The position numbers and the translations under genes were made by a program. Below are positions 1 to 64,000 of a stretch of 64,000 nt of DNA, in pieces (the first letter of the stretch is position 1; the number at the start of each line of letters is the position of its first letter). The DNA is from Gordius sp. MW1. Its lineage: Eukaryota > Nematomorpha > Gordioida > Gordea > Gordiidae. Under the pieces are notes generated by a model, which was not told the origin of the DNA, made no database searches, and worked only from the letters and a program-made list of their open reading frames with translations. The stretch lies in NCBI GenBank assembly GCA_964036665.1, contig OZ038526.1:8804001-8868000 (forward strand), written 5' to 3'.

Positions 1-423
1 TAGCGCCAGGCTTATTGGGGTTGAGTGGAATTACAGATTGTCGCTGAGATGCGGAGCTCAGGACACTAGAAACCGCTTGCGCTGGTGCTACGACGCTTGG
101 TTGTTGTGGTACCTGACCAATCAAACCGATTTGCTGATGGCCTGGGCAACCAACTGGGCCCGGCATTACGACGGGTGGAAAACTCCAGCTACCGGGTGGG
201 CTGGCCCTTGGGCCCGCACCGAACGGAGGCAATTCACCACATTGACTTCCAATACTCATGGAATCCCTAGGACTCGGCTCTTCCGGGGCCTTCGCCTCGA
301 CGAAATTCACTATGTAGCGCTCCATGACGGTTCGCGAATTCCATTTGGCTGACTCCCATACGTTTTTTCCGAACTTTTTTATCCAGTTCGTTCCGAGTAA
401 AGGCGGTCCCTTTACATCCGCCA
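1..423 (-). pseudogene. Broken continuation of Ty3-like protease and Pro/Gln-rich reading frame
   Basis: Reading on the minus strand past the stop of the Gag-protease frame, a shifted frame continues with ALVADVKGPPLLGTNWIKKF, the usual C-terminal strand of a retropepsin (LLG.NW). The protease is therefore broken by a frameshift near position 430. Further downstream an open stretch (about 350 to 1) is rich in Pro, Gln and Ser and resembles a linker or Gag-like region. No reverse transcriptase is visible before the window edge. Seen: the LLG motif and the frame change. Inferred: same element as the adjacent Gag-protease ORF. Confidence 0.5.
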
Positions 424-1245
424 CTAAGGCAGGCGCTTCAGGGTGGAACCTAGACGGGCCTCGGCTGTTACGTCCCCGATAATCTTTATCTCCTTGCCGC
501 CGAACGCATGTACGGAAGGTATCGGGTTTGTTTGCACCGGTAAACGCTCCTTCCACAAGTTAGCCGGCACGATTGTTACGGTGGAGCCCGTGTCCATAAG
601 AAAAGTTATCAAGGTGTTATTAACATATAAATCAATAGTCAAAATATCTAATGCATGGCCGAACCTGGTCATACTCGGGCCCGTCCTCGTCGCGTCGACC
701 GCAAATGCCTCGTCCCCTGGCTGGTGCATAGTCCTTAGGCCTTCGCCGATTGCCTCCCGACCTAGGGCGATTTCCACGGCCTTGTCCCATTTGAGGTCCT
801 TTTCGGCCATCAACGCGGCTTGCACCGTTGGGTCGTAGAGCCCTAAAATCAGCTGATCGAGCATTCTGGCCGATAATTCCCCGGGCTGAAAACCGCAGTC
901 CTTTGATGCCTCTTTTAGCCTTCGAATATAACGCATGAGTTCCTCCCCGGGCATTTGACGAATATTTCCAAACCTGAATCTCTGCGCCAGCGGGCAGGTA
1001 TGCCCTTTAAATACTCTCCTTGCCCTCTTGGTCGCTTCCTCGAAAGTCCATTCAGTAGGGTTATCCGGGTACGCGTCGTCCGCGATAACCTTAAATGCCT
1101 CCGCCGATAACGAACTTAGGAATCTGCACGTTTTCTGGGTATCCGATAACGTCCCTGATTGCGCCTTTATATTGGCCTCGAATTGAATTAGGAATGTTTC
1201 AATAGCATCGGATAACCGGAATAAATCCATAATGTTCCGATCCAT
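424..1245 (-). CDS. Ty3-like retrotransposon Gag plus retropepsin (fragment)
   Basis: A 273-residue frame. Residues about 1-180 have the layout of a Ty3/mdg4-type Gag: an alpha-helical capsid-like region with the W-x-F-EEA and QRFRFGNIRQ motifs, followed by a short linker. There is no CCHC knuckle. Residues about 205-265 carry a retropepsin start, MDTGSTVTIVP, where DTG is the catalytic triad of an aspartic protease, followed by the flap region AFGGKEIKI. Such a protein forms the particle of the element and cleaves its polyprotein. The frame starts 45 bp after the putative LTR end, as expected for a gag start. It stops early at GSTLKRLP, where the protease continues in another frame, so the copy is inactive. 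The family call is confident; the lineage is not resolved because no RT is present. Confidence 0.8.
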   Translation of the reverse strand: MDRNIMDLFRLSDAIETFLIQFEANIKAQSGTLSDTQKTCRFLSSLSAEAFKVIADDAYPDNPTEWTFEEATKRARRVFKGHTCPLAQRFRFGNIRQMPGEELMRYIRRLKEASKDCGFQPGELSARMLDQLILGLYDPTVQAALMAEKDLKWDKAVEIALGREAIGEGLRTMHQPGDEAFAVDATRTGPSMTRFGHALDILTIDLYVNNTLITFLMDTGSTVTIVPANLWKERLPVQTNPIPSVHAFGGKEIKIIGDVTAEARLGSTLKRLP

Positions 1246-1289
1246 TCCCTCTTTTGATTTATTTCCCGGTAGGTTCCCACGACGCCAAA

Positions 1290-1547
1290 TGTTGAGCTCA
1301 CAATGTTTTCGTCAACTCGACTTGTGAGCCTCGAAGTGTTATAGTCTACACGACTTTATTTACCCAAACTCCACGATAATTCAACGCGCGCGACGAATAT
1401 AAAATGATATAGAGAATAATCGCGATAAACCTATATATATATCACGCGATAAGGAAATCACGCGATATTACGCGATAAGGAAGATAATGCCATCTGTTGC
1501 GTTGACTTTTACTCCACCAGTATGATAGAACTTAAGCGTAAGTTACA
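1290..1547 (-). repeat. Putative 5-prime LTR and primer-binding site of the Ty3-like element
   Basis: On the minus strand this segment begins TGTAAC and ends CTCAACA, the TG...CA ends expected of an LTR. It contains a TATATATATAGG stretch and an AATAAA signal near 1350. Two bases after its end, TGGCGTCGTGGGAACC could serve as a tRNA primer-binding site, and the Gag ATG follows 45 bp after the LTR. Only one LTR is in the window, so the borders rest on motifs rather than on a repeat comparison. Confidence 0.5.
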
Positions 1548-1759
1548 TTTCGTCAATTATCCTCCACAATTAGTATCCCTGGAAATTTTTTTTGGAAACC
1601 CCCCCCCCCCCATGAGGCGATCCTAGCTACACCTATGCTAGCAGGTATAGCTACTAGTGTGAATCAACATGAATTTTTTATGTCATTAAACATTTGGTCA
1701 TAAAATTTCCTCGTGGATTTTAACCGGCCTAGCTGATCGACCTACTGCTTTTCGAACAA

Positions 1760-2157
1760 ATGTCTTACAAATTTAATAATATAGTTGGAAAATTAATTAA
1801 ATCTTCTGTTTCATCATCTTACGTCAAACAGGTAAAGGTTTTAAGTTATTTTGAAAGTTTATATAGGGTTTGAATCCTCTTAAGATATCAGAAAATAATA
1901 AGATAATAGATTCCACAGGATACATATATAATAATGTTTTAAAGGCTTCATCTCAGGCGGGGAATAGTTTAAGGAATCCAAATTATGAAACAGAATACCC
2001 TGTTCAAAATGGAATAGTTAGAAATATTGTTAAAAATGGCCCAAAACAAGTTAAGTTTTTCCTATACACCTTAGTTAAAGATGAAGAAGGTGCTTATTAC
2101 AATCCTAAATTGAAAGAGATTCAAGCAAGATTTGCTGTAAGCTTAAATATTTAATTG
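1760..2157 (+). CDS. Small two-exon gene, N-terminus like COX7A2L/COX7A-related protein
   Basis: Exon 1 is 1760-1831 (ATG, 24 codons, ends CAG before GTAAAG). Exon 2 is 1867-2157 after TATAG. The 35-bp intron 1832-1866 is phase 0 and contains an in-frame stop if read through, which supports splicing. The product is about 120 residues. Its start, M-x-YKF....KL, then S..Y..QGL.P across the junction, has the spacing of the COX7A-related family (COX7A2L/COX7RP), mitochondrial proteins of cytochrome c oxidase and respiratory supercomplexes. The C-terminal half (NGPKQVKFFLYTLVKDEEG) is not one I recognise and the usual transmembrane helix is not evident, so the product may be divergent, truncated before a further exon, or another small mitochondrial protein. 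It begins 213 bp from the Ty3 LTR. Confidence 0.5.
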
Positions 2158-2159
2158 AA

Positions 2160-2960
2160 TATATTTTTTATTTAAGAAACGAAGGGAAGAGGGATACCCA
2201 GTATATTTGTGGGCTGGCACACGTGATTATATTGTGGTGGGAATTTATACCACTTTATTCTTTCTCTGTCTTGCTCGGTCATTATATGTTCTTTATGAAT
2301 TATCAAGCAGATAGATTTACTTTAAATATTGCTTTAAATTATATTTACCCTATATAAAATATGTGTACCTTATTTATGATTTGTGAAAATAAAAAATAGA
2401 TATTGTTGCGATGACAAATATTTTTATCTAAATAAACTAGTAATTAGCAATAACTATAAGATTATGCTAATCCAACAATTTTTAAAAGACTATTAAACAT
2501 TTAGTTACTAGAATAATATAGTTTAAAGCATGTAGTACTTGTTCCCTAAACTATATATTTGATTTACTCTCTTATGAATTATCACAATTATAAATATTTT
2601 AACATCTCAAGCTGCTTGGCCTAAAATTGATTAATGTGATCAATTTCTATAAAGTGAAAAAAGCAAAAAAAAAATCTCGTGTTATAGTTGGTTTTGAAAA
2701 TGGGTGGGGTTGCCCTTATCAATTGTATTGCACATTATTTATATTATTGTGTTATTATCATGTTGCTTTAAAAAATCCTTTTGATCTGAAAAAGAAAAAT
2801 TTTAAATTTGCTTAATAATCAAATTAATCCAATGATTTTCTATATTTTGTTTTTGTCCTAGCTTACATGCATTTTTCATTATATAAAAAGTACTTGCAAA
2901 TAATTTAACAATTAAATTGTTTTAAATTTTGCAATCTTATTATCTAGTTAATATTTGTGG
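2160..2960. other. AT-rich spacer, no gene seen
   Basis: This is AT-rich DNA with poly-A stretches. The 62-codon open stretch at 2627-2815 has lysine-rich low-complexity composition and no recognisable motif, so I regard it as noise. Confidence 0.5.
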
Positions 2961-2965
2961 GCTTA

Positions 2966-3140
2966 TATGCATGGGTGTTGCCAGAGGGTGGTGGGGAGGG
3001 GCGCCTGCCCCATCTAAATCCAAAATTTTTGAAAATTTAATATTATTATGATTAAAATTACTAAAAATTATCATTTTGCCTCTCCCTAAATCATTATTAC
3101 CCCCCCCCCCCCCAATCCAATACTATTTACACCAATGCTT
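2966..3140. repeat. Degenerate poly-C-containing MITE-like repeat
   Basis: A degraded relative of the neighbouring 3166-3340 element. It begins ATGGGTGTTGCCAGAGGG, contains TTTTGCC followed by a C14 tract, and ends ACACCAATG. It has the same order of parts as the better copy but imperfect ends. Confidence 0.4.
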
Positions 3141-3165
3141 ATATGAATAATTAAAATACAAAACA

Positions 3166-3340
3166 ATGGGCGTAGCCAGGGGGGTGGCTGCCCCCCCCCC
3201 TACCTAAATGGCGAAAAAAAAAATTTCAATGCAAAAACCCTCAAAAATTTAAAAATACGTTTTGCCCCCCCCCCCCCCCCAATTGAACTTTTAAACGTTT
3301 TGCCTCCCCCCCCCCTAATCCATAACCTGGCTACGCCCAT
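3166..3340. mobile_element. Short MITE with ends ATGGGCGTAGCCAGG / CCTGGCTACGCCCAT
   Basis: A 175-bp segment with perfect 15-bp inverted ends at 3166-3180 and 3326-3340. Inside lie two blocks of TTTTGCC followed by long C tracts. A partial relative is at 3384-3420 and further copies are at 25975-26108, 32748-32895 and 32996-33063. It has no coding capacity. The parent transposon family is not identifiable from this window. Confidence 0.7.
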
Positions 3341-4028
3341 GTGGGCGGGCATACCCATAAGAATAGAAACTACATTATGTACAATGGCGTAGGCAGGATT
3401 GCCCAAGGGGGGGGGGGTGCCAAATAAGTTCGATTAAACAAAAAATAATTACAATTATATATATTGGATATTTAAGATGGGATTTTGATTAAAAATGCAT
3501 TAATAATATCTTCTGTATTTTGTTTGTACTTAAAAAAAGCATTAAGTTAATTTATTTAAAATTCATGACCCAATTTCGCCTGGGTCTTTCTTCCAAGGAC
3601 GCAATTTGTAAGCTTTTTCAATTTTAAGGGTCAGTGTGTGACTGTGAACAGAGATTAAATTCTAGGCCCGAGCCCTGCCCGCTAATTTTTTGCAAAGCAG
3701 AGCCCCAGCCTAGACGGTTCCCCCAAACAATCCTTTATATACTGATTTTTAAATTCAAAATCTTTTGTCAATATTAAAATAATTATTATTTATATGTCGA
3801 AATCATCAGGCTCAAACGAGTTTTTAAGCGACCCGCCAGTTTAACGTTCACTTGCAGCTAGAGCCCTGCAAAATTGAATTTTATCGGCCCGAGCCCGAAA
3901 CTTTTTTTTTAATCTTTGCCTGAGCCTGATTTGTTTTTTTCACTCAGGCCCGACCCGAGCCCGGCTCGACTTTTGTAAAAAATGTAAATTTGTACCAATT
4001 TTATTTCAAAAATTTATTTATAAATATA

Positions 4029-4259
4029 TTACGTATCTCGAATATTTTGTGATTTAAAATATGAATAATTATGGTAAATAAATAAAGTGGAGTCTAATTT
4101 CTGGGGTTTTAACGAAGTTCTTCTCTCTTCGTAAGCTCGCCCAGCTGTAGAAAAGGCTCGCTCACTGCTAGCTGATGTAGCAGGCAAATACCTTCTAGCC
4201 AAATTGCTCAAACAAGGAAATTCACTCTGATGCATCTTCCACCATTCCAAAACTTCCAT
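4029..4259 (-). pseudogene. hAT transposase C-terminal dimerisation domain fragment
   Basis: A 76-residue frame starting MEVLEWWKMHQSEFPCLSNL and containing ATSASSERAFSTAG. This is the hATC dimerisation segment that lets hAT transposases form the active multimer. It is isolated from the catalytic part and lies inside the 3859-4957 relic. Confidence 0.85.
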
Positions 4260-4463
4260 ACCATCAATATAATTCGTATTAAATATTTATGTAATTCATC
4301 TTCCTCAGCTTCGTAGTTATCTATTCTGGGCTCTTCCCAACTACTAAAATCTAAAAATTCTTCCTCCATTATATTATCTAGAAAAATAATAAGTGCTTAA
4401 TGTAAAAAATTACCATGCTCGACGGCTATACTAGGCGTAACTGTATTAACCGGAGGTTTAGCC

Positions 4464-4706
4464 TTAATACTTTCCTCCATAATTATTAAATTTCGTATGA
4501 CAAATGTCATCAAATTCATAGCGAGGCAGTATTATTAAATTTTGATACTTTGGATTTAATAATGCGGATAATTTATGAATAATATCAAGTTCAAATTTAG
4601 AATTTAAAAACGAAAGGGCCTTTTTGGCCAAAGTGTTAAACTCTTCGCTAAAAAAGGGTTTTTTCAAACATTCGATTAGTCTGTAAATATAGTCAAAGTC
4701 ATACAT
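4464..4706 (-). pseudogene. hAT transposase internal fragment
   Basis: An 80-residue frame with LNPKYQNLIIL, matching the LDPR(F/Y)K block that follows the catalytic core of hAT transposases. It lies upstream, in transposase order, of the hATC fragment and is separated from it by frame breaks. It belongs to the 3859-4957 relic. Confidence 0.6.
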
Positions 4707-4965
4707 AGCATAGATAGACCCACACGGCTAACCAAGAAATTAATATGAGGTGGTGGGGGGGGGTAGTAAAATTCTAAATATTTATTTGTAGGGGGATTAT
4801 TTTAATTATATTTTGGATTAATATTTATTCAAATTTTTTTTCGGGGTCGGGCTAGCCCATCAGGCCCGATCAATGTTTTAAAATCTGCCCGAGCCCGGCC
4901 CGAAAGCCCGTCGGGCCGGGCTCGGGCCAGGCCTCGGACAGTCCGTGCAGGGCTCTACTTGCAGC

Positions 4966-5973
4966 ACTGCATAAAACCATTTTTGTCAGATATAAAATTC
5001 TATGCAACGTTAATTTAACAAAATGACCAATTTTGTTAATTTTTAACTTTATTAACACAAAAACTTTCGAGATCTATTAAGTTAAAAATTACAAGTTCTA
5101 TAGATAATTTTAAGGGAAAAATTGCATTGATTAAATCATTCCTGTAAAAATTAAATAATTATAAAAATATCATCACCTTTTCATTTTCTGATATATATTT
5201 TAATAAATAATTAAAAAAATTGTTCAAATAATTTCACAGGCCAAACACTTATAGCTAAGCCCAGTCCGAGCCCGTTTGGTTACCTTGAATCCCGTCCAAG
5301 CCCGGCCCGCAATTTTTTCTTAACATAAAGCTCAAGGTACGTATATAGGCAGGCCAGAATTTTATATTTCTAACTTAGCCGATGCCATTTGCCTTAATAA
5401 AGATGGCTATGTCATGATCTTTGGAAAGTAGACTTAAAAACTTTATAAAACAATGAGTATTATTAATTTTTAATTGAATTTGTTCATCAATCTATATTAA
5501 AGATTTTAAAGTAAGTTTCAATGAAGCATGCATTGCATCAATGAAGCTTGCAAAGCGCTTTGTAAAATTATGGTTTACTTTGAGTATCTAATAACCTTGA
5601 ATTCGTTTTAACATGAAAATCTACTTACAAACACCTCAATAACTTGCTATTATAATGATTCTTCTAACCCTCTTGGACACTATAGGCATATAAACCTTAG
5701 ATTTATTATACTATAAGGATAGTGTTTTAAAACTAATTTACTTTTTGTGGACATATTGCATGTTAATTCCTTAAATAATTGTGAACATTTGTGAATAAAA
5801 ATAAAATATCAATGTTGAATTCTTAACAATAGTGTACAGGTTGTATAATATTTGAATTATAAAGCAGTTCCATATACAACTCATTCAATCTGATGCCAAA
5901 GCATTACATAACCATTACAAGATGTACACATAAAAGAGTCTGCACCAAGCAGCTTATGCTTTAAAATATTTTC
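4966..5973. other. Old repeat remnants and AT-rich spacer
   Basis: CCCGAGCCCG words near 3665 and 5265-5310 suggest a second, older GC-ended element around the hAT insertion, but I cannot define its ends. From 5340 to 5973 I see only AT-rich DNA without a gene. Confidence 0.4.
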
Positions 5974-6951
5974 ATGGTTAACCTTAAAGCACTTTGCCCC
6001 TCCTGCAAGAGAATCATTGGAATAAATAAAAATTTCTACTTCTTTTTACATGGCCCTATGTCAGCAAGATGTAAATATTCTGGTCAAAAAGCACCACCAG
6101 TAAGTGCAATCCCCCCTATAACGATTATAGGTGATATTGGAGAACAAACATCTCCTTTAATAGCAAATGTAGAGGATGATCAAGCAGAAGTTGAAGAGAG
6201 CCATGTCCTTGATTTTAATGATTACAGCTTGCCAACCAATGTTTTACCTCCAGATTTTTCATGGAGTAATTCCTTCCTTACTCTCTCCTTCCCTAACACG
6301 TTATCTAGAATTCCTAGAGGGGCAAGACAGGCTGTTCAACAACTTATTATAAATTTGATAACCTCCATAACTAATGATCCTATGAACCTTGCTAATTGGG
6401 ACAAAATCCTTAAATTCTCATACCACATTCTCTTTATCAGGCCTCCCGAAGACTTAAACCTATCTAAACAGATAAAAGACTCCATCGTTACTTTTGATAT
6501 CAATAAACCCTTATGTTCTTCCCATACAAAACCTGCTTTTGCATCATCACTGAAACATACTGCAAAGCTAGTATCTAACAAAATTAACCACTTTAATCCA
6601 AAAGGAGCTCTGAGGGTGTTTTATGGCAACGATATAATCGCCCCAAGCACACAGGAAACTTACAACCAGCTTATACTAAAACATCCTCCTTCTTCATCCT
6701 CAGATAAATATCCCCACTCTAAATCCAACATATCCTTAGATTCCGCTGAGGTCGCCGAAGCCATTAACTCATTTCCCCTAGATTCTGCAGCTGGCCTAGA
6801 CGGAATCCGCCCTATAGATCTCCAAGATTTACTTAAAATGAATAACCTTAACTCAACATGCCTCTTAAAGGCCATAACATCTTTATGCAACCTTATTGTT
6901 AATGGGAACATACCTTATGAAATAATACCTTTCTGTTTGGCGCCAAATTGA
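5974..6951 (+). pseudogene. LINE ORF, N-terminal part (zinc finger to RT start)
   Basis: A 325-residue frame. Residues 9-33 hold CPSCKRIIG...HGPMSARC, a C2HC-type finger typical of nucleic-acid-binding N-termini in such LINEs. Residues about 255-310 (AEAINSFPLDSAAGLDGIRP) are the start of the RT domain (SAAGLDG.....L). The frame ends at CLAPN, where the expected F.G.KLIA.KKP continues one base shifted in the next frame. One indel in the 6918-6948 interval therefore separates the halves, and the copy cannot make a full RT without frameshifting. The initiation codon is uncertain. Confidence 0.75.
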
Positions 6952-8885
6952 TAGCGATTAAGAAGCCAGATAATTCCCTAAGACCTATCGCTATTGGCGG
7001 AGTATTTAGGAGGATTATTTCGAAAATAATATGCAATAAAATTAAACCGATTCTTTCCATCAACCTAAGTCCACACCAATTAGGTTTTGGAATAAAGGGA
7101 GGCTGCGAAGCTGCTAGTCATGCCGCTAGGCTAGCCCTCGAATTCATACCATCGGACCATTGCATGGTCAAATTAGACTTTGCTAACGCTTTCAATTGCA
7201 TTCGTAGAGACGGCCTTATTAAAAACTTTCTCGAGGATTTTCCAGAGTTCCATAACTACATCCTATTAAGTTATGGCTCAACATCCTTTTTAAGATTTGG
7301 GGATTTTACAGTTAAATCAACTGAAGGTATCCAACAGGGTGACCCATTGGGTCCGCCATTATTTTGCTTAGGTATTCAAAGTTTAGTAGAAAAAATATCA
7401 CACGAATGCGACCTATCATTAAATATATGGTACTTGGACGATGCCACCCTTTGTGGCCATCCTCGCGAAGTTTTTAAAGCTATCAAAATTATAAAAGAAT
7501 TCGAACTAATTTTAAAACTTAGACTAAATGAGACCAAATGTGAGATCTTTCAACCCCCTGACTACACATTATATCCCCACGTTACCCCTCTTTTAGCAAT
7601 CAAGAAAGACGCTATGTGCCACCTTGGATCGCCCATAGGCGGTAGAGTTGGACTCGCTACTTATTTGGAGAAAAATCTCTCTATTTTAAAGTCAAAATTA
7701 GATCTCTTAAAGTGTCTGCCTTCACACCACGCTTTTTACATAATAAAAAACTATTTTAATATTTCAAAGATTCAGCACTGTTTTCGCTCTTCAAGTGCTT
7801 TTTTACACTCGGAAATTTTAAACCTCTTCGAACAAAATATTAAATCTATTTTACAATCTATTTTAAATATTAAATTCAATACTCATAGCTGGTTACAAGC
7901 TTCCCTACCAACCAAATCGGGTGGTTTAGGGATTCGCTCACCGGCCTCAATATCTCTAGTCTCCTTTATTTCATCTTATAAATCCGTACAAGATACCATT
8001 TTTAAGTTGTATCCGGTTAAAGAAGACCCGCTTCTACCCATTGCTTTAGCTACTTGGGAAAACAACACCAATCCCGAAACACATTTGCCACAAACCTCAC
8101 GACAAAGAGATTGGGATGCCGGACTTGTGTTGCACTCCGTTGATTATCTAATTTCGAGTAGCGATGCAAGTCAGTGTTCTAATTTAAGGTCGTTTTTGTT
8201 TGATGGCTCAGGTCACGAATGGCTAGAGGCCTACCCAAGCTGTCTCACCGGGATGATGCTGGAGGACTCGGAGCTTTCGTACTCCATAGCACTCCGGCTA
8301 GGGGTGAAATTTTCGAAGCCATTTATTTGCCGAAATTGCAGCATACTCGTAGACGAACAAGCCAGGCATCCCTTACACTGCCTGGCAAACAAATTCAAAT
8401 ATACTAGACACAATAAAGCCAACGCCTTAATTCAAAGTGCCCTGAAGAGAGCAAAGATTCCATCCATCTTGGAGCCATCGGACCCCGCCTTGGAGGGACG
8501 TATGCGTCCTGATGGATCTTCTTTAGTCCCATGGAGCAATGGTCTTCACCTTAAATGGGACTTCACATGTATTGACCTATTTGCCCCCTCTAACTGCAAC
8601 AATGATCCTTTAGCTGTTGCAGAGGGGCGGAAAACCAATAAATACAAAGCCCTATTATCCTCAAATATTTTTATTCCATTGGTTGCTTCGTGTTCAGGCA
8701 CCTTTGGCAAACAGGCCTTAGCTTTTTTTAAAGAGGTTGGAAGACGTTCTCCCCCGTCTAAACATTCGGTACCCTTTTTACTAAAACAAAGACTTGGTAT
8801 TCTTATAGCCAAGTACAACTTTAAATCGTTCGCGGATTCTTGGCCAATTTTGGAAGATCCCCTCGATGATGATATATCCGAATAG
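6948..8885 (+). pseudogene. LINE ORF, RT palm to C-terminal nuclease-like domain
   Basis: A 645-residue frame without an ATG at its start, continuing the upstream frame after a one-base shift. RT landmarks are KKPDNSLRPIAIGG, KLDFANAFNCIRR (first catalytic Asp), GIQQGDPLGPPLF and WYLDDATL (YxDD catalytic pair, about residue 161). These blocks make cDNA from the element RNA at a nicked target. Residues about 535-620 (HLKWDFTCIDLFAPSN, AEGRKTNKY, ASCSGTFGKQALAFF) have the D...E-x-K layout suggesting a restriction-like endonuclease for target nicking. That assignment is inferred from position and spacing. A 3-prime UTR and poly-A follow. Apart from the 5-prime frameshift this half is intact. Confidence 0.85.
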
Positions 8886-8999
8886 TGTATTATTTTATTC
8901 GGCGCATTTTGCCTTTTATATTTCATGTATTTATATTATATTACTGTCAGCGGATTTTTAACAAATAAACTTTAAAAAAAAAAAAAAAAAAAAATAATA

Positions 9000-10300
9000 A
9001 ATAAAATAATTATTTGTATTTTATTAGTGAAATTAAGGAATCAGAAGCAAGTTTAAATAAGCATGTTAAACGCTTATAAATATTGAATTATTAACTTTGG
9101 CATCTTCCTCTTCTATTTAAGAAGTTAACGTTTTTTAAAGAAATATTAATTAATTATATTTCATTTTAAACCACGCGAAGGGAAGGAAAATTTGTTAATA
9201 AATAGTCTTAGAATAATTAGATTTTCACCTAAACTTAAATTAATTATTTCTATCAGTACAACATTAACACGAATCCTATTGATATCATTGAGTTTTTGTA
9301 TAAAATTATGAAAGTAATTTGAATTTTTTTGTCAGTGGGGGCGGGGAGTTATAGCTCGAAAACCTTCCCCCCTTGCCCCGTTCTTTCGAAATTTATATTT
9401 TCTCTTTTAGGTTTTCCAATTTATGTGAAAAACTTGTTATATTAAATTCCAAATAACCCTAAAAGCATGTTTTAACAGATGAAGTAAATTTTGTTCACTT
9501 TGCATTGACCACATCAATTTTGTCCGCATTTTAAGGAGAAATGTCACAGGTGTAATCACATGAGACATAATGATATTCTTAAAAGCCCGACCTGGTTTTG
9601 GGTTTTTGCGTTTTAGATAGTAATTATATTCAAGGGCTAATAAATAGGGAAACATTAAAGAATTTTGTAAGATTTTTATTTAATATTTGGCAAAGTTTTA
9701 TTTTTAAATTTGTTGGACTATGTATCTATATATATAAAAATGTAACTCCATTTTCTATGTCCTCTGATAACTCCTAAAGTTCTTGCCCGATTGCCACCAA
9801 ATCTGGCCAGAATATTGCCTTAGCATCCTAGATGGTTTATATATACTTTTTATCGACCTGCGACAGCTGTAACCCTGTTTTTTAATAGTGCTTACCGCCA
9901 TCTAGCGGATGAGAGAAACAACGTTTTTATACTTATTTATCGTGCTACTATTGCCTTAAAAAGCTTTTTCACGATTGCTTTGTCAGTCTCTCCATTTTTT
10001 ACTCAACTACGCCCGTTTTTTTGACAATATATAAGTATGTGACAAATAAATAATTACGATACCTAAAACATCACCATTTTCTTAAATAAAAATAACGTGC
10101 GCTTTTCAAAAATTCTCACTTTACGAAGTTTGCTGCTAATCATTTATTATTTTTGTAAATAAATTACATATTTTATGAAGGGGAGATAAATAAATAAAAA
10201 GTTAAGAGTCATAAATATCTGGAAAACATTCCGCTATGGCTAATGAATTATATTTACAGATAATGCCGATTTTCTGTCTCATAAAAAATGATTTGCGACT
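9000..10300. other. AT-rich spacer with a degraded Helitron-like or TATA-rich repeat
   Basis: No gene is seen. At about 9724-9910 a segment begins TCTATATATATAAAAATG and runs through non-coding text. Its start resembles the putative Helitron at 10604, but I found no matching 3-prime hairpin and CTAG end. Confidence 0.35.
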
Positions 10301-10313
10301 ATCATGGGATAGT

Positions 10314-10460
10314 AGTGCTGTAAACATTTTTTAAAATATCGAACGCGTTCGCGTTCAACGTTCAATGAAAAAAATTGAACGCGTTCACGTTCACGTTAGT
10401 TTTCAAAAAAAGGAACTCGTTCACGTTCATGAACGCGTTCACGTTCGTTCAAAATTTTAT
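10314..10460. repeat. Cluster of GAACG/CGTTC repeats next to an AGTGCTGTAAA end
   Basis: AGTGCTGTAAACATTTTT followed by dense alternating GAACGCGTTC and GTTCACGTTC words, ending about 10460. This layout, a CAGTG.TGTAAA-type end with subterminal repeats, resembles hAT termini. GGAACGCCGTTC recurs at 11534, possibly the other end. Transposase-like coding is not evident, so borders are uncertain. Confidence 0.4.
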
Positions 10461-10603
10461 AATAATTTTTTTAAATTAAATTTAATATAAATATCTTATA
10501 TTTTTAAAATATATTAGCCATGATAAAAAATAAGTTTTATTCCAATATAATATAACAGAGCGAATATAAAGATTTTTTATTTATAAAAAAATTTTCTTAT
10601 TAA

Positions 10604-10917
10604 TCTTATATATAAAAATGAAACTATGTGTGTGTGTGTATATATATGCCGCCACCAATTTTGGAAAACTACCAGACCGATTTGGCTCAAAATTTCACAG
10701 TTTATTCCTGACACTCCGGAGCATGTTTTAAGATTTGTTCGAGCCAAGTCGGTCCAGTAGTTTTCGAGTATTCGTACGCGTTGCACTGTATACGGAAATA
10801 GAACAATAGAAGTAGAACATCAAACTTTATTTTTACTTCAATAACCATGCCATAAAATTCCAACATAATTTAATACACCCGGGTAAATGGTAAAACAACG
10901 TTTGCCGGGTCATCTAG
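10604..10917 (+). mobile_element. Putative short non-autonomous Helitron
   Basis: It begins TCTTATATATAAAAATGAA after A and ends TTTGCCGGGTCATCTAG before T, with complementary ACCCGG and CCGGGT words about 20 bases apart just before the end. TC start, near-terminal hairpin, CTAG end and A/T insertion site are the Helitron hallmarks. It contains no Rep or helicase coding and is 314 bp long. Definition by one copy only makes this tentative. Confidence 0.5.
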
Positions 10918-11589
10918 TTTTTAATAATAATTGTTTTTCAAAATTTTCGTCGGATAAGCACGAACGTTTGGCAGTTAATACAGCATTAGCTATACTAAAA
11001 ACAGGCTCCACAGGGGCAGATGAGGGGATTGGGGTATTATACTTAATAAACAAATCTTTTAAAGCAGTTTTATTAAAAACATTTAATGATTGTCCTTCGC
11101 TTCAAAAAATTGCGATAAGATATCATCCTCCGATCCGCCTTACTTCCTCCTCAAAAAAACAATATCTCGGAATGGAGAGTTATTTCAATATCATTTCTAG
11201 GAGTTTCAATCCCTTTTGTCAATAAAACTAAAAGTTTATTCTTTATAGGTTCATTTTCTGAAGCTTTAATCCAAGGCCATTAAAGCTTGAATATTGGATG
11301 TATAATAGCTGAGATCTTCATATATATTATTAACCTATAAATTAAAATATAATTAATAATATCAAAAAAAACTTTAATCTTATCTTCTTTTGCACGTTTT
11401 GTTATGTTAAAAGTATTTCAGAATAGGTAATAGGAAAAATAGCTGATTAAAAAATATTAGATATTTTTGTTAAAAAATTCTGATTAACATTATTTTTCAA
11501 ATAAATAAAAATAAAAAAGGGTTACCAAAAAAAAGGAACGCCGTTCATCAATTTTTTCAAAAAATCGTTTTAAAGTAATTATAAACTAC

Positions 11590-12305
11590 ACATTTGATTA
11601 CACGGTTCAACAAGATAAATTGATCAGTAAATTGTTTGCAGATTTTGGTAGAGTTTTTTGCGGCGAACACGCATATATTTTTAGTTTTTTCCTTATACCT
11701 CAAGTTTTTGAAATATTTGCTGACGAAGTTGCCAAAACAGCGATTTTGGCCTTTTTTAAACGTCAATAATTTACAAATTAATCTGTAAAATCTAATTTAA
11801 TAAAGGTCAAATAATTATAAAATCATTATAAAAACAAACGTTGCTTATACTTTATAGAACACAACGGGCTTAACCTATATCTAGGTTCGGCCCGAGCCTG
11901 TTAGGTTATATCACAGCCCGTCCCTCTAGTAAGATAAATAACACTCCTATTGTTAAAGGGAAGGCGATTTTAAGTCTGGGGCAATTTGTCAAAGTAAAAA
12001 GATAGAGATAAGTTAATTTTAAATATATATATCAAAAATTAATAGAGCCTGGGTAAAAAAATTTGTATAAGATTCCTCTCTCCTTTATTTATGAATCAAA
12101 TTTATTAAATTTTACTGATCTTTTTGCAAGTTATTGAAGTTTGAAAAAAGCCAAAATCGCTCTTTTTAGCAACATTGGCAGCAAATATTTGAAAAACTTG
12201 ACGTATCTGAAAAAACTAGAAAAACACTTATGTTCAAGGTGAAAAACTCTACCAGAATCTGCAGTTTGCCGGTTGATTTTACAAATCCATTATTTGTTGA
12301 CTAAT
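11590..12305. repeat. Large imperfect inverted repeat
   Basis: Arms at about 11590-11790 and 12110-12305 are inverted, diverged copies of one another. Matching landmarks include TTTTGGTAGAGTTTTT versus its complement, and TTTTGAAATATTTGCTG versus CAGCAAATATTTGAAAA. The spacer includes a GGCCCGAGCC word near 11890. It could be an old foldback transposon. No coding is seen. Confidence 0.55.
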
Positions 12306-12667
12306 GTATCAAGAATACGAGGGGGTGTGTTAAAATTAAATTGGTGCAGCCCAAAACCACATAAGATGCGAGCTTTAATACTTTATTAAGCATGTGGTGA
12401 TTGTGCTATCAGTGAATTTCTTAAAATGTATCAAGTTTTGGACAAAAAATCTAATACTTCGCTAGTGTATATAAAATGTGAATAGGCGTAACAAAAGGGT
12501 AATTAATAATAATGCATGGCAAGCCCAAAGGAAGTCATATTAAGCGTATTTACTCAACTGACCTAACGCTCAAGGAATCTAAAATTTGCAAAGAATGCTT
12601 GTAACTAATTAATTTTATATTTAATCATGTTAAAAACGCTTTAAAAGGTTGCAAAAACATATATTAA

Positions 12668-14102
12668 CCCTCCATCGTACCTATAGAAATTACTCTCCCA
12701 GAATTACTTATGTAGCTTTAATACCATTAAAGAAAAAGTTCTCTAATTTTAAATATAAGTTTATTAAAGCCTCTTGTAGATTTTGTAGAAAAATTTTTTT
12801 TGATTATAAATATTAATTTAAAAATTATAAGCAATTTACTAAACATGAAGAAAATTCATAAAATATAAAGTGACATGTTTTATTTTTGTCACAGATTCTA
12901 AACAATTCGTCAAAAATATAAAAAGTAATGTTTTTTATTAAAAGAAGGTTTAATAAATATAAAAAACATAATTTCACGATAAAATGATTATACAGAAAAA
13001 AATAGAAGACTTTAAAAATAGGTGTTTTATTTTTCATTTTTTTCACTGCATTTTTCACACAACATTACAATGTGACTAGAACAGAGCGGGTTTTGACAAG
13101 AATTGCACAAAAATCTTGTTTTTACATCTCGGTTGCGGGGGCAACTGGAACATTTTCGTTTTTTTATCAGATCTTGGTTCGGTGATTTGATTTAAAAATT
13201 CCGAGTAGAAGTAATATTCCGAGCAGGGCATGGAATTCCTCTAAAGTCATCAAATTATTTTGCTCCATTTGTTGTGAATTAAGAGTTTGTATTTTTTGGT
13301 TTGTATACTTTATGATTATTGAATTAAAATCTTGAGTAAAAAAAGTTGAAAACAATTCAGAGCAGACATGGCTCTTTTCCCTATATTCTTGACTCCTGGT
13401 AAACATGTGATGATATTATGTGACCTAGTTTTTTTTAATGGAAAGCATAGTTTGCTCCACTTTGATCCATCCTTTCCTATTTAAAACTATAAAATATATT
13501 TGATTTTTTATACCATTTAAATATTTGGTTTTAGCCAATTCTGCATTTATTGTTTCTGAGCCTTCATCTAAATCACTTTCAATATCACTCTCAATTAAAT
13601 CATTTTCTTCACTTGATGATAACACAAAGTCATCTAACTAATTGTAACATTATAATTTTATTATTACCATCTGAGTCAGAACAGGAACTAGAAGATTTTA
13701 AACAATCGTATATTGCACAATTCATAACAGCTGATTACAAAAATTACTAAAAATAGCTCCACATGAACATCAATAATTGCCAATAATTAAAAATTTGAGT
13801 AGCGATATTCATTTCAAATGTTATATACATGTTTAAATTACTATTTTTAAGTAAAAAAAATGAAAAATTTTTTTTGGCCAAAACAAAAAAACTTTCTTAA
13901 CTTGCCTTATGGGGTCTATTGGACCCCAAACGCTTATATCTCAAAAAGTATTGGAGTAAATCGAATGAAAATTTCAGGGAATGTAGCTTTTGTATATTTA
14001 GGAAAACTTTAAAAAACCAGATCTCTAAATCTTAAACAGTTTAAGTGGTGTTAAATTATAACTTTCGTGGGGTCTGTCAGACCCCATAGGTACGATGGAG
14101 GG
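12668..14102 (-). mobile_element. Internally deleted piggyBac element
   Basis: TTAA target duplications at 12664-12667 and 14103-14106 flank 17-bp perfect inverted ends (CCCTCCATCGTACCTAT left). Near the right end two palindromes of form GGGGTC...GACCCC lie at about 13911-13929 and 14070-14086. Coding remnants on the minus strand cover the N-terminus and the C-terminal cysteine-rich region of a piggyBac transposase, while the DDD catalytic core is missing. It is thus a 1.4-kb non-autonomous derivative. Confidence 0.9.
13060..13625 (-). pseudogene. piggyBac transposase fragments (N-terminus plus Cys-rich C-terminus)
   Basis: Three pieces lie in transposase order. 13425-13625 is an acidic N-terminus (SSSEENDLIESDIESDLDEG). 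13167-13406 carries the MTLEEFHALLGILLLLGIF block that opens the piggyBac DDE domain. 13060-13165 reads KCSSCPRNRDVKTRF, then CNSC....CSSHIVMLCEKC, the C-terminal cysteine-rich finger that binds transposon ends. The region with the three catalytic Asp residues is deleted between the second and third pieces, so the product would be inactive. Confidence 0.8.
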
Positions 14103-14106
14103 TTAA

Positions 14107-14563
14107 GCATATAATATATGAAGATTAACTTTTTTGTTGTTGCATATATATTTTCTTTCATATTAAGCATATATTATATGAAGTTCAAATTTTTAATTAT
14201 TTTCTATCATAGGTTAGATTAAATGCTTTATAATAAGTTAATATGCATTTACAATCCTTTATATTGTTATATATAATAGATATACTTATACAATAATGTT
14301 TAAATTACAATTTTTGTGCATTAGATTACTTGTGCATTAGACCGGTTGAGTATAAATCTTATTAAGTCGAAGAAATCATGGGTCAGTTTTATGGGCCAGT
14401 ATATCCCTTTAATTAAACATAAATTGTTTATATATTAAGAGAAATCTGCGCTGTAACCGATTATAAAACGAGTTTTTACATTAAGGATTAAAAAATAAAT
14501 ACCGAAAGCCTTTGAATTAATTAGCCTGTTCTAGAACAGATTTCTTACCTATCTGTGTTAATT
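14107..14563. other. AT-rich spacer, no feature recognised
   Basis: AT-rich DNA between the piggyBac relic and a hAT MITE, with repeated CATATATTATATGAAG-like words near 14105-14180. No coding potential is seen. Confidence 0.4.
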
Positions 14564-14571
14564 ATATTAAG

Positions 14572-14755
14572 CAGTGTTTTAAAAAGGGCTGGGTTTTGTT
14601 TGGTCGACTAAACATTAACAGACCAAAAATTTTGGTTTAATTTTCTTAGTCGACCACTAGGCTTAGTCGAAATTTGAAAAACAGACCGAGTCGACCGTTA
14701 GTTTTAGTTAAACCAAAGGTCGACTAAACAAAACCCAGCCGTTTTTACAACACTA
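14572..14755. mobile_element. hAT-type MITE with perfect 8-bp target duplication
   Basis: A 184-bp element with imperfect inverted ends of about 37 bp (CAGTGTTTTAAAAAGGGCTG against TAGTGTTGTAAAAACGGCTG). It is flanked by identical ATATTAAG at 14564-14571 and 14756-14763. The subterminal GGTCGACTAAAC repeats are also inverted. It has no coding capacity. The 8-bp duplication and CAGTG ends point to the hAT superfamily. Confidence 0.85.
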
Positions 14756-14763
14756 ATATTAAG

Positions 14764-15440
14764 CCAGGTTTAGTGCAAATAATGAGATTATTTACTATTT
14801 GCAAAGTAGAAAAACCATAAAAAGTAGATATCAAAAATTCAACTAAGCTGCCTATTGTGATTTAGAATTAGACAAAAATCTAAGAAAAAAGTAAGAGTTT
14901 ATAAAATATTAAGCCTGTAAAAATAAAGATTTATACTTATAGTGAAAAGTAAAAAATTTTAAAGTAATTTAAAAATTCTAATAAATTATAGATCAATGTT
15001 TAAAAATTATCAATCTGCACATGAATTTTTACCATTTTTTATATTTAAATCCTGGCTATGCATAGGGGTCATATATTATTACTCTCAAAGTTTGATGCAC
15101 CATTACATTGCCTGCAAAATCATCTTGTGAATTATGGTATTAATATAAAACAGAAATTTGTCAGGTTTTTATTTTAAGCCTAATAATCTATTAACAAAGG
15201 GCAAAAAAATTATTTATTTATATGAGTCAACAAGCCAATATACTCTAAAGTTTGTTTAACATTAACCCTTCCTACTTAAAAAGTTATAATAAATTACAAT
15301 AAAACATATAACTCACATATTAATCAACATAAATAATAAAAATTCTAAACTACTTATAGCAGCTTATCCAAATATAACTCTTTCTAGGTCAACTAATATA
15401 ATATTTATTGGAGTTAACATACAAAAAATAATATAAATTA
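14764..15440. other. AT-rich spacer downstream of RpL8
   Basis: No gene is seen. An AATAAA on the minus strand near 15403-15409, about 45 bases after the RpL8 stop, probably serves as its polyadenylation signal. Confidence 0.5.
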
Positions 15441-15449
15441 ACGTAACAA

Positions 15450-16479
<1,030 letters not shown>

Positions 16480-16559
16480 CGATGTTAGGAAGTATGATAT
16501 AAGCTTTAATGATACCTGGAGGAAAATTGCAATGCTTGGCGCCTTGACGATCAAAAACA

Positions 16560-17720
16560 ATTAGCGATTATCTAAAAATAGGTCTTAATAACAATCTATA
16601 GGTGGTATTAAAATTATAAAGCATGTTTGATTAGTTAAACACGAAACTAATAGGTGTAGGAATGTTTAAAGCAAGGCAAAAGGCTTTTTTTAATTAACAT
16701 TCATTATGTTTAACACATTTTTAAATATATTTTGCTGTCGTATTTATGAGCATTCTATATATTTGAAAGAGCAACTAAAAGAAATTAGATTTTTTACTTA
16801 CATTTACTAATAGATAGATGACTTAACACTAAAGATTTTGTCTATCTAATTAGATGATGCTTTTTAACTGCTGATGCACGTATGTATAATGGATATTTCA
16901 TTAATATGGCATTTCCATCGCCTATTAATCAATATGTATAAAACTAAGTAATTTTTATCCGCTTTCGCTTGCCATCCAACAATTAGGGATAACGCCATAA
17001 CGAATTCAAATATATCGTATAACATTTTATAATATTCAGATTTTTATATATATATGCAGTTTGTTTATAAGGCATTTGGTCTATCCTATATTTTTTGAGT
17101 GAAATACCCTTTTATTTCTTTGTACGTTGCTTATTGAAATATAAAGCCAATTGATGTCAGGTCCCAAAAAAGTTTTTATTTGCAAGTATTTAGTTATGCA
17201 GTTAAGGGGTGGGTCGTTTCGATGTTTGCAATATAGAACTAGTGTGGTTTAAGGTTCAAATAATTACGACTCTAAAATCAATATTAATTATGGCACCTAT
17301 GCATTTAATTTAGCTAGTGATAGAATCATCAACGCCTAATTTTTTTTTTAATACTTATATTCTAATTTAGGTAAAGGTTTATAATATTTAAAAGAGCCGT
17401 AGCTTATCAATTTTATTATAAAGACTTGTTTTCCATTTTATTATGAAATTTTTTATAATATATTTATTTTCAGAACCCAAACATATAATTGTTAATTTAC
17501 ATGAGATTACCAAATATATCGTTTGTCATAAACAGAGTTTGTATAATATTTATAATAACATCTTAAAAGTAGATATTTTATTTTTAAAAAAGCGATTATT
17601 AAGAAATATTTTATTAACCTAGCTTATAACTTAGATATCGTGTACCGTAGGTGTATGATCTATCATAAAAATCTTCCCCATCCCCCAACCGATATACTGC
17701 CGCGTATGACATGCCATATG
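16560..17720. other. Upstream region of RpL8, no other gene seen
   Basis: AT-rich DNA upstream of RpL8. The sequence just before the ATG (16480-16560) is open and may be 5-prime UTR. I could not define a promoter or a transcription start. Confidence 0.4.
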
Positions 17721-17729
17721 GTTTACCAG

Positions 17730-19645
17730 TAGAGCTGTTAGTTTCTTTTCCGCAGTAACTAGTTAAGTTACACTTTCAAAAAATTTGTAACTAATTACAG
17801 TTACATTTTATCAAAAGTAACTTATTAAAGTTTGGAACTAGTTACATTTAAAGTTACTAGTATAAATTAAAGAAAACAATATTTATAATTGTTGTAGGTG
17901 TGAAATTATTTGCATAAAATATATACCAATGGTTCTGTTGTAGGTATGATTTAGTTAATGTTTACAAATTAATGAAGGCGCTTACGCAAATGAGATAGCG
18001 TGCTAACTAAAATTAGAAGTAAACGAATATGCTAATGGCAGTTTCAAGTTAGTGGAGACGTGCAATATATCCAACTGTCTGGAAGCATTCTCCATTCAAA
18101 TGAGAGGCGCTTCGACAGGGTTTTAAATAGCGAGATGTTGACCACGAAAGATCAGTTATTTTATTTAGTTATTTTGTTTAGTTATTTTTTAGTCCTGCAG
18201 GAGGAGGTTGTTAGTTTTTTAATCAGGACACGTTTAGTCCTGCGGGTGGGGGGATGTTTATTTCTTAATGTAGACACGTGGTTCCAGCGGCAATAATCCA
18301 TCAAGAGCCAGACCAGATACCTGCCCTTCTCCCTTACTACGATTATCAACCACAAGCTTAACATCCCGCAATTAAATACCTCCGATTACACTTAGTTGAC
18401 ACTCATCCTACCGGACCGATTCCACGTCGATCTCTCAAGGCCATCATCCTAACACTTACATATTCACTTACATTTATTGATTGACTGGAAAAACATGTTC
18501 AATCGATTGATCGTGATTTGTCGTTATTACACTTGTTGTACTTATTGATTGGCTGGAAATAAAGATTAGGAGTTGCTTGACATATTAATAATATAATTTA
18601 TTTACATATTAAAATAAAAGTCACAGAGTAATATTTGGTGATACGATTTTAATTAGAGATGCACCGATGCCACTATTTTGTGCCGATACCGATACCAGCC
18701 GATACTTAAGATTTTTTGGCCGATACCGATACCATGCCGATACAAAATTTTTTGATCTGCTGACACAACAAAATAACTCCATAGTGTATCTAAAGAATCC
18801 ATCTAAGGCTTAATATATAATAATTTTTAAAATAAAACAATATTTACATAAAAGCGCAGTTTTTCGGAACAGATGGTCAATGAGTTTATTATACTCCACA
18901 TTGAAATATTTATTGACAATCAAATGAAACAATTTTAAAAAATTTAAAAAGCCCTCTATTTTTTAATGGTAGGAGATACTATAATTATTATTTCGTAAGT
19001 TTTATATTGAAAAAGGTATCGGCTTGGTAATTGCCGATACTAGCAAAGTATCGGGCGATACTTTTGGCAAGGTATCGGCGCCGATACCATGCCATACTTG
19101 GTATCGGTGCATCTCTAATTTTAATAAAACTTTATTATCTCTATTGTTGGCTAATAAGCTTGTGCGCTTTTCACTAAATATTCGTTTACCAAGACTAGAG
19201 GGGGCGCTGGATGATAGTGGTACATTAAATTTAATAAACATTTTTTTTTCAATTTAGAAAAATTATCATATTTATTATTGGAATTAAAGTGTAAATGCAC
19301 TCTTGGATTCTTTAAAAATAATAAATTGTGATACTTATAATTTTCTAATAGGATGGATTATCTATTCGAAATAGTATTTAAATATTTAATTGTAATTCAG
19401 GAAGGAAATTTAAATTTAAAGCGATGAACTCAAACTAGGCATGTAACGATATTATTTAATTTAATTAACTATTTTTAATTTTATTAAAAGTAACTGCAAC
19501 GTTAGTTGCATAGCTACTGAATTATTGTAACAAACAATAGTTACAGTTCCTCTGAATTAAAAGTAACTGATTACAGTTACTTTTCTGAATAAAAGGAATT
19601 AGTTCCAGGAACTAGTTACATGTAACTTCTTACTTAACAGCTCTA
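17730..19645. mobile_element. hAT-like element with GTAACT-rich ends, carrying a nested element
   Basis: The ends are TAGAGCTGTTA (17730) and TAACAGCTCTA (19635-19645). The flanks TTTACCAG (17722-17729) and TTTACAAG (19646-19653) match at 7 of 8 bases. Both subterminal regions (17745-17870 and 19485-19630) are packed with GTAACT/AGTTAC words. No transposase is recognised inside. A separate 464-bp element (18654-19117) is inserted within it, so it was already resident when that arrived. Confidence 0.75.
18654..19117. mobile_element. hAT MITE with CGATACCGAT repeats, nested
   Basis: The ends are TAGAGATGCACCGAT and ATCGGTGCATCTCTA. Identical 8-bp flanks ATTTTAAT lie at 18646-18653 and 19118-19125. 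Subterminal CGATACCGATACC words and their inverse fill both ends. It has no coding content. TAGAGATGCACCGAT-type ends are widespread among animal hAT elements. The perfect duplication shows relatively recent insertion into the 17730-19645 element. Confidence 0.88.
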
Positions 19646-19653
19646 TTTACAAG

Positions 19654-20512
19654 TCAATGGCTCATATATTCCCCCCCCCCGCCGTCTTCATTTTGTCACA
19701 GTATAAAATTTGATTTATGCTAAATAATACTTATATTATTCCCCCTTTCCTTTCATTGTAATAAGTACTATAACATATCATTCATACCAAAAGGGAGCCA
19801 GCCACACAAGGAACAGTTGAAATCTGGCCGTCCCATTCACATTGAAATCTCATCTTCTAATTTGAATGATGCTAAGGACGAATCGGTAAAGGGTCAAGAG
19901 ATTGCTCAGATAAAAGATTTTTAAAATAAGATATAAAACTTTCGTCGCGATCTAGACAAATTTCTTATATAGATCGCCTAGGAACTTCCCTTTCATATTT
20001 ACCAAAATCCCATAGCCCAATATAATCGAGTTTTAACTCACAAAATGTACGATAAAAATACGTTGGAGCGGTCTTCACAACGACCTTTCAAATTCGAAAA
20101 AAACGCTCTAAATTTTTGACGCCTTTTCAGCTTGGATGGATCCAAAAACGAGTTTATATATTGAGTATTGTAACTTAAATGTTTTACATTAATACGCATA
20201 TGGCAGACCTGAGATTTTTGTTACCTAACTACAAAGCATTCCTTAGGTTAGATATTAAAGTTTGCCTAAAATATACAATAAATCATTTGTAGTCTTTCCC
20301 ATACCATTAAATGGGCAGGTAAAAGTTGTGCCAGAATTGTAAAAAAGGAGTTGAGTTTAGCCAAAGTGACAAAAAAAGTAGCAATGTTAAATTTATCATA
20401 ACCATATATAAACGATACCTAATCGTTCTGCATGAATTTTATAACCGTTAATTAAGATCCACCCGATTATCTAAATGTCGATGATATTGCCAAGTGTGTG
20501 AAAACCGAAGTT
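19654..20512. other. Spacer, no gene recognised
   Basis: Contains a C10 tract at 19671 and otherwise mixed AT-rich sequence. No coding or repeat structure could be defined by eye. Confidence 0.35.
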
Positions 20513-20520
20513 CCATCCTG

Positions 20521-21864
20521 AGAGACCTGCACGGCCCGGCCCGGCGGCTTGGACGGGCTTCTGCTCTAAAATAAAACACTGGGCCTGGCCTGGACGGGCC
20601 GCAATATAACCTAGCGAGCTCGGGCCGGGCCTAGATATATTTATGGCCCGCAAAAAGCCCGTTACAAAATCAATTAGATTTTTATTTGTGTAATATAAAT
20701 TATAAACAGATATTTGTTTTTATAATGCTCTAATTTATAATTATTCGATGTTTATTAAAATAACCAGGTAGATTTTATTACATTTCCAGCTTATTTAATT
20801 CATTAATCAATATTCAACGCGCATTATCAGTTTTAATTAAAGATTATAGCTTTTCTTTGAATTTCTTTAATAAAATATCACAGCATTTTCATTCTATATC
20901 AATAAACTAAAAGATTTAATACAATGGAAATGTAAAGAAGCCAATTAACTTTATTAAAAACATTATAGCCCTAATGTTTTTAATAGTAATGGCATATATG
21001 GTTTTGTATATGATTGACCTAAACAGGCCGTTGTAGGTCTATAATGCAGACAGACTCATTTTGATTTAGCAAAAGTGTAAGAATATCTGCATTTTATATG
21101 TGAAATAAATTAATAAATTACGGGTTTGTTAATATTTTGAAGAAGATAATAATAACCCTTTTAGGAGGGCCGCAATAAAATTAAAAGTACTCTCTATTAG
21201 GCGCCATCTATAAACAATTTTAATTAAAAACTAATTTGACGATATATATCCCTATCTTCGAAAATGATATCAGACATATAACGTTTTGAGCTCTTTTTGG
21301 GGGAGAAAATATTTTGTTGCCATAAAACCATAAAAATCAATTTTACAATAATAACTTTTTTTACTTTCGGGTCGGGTTCGGGTTGAAAAATTTATAACTC
21401 TTTCGGGTTAGGTCGGTGTCGGACTGAAAAATTTAAAACGCTTTTGGGTCGGGTCGGGTTAGGGTTGAAAAAATTTAAATGCTTTCTGAGCGGACGGGTT
21501 CGTGTCAAAAGAAAGTGACTTTGCAGGGCTCTAATTTCGACTCCAAGTGCCAGTAATGAAAATAAATTTTTTACTTGGAGGTCGCCACTTATAAGAAAAC
21601 CCGTCTGACCGAAAGTATTGATAATTTTTATTCTTAAATCATTACCATTAACATTTTTAACACCATATATATTTTTCAAAGATTTGCTAAAAAATAACAA
21701 TCAAAAATTTTTTATACGGGACTGGGCCGGTCTCGGGCTTCGTATAAAATAGGCCGGGCCCGGGCCTATAATTTAAAATTTTAACGGGCCCAGGCCGGGC
21801 CCGGGCTTTTAAATTCTTATAACGGGCGGGCCGACTGACCTAGACAGGCCCGTTGCAGGTCTCT
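20521..21864. mobile_element. hAT-like relic with GGCCCGG subterminal repeats, rearranged
   Basis: The ends are AGAGACCTGCA (20521) and TGCAGGTCTCT (21854-21864) with GGCCCGGCCCGG-type words next to each. The flanks share ATCCTG (20515-20520 and 21866-21871), a degraded target duplication. Inside, further end-like words (TTGTAGGTCTATAA near 21031, TTTGCAGGGCTCTAA near 21526, and TCGGGTCGGGTT blocks at 21364-21470) indicate nested insertions of related families. No transposase is recognised. Confidence 0.6.
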
Positions 21865-21872
21865 AATCCTGA

Positions 21873-23460
21873 CATAGTGTGGCATAACTATTTGGGAAAC
21901 CTAAATGCCTATTGGGTGAGATTGAACAACAAATGGGTTCTAAAATTGTGAAACTAAAAATATGCAGAGGAATACTAATTAAATATGACACACGGAGCAA
22001 AATTTGAGCCTTTATATTTATTAATTATTAAAGCCACACCAGCAACTGAGACTGTGTTCAGCTATGACGTTTATTTAAAAAACTTACAGAATTCCAAGGA
22101 CTACCAAACGTTTCATTTGCAAGATAAAGTCATTGACGTATAACAAGACGTTGAATATTTGCATGAAAGGTTGGTTAATGTGGTATTTGGATACGGATAC
22201 ACTAGGTGTCGACTATGGAAAATGGAGAATTCGAAGAATACGCAATATACTAGGGTTTAAATAGAAATTGGAGCAAACTTCAACGTCCACCTTGATATAA
22301 TAAAAGATAGAAATAAAGATTCAGGTGGACTGATTACTTAGGGAAATTATGGTGAAACACTAAACATTGAAAAGAAATCTCATAAAATGTGATCATTAAA
22401 TGGGAAAACAATTCGGCATATGTGGTAGCTTAAAAAGGAACAAAAAATTGTGGGTTAAGCCGAAATCTGTCTACCAAGATCTGAACGCCACTTTGATCAT
22501 AAATTATAATGTACAAAATAACAAGCAGAGAAAATAACAAAGAAGTTGATTAATGTAAGAACCATCAAGAACAAAGAGCTACATTCTTTTAGGATACCGA
22601 GGGGAAAGAATGGATGGTTTGAAATTCCAATAATTTTCCTTATGATATCATCCTAATAATTTAAATTTATTTGTTCAGTAAAATTTCTTCGATATTATAA
22701 TAGATTGCGAATAACGCATAAAGAAGTTATATTTTTATTGTAGCGTAAGATGAGCATATCTTGTAGAGATCTGCTTTTTTTACATATATACGAATCGTAA
22801 AGTAATGTGTAAGGGGAAAGTGACTGGGAAACGCGCGTATAATTATTTGTTAAAGATGCTTGGGGTGTTAAATCATTAGTGAAGATGAGTGTGGTTATCG
22901 CACGTGGGGTACCACACCTCTCTCTTTCTCAAGAAGTCAAAGACTTGATGTTCTTAGTGAACGCCCCCCCCCCCCCCTAAGCAAAAAATGTATAATTTTT
23001 TTTTGATACATATATAAATTACTAAATGAATTATGAGTATTTATAGTTACATAAAAGACTAATACATTTATAAATACGTTAAAAGTTTATATATAAATTC
23101 TTTATGAATGATTTTTGGCTAAAAACCTTTAAATCATACATTTTCTTTTTCCAAATTTACTTGCTAAAATAAACATGATTGAGGATCTTCCGCACAAGAT
23201 TCCTCACCCTCCTACACCTAGTGATGCAAAAACCCGAGAAAAATCTCGGTATCGTAACATTTACATCATGCCTCATGTTATGATATTTTGAATCTTTAAT
23301 TAAACAAATCTTTTATATAAATTTGGCTCGAAAGGTTAAAGATTATTGGGTACCACATCGATTTCTCTGCCTGCCAAACTTTTGATTTCGAGAGCATTAG
23401 TTGAAAAAACCAAAATGATTCAATCATGAGTCTGCCAAGATTTATGATTGAACTCATCAT
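21873..23460. other. Long spacer without recognisable gene
   Basis: Includes a C13 tract at about 22964-22978. Text at 21990-22620 looks like decayed coding or repeat sequence, but I could not identify a family in any frame. Confidence 0.35.
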
Positions 23461-23467
23461 GATCTCT

Positions 23468-25592
23468 GAAAAGAAAAGTTAAAACGTGAATATTTAATCA
23501 ATCTTATTTATCGAAACCAATCATTTTATTCTTACCTTATTTTATTCCATTTTATTTTCTGAAAATTTTAATATATTTTATCCGAATATTTAATTCACAA
23601 ATTCCGCGTATTCGCGCGAAGAAAAATATATATGTGCGCGAATAATATTATATCCCGAGTTTTTACATATATCGGAAAAAATTAACTGTGTTATAGTACA
23701 ATGATCTTATAAATTCACACTTGATTTGCCAGCGCAGCTGTTAGCATGCGTATAACAAAGCGAGGAGGAGAGAAGAGAATGGAAAGACGCGCATAAGAGA
23801 CTGCGCATGGAATACTGCGCGTAAGTGACTGCGCAAAAGTAACTGCATGCGCAACCACAACACCATACCCTTTAAGATAACTTTCTCCGACCCGAGTGTT
23901 GACCTCTCTCAACACGGTCGTTGAACCTGAGTTTCTGACCGCATGCGTTTTTCACTTGTCCCTTGTTCGGGCGTATGTATTAAACTGCATATCTGGCTTG
24001 GTATTTCAATCGGTCTTTATTTCATTCACCAATTGAACTTCCCCATCGAGCTTGCTAGGGGGAGGGGGGTTGTTGTAAGGTAACGTCATATCGATGGCTA
24101 ACGATTGACCACATATACCTGAGCGTCGTTGGGTTCAGGATACTCTACCCAATTTTCGTTTAATGCATCTAAAGAAATTTCCATGTTTTCCCCCATGAGA
24201 GAAAGACAGAAACATCTTCGCCACCCTAAGTCGTTTAGGCCGCTCCTCAATGAGAGCTGCTAGCCTCTCGACCAAAAGCGTAAAATATTTCCGTTATATT
24301 ATCAGCGACGTCGCTATACTACACATCAGCTATCGCCGCCGACATAGGCACCAGCGACATCACTAGGTGTAAAAAATTGTCACAGGCGTATCTCGCATAA
24401 AATGCAACTCCGCCTACCTTAATCGCCTGAGAGCTATGAACTCCATAACGGTAATCTTAGACCTGACTACGATGGTATTCCCTCTCATCAAATTACGTGC
24501 GACGTTCCGGTAACAAACCAAATGCATAAATCAATTATGCGCAATCGGCAAAAATATTTGCCGACCCAGGTTCGACCTCATCAAACCTATAAAGGTGATA
24601 CGGCGTATAGCCAAAAAACAGGTCATTACGGGCATTAAGCCTCCGAAAATAAATTCGCATCTGGGTTAAACGTGCGCGCATGCAATACTAAATTTAATAC
24701 CCGAAATCTCGCCGTACAAGCATTGCTCTGTACCGGCAGAATTAATTCGAGCTTGGCCCTACCGTCCCTATGCACCGGCATTACCCTTCAGCACATATTG
24801 ACTACACTGCCCTGTAAAGACAACTTTCATGCATAACATTAAATACCACTGTGTCCTCGCACTGTCCGCTACCAGCTGATCAATCAAGGACAATGACGGA
24901 CAGCGACTGACGGATGCGCGTCAATCATATTAATAAATATTAAATGAATTTCATGCAAAAAAAAAGCGAAAAATTGAAGGAATAAAACATGTATTATAAA
25001 AAATGCTTGCCTTCGCGCGATTCTAATGGGACTTATGAACGAATTAATCGGATTTAAAAATATTGCCATAACCTTATTACCCCAAAATTTAAGTTACAAT
25101 AACAATCAAAATATATTGCCTCACGATATTTAAATTTAAAAATATCCTTAATTTTAATCCAACAATATAAAATTAAATGAATCCACACAATTATCGTTTT
25201 TTAACCTAAATTCAACAAATTTACTTTGAAAATCAGATTATTACATCTGACACCATTAATGAAAAGAAAAGTTAACACGTGAATATTTAATCAATCTTAT
25301 TTATCGAAATCAATCCTTTTATTCTTACCTTATTTTATTCCATTTTATTTTATCTGAATATTTTAATATATATCCGAATATTTAATTCATAAATTCCGCA
25401 TATTCGCGTGATGAAAAATATATATGAGCGCGAATAAAATTATATCCCGAGTTTTTACATATATCGGAAAAAATCAACTGTATTAAAGTACAATGATCTT
25501 ATTAATTCACGCTTGATTTGCCAGCGCAGCTGGCATTAGCACGCGTATACCAAAGCGAGGGAGAGAGAGAGGAGAGGAGGAAGACGCGCATT
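23468..25592. mobile_element. Probable decayed LTR retrotransposon (paired direct repeats)
   Basis: About 325 bp starting GAAAAGAAAAGTTAA at 23468-23795 recur as a diverged direct copy at 25261-25592. Shared blocks include CGTGAATATTTAATC, TTCCGCGTATTCGCG-like text, TTGATTTGCCAGCGCAGCTG and GACGCGCAT. The 1.5 kb between them is less AT-rich (for example 24100-24850) and could be a decayed coding interior, but no motif survives. The size of the repeats and their direct orientation suggest LTRs. The class cannot be named. Confidence 0.5.
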
Positions 25593-25974
25593 ATAAGCAT
25601 TATAAAAACAAATATAAAAACGATAGTAAAGTAGTGCGCAAGCGATATTAATAACATGTTTCAAAAATTTTGAAATAAAAAAATGGTTGGCCATTTCAAT
25701 TTTCTTTTAATTAAAAAAATAGGGCAAAAATTATACAGTATAAAAATTTTTAAAGTCGAGACATGTCGAAAATTCTCGTCGAGGAGACCGATTTTCCTAA
25801 CCCGAGAAGATATCGAGATTTTAATAATCGCACACGAGACGAGGCGGGATTTTGTTTTCGAGACCGAGACGGATATAAACTCTACCCACATCTAGTAAGT
25901 AGCAATTTAATAAATTATAGCTGTAGATCTCTTCCGCAATATGAATACAGGATATCACTTTCACACATGTTTGA

Positions 25975-26108
25975 ATTAGGGGGGGGGGCAAAACGTTTAA
26001 AAGTTCAGGGGGGCAAAACATATAATTTTTTAATTTTTCAATGTTTTACATTGAAATTTTTTTTCTCTCGTAAATTAGGGGGGGGGGCACTCTTGGGTAC
26101 GCCCATGC
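25975..26108. repeat. Copy of the poly-C/G GGGCGTAGCC MITE family
   Basis: It has GGGGGGGGGCAAAACG and GGGGGGCAAAACAT blocks and ends TGGGTACGCCCATG, matching the inner blocks and right end of the 3166-3340 element in the opposite orientation. The left end is decayed. Confidence 0.5.
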
Positions 26109-26109
26109 A

Positions 26110-28600
26110 TTCACATCCTGGTAAATTTATCAGCTATACATCATATGCAAGCAATTGCAGAAATAGGATTTTGACATTTTAAAGATGATTCGACTAGCAG
26201 ATAACACTACAACCTTGATGAAATATATAAGAAACAGTGTTGGCGAACAAGCTTGTTTTGGCGAAAGCTAATTCTAATTTATATGATTTAGATGCTAAAT
26301 CTAAACCTCGATTTGCCAAGTGGCAAAATTTTGATGATTAATTAACTAAATATTTACCCCCTGCTTGTTTTCTTCATTATTAACTAAATGAAAGGCTTCG
26401 GATTAAAAACAAGTTCTAGTTAATTTTCAAAAACTGTTTGTGCAAAATCCCTCATTTATTGTGACAGAAACTCAGGATATTTTTTCTAGCTGAATTTTAC
26501 CAAAGTATTTTTTTCATAGATATATTTTCGGGAATGTTAGATGTTAGCATCCCCGAAAAAAATCTATGAAAAGCATTGTTTCCGAGAATCTTCCAAAATT
26601 TACCGAAGTAATTTAAATGACATAATCATAACATAAATAATATAATATATGGTATATGGCTGTGTCTCAAACTTAAGGACACTGTCGTCCCAAGAATGCT
26701 CTCGACACCCTAAAAATTATAAAATGTTATTAAACCACTGCCTAATTCAATCATATCTTTTTGTCTCCCCATAGCCATATGCGCCACTAAACTAAATTTT
26801 CTATATTTAGGGGTTTGAATATTTATTAAATACATGTCCATCGATAGAATGAATTAAAAATACTTCATCGGGAATGTGCCCACCTCAGGTGAAATTCTAG
26901 ATAAAAGGACAAAAGAAAAATTAACCTTTTAATATAATTAATCATTTTTTAGGGTTACTTTATATACATAATTTATATCATTTTAGAGGTCAAATGTGTA
27001 GAATTTATCTGCCGAATCCGGCCCGGTCCAATTTTATAACTAAATTGCCCGCCCGGGCGCGTTTAAATTATTTTAAAAGTCCGCTCAATTATCGAAGCTT
27101 GAACAGTCCGGCTCAAAATAATTTATTTCACAATTTTCGTATATTTTTGAAATTTTTTTTAATTTAATTCTCATTTTTTCATATAAGATACACGTTTAAA
27201 AAAATATATGATCAAATCTTATGGTGACAAAATTATACACAAAAACAATATAATACACTATATAAAAAATCTTATTAGACTTAAATTGCTTGATTCTTGT
27301 TATGATTCCAGCCCGAACCTGCCAGAAGTTCTAGTTATATATACCACAGTGGCTCTGTCCGTAGGCCGAACAAGTCGGACTCATCTCTCAAATAAAAGTT
27401 TGTTTAAAAAAAAGAAAATTCCCCCCCCCCGTTGAGAAAATTCTGGCTACGCGCCTGGCCTTAGCTATTAGATTAAGTTAGTTATCGCCTGAGTGCGCCT
27501 CTATTAATTATAAAATGTAACCTTGATTTTTTCGCATCGGCTTTAAACGCTCTATCTCAATGTTTTGCACGTAATAAAGTTTCCCTGAAACTGAAAATTA
27601 TTTCCTCGCGCTCTTACAACAAGTCTAGTTATTATATATAACCTCACCATCGCAAATCGATATTAACTACACATCTCATAGTCAATATTAATCAAGATAT
27701 TGATAGGAACAGAAAGTTAGAAAGTTGGAACGCTGGAAAGTTATGAAGAAAGAAAGGGAGATTGTGTTGCGTATGTTAGTTAGGTTGTATATGGATCTCA
27801 AAATCGGTGATTTTGATAATTTTAAGCAGCTAGCGCTTATCTATTATAAGTTTGCGTGATTAAAGATTTCTAGTAAATTAAAAGGATTTTTTCGCACCAC
27901 TTTTTGTAAAGATTGCTCTGTGCCCTTCGAATTTGATGATTTTTTTGGACGTCGTAATTGAATGCAGCAATTTTTTGCCCTCGCCCCAGTCAATTAATTT
28001 CAACATTTTGGAATTTTGCACATCTTATAATTTCTTTCTATTATCCTGCTCGTACAGTTTTCATTCTTAGTCAAAATGATGGTCACGTTACAACAGCCCT
28101 ATGATAAGGTAACATATTACAGTTTTTTAGGGGTCGTATATATAAATTTTAAATGTAATTTTACTTAAACTGATTTTAGCTATAAATTTTTAATCGATAT
28201 CATTTCATGTCCACATGGCTTGTTAGGTTCAATAAAAGGGAGTCGTATGCACAGTTCCCCACCATATAATTGTATTACTAATATATTTAATATGCGCCTT
28301 AAAAAATTATTAAGACATCGGTCACGTTCGGATATAAATACTTATTAAGGGTTAAAAAATTTATGCAAGTTTCTAGATAATAGTCGATTCTATTCATGAA
28401 TCAAGGGTACAGCGAGGATTTTATTTAAGGGGGGGGGGGGGACAAAAAGGTCATAAATGATTAAGCTAGGGGCAAAATTATGTTTTTATTTTATCTAGAA
28501 TTTGAAGCCGAGTGCTTACTTATTCTGACTCACCCTGGCTACAACCATAACAATATTGAAATTATGATCATTATCATAATATAACTATAGTTTGGAAAAA
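26110..28600. other. Long repeat-poor spacer, no gene recognised
   Basis: A 26-bp-arm imperfect hairpin lies at about 26511-26575 (TTTTCATAGAT...TTTTCGGG against CCCGAAAAAAATCTATGAAAA). CCCGCCCGGGCGCG and CCCGAACCTGCC words near 27005-27320 hint at another GC-ended hAT relic. A G12 tract sits at 28430. No reading frame carries a recognisable domain. Confidence 0.4.
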
Positions 28601-28861
28601 AGCCTAAAACCAAGTAGGGGAGACCGGGGCTATCGTGTCCATAAAATTTCAAAGAGGCCTGGACAAAACATATTAACCTATTTTCATAAACTTTTTTCAG
28701 AAAAATGTTCTTGTCAGCAGTGTTTATAAAGGGGAAAAAAATTATAGCAACACAGATAATAGATTTTTAGTAATAAGGTTTCAAAAAAAAGACAACTTGT
28801 ATAAATTCGAAAAATGCCCGGGGCTATTCTTATCCCTAAGCGAGGCTATATTATCCTTTGT

Positions 28862-29520
28862 ATTATTTTGTATTTAAAATTAATAAACCTTTGATTAAAA
28901 GAAATTAAACTCCTAAATTAACAAAATTATGACCACACACATTGTTTAAAATGCTTTTTCTATTGTTTACAATTTTGACATATAAAAAAATATCATTATT
29001 GCAACAAGATCCATGTGCTTTTGTAATGTTTTGTATTTAAACTTAATAAACCTTTGATTGAAAGATATTAAACTCCTAAATTAAAAAAATTATGACCACA
29101 CACATTGTTTAAAATGCTTTTTCTATTGTTTACAATTTTGACATATAAAATATATCATTATTGCAACAAGATCCATGTGCTTTTGTAATGTTTTGTATTT
29201 AAACTTAATAAACCTTTGATTGAAAGATATTAAACTCCTAAATTAACAAAATTTTGACCACACACATTGTTTAAAATGCTTTTTTTATTGTTTACAATTT
29301 TGACATATAAAAAATATCTTTATTGCAACAAGATCCATGTTCTTTTGTAATGTTTTGTATTTAATAAACCTTTGATTGAAAGATATTAAACTACTAAAAT
29401 AACAATATAACCAACACATATTGTTTAAAATATTTTTTTATTGTTTACAATTGTTACATATAAAATAACATCATTGTTGCAGCAGGCTCCCACTTGCTTT
29501 TCACCCTTTTGGGCAATAAC
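28862..29520. repeat. Tandem repeat, about 160-bp unit, four copies
   Basis: The word AATAAACCTTTGATT recurs at about 28882, 29045, 29207 and 29363 (spacings 163, 162, 156). The units also share ACCACACACATTGTTTAAAA and TTGCAACAAGATCCATGTG. The array sits inside the pogo relic. Confidence 0.85.
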
Positions 29521-29579
29521 CTTATTATGTTTTTGCACTGTTGTTAAACCTATTTATATCAAAAAAGATAATAAATTTA

Positions 29580-30164
29580 AGGTACCTGTTTCATCCATGT
29601 TGTAGATGTCACCAGGCAAATAGCTATATGAAGCTAATAAAGATGAACATTTATCAAAAAAAAACAAGTGATATTCTGTTCATTAAATCTAGTGGCCCTC
29701 AAAATGCTGGTTGTTTCTGGGGGCCTTAATGATATTTGAGGGTTTCTTTTAATAAAAGAGGTGAACCAATCAGCACCTGCTGATTCATATTCAGCCCATG
29801 AATTAGGCATTGATAAATCAAATTGTACTGCCATTTGATAAGCCAAATGCCTAACCTTAACAAAATTTAGCATAAAAAATTGATATAATACTTGTTTGGG
29901 GGTCAAGCTTGAATAAAGCTTTGCCCCCTTTATAAGGTATGATGCTAATTTCTCCTTCTTCTCCTTATCAAATATCACTCTTGTCTTACGTTCCTTAACA
30001 AACGATTCTCCCATTTTGAATTTATAGTGATATTTTTTTATAGTTGAATAGCTAAAGTTTGTTTGTATAGCTATATCTTTCAAGCTAATCTTCTCTTTCA
30101 TAGCTTTATATATTTCACTTTTGATTTCATTATCTTGAACACCATTTTTAAATGAATGAATCAA
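29580..30164 (-). pseudogene. pogo/jerky-type transposase, N-terminal half
   Basis: From 30164 down to 29634 a 176-residue frame includes a helix-turn-helix (EKISLKDIAIQTNFSYSTIK) and a CENP-B-type DNA-binding part ending GADWFTSFIKRNPQISLRPP and ATRFNEQNI. After one frame change near 29645 the reading continues LPGDIYNMDETGT, which holds the first catalytic Asp of the DDE domain. The rest of the DDE domain is absent and replaced by the tandem repeat. The protein would bind transposon ends but could not cut. Confidence 0.8.
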
Positions 30165-30852
30165 TTAGAGATAATTATAGCCCCGCTCTCAATAGCCCCA
30201 TGACTAAAAAAATTTTTTACGAGTTGTTTTAAGATAGTCATCTTCAACAAAATAATTTATTCCGAGTAGATTTTTATAGAAAAATTCATACGTTTTTACC
30301 TAAAATTAGTTTCGAGCTTAAAGATTAAATAGTTTTAAAGTTATTAGCAAAATAGAAAAATTAGAAAAAGGAGCTTTTAGCCCCGAAAAACCTTATTTTC
30401 TTTCTAACTTTTTCCCTATATAATTTTTTCCAAAAATTTTTTAAGTCTGAAATGCGCCTTTATAAAGTACATTTTGTATATAAATTTGACTGGGTACAAA
30501 TTAATAACATGGAAATTATTTGAGAAGATAAGTATAGCCCCGAGCTACGTATAGCCCCGGTCTCCCCTATTGATAATTTTAAATGCATGCGAGTAATAAA
30601 TTGTATTTTTAATTCCGAGTTTTAACCTAATATAGATGGATTGAGCTTTCGACAGCGCTTATTGTTTAATTTTTTTGTTGAGAAATTATAGGCCCGGGAG
30701 CCCCATTTTGGTCAACCCTCCTATTTTTTAGTACTCTTATGTGGCTAAACCATATTCAATGCGTGATTTTTAAGTAGAATGCGGTTTTAGCATAAATCAA
30801 TCACTTCATACATCACATATATATCGTTATAATTTTTATACGGCTTGACAAC

Positions 30853-31536
30853 TTGAAGCTAATAAACCCAACACCTCTGTTCGGTGTACCCTACGCGCCT
30901 CAGTGTTGTTACAACCTAAACTTCTTCAAGTATTGCGCCTCCGAACTTCATCAAAATCAGCCCGCTAACCCGAACGTAGGCTCCTATGCCGATAAATCTG
31001 CTCCGCGTTCCAAGAGGGTTGGGACTGTGAAAAAACCTCAGGCCAAGATGGCTCTCACTTTGACGAGCAACGGAGGAGAAGCCATTTGTCGTTGTTTAAC
31101 CGAGGAGGAGGAGCGGCCAGGAAGTAACGTGTGCTTTTGTTATATGCTGAATAAAGGACCCCTGGCCCAGGGCTTGGGTCTTAAAGGTTGCCCCTTAATT
31201 TCAACGACCTACCTCCGCCTCTCTCGCCAACTCCTGGTGAATGATCCAAACCTTACCCCATTCCCTCTTAATAACTATTACAGCCTAGGGCCCCCGCAAT
31301 ACCAAAACCCTGAATACCTGGAGGAGTTGTTGTCGGAACAGCTGAGTTCGATGCATTTAGTCGGTGACAAAACCATACATGCGCCCCCGAATCAAACCTT
31401 AACACCCTGCCTAATGCCATCCTTCACCCCTAGGTCGGGGCCACCATTGGTACCCGGCCTCCCCCCTTACCATTACTTATATAACATGCCAGGACCGATT
31501 GCTCACCAACTAGACGTTTGTATTTTTACATATTTT
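30853..31536 (+). CDS. Candidate upstream exon of ZCCHC24-like gene (unrecognised sequence)
   Basis: An open stretch of about 228 codons, markedly less AT-rich than its flanks and rich in Pro and Leu. It contains QYQNPEYLEELLSEQLSSM and later PPLVPGLPPYHYLYNMPGPI. It ends HQLD before GTTTGT, a possible donor, and the reading beyond is AT-rich intron-like. The downstream exon at 31903 opens in the same phase (0), so both may belong to one transcript. I do not recognise the sequence as a known domain, and the CCHC knuckle that vertebrate ZCCHC24 has before its 3CxxC region is not apparent. The frame lacks a convincing ATG at its left edge, so the real start may be an ATG inside it or an upstream exon. 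Confidence 0.45.
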
Positions 31537-31902
31537 AAAATAATTCCTTTTTTGTTTTCAATAATAACTGTGTAAATCTATAACAGTGTTCTTAAAGGTA
31601 AAACAAATGTGACAATGTTGCGTTTAACTATAACACGTTTGGACCAAGAAATTAAAAAGTTGTTTAGAGATTTAAGGGTTTTTATTAAGCCCATATCATG
31701 ATAATAGCACTTTTAATTTAAATTTACTAGTTTTAAATCTTTTAATTTATTTACTTGCAGGCCAGTTTTTTAACAACAATTTTCATATCCAAAACACGTA
31801 TGAAAGTTTTTCAAATAATAAAATGTTTGGTTTTATTTTAAATATTAACTTGGCATTTTTTAAGATTATTTTATGAACTTATCCCACTAATCACTTCTAT
31901 AG

Positions 31903-32740
<838 letters not shown>

Positions 32741-32747
32741 CATGTGC

Positions 32748-32895
32748 ATGGGCGCAGTCGGGGGCCCCCTAATTTACGAGAAAAAAAAATTTTCAATGCA
32801 TAAACTTTAAAAAATTTATGTTTTGCCCCCCTCTAATTGAACTTTTAAATGTTTTGGCCCCCCTTCCCCCATAATCTAAAACCTGCTACGCCCAT
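32748..32895. mobile_element. Copy of the GGGCGTAGCC MITE family
   Basis: Begins ATGGGCGCAGTCGGGGG and ends ACCTGCTACGCCCAT, with the internal TTTTGCCCCCC and TTTTGGCCCCCC blocks of the 3166-3340 copy. A partial relative follows at 32996-33063. Confidence 0.65.
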
Positions 32896-33069
32896 GATCA
32901 TGTGTAATATTTATTGATTGATTCTAAGGTCTATATTTAAATTAACATTTTTTTCAACGTTTTTAAGGGCAAGTTTTTTTTACATGCCCTCATGGGCGGG
33001 GCGTAGCCAGCATTGGAATTGGAGGGAGGCAAAAATGTTTTAGGGGGGCAAAATATCATTTTTTAAAAT

Positions 33070-33500
33070 TTTGGCCCTAGTTTTAAACTCGGGCCTTCGG
33101 CCCTCGTGGGAAGGGGGAGAAGGGAAGGGAAGAGGGGAAGGGAAGGGAAGGGGGGACGACTCATCTGTACTTCGTATAAATGTATCATATTTGCTATGCA
33201 ATTTGTGGGCGAGAAAGGTGGGAAGGGGCGAGAATGCCTATAGGGGGTATTAAATGCCTAATGATTAATTAATTATTTATACAAATTTTCCATTATAGGC
33301 AAAATGTAATAAAGGCAAAATGTAATATAGGCAAGGGTTAGGGTTAGATTTAGTGTTTGCATCTAGTTTCGTATTACATTAGTTTTTATGGCCTTTAGTG
33401 ATTATGGGTCTAACAAACATTATATTATAAAACAACACAATGTTAGCAATTTGCAGAATTGTTGGGAGAAATTTTTTGTTGAATTTGAACAATTTTTAAA
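33070..33500. other. Spacer with purine-rich tract
   Basis: A GGGAAGGGG-type purine tract lies at 33107-33160, and two to three TTAGGG words at 33337-33350 are too few to call telomeric. No gene is seen. Confidence 0.4.
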
Positions 33501-33566
33501 AAAAATCAAAAATTTGGCCAATGGTCACTTTTTCTCTATTGGTCAGTACCAACAGATACTCTATAG

Positions 33567-34723
33567 TAGAGACCTGCACGGGCGGCCCAAGGCCCGGCCC
33601 GGAAAAGCCCGGGCCCGGACGGGCCCGGGCCGGGCTCGGGCCTTAAATTTTTAGGCTTTAAAATTCCGGGCCGGGCCGGGCCTAATTTATAAATTATAGG
33701 CCCGGCCCGGAATAATTTAAAAGAGTCTAAGTAGTCTTTTATTCTGTTTAAAACAATCTATAATATTTCAAAAAATTAATTACAAGTTATTGAATCTGTT
33801 AAACACTCATTTATTCATTTTGCTCTTATTCTAATATACAAACAATTAAGTATGGAACAAAAAAAATCTACTGCTAATAGCTGAAAATATTCAGAAAGAA
33901 TTTTATAAAGTAAAATAAAATCTTAGAGAAAAGAGTGAAGTATGGAAAAGATTTTAAGAAAATAAATTTTGTTTTTTGTAAGATTTGCAGGAATGTGTTA
34001 TTCTATAATTTCTGCTCATCAGGCAATATTTATGTTAGTTTTGATAATGCTTAATATGGAACACCCATCTCCAAAAACATAAATGCTGTAAAGAAGTCCA
34101 GGAAAATAAAAATTGGACAATTACCTATGCAAGCCACTTTTAGCAAAACTTACAAATCCCGCAAAAATCAAAAAAGAACTCATATCCTCAATAGCCTAAT
34201 TTTGTAGAATGGATATGGCATGAAACATCTTCTATGAAGAAAGAGGTAGAGGAAAATGAAGTTGACACCAACACAAAGTTAAAGATCAACGAGAAAAAAA
34301 TAAAATTATCGGATTGGTCGAAAGACCACAGTGGGCATTTCTAGCGCTTTGCCCTCTTGTTTGTAAGATTTTTTCGACACCTGATTTGGCCTCGAGTGAG
34401 AGGTGTTTTTCGTCAGCTGGCAGCATTTATGAAGAGCGCAAATCTAAAACACGGAAATTTTTGATGCATGTGTTTTTTTGCTTCAAAATAGTTTTACACC
34501 AATTTATAATTTTTTTTTATGTGCGTTTTATTATTTAATAAAATTTTTACCAAAATTAAGTTTGATTAAGTTTCTGCAATTACTAAAATTCCGGGCACGG
34601 GCCGGGCTAGGGCCTTGTTTTTAAAAATGCTAAAATACGGGCCCGGGCCGGGCCTATTTTCCCATTTTAATTCCGGGCCCGGGCCGGGCCGGGCCTTAAA
34701 AAAATCGATTTTGCAGGTCTCTA
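33567..34723 (+). mobile_element. hAT relic inside the minisatellite
   Basis: The ends are TAGAGACCTGCA (33567-33578) and TGCAGGTCTCTA (34712-34723). The flanks CTCTATAG and TCTATAAG are a near-matching target duplication. Subterminal GGCCCGGGCC words are dense on both sides. The plus-strand frame 34314-34538 retains the hATC motif (PDLASSERCFSSAGSIYEER). It is the same end family as 20521-21864 and a relative of 3859-4957. Confidence 0.82.
34314..34538 (+). pseudogene. hAT transposase C-terminal fragment
   Basis: Contains WAFLALCPLVCKIFSTPDLA then SSERCFSSAGSIYEERKSK, the dimerisation segment of hAT transposases. The remainder of the enzyme is missing or unreadable in this 1.2-kb relic. Confidence 0.75.
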
Positions 34724-35661
34724 TCTATAAGTCATTGATAGCCAAAAAAACGGAAAAAAAAAATTTGATGCTCACTTTGGCCAATGGTCATTTTTTTCCA
34801 TTGGTCAGCAGCCAGCACACGGTAAAAGTGGATATAAATTCATAAGAGTAAAAAAAAACAAAACAAAAAATTTTCGAATCACATTTTGGCCAATGGTCAT
34901 TTTTTTCCATTGGTCAGCAGCCAGGACACGGTAAAAGTGGATATAAATTCATAATAGTCAAAAAAAAACGAAAAAAAAGTTTTCGAATCACATTTTGGCC
35001 AATGGTCATTTTATTCCATTGGTCAGCAGCCAGCGGACGGCCAAAAAGTCATAATAGCAATGGTAAGAACAGGAACAATCATAATAGTAAAAAAAACGAA
35101 AAAAATAATTTTGATTCACATTTTGGCCAATGGTCATTTTTTCAATCGGTCAGGAGCCAGCGGACGGCCAAAAAGTCATAATAGCAATGGTAGTAACAGG
35201 AACAATCATAATAGTCAAAAAAAAACGAAAAAATAAACTCGGATTCACATTTTGGCCAATGGTCATTTTTTTCATTGGTCAGCAGCCAACGGACGGCCAA
35301 AAAGTCTTATTATCAATGATAGTAACAAGAACAATCATAAGAGTCAAAAAAACTCCGAGATTCTAACCCAAAAACTAGTTAAATTGCATAGCAATTAAAA
35401 GTAAACAACTTTTATTTGTGTTTATTATATAACATTGGTCAGCAGCCAGCGGACGGCCAAAAAGTCATAATAGCAATGGTAGAAACAGGAACAATCATAA
35501 TAGTCAAAAAAAACGAAAAAAATAATTTCGATTCACATTTTGGCCAATGGTCATTTTTTTCATTGGTCAGCAGCCAGCGGACGGCCAAAAATTCTTATTA
35601 TCAATGATAGTAACAAGAACAATCATAAGAGTCAAAAAAACTCCGGGATTCTAACCCCAAA

Positions 35662-35912
35662 ACTAGTTAAATTGCATAGCAATTAAAAAGTAAACAACTT
35701 TTATTTATGTTTATTATATAACTAGTTAAATTGCATAGCATTAAAAGTAAACAACTTTTATCTATGTTTATTATATAACAAAAACTAGTTAAATTGCATA
35801 GCAATTAAAAGTTAAAAGTAAACAACTTTTATTTATGTTTATTATATAACTAGTTAAATTGCATAGCAATTAAAAGTAAACAACTTTTATTTATGTTTAT
35901 TATATAATAGAT
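35662..35912. repeat. Tandem repeat, 59-66 bp unit
   Basis: ACTAGTTAAATTGCATAGCA recurs at 35662, 35721, 35784 and 35849, followed each time by AAGTAAACAACTTTTAT and a TATATAA end. A single earlier copy is at 35374 inside the CCAATGG array, and GCATAGCAATTAATAAA recurs at 36157. Confidence 0.85.
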
Positions 35913-35936
35913 AATTTAACAAATCTTATATATAAC

Positions 35937-36058
35937 ACACCGAGGGAGATAGAGATGAGGGGTGGGGCACCTCTTATGAATTAATTTAAAAAACAACACA
36001 GCGAGGGAGATAGAGATGAGGGGTGGGGCACCTCTTTCTCATGCATTAATTTAAAAAA
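35937..36058. repeat. 61-bp direct duplication
   Basis: Two copies of a unit containing GAGGGAGATAGAGATGAGGG followed by GTGGGGCACCTCTT, starting at about 35937 and 35998. Confidence 0.8.
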
Positions 36059-36096
36059 TCGATAACCTAATATACCCAATGCAAATAGATAGGGAT

Positions 36097-36136
36097 GGAC
36101 GGACGGACGGACGGACGGACGGGCGGACGGACGGAC
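36097..36136. repeat. (GGAC)n microsatellite
   Basis: Ten consecutive GGAC units with one GGGC variant. Confidence 0.95.
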
Positions 36137-36379
36137 AACAAAAAACGAGCCCATAAATTGCATAGCAATTAATAAATTTCAATAGATTGGATTTAGAGGG
36201 GAACAGCCACCTCTCCCTGCCCCCCCCTCGGCTACACCCATGAATGCCCTTAATTAGGTTGGAAAGGGTGTGCGTTAATTAGCAAGTAGGGCACTGGCAG
36301 TTATTTTCACTATCGCTTCGAGTTCGTTCTCTGAAAAAAATAGTCTAGATTCGGTATTCTTAGTAATCTCTGGAAATTT

Positions 36380-36441
36380 CAGGGAGAACCTCTTATGGAG
36401 GTTCTCCCTGGGGATGGTTACGCGAATGTTTCGCCATCTCC
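36380..36441 (-). other. Terminal double hairpin of element A
   Basis: Hairpin 1: CAGGGAGAACCTC (36380-36392) pairs perfectly with GAGGTTCTCCCTG (36398-36410) around a TTATG loop. Hairpin 2: GGGGATGG (36410-36417) pairs with CCATCTCC (36434-36441), one G-T pair, around TTACGCGAATGTTTCG. The same pair of loops occurs in element B on unrelated stems. Other copies: 42560-42630 and 47702-47770 regions. Confidence 0.88.
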
Positions 36442-36460
36442 TTTTTATTTTATTCTAGAA
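36440..36460 (-). terminator. Candidate polyadenylation signal of element A
   Basis: The sense strand reads GAATAAAATAAAAAGG just upstream of hairpin 2, giving two overlapping AATAAA words about 60 nt after the second R_A. The position fits the 3-prime end of an element transcript. Confidence 0.6.
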
Positions 36461-36516
36461 TATTACACACTTATTTAGATATGCATTATGGGTAATAATA
36501 TATGCGACAATAAATG

Positions 36517-36639
36517 AAAATTATGGGTAAGGGCGTTACGGCACGTAAAGCAAACGCAAAAGACAAGAATAAATAGTATTTTACTAGTCTCGAATTATAG
36601 TAAGATTCTTAGACTAAGTTACGGTCTTTAAGCTTTAGC
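36517..36639 (-). repeat. R_A repeat, 3-prime copy (A1)
   Basis: 123 bp identical to 39373-39495. In sense it starts GCTAAAGCTTAAAGACC and ends CCCATAATTTT. It lies between the pol stop and the AATAAA/hairpin unit. Further copies occur in A2 (47844-47966 and near 50697-50819), the fragment at 42704-42826, A3 and A4. Confidence 0.9.
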
Positions 36640-36671
36640 AAATCGGTTGTAGTTCTCTGTGTAATTTTCAT

Positions 36672-38609
36672 TTATTGATAGGATTCGTCGGGGACGATAA
36701 CTTCGGGTGTGCATTTCTGTGATATCAGGTCGACCATGTACTCATCATTGAAGAATTCACGTGATGGAAGATCGGCCATGTTCTGATCTGTGGGTACCCA
36801 TTTCAGGCCATTCTTTATTCTAAGCACGTGATGTATACCTATACATAGTGCTATTTTGGTGAACGCACCTTCCAAGTGTGGCGCGTGAGCCGACCCTTTT
36901 TTGAAGATATAGAAGGCGGTTTTTGAATCGGTGTATATCGTAGGCGTCATGTTGGGATATTCTACTAAAACCCTGAGGTACGCTATGGGTATAGCGAGTA
37001 ATTCCAGCAAGTTGATCGTTGGTATGTAGTTCTGGCATTTAAACATTGCCAAGGCGTCAGCGATCGTCACTGACATGAATTCGGCCATAAAGTATATACC
37101 AATGTGGCTGGTGGATGCGTCACCGTACGCATCACTATCATACGTGGTCACCATTGGCAACGGGTGATTCATCAAAGTCTTGAGAGTCACCATTTTTTGT
37201 ACCAGGAGTCTTGTGTTGAATGGTATATTTGTTGCCCCGAGACAGATGTTATATGCTGGGGAAAAGAACTTCGTCCAACCAGTCACCATGTAAGTGTAAT
37301 GCGTAAGTATTCCTAAGCATGTTTGCGCTACTATCGGGTGTGGTTTTTTGTTTGTTGTGATGAAGTGAGAGATAATCATGATGGCTGCATCGATCTTCCT
37401 CAAGAACTTAGCATTGATCGATAGTTGATGTTGTATCAGGTTAATGTAAATCCCGAGGTAGTTGAGCATACGCTGGGGTGTAGTTTCGGATTTCATTTCG
37501 TTAATCGAAAGATTCCACTTTCGTGCTAATCTCAGAAAGGATTTGGTGTTGCTGCGTACTTCTTCCGCTGTTGTGCCGTAGATCAATATATCATCGAGGT
37601 ATACGTTATATCGGCACGTTGTTACTGACTTCTCGCATAAGTCTAACATAATCTGTTGTAACACGTAAGGTGAAAAGGACGCACCCATTGGGAGGACTTT
37701 GTATGCGTATTTGTATCTTCCGGACTTGAAACCAAACAGGTGTGATATTGATGGGTCAAGTTGTATGGCGAAGAACGCACTTTTCATGTCTATCTTGCAA
37801 GCGTAATTGGCTTCTGCTAGAGGTTTTGCAATCAAGGGGATAGATCGTAGCGAAAAGGGGTATGATACAAAGTTTTTGGAGATAATTGAAAGATCCGCGA
37901 TCATACGTGGGGACCCATCGTTTTTGGGTATAAAGTACATAGGGGATGGGATTGTGTTGGCATTGCGTCTAACGACATGTGAGTTGGTAACCTGTGCCAC
38001 CAGGTTCCTGTGGACGCGAGGAATTGGCCTTACATACCTGGGAACAAGGTATTGCCAATTGTTATTGGCGAGGGCTCGCCTACTTATCTTGGGTTTAAAC
38101 CCTTTGGTAGCGACATTGAATGTGAAAAGGGATTGGGAGTGATGGGGCCGTAATAATGTTGCGGCTAAATCGAGGGGTGAAGAGAAGGGGATTCGATTAC
38201 CATCGCTGATGTCCCAGAAAGCGGGGAAGTTGGGGATATTAGAGGGTTCGTTAATAGTGGGGATCGGCTCGCTATCTAATCCGATATCATGAAGGGGGCC
38301 ATTGAGGAATTCCGGCACCTCAGCGTGCTCAGGCGGCGACGTAGAAGGGTGGTCCAGTGGAGGGGTCCCTTCATCCGGTCCATCATCAAGGGAGACAGAA
38401 TTGATAGCGATGCTCCGGGCTAATTGAATGTAGTTATTTAGCCATATTGGAGCGGTCCGTCCCCCATTGATGCTCGGCGGGTTATCACCGCTGCCGAGGG
38501 TCGCCGCCGCCGTCCGCACGATCTGTCGCTCAGTCCTTCCTAGCCTCAGGCGCCCCTTTCTTTCTGTTGAAAGGCGCCTTCCTTGGCATAGGCTGTTGAT
38601 AATTCGGAC
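36672..38609 (-). CDS. Element A Pol: reverse transcriptase plus RNase H (copy A1)
   Basis: This frame is in the +1 frame of gag, open from 38678 and overlapping gag by 149 nt. No ATG lies before the RT, so expression by a +1 shift at 38606-38616 is likely and the start given follows that site. Counting from a GTG at 38519, RT blocks are YFIPKNDGSPRMIADLS, KIDMKSAFF (first Asp, about 244), LPMGASFSPYVLQ and YLDDIL (307-310). RNase H acidic residues sit in YGDASTSHIG, NLLELLAI, YTDSKTAF and NMADLPSR. About 200 residues precede the RT without a recognised domain. The enzyme would copy element RNA and remove the template. No protease, integrase or recombinase follows. All catalytic residues are present, and A2 encodes an identical protein. 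Confidence 0.88.
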   Translation of the reverse strand, partial: VRIINSLCQGRRLSTERKGRLRLGRTERQIVRTAAATLGSGDNPPSINGGRTAPIWLNNYIQLARSIAINSVSLDDGPDEGTPPLDHPSTSPPEHAEVPEFLNGPLHDIGLDSEPIPTINEPSNIPNFPAFWDISDGNRIPFSSPLDLAATLLRPHHSQSLFTFNVATKGFKPKISRRALANNNWQYLVPRYVRPIPRVHRNLVAQVTNSHVVRRNANTIPSPMYFIPKNDGSPRMIADLSIISKNFVSYPFSLRSIPLIAKPLAEANYACKIDMKSAFFAIQLDPSISHLFGFKSGRYKYAYKVLPMGASFSPYVLQQIMLDLCEKSVTTCRYNVYLDDILIYGTTAEEVRSNTKSFLRLARKWNLSINEMKSETTPQRMLNYLGIYINLIQHQLSINAKFLRKIDAAIMIISHFITTNKKPHPIVAQTCLGILTHYTYMVTGWTKFFSPAYNICLGATNIPFNTRLLVQKMVTLKTLMNHPLPMVTTYDSDAYGDASTSHIGIYFMAEFMSVTIADALAMFKCQNYIPTINLLELLAIPIAYLRVLVEYPNMTPTIYTDSKTAFYIFKKGSAHAPHLEGAFTKIALCIGIHHVLRIKNGLKWVPTDQNMADLPSREFFNDEYMVDLISQKCTPEVIVPDESYQ

Positions 38610-39366
38610 GAAAGGAATTAATTTGCTCTCCCATCTGTCCGAATCCGTTTTTAACTGCCCAATCCTTGGTTTTACCAGTCACCACCTGCCATCCGTAATA
38701 TGTTGCCATGGCTATTGTTTTTATTCTTTCGGAGAATACATCCGTGGCTTTGGTTTGATCATCCCATACCTCTCCTAATTCTAGGAGGAAATCTATTTCG
38801 TGTTTTTGGTACAATGGGATGGTTTTGTTTTTCTCGTCGGCTTCCTTGAGGCCTTTGAGTCTCTGTTTAAGTAGGTCAGTGCCCGTTTGTTCGATTCCCG
38901 AGACCTTCTTTTCCACTTCTCTAGTGATGATTGCGTTCAACTCATCATGGGTAAGGGTAAAGGTGTTTGGGTTGTATTGGGCTGATATCGTCGGTACTTG
39001 ACGTGGTGGCTTGAAGATTGGTGGTTGTAATAAAGGGGGAATGTATGGGGGGGCCCATGTCGGAGCATTACTGGTACTTTTGCTCCGTGATTCTTGCTCT
39101 TTTGCTCGTCGTAAGGATATTACATCATTCCTTATGGACTTCAGCTCTTTTGCAATCCATTCCACTGTATTGGATGCTAGTGGTGTGCCCGGGTCGTCCT
39201 TGGTGGCGTCCAAGAAATTGGATGCCCCTGTGGAGTCGAGGTGAGAGTCTTCTTCGTCATCTCGCACCTCACTGAAGGGGGGCTCTAGGGTAGGGTTGGA
39301 CGTTGTAAAAGTGGGGGCTGTCGTGGTGACAGAGGTGGTAGTTATAGAACGTAGATGGTAGGCCAT
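38530..39366 (-). CDS. Element A Gag-like protein (copy A1)
   Basis: 278 residues starting at the first ATG after R_A. Residues 1-60 are Thr/Ser/Asp rich, 68-92 form a likely helix (EWIAKELKSIRNDVISLRRA), 105-125 are Pro rich, and 137-250 form the conserved core. The tail is basic (PRKAPFNRKKGAPEARK), as in nucleic-acid-binding capsid tails. The block ERIKTIAMATYYGWQVV followed by W aligns with KQLKTLCLAIKYNWATA and W in element B, so the two Gags are homologous. There is no CCHC knuckle. Role as a particle protein is inferred from position and tail. Confidence 0.75.
   Translation of the reverse strand: MAYHLRSITTTSVTTTAPTFTTSNPTLEPPFSEVRDDEEDSHLDSTGASNFLDATKDDPGTPLASNTVEWIAKELKSIRNDVISLRRAKEQESRSKSTSNAPTWAPPYIPPLLQPPIFKPPRQVPTISAQYNPNTFTLTHDELNAIITREVEKKVSGIEQTGTDLLKQRLKGLKEADEKNKTIPLYQKHEIDFLLELGEVWDDQTKATDVFSERIKTIAMATYYGWQVVTGKTKDWAVKNGFGQMGEQINSFRPNYQQPMPRKAPFNRKKGAPEARKD
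38606..38616 (-). promoter_or_regulatory. Candidate +1 ribosomal frameshift site, UCC_UUU_CGU_C (element A)
   Basis: In the gag frame the codons read TCC TTT CGT CCG (Ser-Phe-Arg-Pro), the same motif known to direct +1 frameshifting elsewhere, where Phe-tRNA slips from UUU to UUC in front of a CGN codon. It lies inside the gag-pol overlap, about 81 nt before the gag stop. The matching position of element B has TTT CGA. Confidence 0.7.
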
Positions 39367-39372
39367 GGGGTA

Positions 39373-39495
39373 AAAATTATGGGTAAGGGCGTTACGGCAC
39401 GTAAAGCAAACGCAAAAGACAAGAATAAATAGTATTTTACTAGTCTCGAATTATAGTAAGATTCTTAGACTAAGTTACGGTCTTTAAGCTTTAGC
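39373..39495 (-). repeat. R_A repeat, 5-prime copy (A1)
   Basis: 123 bp identical to 36517-36639. It forms the 5-prime end and leader of element A and ends 7 bases before the gag ATG. No strong TATA box is seen, though TACTATAATTCG and TACTATTTATTC are candidates. Confidence 0.9.
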
Positions 39496-39500
39496 AATCA

Positions 39501-39563
39501 ATCTGGGAGAAGGGTTATGCCCTTCTTCCAGATCCCCTGGTTACGCAATTGTTTCACCAGGGG
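39501..39563 (-). other. Terminal double hairpin of element B
   Basis: Hairpin 1: ATCTGGGAGAAGGG (39501-39514) pairs with CCCTTCTTCCAGAT (39520-39533), one G-T pair, around TTATG. Hairpin 2: CCCCTGG (39534-39540) pairs with CCAGGGG (39557-39563) around TTACGCAATTGTTTCA. The loops equal or nearly equal those of element A although the stems are unrelated in sequence. Other copies start at about 44642, 50828 and 53891. Confidence 0.88.
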
Positions 39564-39565
39564 CT

Positions 39566-39571
39566 TTTATT
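39566..39571 (-). terminator. Candidate polyadenylation signal of element B
   Basis: The sense strand reads GTAAAATAAAAGCCCC. The AATAAA lies just upstream of hairpin 2, the same position as in element A. Confidence 0.6.
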
Positions 39572-39624
39572 TTACCCAATAAAAACTAATAACTCGTACA
39601 CTACAAATATGTCATAAAAAAGCG

Positions 39625-39758
39625 AAATTTTGGAGGTAAATATCGAGTGGTAAAAAGAGGGGGGCAGAGTGCGTAAATGCGTGGGAACAGAATAAGAAGC
39701 GAATGCGATGGAGTTGGTGTAACGCGTTTATATAGTGCGCGAGTCACGTGCTCGGGGG
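39625..39758 (-). repeat. R_B repeat, 3-prime copy (B1)
   Basis: 134 bp identical to 42426-42559. In sense it starts CCCCCGAGCACGTGACTCG and ends CCTCCAAAATTT. It begins 3 bases after the pol stop codon. It includes the same TATATAA box (39728-39734) as the 5-prime copy, here followed by only the 3-prime unit. Confidence 0.9.
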
Positions 39759-39761
39759 ATT

Positions 39762-41765
39762 TTAGGTTCGGTTTTCCCCCTCGCTTTCCAGGATTTCGCT
39801 TTCCCAGAAGCCCAAGTCTATTTCATCTTCATCATTGCCTATGCTTAGCAGATCTAGCTCCTCTGTGTTGGGGAGCTGTTCGGGTACGACATTACGTGCA
39901 AGTGGCAGGAATACGCGTGAAGGCTCATCCGCCGGGTTTTCGGTTGTTGAGACCCATCTTAGGTTAAAGTGCAACCTTAGTAAGTGAGAGACATCGTACG
40001 ACGCGACGAAATACGCTATTATTTTCTCCACTACGGGTGAGTTCGAACCACCTTTTCGGAGCACGAAATATGCTGTCATGGAATCCGTGAACACCTTGGG
40101 GTATCGGAACCCATTGTGGATTGCGTGAAGATACGCATAGATGGCGGCTAGCGTCTCGGTTGCGGTTATGTGGTTCGTGTTGGTCCAATCGAGTCCTATA
40201 GCTTGAGCAGCTGTTTCGAACGATACGGAGAATTTGACGTCTCCCCATGCGATACCGATGTGAGTGTCTGACGCGTCTGCGTAGATGGTTGTATCGTGCT
40301 CTCTATGGAGTGGGATGACTTGCGTGAGTAGTGCCAAACATCCTTCTAGTTTCTTGTGGGCAGCGGGTCTGTCGTGACTGGTGCCATTGCCGGTAGACAA
40401 GGAATAGAATGTGGTAAAAAGTTTCGGCATCCCCGTCAAGTTGTAATAAAAGTAGTTGAGGATGCCCAGCGCTTCCAGTAATACGTAGTCCTCTGGCGGC
40501 CTCGGTGTGGCCAAGAAGAGGAAAAGGATGTCAGCTGCGTACCGAAGGCGTTGTTGTATTTCAGGGGTGCACTTGACTGTGTGTGTGGCGAAGTCAAGGA
40601 CCATACCCAGGTATTTGATTTTGGTCTCTGCTGTGCAGGACGATTTACTGGTATTGATTGTTAAACCCCAATCGGCTGCCATTTGGGCGATGTTGCCCAA
40701 GTCGGTGACGACGTGGTCCTCATCTTTCGCGAAGATAAGTATATCATCGAGATATACATTGTAGTTGCACCGCGTGACCGCCGACTTCACTAGGTCCGCT
40801 ACGACCGTTTGTAGAACATATGGCGAGAACGATGCGCCCATCGGTAGGACATTGTACTGGTATGATTTTCCCCTCCACTTGTAACCGCAGTATCGTTTGT
40901 AATTTTTGTGGAGGGGAATACTGAAGAACGCCGCTTTCAGATCGATTTTAGCGGCGAAGTTAGCTGATGCTAACTGCTTTGCAGTCAACGGAATAGTCGC
41001 CAACTTCACTGGGAGATGGTGGAAGTTTTTTGAAGCTTCTGACATATCCGTGATAACCCGGGCGTCTCCGTTGCTTTTGGCTATGAAGAATGTTGCGGAG
41101 GTGATCGCGAGCGCTTGCGTCTCAGTAACAACCCCCGATTCCTTCATTGCAGTATAATAGCTTGGACTGCCTTTTGATATGCTACCCCCCCTGTTGGGCT
41201 TGAACAAGCCACCATTTGCCCTGATTTTGGCTAAGTTCAGGGGGGGTTTAAAGCCGTTGAAGGCTATATCCAATGTGAAGTGGGACATCATTGGATGAGG
41301 CTTTAGCCTTGTGGTTTTAATGTCTAGCGGCCCCGTGGGCTTTTTGCTAGCTGCCTCTTTTCCCCATCGGAAGAGGACTTTGTGATGATTGATGAGCGTT
41401 GGTATTAGGCTTGACCCTTGATCGGTGTCGAGTGGCTCATCCGTGGGGTTTACCCTTGCCGAAGTATCTGGCGGCGGTACTGGGTACGTACGAGGTGGTA
41501 GCGGATCCGGTTGTGTATCCTCCGGGTCGTTTGTTGGTTGTGGGGGCGAGAATATTAGTCGGCGAGTCTCCCTTAAGAAATTTACGATTTGTCGCCACCA
41601 CCTGGGAGACTCGATATTCTCGTCACCGTCTAGGGCCGGTTCGCCCGAAGGCCCGTAACCCCAGTTGTTGACTGTTTGCTTTAGTAGCTTACGAACGCGG
41701 GGCAGGGGCCGCGTTCTTCGTGAAGTGTCGGCCCGGCTTGCTGCCTCGGCCCCTGCCAGCGCCTC
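39762..41765 (-). CDS. Element B Pol: reverse transcriptase plus RNase H (copy B1)
   Basis: The frame is open from 41834, in the +1 frame of gag with a 146-nt overlap. The first ATG is at 41291, but homology to element A Pol (FTLDIAFNGFKPP against FTFNVATKGFKPK) and open sequence upstream argue that the protein begins by frameshift near 41767, giving about 668 codons. Counting from the ATG, RT blocks are FFIAKSNGDARVITDMS, KIDLKAAFF (Asp 117), LPMGASFSPYVLQ and YLDDIL (180-183). RNase H residues sit in YADASDTHIG, TATETLAAIY, FTDSMTAYF and NPADEPSR. The C-terminal tail is acidic (NDEDEIDLGFWESEILESE). No protease, integrase or recombinase is present. B3 and B4 encode the same protein. Confidence 0.88.
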   Translation of the reverse strand, partial: EALAGAEAASRADTSRRTRPLPRVRKLLKQTVNNWGYGPSGEPALDGDENIESPRWWRQIVNFLRETRRLIFSPPQPTNDPEDTQPDPLPPRTYPVPPPDTSARVNPTDEPLDTDQGSSLIPTLINHHKVLFRWGKEAASKKPTGPLDIKTTRLKPHPMMSHFTLDIAFNGFKPPLNLAKIRANGGLFKPNRGGSISKGSPSYYTAMKESGVVTETQALAITSATFFIAKSNGDARVITDMSEASKNFHHLPVKLATIPLTAKQLASANFAAKIDLKAAFFSIPLHKNYKRYCGYKWRGKSYQYNVLPMGASFSPYVLQTVVADLVKSAVTRCNYNVYLDDILIFAKDEDHVVTDLGNIAQMAADWGLTINTSKSSCTAETKIKYLGMVLDFATHTVKCTPEIQQRLRYAADILFLFLATPRPPEDYVLLEALGILNYFYYNLTGMPKLFTTFYSLSTGNGTSHDRPAAHKKLEGCLALLTQVIPLHREHDTTIYADASDTHIGIAWGDVKFSVSFETAAQAIGLDWTNTNHITATETLAAIYAYLHAIHNGFRYPKVFTDSMTAYFVLRKGGSNSPVVEKIIAYFVASYDVSHLLRLHFNLRWVSTTENPADEPSRVFLPLARNVVPEQLPNTEELDLLSIGNDEDEIDLGFWESEILESEGENRT

Positions 41766-42414
41766 GAAAAAACGACTTTTTTGGAGATTTGGGGGCGCTC
41801 CTTTCGATGTCGACGTTAGCCCATCCCATTTCGGCTAACCAGCTCGTGTCTGTTTTTATCGCTGTGGCCCAGTTGTATTTTATGGCTAGACATAGAGTTT
41901 TTAGCTGTTTGTCGTGGGTGGTAAGTACCTCCATGGGTGTGTTAGGCGTGCACGCTTTTGTCATTTCTATTGCGTATTTGGCCTCGTGCCGATCGCGTTT
42001 CTGTATTCGCTGATCTGGATCTTTGAGAAGGGCGTCTAGCCCTTGTGTATGTTTTAGTATGTCGTCATACACATTTGCCGGCGTTTTTGGTATTTCCGGC
42101 GCGGGTAGGACCTGCATGGTCGCAGGTGTGATTGGTTGCAAGGTGTTCGGTGGCACTTCCCGAATGGCTAGGTTCCCCATAACCGTGAGGGAGGATTGCA
42201 ACATCTCCCGCATTGCGTCTATTTGACGCTGATTCGCTTCAGCCATCTTCTGGTTTGTTTTAGCTTGTTCCTTCTGGAACTCCACTAGTTGCGCTATTAG
42301 CTCGTTAGGGCCCCCAGCGGGTACCCCTGCTCTGACAGGGCCCAAAGAGGAGCCAACAGGGCTGAGTGGAGTTGTCTCCCCGTCTTTACCACGGTTCCCG
42401 GCTGATTTAGTCAT
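41689..42414 (-). CDS. Element B Gag-like protein (copy B1)
   Basis: 241 residues. Residues about 38-72 are a strongly predicted coiled coil (ELIAQLVEFQKEQAKTNQKM and following Q/E-rich heptads), then a Pro-rich linker, then a core with KQLKTLCLAIKYNWATA shared with element A. The tail is basic and Gly rich (FFRGAGRGRGSKPGR), suited to binding nucleic acid. The ATG lies just after R_B. The stop overlaps the pol frame. All four B copies give the same sequence. Particle function is inferred. Confidence 0.75.
   Translation of the reverse strand: MTKSAGNRGKDGETTPLSPVGSSLGPVRAGVPAGGPNELIAQLVEFQKEQAKTNQKMAEANQRQIDAMREMLQSSLTVMGNLAIREVPPNTLQPITPATMQVLPAPEIPKTPANVYDDILKHTQGLDALLKDPDQRIQKRDRHEAKYAIEMTKACTPNTPMEVLTTHDKQLKTLCLAIKYNWATAIKTDTSWLAEMGWANVDIERSAPKSPKKSFFRGAGRGRGSKPGRHFTKNAAPAPRS
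41762..41775 (-). promoter_or_regulatory. Candidate +1 frameshift site, UUU_UUU_CGA (element B)
   Basis: The gag-frame codons TCG TTT TTT CGA GGC (Ser-Phe-Phe-Arg-Gly) lie about 78 nt before the gag stop, inside the gag-pol overlap. UUU followed by CGN matches the element A site in kind and position. Confidence 0.6.
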
Positions 42415-42425
42415 GTAGGGGGGAA

Positions 42426-42559
42426 AAATTTTGGAGGTAAATATCGAGTGGTAAAAAGAGGGGGGCAGAGTGCGTAAATGCGTGGGAACAGAATAAGAAG
42501 CGAATGCGATGGAGTTGGTGTAACGCGTTTATATAGTGCGCGAGTCACGTGCTCGGGGG
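42426..42559 (-). repeat. R_B repeat with promoter, 5-prime copy (B1)
   Basis: 134 bp forming the 5-prime end of B1. In sense, CCCCCGAGCACGTGACTCG is followed by a TATATAA box (42529-42535) and a leader to the gag ATG at 42414. The CACGTG palindrome is an E-box-like site. Other 5-prime copies end at 44639, 47701 and 53888. Confidence 0.88.
42529..42535 (-). promoter_or_regulatory. TATA box of element B
   Basis: The sense strand reads GCACTATATAAACGCG about 25-30 bases inside the element, upstream of gag. A TATA-driven start about 30 nt downstream would give an RNA that lacks the first part of R_B. Confidence 0.65.
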
Positions 42560-42826
42560 AAAATTTCAGGGAGAACCTCTTATGGAGGTTCTCCCTGGGG
42601 ATGGTTACGCGAATGTTTCGCCATCTCCTTTTTATTTTATTCTAGAATATTACACACTTATTTAGATATGCATTATGGGTAATAATATATGCGACAATAA
42701 ATGAAAATTATGGGTAAGGGCGTTACGGCACGTAAAGCAAACGCAAAAGACAAGAATAAATAGTATTTTACTAGTCTCGAATTATAGTAAGATTCTTAGA
42801 CTAAGTTACGGTCTTTAAGCTTTAGC
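42560..42826 (-). mobile_element. Element A 3-prime fragment (R_A, AATAAA, hairpins)
   Basis: This is the complete 3-prime end of element A from the start of its second R_A. On the 5-prime side it is fused directly to the middle of the pol of B2 at 42826/42827. In sense the junction reads TATCTCGA then GCTAAAGC. Confidence 0.9.
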
Positions 42827-43845
42827 TCGAGATATACATTGTAGTTGCACCGCGTGACCGCCGACTTCACTAGGTCCGCTACGACCGTTTGTAGAACATA
42901 TGGCGAGAACGATGCGCCCATCGGTAGGACATTGTACTGGTATGATTTTCCCCTCCACTTGTAACCGCAGTATCGTTTGTAATTTTTGTGGAGGGGAATA
43001 CTGAAGAACGCCGCTTTCAGATCGATTTTAGCGGCGAAGTTAGCTGATGCTAACTGCTTTGCAGTCAACGGAATAGTCGCCAACTTCACTGGGAGATGGT
43101 GGAAGTTTTTTGAAGCTTCTGACATATCCGTGATAACCCGGGCGTCTCCGTTGCTTTTGGCTATGAAGAATGTTGCGGAGGTGATCGCGAGCGCTTGCGT
43201 CTCAGTAACAACCCCCGATTCCTTCATTGCAGTATAATAGCTTGGACTGCCTTTTGATATGCTACCCCCCCTGTTGGGCTTGAACAAGCCACCATTTGCC
43301 CTGATTTTGGCTAAGTTCAGGGGGGGTTTAAAGCCGTTGAAGGCTATATCCAATGTGAAGTGGGACATCATTGGATGAGGCTTTAGCCTTGTGGTTTTAA
43401 TGTCTAGCGGCCCCGTGGGCTTTTTGCTAGCTGCCTCTTTTCCCCATCGGAAGAGGACTTTGTGATGATTGATGAGCGTTGGTATTAGGCTTGACCCTTG
43501 ATCGGTGTCGAGTGGCTCATCCGTGGGGTTTACCCTTGCCGAAGTATCTGGCGGCGGTACTGGGTACGTACGAGGTGGTAGCGGATCCGGTTGTGTATCC
43601 TCCGGGTCGTTTGTTGGTTGTGGGGGCGAGAATATTAGTCGGCGAGTCTCCCTTAAGAAATTTACGATTTGTCGCCACCACCTGGGAGACTCGATATTCT
43701 CGTCACCGTCTAGGGCCGGTTCGCCCGAAGGCCCGTAACCCCAGTTGTTGACTGTTTGCTTTAGTAGCTTACGAACGCGGGGCAGGGGCCGCGTTCTTCG
43801 TGAAGTGTCGGCCCGGCTTGCTGCCTCGGCCCCTGCCAGCGCCTC
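42827..43845 (-). pseudogene. Element B Pol, truncated (copy B2)
   Basis: Pol frame as in B1 through CNYNVYL, then 10 foreign codons from the joined R_A and a stop at 42796. The catalytic YLDD, thumb and RNase H are lost, so the product cannot polymerise. Confidence 0.85.
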
Positions 43846-44494
43846 GAAAAAACGACTTTTTTGGAGATTTGGGGGCGCTCCTTTCGATGTCGACGTTAGC
43901 CCATCCCATTTCGGCTAACCAGCTCGTGTCTGTTTTTATCGCTGTGGCCCAGTTGTATTTTATGGCTAGACATAGAGTTTTTAGCTGTTTGTCGTGGGTG
44001 GTAAGTACCTCCATGGGTGTGTTAGGCGTGCACGCTTTTGTCATTTCTATTGCGTATTTGGCCTCGTGCCGATCGCGTTTCTGTATTCGCTGATCTGGAT
44101 CTTTGAGAAGGGCGTCTAGCCCTTGTGTATGTTTTAGTATGTCGTCATACACATTTGCCGGCGTTTTTGGTATTTCCGGCGCGGGTAGGACCTGCATGGT
44201 CGCAGGTGTGATTGGTTGCAAGGTGTTCGGTGGCACTTCCCGAATGGCTAGGTTCCCCATAACCGTGAGGGAGGATTGCAACATCTCCCGCATTGCGTCT
44301 ATTTGACGCTGATTCGCTTCAGCCATCTTCTGGTTTGTTTTAGCTTGTTCCTTCTGGAACTCCACTAGTTGCGCTATTAGCTCGTTAGGGCCCCCAGCGG
44401 GTACCCCTGCTCTGACAGGGCCCAAAGAGGAGCCAACAGGGCTGAGTGGAGTTGTCTCCCCGTCTTTACCACGGTTCCCGGCTGATTTAGTCAT
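43769..44494 (-). CDS. Element B Gag-like protein (copy B2)
   Basis: Protein identical to the B1 Gag (coiled coil, Pro-rich linker, KTLCLAIKYNW block, Gly/Arg tail). The intact gag beside a truncated pol means B2 could supply only particle protein. Confidence 0.75.
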   Translation of the reverse strand: MTKSAGNRGKDGETTPLSPVGSSLGPVRAGVPAGGPNELIAQLVEFQKEQAKTNQKMAEANQRQIDAMREMLQSSLTVMGNLAIREVPPNTLQPITPATMQVLPAPEIPKTPANVYDDILKHTQGLDALLKDPDQRIQKRDRHEAKYAIEMTKACTPNTPMEVLTTHDKQLKTLCLAIKYNWATAIKTDTSWLAEMGWANVDIERSAPKSPKKSFFRGAGRGRGSKPGRHFTKNAAPAPRS

Positions 44495-44903
44495 GTAGGG
44501 GGGAAAAATTTTGGAGGTAAATATCGAGTGGTAAAAAGAGGGGGGCAGAGTGCGTAAATGCGTGGGAACAGAATAAGAAGCGAATGCGATGGAGTTGGTG
44601 TAACGCGTTTATATAGTGCGCGAGTCACGTGCTCGGGGGTCAATCTGGGAGAAGGGTTATGCCCTTCTTCCAGATCCCCTGGTTACGCAATTGTTTCACC
44701 AGGGGCTTTTATTTTACCCAATAAAAACTAATAACTCGTACACTACAAATATGTCATAAAAAAGCGAAATTTTGGAGGTAAATATCGAGTGGTAAAAAGA
44801 GGGGGGCAGAGTGCGTAAATGCGTGGGAACAGAATAAGAAGCGAATGCGATGGAGTTGGTGTAACGCGTTTATATAGTGCGCGAGTCACGTGCTCGGGGG
44901 ATT

Positions 44904-46907
44904 TTAGGTTCGGTTTTCCCCCTCGCTTTCCAGGATTTCGCTTTCCCAGAAGCCCAAGTCTATTTCATCTTCATCATTGCCTATGCTTAGCAGATCTAGC
45001 TCCTCTGTGTTGGGGAGCTGTTCGGGTACGACATTACGTGCAAGTGGCAGGAATACGCGTGAAGGCTCATCCGCCGGGTTTTCGGTTGTTGAGACCCATC
45101 TTAGGTTAAAGTGCAACCTTAGTAAGTGAGAGACATCGTACGACGCGACGAAATACGCTATTATTTTCTCCACTACGGGTGAGTTCGAACCACCTTTTCG
45201 GAGCACGAAATATGCTGTCATGGAATCCGTGAACACCTTGGGGTATCGGAACCCATTGTGGATTGCGTGAAGATACGCATAGATGGCGGCTAGCGTCTCG
45301 GTTGCGGTTATGTGGTTCGTGTTGGTCCAATCGAGTCCTATAGCTTGAGCAGCTGTTTCGAACGATACGGAGAATTTGACGTCTCCCCATGCGATACCGA
45401 TGTGAGTGTCTGACGCGTCTGCGTAGATGGTTGTATCGTGCTCTCTATGGAGTGGGATGACTTGCGTGAGTAGTGCCAAACATCCTTCTAGTTTCTTGTG
45501 GGCAGCGGGTCTGTCGTGACTGGTGCCATTGCCGGTAGACAAGGAATAGAATGTGGTAAAAAGTTTCGGCATCCCCGTCAAGTTGTAATAAAAGTAGTTG
45601 AGGATGCCCAGCGCTTCCAGTAATACGTAGTCCTCTGGCGGCCTCGGTGTGGCCAAGAAGAGGAAAAGGATGTCAGCTGCGTACCGAAGGCGTTGTTGTA
45701 TTTCAGGGGTGCACTTGACTGTGTGTGTGGCGAAGTCAAGGACCATACCCAGGTATTTGATTTTGGTCTCTGCTGTGCAGGACGATTTACTGGTATTGAT
45801 TGTTAAACCCCAATCGGCTGCCATTTGGGCGATGTTGCCCAAGTCGGTGACGACGTGGTCCTCATCTTTCGCGAAGATAAGTATATCATCGAGATATACA
45901 TTGTAGTTGCACCGCGTGACCGCCGACTTCACTAGGTCCGCTACGACCGTTTGTAGAACATATGGCGAGAACGATGCGCCCATCGGTAGGACATTGTACT
46001 GGTATGATTTTCCCCTCCACTTGTAACCGCAGTATCGTTTGTAATTTTTGTGGAGGGGAATACTGAAGAACGCCGCTTTCAGATCGATTTTAGCGGCGAA
46101 GTTAGCTGATGCTAACTGCTTTGCAGTCAACGGAATAGTCGCCAACTTCACTGGGAGATGGTGGAAGTTTTTTGAAGCTTCTGACATATCCGTGATAACC
46201 CGGGCGTCTCCGTTGCTTTTGGCTATGAAGAATGTTGCGGAGGTGATCGCGAGCGCTTGCGTCTCAGTAACAACCCCCGATTCCTTCATTGCAGTATAAT
46301 AGCTTGGACTGCCTTTTGATATGCTACCCCCCCTGTTGGGCTTGAACAAGCCACCATTTGCCCTGATTTTGGCTAAGTTCAGGGGGGGTTTAAAGCCGTT
46401 GAAGGCTATATCCAATGTGAAGTGGGACATCATTGGATGAGGCTTTAGCCTTGTGGTTTTAATGTCTAGCGGCCCCGTGGGCTTTTTGCTAGCTGCCTCT
46501 TTTCCCCATCGGAAGAGGACTTTGTGATGATTGATGAGCGTTGGTATTAGGCTTGACCCTTGATCGGTGTCGAGTGGCTCATCCGTGGGGTTTACCCTTG
46601 CCGAAGTATCTGGCGGCGGTACTGGGTACGTACGAGGTGGTAGCGGATCCGGTTGTGTATCCTCCGGGTCGTTTGTTGGTTGTGGGGGCGAGAATATTAG
46701 TCGGCGAGTCTCCCTTAAGAAATTTACGATTTGTCGCCACCACCTGGGAGACTCGATATTCTCGTCACCGTCTAGGGCCGGTTCGCCCGAAGGCCCGTAA
46801 CCCCAGTTGTTGACTGTTTGCTTTAGTAGCTTACGAACGCGGGGCAGGGGCCGCGTTCTTCGTGAAGTGTCGGCCCGGCTTGCTGCCTCGGCCCCTGCCA
46901 GCGCCTC
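44904..46907 (-). CDS. Element B Pol (copy B3)
   Basis: RT plus RNase H with a protein sequence identical to B1, all catalytic motifs intact. Same +1 overlap with gag. Confidence 0.85.
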   Translation of the reverse strand, partial: EALAGAEAASRADTSRRTRPLPRVRKLLKQTVNNWGYGPSGEPALDGDENIESPRWWRQIVNFLRETRRLIFSPPQPTNDPEDTQPDPLPPRTYPVPPPDTSARVNPTDEPLDTDQGSSLIPTLINHHKVLFRWGKEAASKKPTGPLDIKTTRLKPHPMMSHFTLDIAFNGFKPPLNLAKIRANGGLFKPNRGGSISKGSPSYYTAMKESGVVTETQALAITSATFFIAKSNGDARVITDMSEASKNFHHLPVKLATIPLTAKQLASANFAAKIDLKAAFFSIPLHKNYKRYCGYKWRGKSYQYNVLPMGASFSPYVLQTVVADLVKSAVTRCNYNVYLDDILIFAKDEDHVVTDLGNIAQMAADWGLTINTSKSSCTAETKIKYLGMVLDFATHTVKCTPEIQQRLRYAADILFLFLATPRPPEDYVLLEALGILNYFYYNLTGMPKLFTTFYSLSTGNGTSHDRPAAHKKLEGCLALLTQVIPLHREHDTTIYADASDTHIGIAWGDVKFSVSFETAAQAIGLDWTNTNHITATETLAAIYAYLHAIHNGFRYPKVFTDSMTAYFVLRKGGSNSPVVEKIIAYFVASYDVSHLLRLHFNLRWVSTTENPADEPSRVFLPLARNVVPEQLPNTEELDLLSIGNDEDEIDLGFWESEILESEGENRT

Positions 46908-47556
46908 GAAAAAACGACTTTTTTGGAGATTTGGGGGCGCTCCTTTCGATGTCGACGTTAGCCCATCCCATTTCGGCTAACCAGCTCGTGTCTGTTTTTA
47001 TCGCTGTGGCCCAGTTGTATTTTATGGCTAGACATAGAGTTTTTAGCTGTTTGTCGTGGGTGGTAAGTACCTCCATGGGTGTGTTAGGCGTGCACGCTTT
47101 TGTCATTTCTATTGCGTATTTGGCCTCGTGCCGATCGCGTTTCTGTATTCGCTGATCTGGATCTTTGAGAAGGGCGTCTAGCCCTTGTGTATGTTTTAGT
47201 ATGTCGTCATACACATTTGCCGGCGTTTTTGGTATTTCCGGCGCGGGTAGGACCTGCATGGTCGCAGGTGTGATTGGTTGCAAGGTGTTCGGTGGCACTT
47301 CCCGAATGGCTAGGTTCCCCATAACCGTGAGGGAGGATTGCAACATCTCCCGCATTGCGTCTATTTGACGCTGATTCGCTTCAGCCATCTTCTGGTTTGT
47401 TTTAGCTTGTTCCTTCTGGAACTCCACTAGTTGCGCTATTAGCTCGTTAGGGCCCCCAGCGGGTACCCCTGCTCTGACAGGGCCCAAAGAGGAGCCAACA
47501 GGGCTGAGTGGAGTTGTCTCCCCGTCTTTACCACGGTTCCCGGCTGATTTAGTCAT
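46831..47556 (-). CDS. Element B Gag-like protein (copy B3)
   Basis: 241 residues identical to B1 Gag. Overlaps the pol frame as in the other copies. Confidence 0.75.
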   Translation of the reverse strand: MTKSAGNRGKDGETTPLSPVGSSLGPVRAGVPAGGPNELIAQLVEFQKEQAKTNQKMAEANQRQIDAMREMLQSSLTVMGNLAIREVPPNTLQPITPATMQVLPAPEIPKTPANVYDDILKHTQGLDALLKDPDQRIQKRDRHEAKYAIEMTKACTPNTPMEVLTTHDKQLKTLCLAIKYNWATAIKTDTSWLAEMGWANVDIERSAPKSPKKSFFRGAGRGRGSKPGRHFTKNAAPAPRS

Positions 47557-47998
47557 GTAGGGGGGAAAAATTTTGGAGGTAAATATCGAGTGGTAAAAAG
47601 AGGGGGGCAGAGTGCGTAAATGCGTGGGAACAGAATAAGAAGCGAATGCGATGGAGTTGGTGTAACGCGTTTATATAGTGCGCGAGTCACGTGCTCGGGG
47701 GAATTTCAGGGAGAACCTCTTATGGAGGTTCTCCCTGGGGATGGTTACGCGAATGTTTCGCCATCTCCTTTTTATTTTATTCTAGAATATTACACACTTA
47801 TTTAGATATGCATTATGGGTAATAATATATGCGACAATAAATGAAAATTATGGGTAAGGGCGTTACGGCACGTAAAGCAAACGCAAAAGACAAGAATAAA
47901 TAGTATTTTACTAGTCTCGAATTATAGTAAGATTCTTAGACTAAGTTACGGTCTTTAAGCTTTAGCAAATCGGTTGTAGTTCTCTGTGTAATTTTCAT

Positions 47999-49936
47999 TT
48001 ATTGATAGGATTCGTCGGGGACGATAACTTCGGGTGTGCATTTCTGTGATATCAGGTCGACCATGTACTCATCATTGAAGAATTCACGTGATGGAAGATC
48101 GGCCATGTTCTGATCTGTGGGTACCCATTTCAGGCCATTCTTTATTCTAAGCACGTGATGTATACCTATACATAGTGCTATTTTGGTGAACGCACCTTCC
48201 AAGTGTGGCGCGTGAGCCGACCCTTTTTTGAAGATATAGAAGGCGGTTTTTGAATCGGTGTATATCGTAGGCGTCATGTTGGGATATTCTACTAAAACCC
48301 TGAGGTACGCTATGGGTATAGCGAGTAATTCCAGCAAGTTGATCGTTGGTATGTAGTTCTGGCATTTAAACATTGCCAAGGCGTCAGCGATCGTCACTGA
48401 CATGAATTCGGCCATAAAGTATATACCAATGTGGCTGGTGGATGCGTCACCGTACGCATCACTATCATACGTGGTCACCATTGGCAACGGGTGATTCATC
48501 AAAGTCTTGAGAGTCACCATTTTTTGTACCAGGAGTCTTGTGTTGAATGGTATATTTGTTGCCCCGAGACAGATGTTATATGCTGGGGAAAAGAACTTCG
48601 TCCAACCAGTCACCATGTAAGTGTAATGCGTAAGTATTCCTAAGCATGTTTGCGCTACTATCGGGTGTGGTTTTTTGTTTGTTGTGATGAAGTGAGAGAT
48701 AATCATGATGGCTGCATCGATCTTCCTCAAGAACTTAGCATTGATCGATAGTTGATGTTGTATCAGGTTAATGTAAATCCCGAGGTAGTTGAGCATACGC
48801 TGGGGTGTAGTTTCGGATTTCATTTCGTTAATCGAAAGATTCCACTTTCGTGCTAATCTCAGAAAGGATTTGGTGTTGCTGCGTACTTCTTCCGCTGTTG
48901 TGCCGTAGATCAATATATCATCGAGGTATACGTTATATCGGCACGTTGTTACTGACTTCTCGCATAAGTCTAACATAATCTGTTGTAACACGTAAGGTGA
49001 AAAGGACGCACCCATTGGGAGGACTTTGTATGCGTATTTGTATCTTCCGGACTTGAAACCAAACAGGTGTGATATTGATGGGTCAAGTTGTATGGCGAAG
49101 AACGCACTTTTCATGTCTATCTTGCAAGCGTAATTGGCTTCTGCTAGAGGTTTTGCAATCAAGGGGATAGATCGTAGCGAAAAGGGGTATGATACAAAGT
49201 TTTTGGAGATAATTGAAAGATCCGCGATCATACGTGGGGACCCATCGTTTTTGGGTATAAAGTACATAGGGGATGGGATTGTGTTGGCATTGCGTCTAAC
49301 GACATGTGAGTTGGTAACCTGTGCCACCAGGTTCCTGTGGACGCGAGGAATTGGCCTTACATACCTGGGAACAAGGTATTGCCAATTGTTATTGGCGAGG
49401 GCTCGCCTACTTATCTTGGGTTTAAACCCTTTGGTAGCGACATTGAATGTGAAAAGGGATTGGGAGTGATGGGGCCGTAATAATGTTGCGGCTAAATCGA
49501 GGGGTGAAGAGAAGGGGATTCGATTACCATCGCTGATGTCCCAGAAAGCGGGGAAGTTGGGGATATTAGAGGGTTCGTTAATAGTGGGGATCGGCTCGCT
49601 ATCTAATCCGATATCATGAAGGGGGCCATTGAGGAATTCCGGCACCTCAGCGTGCTCAGGCGGCGACGTAGAAGGGTGGTCCAGTGGAGGGGTCCCTTCA
49701 TCCGGTCCATCATCAAGGGAGACAGAATTGATAGCGATGCTCCGGGCTAATTGAATGTAGTTATTTAGCCATATTGGAGCGGTCCGTCCCCCATTGATGC
49801 TCGGCGGGTTATCACCGCTGCCGAGGGTCGCCGCCGCCGTCCGCACGATCTGTCGCTCAGTCCTTCCTAGCCTCAGGCGCCCCTTTCTTTCTGTTGAAAG
49901 GCGCCTTCCTTGGCATAGGCTGTTGATAATTCGGAC
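47999..49936 (-). CDS. Element A Pol (copy A2)
   Basis: RT plus RNase H, protein identical to A1, motifs intact. The shift site TCC TTT CGT lies at 49933-49943. Confidence 0.85.
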   Translation of the reverse strand, partial: VRIINSLCQGRRLSTERKGRLRLGRTERQIVRTAAATLGSGDNPPSINGGRTAPIWLNNYIQLARSIAINSVSLDDGPDEGTPPLDHPSTSPPEHAEVPEFLNGPLHDIGLDSEPIPTINEPSNIPNFPAFWDISDGNRIPFSSPLDLAATLLRPHHSQSLFTFNVATKGFKPKISRRALANNNWQYLVPRYVRPIPRVHRNLVAQVTNSHVVRRNANTIPSPMYFIPKNDGSPRMIADLSIISKNFVSYPFSLRSIPLIAKPLAEANYACKIDMKSAFFAIQLDPSISHLFGFKSGRYKYAYKVLPMGASFSPYVLQQIMLDLCEKSVTTCRYNVYLDDILIYGTTAEEVRSNTKSFLRLARKWNLSINEMKSETTPQRMLNYLGIYINLIQHQLSINAKFLRKIDAAIMIISHFITTNKKPHPIVAQTCLGILTHYTYMVTGWTKFFSPAYNICLGATNIPFNTRLLVQKMVTLKTLMNHPLPMVTTYDSDAYGDASTSHIGIYFMAEFMSVTIADALAMFKCQNYIPTINLLELLAIPIAYLRVLVEYPNMTPTIYTDSKTAFYIFKKGSAHAPHLEGAFTKIALCIGIHHVLRIKNGLKWVPTDQNMADLPSREFFNDEYMVDLISQKCTPEVIVPDESYQ

Positions 49937-50693
49937 GAAAGGAATTAATTTGCTCTCCCATCTGTCCGAATCCGTTTTTAACTGCCCAATCCTTGGTTTT
50001 ACCAGTCACCACCTGCCATCCGTAATATGTTGCCATGGCTATTGTTTTTATTCTTTCGGAGAATACATCCGTGGCTTTGGTTTGATCATCCCATACCTCT
50101 CCTAATTCTAGGAGGAAATCTATTTCGTGTTTTTGGTACAATGGGATGGTTTTGTTTTTCTCGTCGGCTTCCTTGAGGCCTTTGAGTCTCTGTTTAAGTA
50201 GGTCAGTGCCCGTTTGTTCGATTCCCGAGACCTTCTTTTCCACTTCTCTAGTGATGATTGCGTTCAACTCATCATGGGTAAGGGTAAAGGTGTTTGGGTT
50301 GTATTGGGCTGATATCGTCGGTACTTGACGTGGTGGCTTGAAGATTGGTGGTTGTAATAAAGGGGGAATGTATGGGGGGGCCCATGTCGGAGCATTACTG
50401 GTACTTTTGCTCCGTGATTCTTGCTCTTTTGCTCGTCGTAAGGATATTACATCATTCCTTATGGACTTCAGCTCTTTTGCAATCCATTCCACTGTATTGG
50501 ATGCTAGTGGTGTGCCCGGGTCGTCCTTGGTGGCGTCCAAGAAATTGGATGCCCCTGTGGAGTCGAGGTGAGAGTCTTCTTCGTCATCTCGCACCTCACT
50601 GAAGGGGGGCTCTAGGGTAGGGTTGGACGTTGTAAAAGTGGGGGCTGTCGTGGTGACAGAGGTGGTAGTTATAGAACGTAGATGGTAGGCCAT
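49857..50693 (-). CDS. Element A Gag-like protein (copy A2)
   Basis: 278 residues identical to A1 Gag. The gag stop lies 149 nt inside the pol open frame. Confidence 0.75.
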   Translation of the reverse strand: MAYHLRSITTTSVTTTAPTFTTSNPTLEPPFSEVRDDEEDSHLDSTGASNFLDATKDDPGTPLASNTVEWIAKELKSIRNDVISLRRAKEQESRSKSTSNAPTWAPPYIPPLLQPPIFKPPRQVPTISAQYNPNTFTLTHDELNAIITREVEKKVSGIEQTGTDLLKQRLKGLKEADEKNKTIPLYQKHEIDFLLELGEVWDDQTKATDVFSERIKTIAMATYYGWQVVTGKTKDWAVKNGFGQMGEQINSFRPNYQQPMPRKAPFNRKKGAPEARKD

Positions 50694-51090
50694 GGGGTAA
50701 AAATTATGGGTAAGGGCGTTACGGCACGTAAAGCAAACGCAAAAGACAAGAATAAATAGTATTTTACTAGTCTCGAATTATAGTAAGATTCTTAGACTAA
50801 GTTACGGTCTTTAAGCTTTCAATCAATCAATCTGGGAGAAGGGTTATGCCCTTCTTCCAGATCCCCTGGTTACGCAATTGTTTCACCAGGGGCTTTTATT
50901 TTACCCAATAAAAACTAATAACTCGTACACTACAAATATGTCATAAAAAAGCGAAATTTTGGAGGTAAATATCGAGTGGTAAAAAGAGGGGGGCAGAGTG
51001 CGTAAATGCGTGGGAACAGAATAAGAAGCGAATGCGATGGAGTTGGTGTAACGCGTTTATATAGTGCGCGAGTCACGTGCTCGGGGGATT

Positions 51091-53094
51091 TTAGGTTCGG
51101 TTTTCCCCCTCGCTTTCCAGGATTTCGCTTTCCCAGAAGCCCAAGTCTATTTCATCTTCATCATTGCCTATGCTTAGCAGATCTAGCTCCTCTGTGTTGG
51201 GGAGCTGTTCGGGTACGACATTACGTGCAAGTGGCAGGAATACGCGTGAAGGCTCATCCGCCGGGTTTTCGGTTGTTGAGACCCATCTTAGGTTAAAGTG
51301 CAACCTTAGTAAGTGAGAGACATCGTACGACGCGACGAAATACGCTATTATTTTCTCCACTACGGGTGAGTTCGAACCACCTTTTCGGAGCACGAAATAT
51401 GCTGTCATGGAATCCGTGAACACCTTGGGGTATCGGAACCCATTGTGGATTGCGTGAAGATACGCATAGATGGCGGCTAGCGTCTCGGTTGCGGTTATGT
51501 GGTTCGTGTTGGTCCAATCGAGTCCTATAGCTTGAGCAGCTGTTTCGAACGATACGGAGAATTTGACGTCTCCCCATGCGATACCGATGTGAGTGTCTGA
51601 CGCGTCTGCGTAGATGGTTGTATCGTGCTCTCTATGGAGTGGGATGACTTGCGTGAGTAGTGCCAAACATCCTTCTAGTTTCTTGTGGGCAGCGGGTCTG
51701 TCGTGACTGGTGCCATTGCCGGTAGACAAGGAATAGAATGTGGTAAAAAGTTTCGGCATCCCCGTCAAGTTGTAATAAAAGTAGTTGAGGATGCCCAGCG
51801 CTTCCAGTAATACGTAGTCCTCTGGCGGCCTCGGTGTGGCCAAGAAGAGGAAAAGGATGTCAGCTGCGTACCGAAGGCGTTGTTGTATTTCAGGGGTGCA
51901 CTTGACTGTGTGTGTGGCGAAGTCAAGGACCATACCCAGGTATTTGATTTTGGTCTCTGCTGTGCAGGACGATTTACTGGTATTGATTGTTAAACCCCAA
52001 TCGGCTGCCATTTGGGCGATGTTGCCCAAGTCGGTGACGACGTGGTCCTCATCTTTCGCGAAGATAAGTATATCATCGAGATATACATTGTAGTTGCACC
52101 GCGTGACCGCCGACTTCACTAGGTCCGCTACGACCGTTTGTAGAACATATGGCGAGAACGATGCGCCCATCGGTAGGACATTGTACTGGTATGATTTTCC
52201 CCTCCACTTGTAACCGCAGTATCGTTTGTAATTTTTGTGGAGGGGAATACTGAAGAACGCCGCTTTCAGATCGATTTTAGCGGCGAAGTTAGCTGATGCT
52301 AACTGCTTTGCAGTCAACGGAATAGTCGCCAACTTCACTGGGAGATGGTGGAAGTTTTTTGAAGCTTCTGACATATCCGTGATAACCCGGGCGTCTCCGT
52401 TGCTTTTGGCTATGAAGAATGTTGCGGAGGTGATCGCGAGCGCTTGCGTCTCAGTAACAACCCCCGATTCCTTCATTGCAGTATAATAGCTTGGACTGCC
52501 TTTTGATATGCTACCCCCCCTGTTGGGCTTGAACAAGCCACCATTTGCCCTGATTTTGGCTAAGTTCAGGGGGGGTTTAAAGCCGTTGAAGGCTATATCC
52601 AATGTGAAGTGGGACATCATTGGATGAGGCTTTAGCCTTGTGGTTTTAATGTCTAGCGGCCCCGTGGGCTTTTTGCTAGCTGCCTCTTTTCCCCATCGGA
52701 AGAGGACTTTGTGATGATTGATGAGCGTTGGTATTAGGCTTGACCCTTGATCGGTGTCGAGTGGCTCATCCGTGGGGTTTACCCTTGCCGAAGTATCTGG
52801 CGGCGGTACTGGGTACGTACGAGGTGGTAGCGGATCCGGTTGTGTATCCTCCGGGTCGTTTGTTGGTTGTGGGGGCGAGAATATTAGTCGGCGAGTCTCC
52901 CTTAAGAAATTTACGATTTGTCGCCACCACCTGGGAGACTCGATATTCTCGTCACCGTCTAGGGCCGGTTCGCCCGAAGGCCCGTAACCCCAGTTGTTGA
53001 CTGTTTGCTTTAGTAGCTTACGAACGCGGGGCAGGGGCCGCGTTCTTCGTGAAGTGTCGGCCCGGCTTGCTGCCTCGGCCCCTGCCAGCGCCTC
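51091..53094 (-). CDS. Element B Pol (copy B4)
   Basis: RT plus RNase H, protein identical to B1 and B3, motifs intact. Confidence 0.85.
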   Translation of the reverse strand, partial: EALAGAEAASRADTSRRTRPLPRVRKLLKQTVNNWGYGPSGEPALDGDENIESPRWWRQIVNFLRETRRLIFSPPQPTNDPEDTQPDPLPPRTYPVPPPDTSARVNPTDEPLDTDQGSSLIPTLINHHKVLFRWGKEAASKKPTGPLDIKTTRLKPHPMMSHFTLDIAFNGFKPPLNLAKIRANGGLFKPNRGGSISKGSPSYYTAMKESGVVTETQALAITSATFFIAKSNGDARVITDMSEASKNFHHLPVKLATIPLTAKQLASANFAAKIDLKAAFFSIPLHKNYKRYCGYKWRGKSYQYNVLPMGASFSPYVLQTVVADLVKSAVTRCNYNVYLDDILIFAKDEDHVVTDLGNIAQMAADWGLTINTSKSSCTAETKIKYLGMVLDFATHTVKCTPEIQQRLRYAADILFLFLATPRPPEDYVLLEALGILNYFYYNLTGMPKLFTTFYSLSTGNGTSHDRPAAHKKLEGCLALLTQVIPLHREHDTTIYADASDTHIGIAWGDVKFSVSFETAAQAIGLDWTNTNHITATETLAAIYAYLHAIHNGFRYPKVFTDSMTAYFVLRKGGSNSPVVEKIIAYFVASYDVSHLLRLHFNLRWVSTTENPADEPSRVFLPLARNVVPEQLPNTEELDLLSIGNDEDEIDLGFWESEILESEGENRT

Positions 53095-53743
53095 GAAAAA
53101 ACGACTTTTTTGGAGATTTGGGGGCGCTCCTTTCGATGTCGACGTTAGCCCATCCCATTTCGGCTAACCAGCTCGTGTCTGTTTTTATCGCTGTGGCCCA
53201 GTTGTATTTTATGGCTAGACATAGAGTTTTTAGCTGTTTGTCGTGGGTGGTAAGTACCTCCATGGGTGTGTTAGGCGTGCACGCTTTTGTCATTTCTATT
53301 GCGTATTTGGCCTCGTGCCGATCGCGTTTCTGTATTCGCTGATCTGGATCTTTGAGAAGGGCGTCTAGCCCTTGTGTATGTTTTAGTATGTCGTCATACA
53401 CATTTGCCGGCGTTTTTGGTATTTCCGGCGCGGGTAGGACCTGCATGGTCGCAGGTGTGATTGGTTGCAAGGTGTTCGGTGGCACTTCCCGAATGGCTAG
53501 GTTCCCCATAACCGTGAGGGAGGATTGCAACATCTCCCGCATTGCGTCTATTTGACGCTGATTCGCTTCAGCCATCTTCTGGTTTGTTTTAGCTTGTTCC
53601 TTCTGGAACTCCACTAGTTGCGCTATTAGCTCGTTAGGGCCCCCAGCGGGTACCCCTGCTCTGACAGGGCCCAAAGAGGAGCCAACAGGGCTGAGTGGAG
53701 TTGTCTCCCCGTCTTTACCACGGTTCCCGGCTGATTTAGTCAT
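53018..53743 (-). CDS. Element B Gag-like protein (copy B4)
   Basis: 241 residues identical to the other B copies, preceded by R_B with its TATA box. Confidence 0.75.
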   Translation of the reverse strand: MTKSAGNRGKDGETTPLSPVGSSLGPVRAGVPAGGPNELIAQLVEFQKEQAKTNQKMAEANQRQIDAMREMLQSSLTVMGNLAIREVPPNTLQPITPATMQVLPAPEIPKTPANVYDDILKHTQGLDALLKDPDQRIQKRDRHEAKYAIEMTKACTPNTPMEVLTTHDKQLKTLCLAIKYNWATAIKTDTSWLAEMGWANVDIERSAPKSPKKSFFRGAGRGRGSKPGRHFTKNAAPAPRS

Positions 53744-53888
53744 GTAGGGGGGAAAAATTTTGGAGGTAAATATCGAGTGGTAAAAAGAGGGGGGCAGAGT
53801 GCGTAAATGCGTGGGAACAGAATAAGAAGCGAATGCGATGGAGTTGGTGTAACGCGTTTATATAGTGCGCGAGTCACGTGCTCGGGGG

Positions 53889-54149
53889 TCAATCTGGGAG
53901 AAGGGTTATGCCCTTCTTCCAGATCCCCTGGTTACGCAATTGTTTCACCAGGGGCTTTTATTTTACCCAATAAAAACTAATAACTCGTACACTACAAATA
54001 TGTCATAAAAAAGCGAAATTTTGGAGGTAAATATCGAGTGGTAAAAAGAGGGGGGCAGAGTGCGTAAATGCGTGGGAACAGAATAAGAAGCGAATGCGAT
54101 GGAGTTGGTGTAACGCGTTTATATAGTGCGCGAGTCACGTGCTCGGGGG
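53889..54149 (-). repeat. Lone element B terminal repeat (R_B plus 3-prime unit)
   Basis: 261 bp comprising R_B, AATAAA and the double hairpin without any coding part. Its hairpin end abuts the 5-prime end of B4 (AGATTGA|CCCCC) and its CCCCC end abuts the reversed A3, making a head-to-head junction. Confidence 0.88.
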
Positions 54150-56424
54150 AAGCTTAAAGACCGTAACTTAGTCTAAGAATCTTACTATAATTCGAGACTA
54201 GTAAAATACTATTTATTCTTGTCTTTTGCGTTTGCTTTACGTGCCGTAACGCCCTTACCCATAATTTTTACCCCATGGCCTACCATCTACGTTCTATAAC
54301 TACCACCTCTGTCACCACGACAGCCCCCACTTTTACAACGTCCAACCCTACCCTAGAGCCCCCCTTCAGTGAGGTGCGAGATGACGAAGAAGACTCTCAC
54401 CTCGACTCCACAGGGGCATCCAATTTCTTGGACGCCACCAAGGACGACCCGGGCACACCACTAGCATCCAATACAGTGGAATGGATTGCAAAAGAGCTGA
54501 AGTCCATAAGGAATGATGTAATATCCTTACGACGAGCAAAAGAGCAAGAATCACGGAGCAAAAGTACCAGTAATGCTCCGACATGGGCCCCCCCATACAT
54601 TCCCCCTTTATTACAACCACCAATCTTCAAGCCACCACGTCAAGTACCGACGATATCAGCCCAATACAACCCAAACACCTTTACCCTTACCCATGATGAG
54701 TTGAACGCAATCATCACTAGAGAAGTGGAAAAGAAGGTCTCGGGAATCGAACAAACGGGCACTGACCTACTTAAACAGAGACTCAAAGGCCTCAAGGAAG
54801 CCGACGAGAAAAACAAAACCATCCCATTGTACCAAAAACACGAAATAGATTTCCTCCTAGAATTAGGAGAGGTATGGGATGATCAAACCAAAGCCACGGA
54901 TGTATTCTCCGAAAGAATAAAAACAATAGCCATGGCAACATATTACGGATGGCAGGTGGTGACTGGTAAAACCAAGGATTGGGCAGTTAAAAACGGATTC
55001 GGACAGATGGGAGAGCAAATTAATTCCTTTCGTCCGAATTATCAACAGCCTATGCCAAGGAAGGCGCCTTTCAACAGAAAGAAAGGGGCGCCTGAGGCTA
55101 GGAAGGACTGAGCGACAGATCGTGCGGACGGCGGCGGCGACCCTCGGCAGCGGTGATAACCCGCCGAGCATCAATGGGGGACGGACCGCTCCAATATGGC
55201 TAAATAACTACATTCAATTAGCCCGGAGCATCGCTATCAATTCTGTCTCCCTTGATGATGGACCGGATGAAGGGACCCCTCCACTGGACCACCCTTCTAC
55301 GTCGCCGCCTGAGCACGCTGAGGTGCCGGAATTCCTCAATGGCCCCCTTCATGATATCGGATTAGATAGCGAGCCGATCCCCACTATTAACGAACCCTCT
55401 AATATCCCCAACTTCCCCGCTTTCTGGGACATCAGCGATGGTAATCGAATCCCCTTCTCTTCACCCCTCGATTTAGCCGCAACATTATTACGGCCCCATC
55501 ACTCCCAATCCCTTTTCACATTCAATGTCGCTACCAAAGGGTTTAAACCCAAGATAAGTAGGCGAGCCCTCGCCAATAACAATTGGCAATACCTTGTTCC
55601 CAGGTATGTAAGGCCAATTCCTCGCGTCCACAGGAACCTGGTGGCACAGGTTACCAACTCACATGTCGTTAGACGCAATGCCAACACAATCCCATCCCCT
55701 ATGTACTTTATACCCAAAAACGATGGGTCCCCACGTATGATCGCGGATCTTTCAATTATCTCCAAAAACTTTGTATCATACCCCTTTTCGCTACGATCTA
55801 TCCCCTTGATTGCAAAACCTCTAGCAGAAGCCAATTACGCTTGCAAGATAGACATGAAAAGTGCGTTCTTCGCCATACAACTTGACCCATCAATATCACA
55901 CCTGTTTGGTTTCAAGTCCGGAAGATACAAATACGCATACAAAGTCCTCCCAATGGGTGCGTCCTTTTCACCTTACGTGTTACAACAGATTATGTTAGAC
56001 TTATGCGAGAAGTCAGTAACAACGTGCCGATATAACGTATACCTCGATGATATATTGATCTACGGCACAACAGCGGAAGAAGTACGCAGCAACACCAAAT
56101 CCTTTCTGAGATTAGCACGAAAGTGGAATCTTTCGATTAACGAAATGAAATCCGAAACTACACCCCAGCGTATGCTCAACTACCTCGGGATTTACATTAA
56201 CCTGATACAACATCAACTATCGATCAATGCTAAGTTCTTGAGGAAGATCGATGCAGCCATCATGATTATCTCTCACTTCATCACAACAAACAAAAAACCA
56301 CACCCGATAGTAGCGCAAACATGCTTAGGAATACTTACGCATTACACTTACATGGTGACTGGTTGGACGAAGTTCTTTTCCCCAGCATATAACATCTGTC
56401 TCGGGGCAACAAATATACCATTCA
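54150..56424 (+). mobile_element. Element A, copy A3 (reversed, 3-prime truncated)
   Basis: The only member with its sense strand on plus. It holds R_A, gag and pol up to ATACCATTC, then switches into the reversed A4 at 56424/56425. Confidence 0.9.
54275..55111 (+). CDS. Element A Gag-like protein (copy A3)
   Basis: 278 residues identical to A1 Gag, intact. Confidence 0.75.
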   Translation: MAYHLRSITTTSVTTTAPTFTTSNPTLEPPFSEVRDDEEDSHLDSTGASNFLDATKDDPGTPLASNTVEWIAKELKSIRNDVISLRRAKEQESRSKSTSNAPTWAPPYIPPLLQPPIFKPPRQVPTISAQYNPNTFTLTHDELNAIITREVEKKVSGIEQTGTDLLKQRLKGLKEADEKNKTIPLYQKHEIDFLLELGEVWDDQTKATDVFSERIKTIAMATYYGWQVVTGKTKDWAVKNGFGQMGEQINSFRPNYQQPMPRKAPFNRKKGAPEARKD

Positions 56425-56480
56425 TGGGGTGTAGTTTCGGATTTCATTTCGTTAATCGAAAGATTCCACTTTCGTGCTAA
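55032..56480 (+). pseudogene. Element A Pol, truncated (copy A3)
   Basis: Pol frame as in A1 with RT complete through YLDDIL and the connection region, then foreign codons after GATNIPF where the reversed A4 begins. RNase H is lost. Confidence 0.85.
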
Positions 56481-57560
56481 TCTCAGAAAGGATTTGGTGT
56501 TGCTGCGTACTTCTTCCGCTGTTGTGCCGTAGATCAATATATCATCGAGGTATACGTTATATCGGCACGTTGTTACTGACTTCTCGCATAAGTCTAACAT
56601 AATCTGTTGTAACACGTAAGGTGAAAAGGACGCACCCATTGGGAGGACTTTGTATGCGTATTTGTATCTTCCGGACTTGAAACCAAACAGGTGTGATATT
56701 GATGGGTCAAGTTGTATGGCGAAGAACGCACTTTTCATGTCTATCTTGCAAGCGTAATTGGCTTCTGCTAGAGGTTTTGCAATCAAGGGGATAGATCGTA
56801 GCGAAAAGGGGTATGATACAAAGTTTTTGGAGATAATTGAAAGATCCGCGATCATACGTGGGGACCCATCGTTTTTGGGTATAAAGTACATAGGGGATGG
56901 GATTGTGTTGGCATTGCGTCTAACGACATGTGAGTTGGTAACCTGTGCCACCAGGTTCCTGTGGACGCGAGGAATTGGCCTTACATACCTGGGAACAAGG
57001 TATTGCCAATTGTTATTGGCGAGGGCTCGCCTACTTATCTTGGGTTTAAACCCTTTGGTAGCGACATTGAATGTGAAAAGGGATTGGGAGTGATGGGGCC
57101 GTAATAATGTTGCGGCTAAATCGAGGGGTGAAGAGAAGGGGATTCGATTACCATCGCTGATGTCCCAGAAAGCGGGGAAGTTGGGGATATTAGAGGGTTC
57201 GTTAATAGTGGGGATCGGCTCGCTATCTAATCCGATATCATGAAGGGGGCCATTGAGGAATTCCGGCACCTCAGCGTGCTCAGGCGGCGACGTAGAAGGG
57301 TGGTCCAGTGGAGGGGTCCCTTCATCCGGTCCATCATCAAGGGAGACAGAATTGATAGCGATGCTCCGGGCTAATTGAATGTAGTTATTTAGCCATATTG
57401 GAGCGGTCCGTCCCCCATTGATGCTCGGCGGGTTATCACCGCTGCCGAGGGTCGCCGCCGCCGTCCGCACGATCTGTCGCTCAGTCCTTCCTAGCCTCAG
57501 GCGCCCCTTTCTTTCTGTTGAAAGGCGCCTTCCTTGGCATAGGCTGTTGATAATTCGGAC
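56425..57560 (-). pseudogene. Element A Pol, truncated (copy A4)
   Basis: Keeps YLDDIL but ends after SETTP and then reads antisense of A3. The RT connection and RNase H are missing. Confidence 0.85.
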
Positions 57561-58317
57561 GAAAGGAATTAATTTGCTCTCCCATCTGTCCGAATCCGTT
57601 TTTAACTGCCCAATCCTTGGTTTTACCAGTCACCACCTGCCATCCGTAATATGTTGCCATGGCTATTGTTTTTATTCTTTCGGAGAATACATCCGTGGCT
57701 TTGGTTTGATCATCCCATACCTCTCCTAATTCTAGGAGGAAATCTATTTCGTGTTTTTGGTACAATGGGATGGTTTTGTTTTTCTCGTCGGCTTCCTTGA
57801 GGCCTTTGAGTCTCTGTTTAAGTAGGTCAGTGCCCGTTTGTTCGATTCCCGAGACCTTCTTTTCCACTTCTCTAGTGATGATTGCGTTCAACTCATCATG
57901 GGTAAGGGTAAAGGTGTTTGGGTTGTATTGGGCTGATATCGTCGGTACTTGACGTGGTGGCTTGAAGATTGGTGGTTGTAATAAAGGGGGAATGTATGGG
58001 GGGGCCCATGTCGGAGCATTACTGGTACTTTTGCTCCGTGATTCTTGCTCTTTTGCTCGTCGTAAGGATATTACATCATTCCTTATGGACTTCAGCTCTT
58101 TTGCAATCCATTCCACTGTATTGGATGCTAGTGGTGTGCCCGGGTCGTCCTTGGTGGCGTCCAAGAAATTGGATGCCCCTGTGGAGTCGAGGTGAGAGTC
58201 TTCTTCGTCATCTCGCACCTCACTGAAGGGGGGCTCTAGGGTAGGGTTGGACGTTGTAAAAGTGGGGGCTGTCGTGGTGACAGAGGTGGTAGTTATAGAA
58301 CGTAGATGGTAGGCCAT
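57481..58317 (-). CDS. Element A Gag-like protein (copy A4)
   Basis: 278 residues identical to A1 Gag, intact. Confidence 0.75.
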   Translation of the reverse strand: MAYHLRSITTTSVTTTAPTFTTSNPTLEPPFSEVRDDEEDSHLDSTGASNFLDATKDDPGTPLASNTVEWIAKELKSIRNDVISLRRAKEQESRSKSTSNAPTWAPPYIPPLLQPPIFKPPRQVPTISAQYNPNTFTLTHDELNAIITREVEKKVSGIEQTGTDLLKQRLKGLKEADEKNKTIPLYQKHEIDFLLELGEVWDDQTKATDVFSERIKTIAMATYYGWQVVTGKTKDWAVKNGFGQMGEQINSFRPNYQQPMPRKAPFNRKKGAPEARKD

Positions 58318-58844
58318 GGGGTAAAAATTATGGGTAAGGGCGTTACGGCACGTAAAGCAAACGCAAAAGACAAGAATAAATAGTATTTTACTAGTCTCGA
58401 ATTATAGTAAGATTCTTAGACTAAGTTACGGTCTTTAAGCTTAACCATCTTCTGGGGGATATAGGCTAAATCCCGAAAAGGCACAATCCCGAAGCTACAA
58501 TAATGCTACTGCTACGATTTTCAAATTTCCATATGTTTTTTAATTTTAAAGTTTTATCCATAATCAAGAGCAAGATTTGGGTGCCCCTTTACAATTTACT
58601 TATGTAAGAATCACATTTAATTAACCTCTGCACCAAGTAACATAATATAGCTTTATTTACAGATCACTGATGAGTATTAATATTTAGTGACAAGGTATAA
58701 ATTAAAGGATGCCATTAATAATAATCGTTTGGAATCAATATCTAAGGTAATTTTAACGTATTTAAAATCAGGGAATCATTAATCCTATTAGGTATACAAT
58801 AATGTTTGGGTATTATGTACTCAAGAGCTATATTTGGGTGGAAC

Positions 58845-59075
58845 CTTTACAATTTACTTATGTAATAATCACATTTATATTGTTAAATTTATACAATTTA
58901 GTACACTAATCTCTTCAAATATTAATTATAAATTTATGCAATAAACCATTTAGTACACCCTTTACAATTTACTTATGTAATAATCTCATTTAAGTTGTTT
59001 AATTTATACAATTTAGTACACTAATGTCTTCAAATATTAATTATAAATTTATGCAATAAACCATTTAGTACACTA
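58845..59075. repeat. 115-bp tandem duplication
   Basis: CTTTACAATTTACTTATGTA recurs at 58845 and 58960, followed in both by TTTAGTACACTAAT and ATTTATGCAATAAACC. A third partial word is at 58588. Confidence 0.8.
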
Positions 59076-59113
59076 TATCTACAAACAATGCAGTCTTAAT
59101 AGAGTTTATTGAT

Positions 59114-59665
59114 TTACATATTAATATAATTACAAATGGAATCTAAAAATTCAAAACAATCTATTTCATCTCTTTTATAATGTAATTGTAAACACCTAAT
59201 TCTTTGGGCTTTAGCTTCCAGCTTTCTTTGAACTTGATATAAAATATTGCCATTGTTTATTTGTATAATTTTTGTTTCCATATTCCTTTGGTGTTCTTTT
59301 AAAGTTTGGATAAAACTATAAATATTTGGATGTGGCTGCTTTACTAATTTCTTCATGGCATTATGAAATCCTTCCAGATGGTTATTAGTACTCATACCAG
59401 GAGCTTCATACTTTTGCCATAAATTATATGGAAATTTTGCATTATCATCCACCCAAACATTTTTAACGTATCTCAAAAATCTTTTCAAATTGACATAGGG
59501 GCAATATTATCTCTTCAATAGTTCTTGGAATTTTGGGTCTATTTTTATGCAATGTTCTCTTCATTGTTCGTTTCATTGACTTAAAAGATGGTAGAGCATG
59601 TGGATATTGCCATATATCTTCCACTTCTTCACGTCTTTGGTAAAGTACATCATTGTATACCTAAT
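59114..59665 (-). pseudogene. MULE transposase fragments without catalytic core
   Basis: 59500-59665 reads YNDVLYQRREEVEDIWQYP and later RPKIPRTIEEI, the pre-catalytic part. 59114-59488 reads VKNVWVDDNAKFPYNLWQKY, then TNNHLEGFHNAMKKLV and KEHQRNMETKI, the post-catalytic part with the conserved N-N-x-x-E-x-x-H region. The segment with the catalytic Asp residues should lie between them and is absent, so the element depended on a partner for movement. Confidence 0.75.
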
Positions 59666-59669
59666 TGGA

Positions 59670-59933
59670 TTAATGATTCCCTGATTTTAAATATGTTAAA
59701 ATTACCTTTGATATTGATTCCAAAGGATTATTATTAATGGCCTCCTTTAATTTATACTTTGTCACTAAATATTGAATCTCATCAGTTTCAGGTTCATGGT
59801 TATGATTGTTTTTTAATTTAGCTATATTTTTACAATATATTAATCTGCAAGGACATTTTGAATTTCTGCATCTATAGTAAGTTGTAATTTTTGTAGTTTT
59901 GTCAACGACATATAGATAATCATTGAGCCTCAA
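59670..59933 (-). pseudogene. FLYWCH-type zinc finger of the MULE
   Basis: It reads LNDYLYVVDKTTKITTYYRC, then CPCRLIYCKN and HNHEPE. This is a FLYWCH finger (Y/W..C....C..R...H.H), the usual N-terminal DNA-binding module of such transposases. Confidence 0.8.
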
Positions 59934-60255
59934 GATTGTTTTTCCTTTTTGGGATGGGATAAATTGTATATCTAAAATATTTGGGGGTTATACTAATTAA
60001 AACTAAACAAATCTACTTTGTGAATTTTCAGCTAGCGCAGGGGTTGGTTCATCATCACCCTGTTTAGGGGTCTCCTCATTAGCATCTAGTAACAATTCTC
60101 AGTAATAAAATTTCAACTTCTTAAGAATAATTTATAAAATGTTTTTACTTTGTTGATCCCTTATAATTGTAGAGATGTTTTTAACAAGTGTGGTATTTGT
60201 TCCATTTAGTTTTTCATTTGATGCTAAATTTTATAAATAAAGCTATATTATGTTA

Positions 60256-60527
60256 CTTGGTGCAGGGATTGGTTGATCATTACCCTGTGTAGGGGTCTTA
60301 TCATTAGGTTCTAGTAAGCAATTATCAGTAATAACTCGACTTAGTTTTTCATTTGATGCTAAAATTTTATAAGTAAAGCTGTATTATGTTACTTGGTGCA
60401 GGGATTGGTTGATCATTACCCTGTGTAGGGGTCTTATCATTAGGTTCTAGTAAGCAATTATCAGTAATAACTCGACTTAGTTTTTCATTTGATGCTAAAA
60501 TTTTATAAGTAAAGCTGTATTATGTTA
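60256..60527. repeat. 136-bp tandem duplication
   Basis: Two near-identical units starting CTTGGTGCAGGGATTGG at 60256 and 60392. A diverged relative (GCGCAGGGGTTGGTTCATCA) lies at 60036. Confidence 0.85.
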
Positions 60528-60697
60528 CCTTGAATACAATTTTCAGAATGCTCAGTTGTGACTTTGAAATTACTATTCTTCAGTATACCCTTTCCTGGGC
60601 AATGACATATAGTACATTTCCTGCACTTGTAATACACCTGTCCAAGTTTTCCATCTTTAATTTTGGTATAATCCAAGTCTTTATGGGTCAGAATCAA
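60503..60697 (-). pseudogene. Second FLYWCH-like finger fragment
   Basis: It reads ILTHKDLDYTKIKDGKLGQV, then YYKCRKCTICHCPGKG and TTEHSENC, a second FLYWCH-like segment in the MULE coding order, broken by the 136-bp duplications. Confidence 0.65.
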
Positions 60698-60929
60698 ATT
60701 TTTTCTACTCGACTTTTTAAATTCTAAAGATAATTTATAAATATTTAGATATTAAGCTTACTTATACTTTCTGTATTATCTTGATTTGTTCTCTCAACCA
60801 AATATTCATTAAAAGCTTGATTATATGATTGCATATTTTTTACCATATGTTAATTGCCGTAAAAGTGTAGCATTAAAATTCGGGATTGTGCGCTTTCGGG
60901 ATTTAGCCTAGGAACCATCTCTGGAACAA

Positions 60930-61328
60930 GGCGAATAAAAAGTTAGCAAAATTGTGGCAATAAGACACAATGTAAATCTAAGCCGCGTAAATCCTCTCGA
61001 TCATTATGTTAGGCCATCTTCAGGTTATAGTCTATATATGAAATAGAAAATATTAAAGAGCTTTTAATGCTGCTAACAAAATTACATACATAGCTTATAA
61101 TATATTTCTCGATGGATTTATTAAATTATTTGACCGTTTATTGTAGAATTTCGAAATAAACCTATATAAGGATGAGATGGGTTTATCCACGGCCGTTTGC
61201 CATACATTAGGATCTCTAATGATTTTCCATAATTTTCCTTATTTCCTATTATTTCCTTGATTTTTCCAATGATACTCGTCTTTTACTTAGGAAATTTTCC
61301 CACCCTTACGTTTGGGAAATATCTGTCA
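60930..61328. other. Spacer, no feature recognised
   Basis: AT-rich host-like sequence between the MULE and the Helitron-like units. Confidence 0.4.
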
Positions 61329-62440
61329 CTAGCTGTGCCCGGCCAAGCGTTGCTTTGGCTCAGTCCTTAAGTGGTTAATTAAGTATAAGCTATTAATAAG
61401 ACTTATCTAAAATGGGGTCATATATGAAATAATTTATAATGTGAAAGGTCCGAATGATTTTATGAACCCACTATTTTTAGTATATATTTATATAATAAGA
61501 CAAATCAAATGCAAATTCTGTTTTAGTCATCAAATCCGACTAAAATTAAATGTTTTTGAAAAAATTGCTTATTAATGCTGTTACTTATTATACAATAATA
61601 CCATTATTTTATTTTTCTAGTTAGCTGATTTATTTGAAATACAATTTACTTTAATTTAATAAAATAATTAATTGAAGGATGGATAATTATTAAAACATGC
61701 TTCTATGATCGACCACGTGATAATAATGACAAAAGCTGCATAATTTAAATTTAATTTATTTAATTTAAATAGTCTGTTAAACCCCAATAATTTTAACCGT
61801 ATACTGTAACATTTTTATTATACTTTTAAATATCTAATTCGAGAAAACTTCAGCTTTGTATGTATGACGTCATTATTGTATATGCTGCTATAAATGAAAC
61901 TGGACGGGAAATGTCAGATATTTTTAAAACAAAAAGGTATTTTAGGAATCTGAAAAAGCTATTTTACCCCTGGCCTATCTGGGCATCTACGGCTAAATTT
62001 TCGCTCGAATCGGCTCTGAAGTTTCAGAATTTAGCCCTTTTTTAAAACCAAAAGGCCGAGAAATGTCCGATATTTTTAAAACTAAAAGGAATTTTAGCAA
62101 TCTGAAAAAGCTATTTTACACCTGGCCGCCCTGAGAACCTACGGGTAAAGTTTCGCGCGAATCGGGCCGGTAGTTTCAGAATTTATTCTCATTTAAATAT
62201 CTCATTTAATAAAAATTAATGATAGATAAATAATGACATTTATATATAAATAGCATTTACTCAGAATAATCAACTTTGGAGATATTTTATATTACATTTA
62301 AATTATATATACTTTCATCTTTCTCATTTAAAATATCTCATTTAATGATAATGAGAAAAATTCATCTTCTTCACCTATATATTTTCTCAAATAATCTATA
62401 ATTTTATTTATTTCAGGTTAATGCATAAATTTGATGTTGT
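61329..62440 (-). mobile_element. Helitron-like unit, copy 1
   Basis: It begins (on plus) CTAGCTGTGCCCGGCCAAGC. On minus this is an end reading GCCAAAGCAACGCTTGGC hairpin followed by CGGGCACAGCTAG, the hairpin plus CTAG 3-prime end of Helitrons. It is repeated almost unchanged 1,569 bp downstream. Internal blocks such as CCTGGCCGCCCTG and TTTCGCGCGAATCGGGCCGG recur at 61971, 62121, 62790 and later. It has no Rep/helicase coding. Confidence 0.55.
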
Positions 62441-62635
62441 CACCGTTAAGAAAAGATGACGTTTAAGAAATTTAATTCATAAATTTTATGTTGTCTTGTC
62501 ACCGTTAAGAAAAGATTTAATTCATAAATTTTATATTGTCACCGTTAAGAAAAGATGACGTTTAAGAAATTTAATTCATAAATTTTATGTTGTCACCGTT
62601 AAGAAAAGATTACGTTTTACAAACTACTATAAGTG
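62420..62635. repeat. Short tandem repeat, about 50-bp unit, four copies
   Basis: Units of TTCATAAATTTTATGTTGTC followed by ACCGTTAAGAAAAGAT, partly with GACGTTTAAGAAATTTAA, at about 62425, 62473, 62520 and 62573. Confidence 0.8.
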
Positions 62636-62897
62636 ATCTACTTTTACTACAGAACTGTCTGTATATTCAAATTTTCGACGAACGCGAGGAGGTGCGTTTG
62701 ATTGACATTTTATTGAACGTCAAAACGCATAAAACCCAATATCTCGAAAATTAAAAGGAATTTTAGGATTCTGAAAACGCTATTTTACCCCTGGCCGCCC
62801 TGGGAACCTAGGGGTAAATTTTCGCGCGAATCGGGCCGGTAGTTTCAGAGATTAGCCCTTACATACATATATACATATATACATATATACATACATA

Positions 62898-64000
62898 CTA
62901 GCTGTGCCCGGCCAAGCGTTGCTTTGGCTCAGTCCTTAAGTGGTTAATTAAGTATAAGCTATTAATAAGACTTATCTAAAATGGGGTCATATATGAAATA
63001 ATTTATAATGTGAAAGGTCCGAATGATTTTATGAACCCACTATTTTTAGTATATATTTATATAATAAGACAAACCAAATGCAAATTCTGTTTTAGTCATC
63101 AAATCCGACTAAAATTAAATGTTTTTGAAAAAATTGCTTATTAATGCTGTTACTTATTATACAATAATACCATTATTTTATTTTTCTAGTTAGCTGATTT
63201 ATTTGAAATACAATTTTCTTTAATATAATAAAATAATTAATTGAAGGATGGATAATTATTAAAAATATACTGCTATGATCGACCACGTGATAATAATGAC
63301 AAAAACTGCATAATTTAAATTTTATTTATTTAATTTAAATAGTCTGATAAACCCCAATAATTTTAACCGTTTACTGTAACATTTTTATTATACTTTTAAA
63401 TATCTAATTCGAGAAAACTTCAGCTTTGTATGTATGACGTCATTATTGTATATGCTGCTATAAATGAAACTGGACGGGTCAGATATTTTTAAAACAAAAA
63501 GGTATTTTAGGAATCTGAAAAAGCTATTTAACCCCTGGCCTATCTGGGCATCTACGGCTAAATTTTCGCTCGAATCGGATCTGAAGTTTCAGAATTTAGC
63601 CCTTTTTTAAAACCAAAAGGCCGAGAAATGTCCGATATTTTTAAAACTAAAAGGAATTTTAGCAATCTGAAAAAGCTATTTTACACCTGGCCGCCCTGAG
63701 AACCTACGGGTAAGTTTCGCGCGAATCGGGCCGGTAGTTTCAGAATTTATTCTCATTTAAATATCTCATTTAATAAAAATTAATGATAGATAAATAATGA
63801 CATTTATATATAAATAGCATTTACTCAGAATAATCAACGTTGGACTATTTTATATTACATTTAAATTATATATACTTTCATATTTCTCATTTAAAATATC
63901 TCATTTAATGATAATGAGAAAAATTCATCTTCTTCACCTATATATTTTCTCAAATAATCTATAATTTTATTTATTTCAGGTTAATTCATAAATTTTTTGT
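62898..64000 (-). mobile_element. Helitron-like unit, copy 2 (runs off the window)
   Basis: Repeats 61329-62440 with only scattered differences, including the CTAGCTGTGCCCGG end, and continues to the window edge. A CATATATACATATATAC stretch precedes it (62872-62895). Confidence 0.55.

Follow-up and report, generated by a model that had tools for sequence, protein, structure and literature searches.

The mixed array of A and B units

The window, i.e. the whole stretch of 64,000 nucleotides analysed here (positions 8,804,001 to 8,868,000 of contig OZ038526.1 of the hairworm Gordius sp. MW1), contains an array composed of two types of retroelements, A and B. Mapping of both units by blastn revealed eight bodies and two solo end pieces, one of each type (Table 1). 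Four bodies belong to type A, two of them full length, and four to type B, three of them full length; one of the eight runs in the opposite orientation, and three lack their 3' part. The members abut each other with gaps no longer than a base or two. The A unit comprises about 3.12 kb and the B unit about 3.06 kb, and neither mismatches nor gaps were found between copies of the same type in six pairwise comparisons over 1.8-3.1 kb each. An earlier, sequence-only reading had given these unit lengths and had described an uninterrupted array of directly abutting copies with identical protein sequences, all of which is borne out here. Its count of nine members was about right, but the inverted copy and the three truncations had gone unmentioned.

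Table 1. Features of the A/B array (positions in the window)
Feature	Position	Strand	Remarks
Whole mixed A/B array	36375..58442	.	mapped by blastn with both units
A unit 1	36375..39497	-	full length, R-ORF1-ORF2-R-tail
Tail of A unit 1	36375..36516	-	AATAAA and two adjacent hairpins, outside 3' R
3' R repeat of A unit 1	36517..36641	-	125 bp, same sequence as 5' R
ORF2 of A	36672..38678	-	open frame, RT-RNase H, +1 relative to ORF1
ORF1 of A	38530..39366	-	278 aa, Gag-like layout
5' R repeat of A unit 1	39373..39497	-	6 nt from ORF1 ATG
B unit 1	39498..42560	-	full length
Tail of B unit 1	39498..39624	-	AATAAA and two hairpins
3' R repeat of B unit 1	39625..39759	-	135 bp
ORF2 of B	39762..41834	-	open frame, RT-RNase H
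ORF1 of B	41689..42414	-	241 aa; weak similarity to A ORF1
5' R repeat of B unit 1	42426..42560	-	holds CACGTG and TATATAA
Solo R-tail, A type	42562..42826	-	
B body	42827..44639	-	3'-truncated within RT; abuts A solo R-tail
B unit	44640..47701	-	full length
A unit	47702..50825	-	full length, variant 5' joint
B unit	50827..53888	-	full length
Solo R-tail, B type	53889..54150	-	5' end to 5' end with inverted A copy
A body, inverted	54150..56424	+	3'-truncated
A body	56425..58442	-	3'-truncated; its 5' R is the right edge of the array

The order of the members is given as assembled in a contig of 37.4 Mb, in which the array occupies an internal position at 8.84-8.86 Mb. The array was confirmed as real. 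It lies inside this contig, its joints differ from each other in fine detail, which argues against a simple assembly expansion, and comparable arrays are present at other loci, one of them with diverged arms (L023, 97.3%). An assembly artefact is very improbable.

Repeats, tails and coding frames of the units

The units carry direct terminal repeats of the LTR type, but a tail lies outside the 3' copy, giving the plan R-ORF1-ORF2-R-tail in A and B; the order R-body-R-tail was also seen at two further loci (L031, L033). The LTR-like R repeats measure 120-135 bp in the family, and the two copies are identical within the A unit (125 bp) as well as within the B unit (135 bp). A TATA-like box was present in R in five of seven cases tested. 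Only 6 nt (A) or 11 nt (B) separate the 5' R from the start codon of ORF1, and, judged by space alone, neither type has room for a tRNA primer-binding site after the 5' R. Folding of the tail beats all 200 shuffles in each of four pieces, with z values of -7.2 (A), -6.1 (B), -4.8 and -3.2 (two others). The motif of the first hairpin was recognized by eye in nine of 14 tail rows, L032/L033 and C5a having other hairpins. The idea that the first hairpin is a ribozyme was dropped for want of Rfam support; a search of positions 36300-42700 gave only two matches, both far under the gathering scores.

In both types, ORF1 ends in a basic C-terminus and is overlapped by the RT-RNase H frame ORF2 in the +1 frame (assigned by hand), in agreement with the common layout noted earlier for A and B. 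ORF2 matches the Pfam family RVT_1 with 1.6e-24 (A) and 1.2e-26 (B), and in A it has no ATG 5' of the RT core. RVT_1 is the only Pfam family that passes the cut-off in A and B; integrase, protease and tyrosine recombinase were not found with this library, although it does detect both a protease and an integrase in a gypsy element at locus L015. No Pfam family was above cut-off in ORF1 of A, no Pfam match to a terminal-protein domain was obtained for the N-terminal pieces of ORF2 of A and B, and AlphaFold2 gave only a poor model for ORF1, with a mean pLDDT of 42.4. The tyrosine recombinase model PF00589 gave no match in the genome and was positive in 14 of 14 control genomes, all of them prokaryotic, and eukaryotic DIRS recombinases may escape it.

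The hepadnaviral RNase H model PF00336 was compared with eight RNase H pieces and the whole proteins P0001 and P0002. Three of these ten inputs matched, all below cut-off, namely B (0.037), L022 (0.087) and L031 (0.11), i.e. three of three B-clade pieces as against none of five A-clade pieces and none of two Gordionus proteins. Furthermore, the RNase H of B ends in NPADEPSR, as does the database protein P0016, and we take this ending to resemble hepadnaviral motifs. With dN/dS values of about 0.03 in the A and in the B lineage (one comparison each), the RT-RNase H of each lineage is under strong constraint.

The family in the genome and among reverse transcriptases

A and B represent two old clades of one family, with RT domains that are 38% identical. 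Counting fragments, the Gordius genome holds at least 184 RT loci of this family. It is large and apparently undescribed; a literature search on hairworm retroelements revealed no work on such elements, as judged by titles and abstract openings. No relative turned up when viral contigs were scanned, either with the RT-RNase H alignment or with P0016. Elsewhere in the assembly, CCCTAA repeats were seen at the start of two of three contigs (C1 and C3, not C7). The nad1 gene on the mitochondrial contig contains perfect inverted repeats reaching 108 nt, which marks the host as a hairworm.

Multi-copy clusters make up 29 of 134 clusters of the family versus 5 of 145 or 9 of 136 among the matches listed for Ty3/gypsy elements of the same genome, a control drawn from at least 150 loci among the matches listed. 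Copies in both orientations are present in 25 of the 29 multi-copy clusters, but also in four of five (7 kb rule) or six of nine (13 kb rule) Ty3/gypsy clusters. This control weakens inverted pairs as a family-specific trait, and inversion may be a habit of the host; it is clustering, not inversion, by which the family stands out. A locus at C6:19.3 Mb was rejected as a second mixed array, since what accompanies the family there is an integrase-bearing Ty3/gypsy element. The locus is a segmental repeat, in which a unit of 8.8-8.9 kb containing a B-clade copy and this element recurs (C6:19.31-19.34 Mb).

The interspersion of A and B in the window had led to the proposal that both travel or replicate together, possibly with each supplying functions to the other as in telomeric pairs. 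Only one of the 29 multi-copy clusters mixes both clades, and the two types do occur apart, with intact A-type copies without B at C7:19616119-19631437 and an intact single B-type copy without A at L031. Each type has complete ORF1 and RT-RNase H frames, the latter constrained, and the internal array is not telomeric. It is therefore very improbable that A and B are obligate partners in replication and movement, and this part of the sequence-only reading is not supported.

In the RT tree, which was built without a named VIPER or TATE row and without a known caulimovirid or HEART row, Pfam domains decided which rows were called gypsy. The family falls on the DIRS/hepadnavirus-like side of this tree, parted from Ty3/gypsy by a branch with 100/100 support that excludes 38 of 39 gypsy rows, the remaining one (P0024) being a long branch. 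With an RT outside the Ty3/gypsy (Metaviridae) clade, and integrase and aspartic protease not found in the Pfam search, the elements are not members of this group, nor does the tree derive A and B from an integrase-bearing Ty3-type ancestor, descent from a known autonomous element with integrase or recombinase having been considered before. The family adjoins P0016, which bears a hepadnaviral RNase H domain, with a support of 93/89. The AU test gives p 0.049 against placing the family and the DIRS rows in one clade, and A and B may still derive from a DIRS-side ancestor that lost its recombinase. The likely kin are the Blubervirales and, judged by published description, the HEART retroelements, which are reportedly the subject of work by Gong and Han in 2018.

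Origin of the array and comparison with known systems

Of the nine joints of the array, seven connect two unit ends, one connects a unit end to an internal position (42827) and one connects two internal positions (56424). The two B/A joints differ from each other, as do the two A/B joints, and the 5' ends of A occur in at least four different versions among its five joints, which points to several joining events. Arrays with copies in both orientations exist elsewhere, and so do multimers sharing R, with periods of 2857 (C7) and 2793 (C8:11.69 Mb). At four of seven tail-to-tail joints (L032, C5a, L023, C7c) a single tail or hairpin is central, which is the geometry of fold-back priming. Target-site duplications of at least 4 nt were not seen by eye at any of four insertions (window array, L031, L033, L022), the ends of which are uncertain by a few nt.

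We consider it reasonably probable that two clonal lineages resided together, and that their extrachromosomal cDNAs became linked before being inserted as one. The anatomy of the units, the identity and distribution of the copies and the placement of the RT away from Ty3/gypsy are shown by the analysis; the inferred steps would be as follows. Transcription would begin within the 5' R and terminate in the tail, and, as there is no space for a tRNA primer site, the folded 3' end would probably prime the first strand. The redundancy of the two R repeats may then allow the cDNA to extend onto further templates, resulting in an extrachromosomal pool of complete units, multimers with shared R and truncated molecules. 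Such pieces could become linked end to end, whichever way they face, and be inserted into the chromosome as one, perhaps via host repair; in the window, two clonal lineages residing together would have been put into one array. Clonal identity, joints at unit ends, R-sharing multimers, copies in both orientations and tail folding fit this course of events, and the earlier suggestion that replicons join before or during integration agrees with the joints, the identity and the other arrays. Against it stand the inverted neighbours in Ty3/gypsy clusters, the three of seven tail-to-tail joints that are internal to internal and have no hairpin (window 56424, C7a, C1a), and the occurrence of the first-hairpin motif in nine rather than all of the 14 tail rows.

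The B/B joints at 44640 and 53889 are identical, which is what duplication after insertion would give. The array may have grown in place after a first insertion of few A and B units, or of just one, through re-replication or unequal crossing-over, with gene conversion keeping the copies identical. The perfect identity of the copies and the repeated A-B pair (36375-42560 and 47702-53888) are in line with such growth, and the C6 locus demonstrates that segmental amplification does happen in this genome. It leaves the differences among the B/A and A/B joints and the varied A 5' ends to be explained, the order of the members is not periodic, and crossing-over within bodies would not need joints at unit ends. 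We regard growth in place as unlikely, although it retains a sizeable chance. Still less probable is that the concatemer was made during cDNA synthesis at insertion, with the RT, once at the 5' end of a template, moving on to the 3' end of another. End-to-end template jumping by the RTs of non-LTR elements gives exact 3' and ragged 5' ends, and in the array the 3' tail ends are nearly exact and the A 5' ends ragged, with an extra stretch at 50825. However, the 5' ends of the units coincide with the beginning of R and precede the TATA-like box, so that they probably do not represent simple 5' ends of an RNA, and the 5'-to-5' joint and the internal inverted joint would also require copying of cDNA.

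A wider and rather doubtful picture may also be sketched. Hairworms might harbour old, diverse, integrase-free DNA replicons made of a capsid and an RT gene, sister to the hepadnavirus line and largely extrachromosomal, in which a hairpin at the 3' end takes the place of a tRNA or protein primer and which have repeatedly entered the genome as clonal, sometimes mixed concatemers. Retroelements between the DIRS type and hepadnaviruses are few and bear on the origin of capsid-plus-RT DNA viruses, and the present family, from a phylum in which transposons have hardly been sampled, maintains intact frames, the RT-RNase H being constrained in those lineages that were compared. The combination of LTR-like repeats, lack of space for a primer site and a hairpin tail beyond the 3' repeat leads to a testable prediction on priming, and the mixed array, in which two lineages share one site, offers a way to study chromosome entry without integrase.

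DIRS elements have split or inverted terminal repeats. The hairworm family shares with the DIRS order, to which VIPER/TATE belong, the side of the RT tree far from Ty3/gypsy and the lack of a DDE integrase, but no tyrosine recombinase was found in its unit, the genome has no PF00589 match, and the repeats (A, B, L031, L033) are direct, R-R with an outer tail, and not split or inverted. Unlike a telomeric pair of the HeT-A/TART type, the array is not located at a chromosome end. With the Blubervirales (hepadnaviruses, nackednaviruses and proto-nackednaviruses) the elements have in common that they measure some 3 kb, that their main genes are two, one capsid-like and one for RT-RNase H, and that no integrase was found. 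They differ in that ORF2 lies +1 of ORF1, A has no ATG before the RT core and a terminal-protein match is missing, as well as by direct R repeats, outer tail and chromosomal arrays, and they are known from genome sequence alone. HEART elements are characterized in PMC12691608 and PMC11551314 as endogenous retroelements of invertebrates and close relatives of Blubervirales; set alongside by this published description, their likeness to the hairworm family is its position beside P0016. For endogenous caulimovirids of plants, PMC10377300 describes tandem arrays and multicopy rearrangements attributed to concatemers or recombination, and florendoviruses with bipartite components A and B. Tandem arrays and two components recur here in an animal host, but hairworm A and B are redundant, with both genes in each, and not complementary. 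Finally, Cassandra, a plant element without coding domains, is described in PMC7215508 as forming tandem arrays with LTRs common to adjacent units, and in this the R-sharing arrays at C7 and C8:11.69 Mb resemble it.

Make-up of the array and anatomy of its units

The sequence-only reading had described a single mixed array of A and B units. This was confirmed as long direct repeats were found and then mapped, and the units abut one another over the whole interval (see table). The units are of two kinds, A (3123 bp) and B (3063 bp). The array holds eight bodies (four A, four B) and two solo end pieces; two A and three B bodies are full-length, and one A copy is inverted. Six comparisons between copies of the same type gave no mismatch and no gap, and the reverse transcriptase (RT) regions of A and B share 38% identity. 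With regard to the table, the LINE label of the 645-aa frame follows from motifs which we presume to be diagnostic, and blastp of this frame and its neighbour against A, B and the other proteins of the analysis gave no significant match (best E 0.15).

Features of the window and of contigs C6 and C12 of the same genome
Feature	Contig	Position	Remarks
Gag-like frame	window	424-1245	PNMA and retroviral protease matches weak, below cut-off
Presumed non-LTR (LINE-like) RT frame, 645 aa	window	5974-8885	preceded by a 325-aa frame; 4-nt overlap
Tandem repeats, periods 61-288	window	34744-36058	stop some 300 bp short of the array's left edge
Mixed A/B array	window	36375-58442	
Direct repeat, spacing about 1.57 kb	window	61328-63713	right of the array
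Segmental tandem repeat, 8.8-8.9 kb (L015-L018)	C6	19308000-19348000	B-clade copy and opposite Ty3/gypsy element with integrase
Perfect inverted repeats in nad1 frame (L034)	C12	1-5000	longest arms 108 nt; part of mitochondrial contig

In coding orientation, a full unit reads R-ORF1-ORF2-R-tail, where R is a short LTR-like repeat, ORF1 a Gag-like frame, ORF2 an RT-RNase H frame and the tail a piece outside the 3' R. The R of A is 125 bp long and that of B 135 bp, paired copies are identical, and a TATA-like box is present in five of seven tested R repeats. Judging from the frame coordinates, ORF2 overlaps ORF1 in the +1 frame by 149 nt (A) and 146 nt (B), an arrangement with which two other loci of the genome (L032, L033) agree. 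Since no ATG precedes the RT core in ORF2 of A, this frame is likely to be reached by a putative frameshift. Across 14 aligned sequences there is no variation in the RT aspartates or in the first three acidic residues of RNase H, at what we take to be their usual sites, and almost none in the fourth acidic residue. ORF1 of A and B show a weak likeness (E 4e-4 over 75 aa; profile probability 31%).

The tail contains AATAAA and hairpins, with folding z-scores of -7.2 (A) and -6.1 (B). For the first hairpin, seven pairs were counted in eight tails carrying the motif. In three of the seven, both partners differ between tails of A type and tails of B type, with pairing kept in 8, 8 and 7 of the 8 tails; one further pair is lost from all four tails of A type. 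The gap between the 5' R and the ATG of ORF1 is only 6 nt in A and 11 nt in B, too short to accommodate a tRNA primer site.

The family in the genome

The genome was searched with the RT piece of A, for which 137 of 139 listed rows were used, and with that of B (136 of 138); each time, two short second pieces were set aside. Merging yielded at least 184 RT loci including fragments, in at least 134 clusters by a 7 kb rule. At least 69 loci are nearer A and at least 115 nearer B. Among the clusters listed, 29 are multi-copy, both orientations occur in 25 of the 29, and A and B are mixed in a single one, the window array, in a tally that resolves only the deep A/B split and not closer subfamilies. 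Intact A-only copies with frames of 659 aa are found on contig C7, and an intact single B-type unit at locus L031. In the RT-RNase H piece, dN and dS are 0.009 and 0.33 between A and a C7 copy, and 0.024 and 0.83 between B and L031; the A and B lineages thus each evolved on their own under strong constraint. Together, the intact A-only and B-only copies, the one mixed cluster and the separate constraint remove the case for an obligate pair. Nor are relatives always restricted to a single site, since a copy on C6 and another on C7 share 98% identity over 1963 bp.

As a control, 150 Ty3/gypsy loci among the matches listed were clustered by the same rule and by a second one scaled to element length. 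Multi-copy clusters among these matches are rarer than in the A/B family (5 of 145, or 9 of 136 by the scaled rule); A/B copies thus tend more strongly to cluster. Many of the Ty3/gypsy clusters among the matches listed likewise hold both orientations (4 of 5, or 6 of 9), so that inverted copies may reflect the host. The inverted neighbouring Ty3/gypsy pairs hint that this host may habitually make inverted duplications.

Joints and formation of the array

At seven of the nine joints inside the array, a unit end meets another unit end. Tail ends are almost exact at the joints, and A 5' ends take at least four different forms at five joints. Inspection by eye of four insertions showed a target-site duplication of 4 nt or longer at none of them. 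In the simplest account, the A and B lineages would each make extrachromosomal cDNA, such molecules would have been joined end to end, and a joined A+B product would have entered its present site recently. When pairs of joints were compared, the two B-to-A joints differed and the two A-to-B joints differed slightly; the two B-to-B joints are identical, which makes growth in place after a smaller insertion a possible alternative, as does the occurrence of segment amplification in the same genome (C6).

With respect to the cDNA proposed in the simplest account, joints of fold-back form, together with the tail's position and the missing room for a primer site, suggest that the 3' tail hairpin primes reverse transcription. 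Seven tail-to-tail joints were read. Four have a single tail or hairpin at their centre (L032, C5a, C7c, L023), the outcome expected of fold-back priming from a 3' hairpin, although trimming followed by end joining could match it; the other three are internal-internal (window 56424, C7a, C1a). Elsewhere, R-sharing multimers on C7 (period 2857) and at L022 (period 2793) have no tail between units.

Host and kinship

The mitochondrial contig, at 14,798 bp, is the smallest contig that was read. In its first 5000 bases we recognised frames which we take to be cox1 and nad1. The inverted repeats in nad1, together with the two best protein relatives being Gordionus (hairworm) proteins (40% and 37% identity), identify the host as a hairworm. 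For Nematomorpha, long perfect inverted repeats of exceptional scale are described in NADH dehydrogenase genes, not in cox1, in PMC6649704.

In an RT tree of 77 rows, with group labels assigned from Pfam domains and motifs, the family forms one clade (98/95 for its 12 rows) on the side of DIRS-like proteins and the database protein P0016, separated from Ty3/gypsy by a 100/100 branch. P0016 bears a hepadnaviral RNase H domain (PF00336, 5.9e-9); PF00336 matches of B-clade RNase H pieces lie below the cut-off, and A-clade pieces gave none. A closer tie, at 93/89, links the family to P0016 and to a pair of odd RTs (P0050, P0066), but the branches are long, so that this tie is unsure. By the AU test, placing the family with P0016 alone was not rejected (p 0.055), and placing it with the DIRS rows was borderline (p 0.049). 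No PF00589 recombinase was found in the genome with a model that may miss DIRS enzymes.

HEART elements are presented in PMC12691608 as relatives of Blubervirales in invertebrates and, judged from this published description, are the likely kin of the hairworm family. The consulted parts of the open-licence papers searched contained no description of this family, its anatomy or the mixed array. The kinds to which they belong are already known, namely retroelements on the hepadnavirus/DIRS side and integrase-free elements that form tandem arrays.
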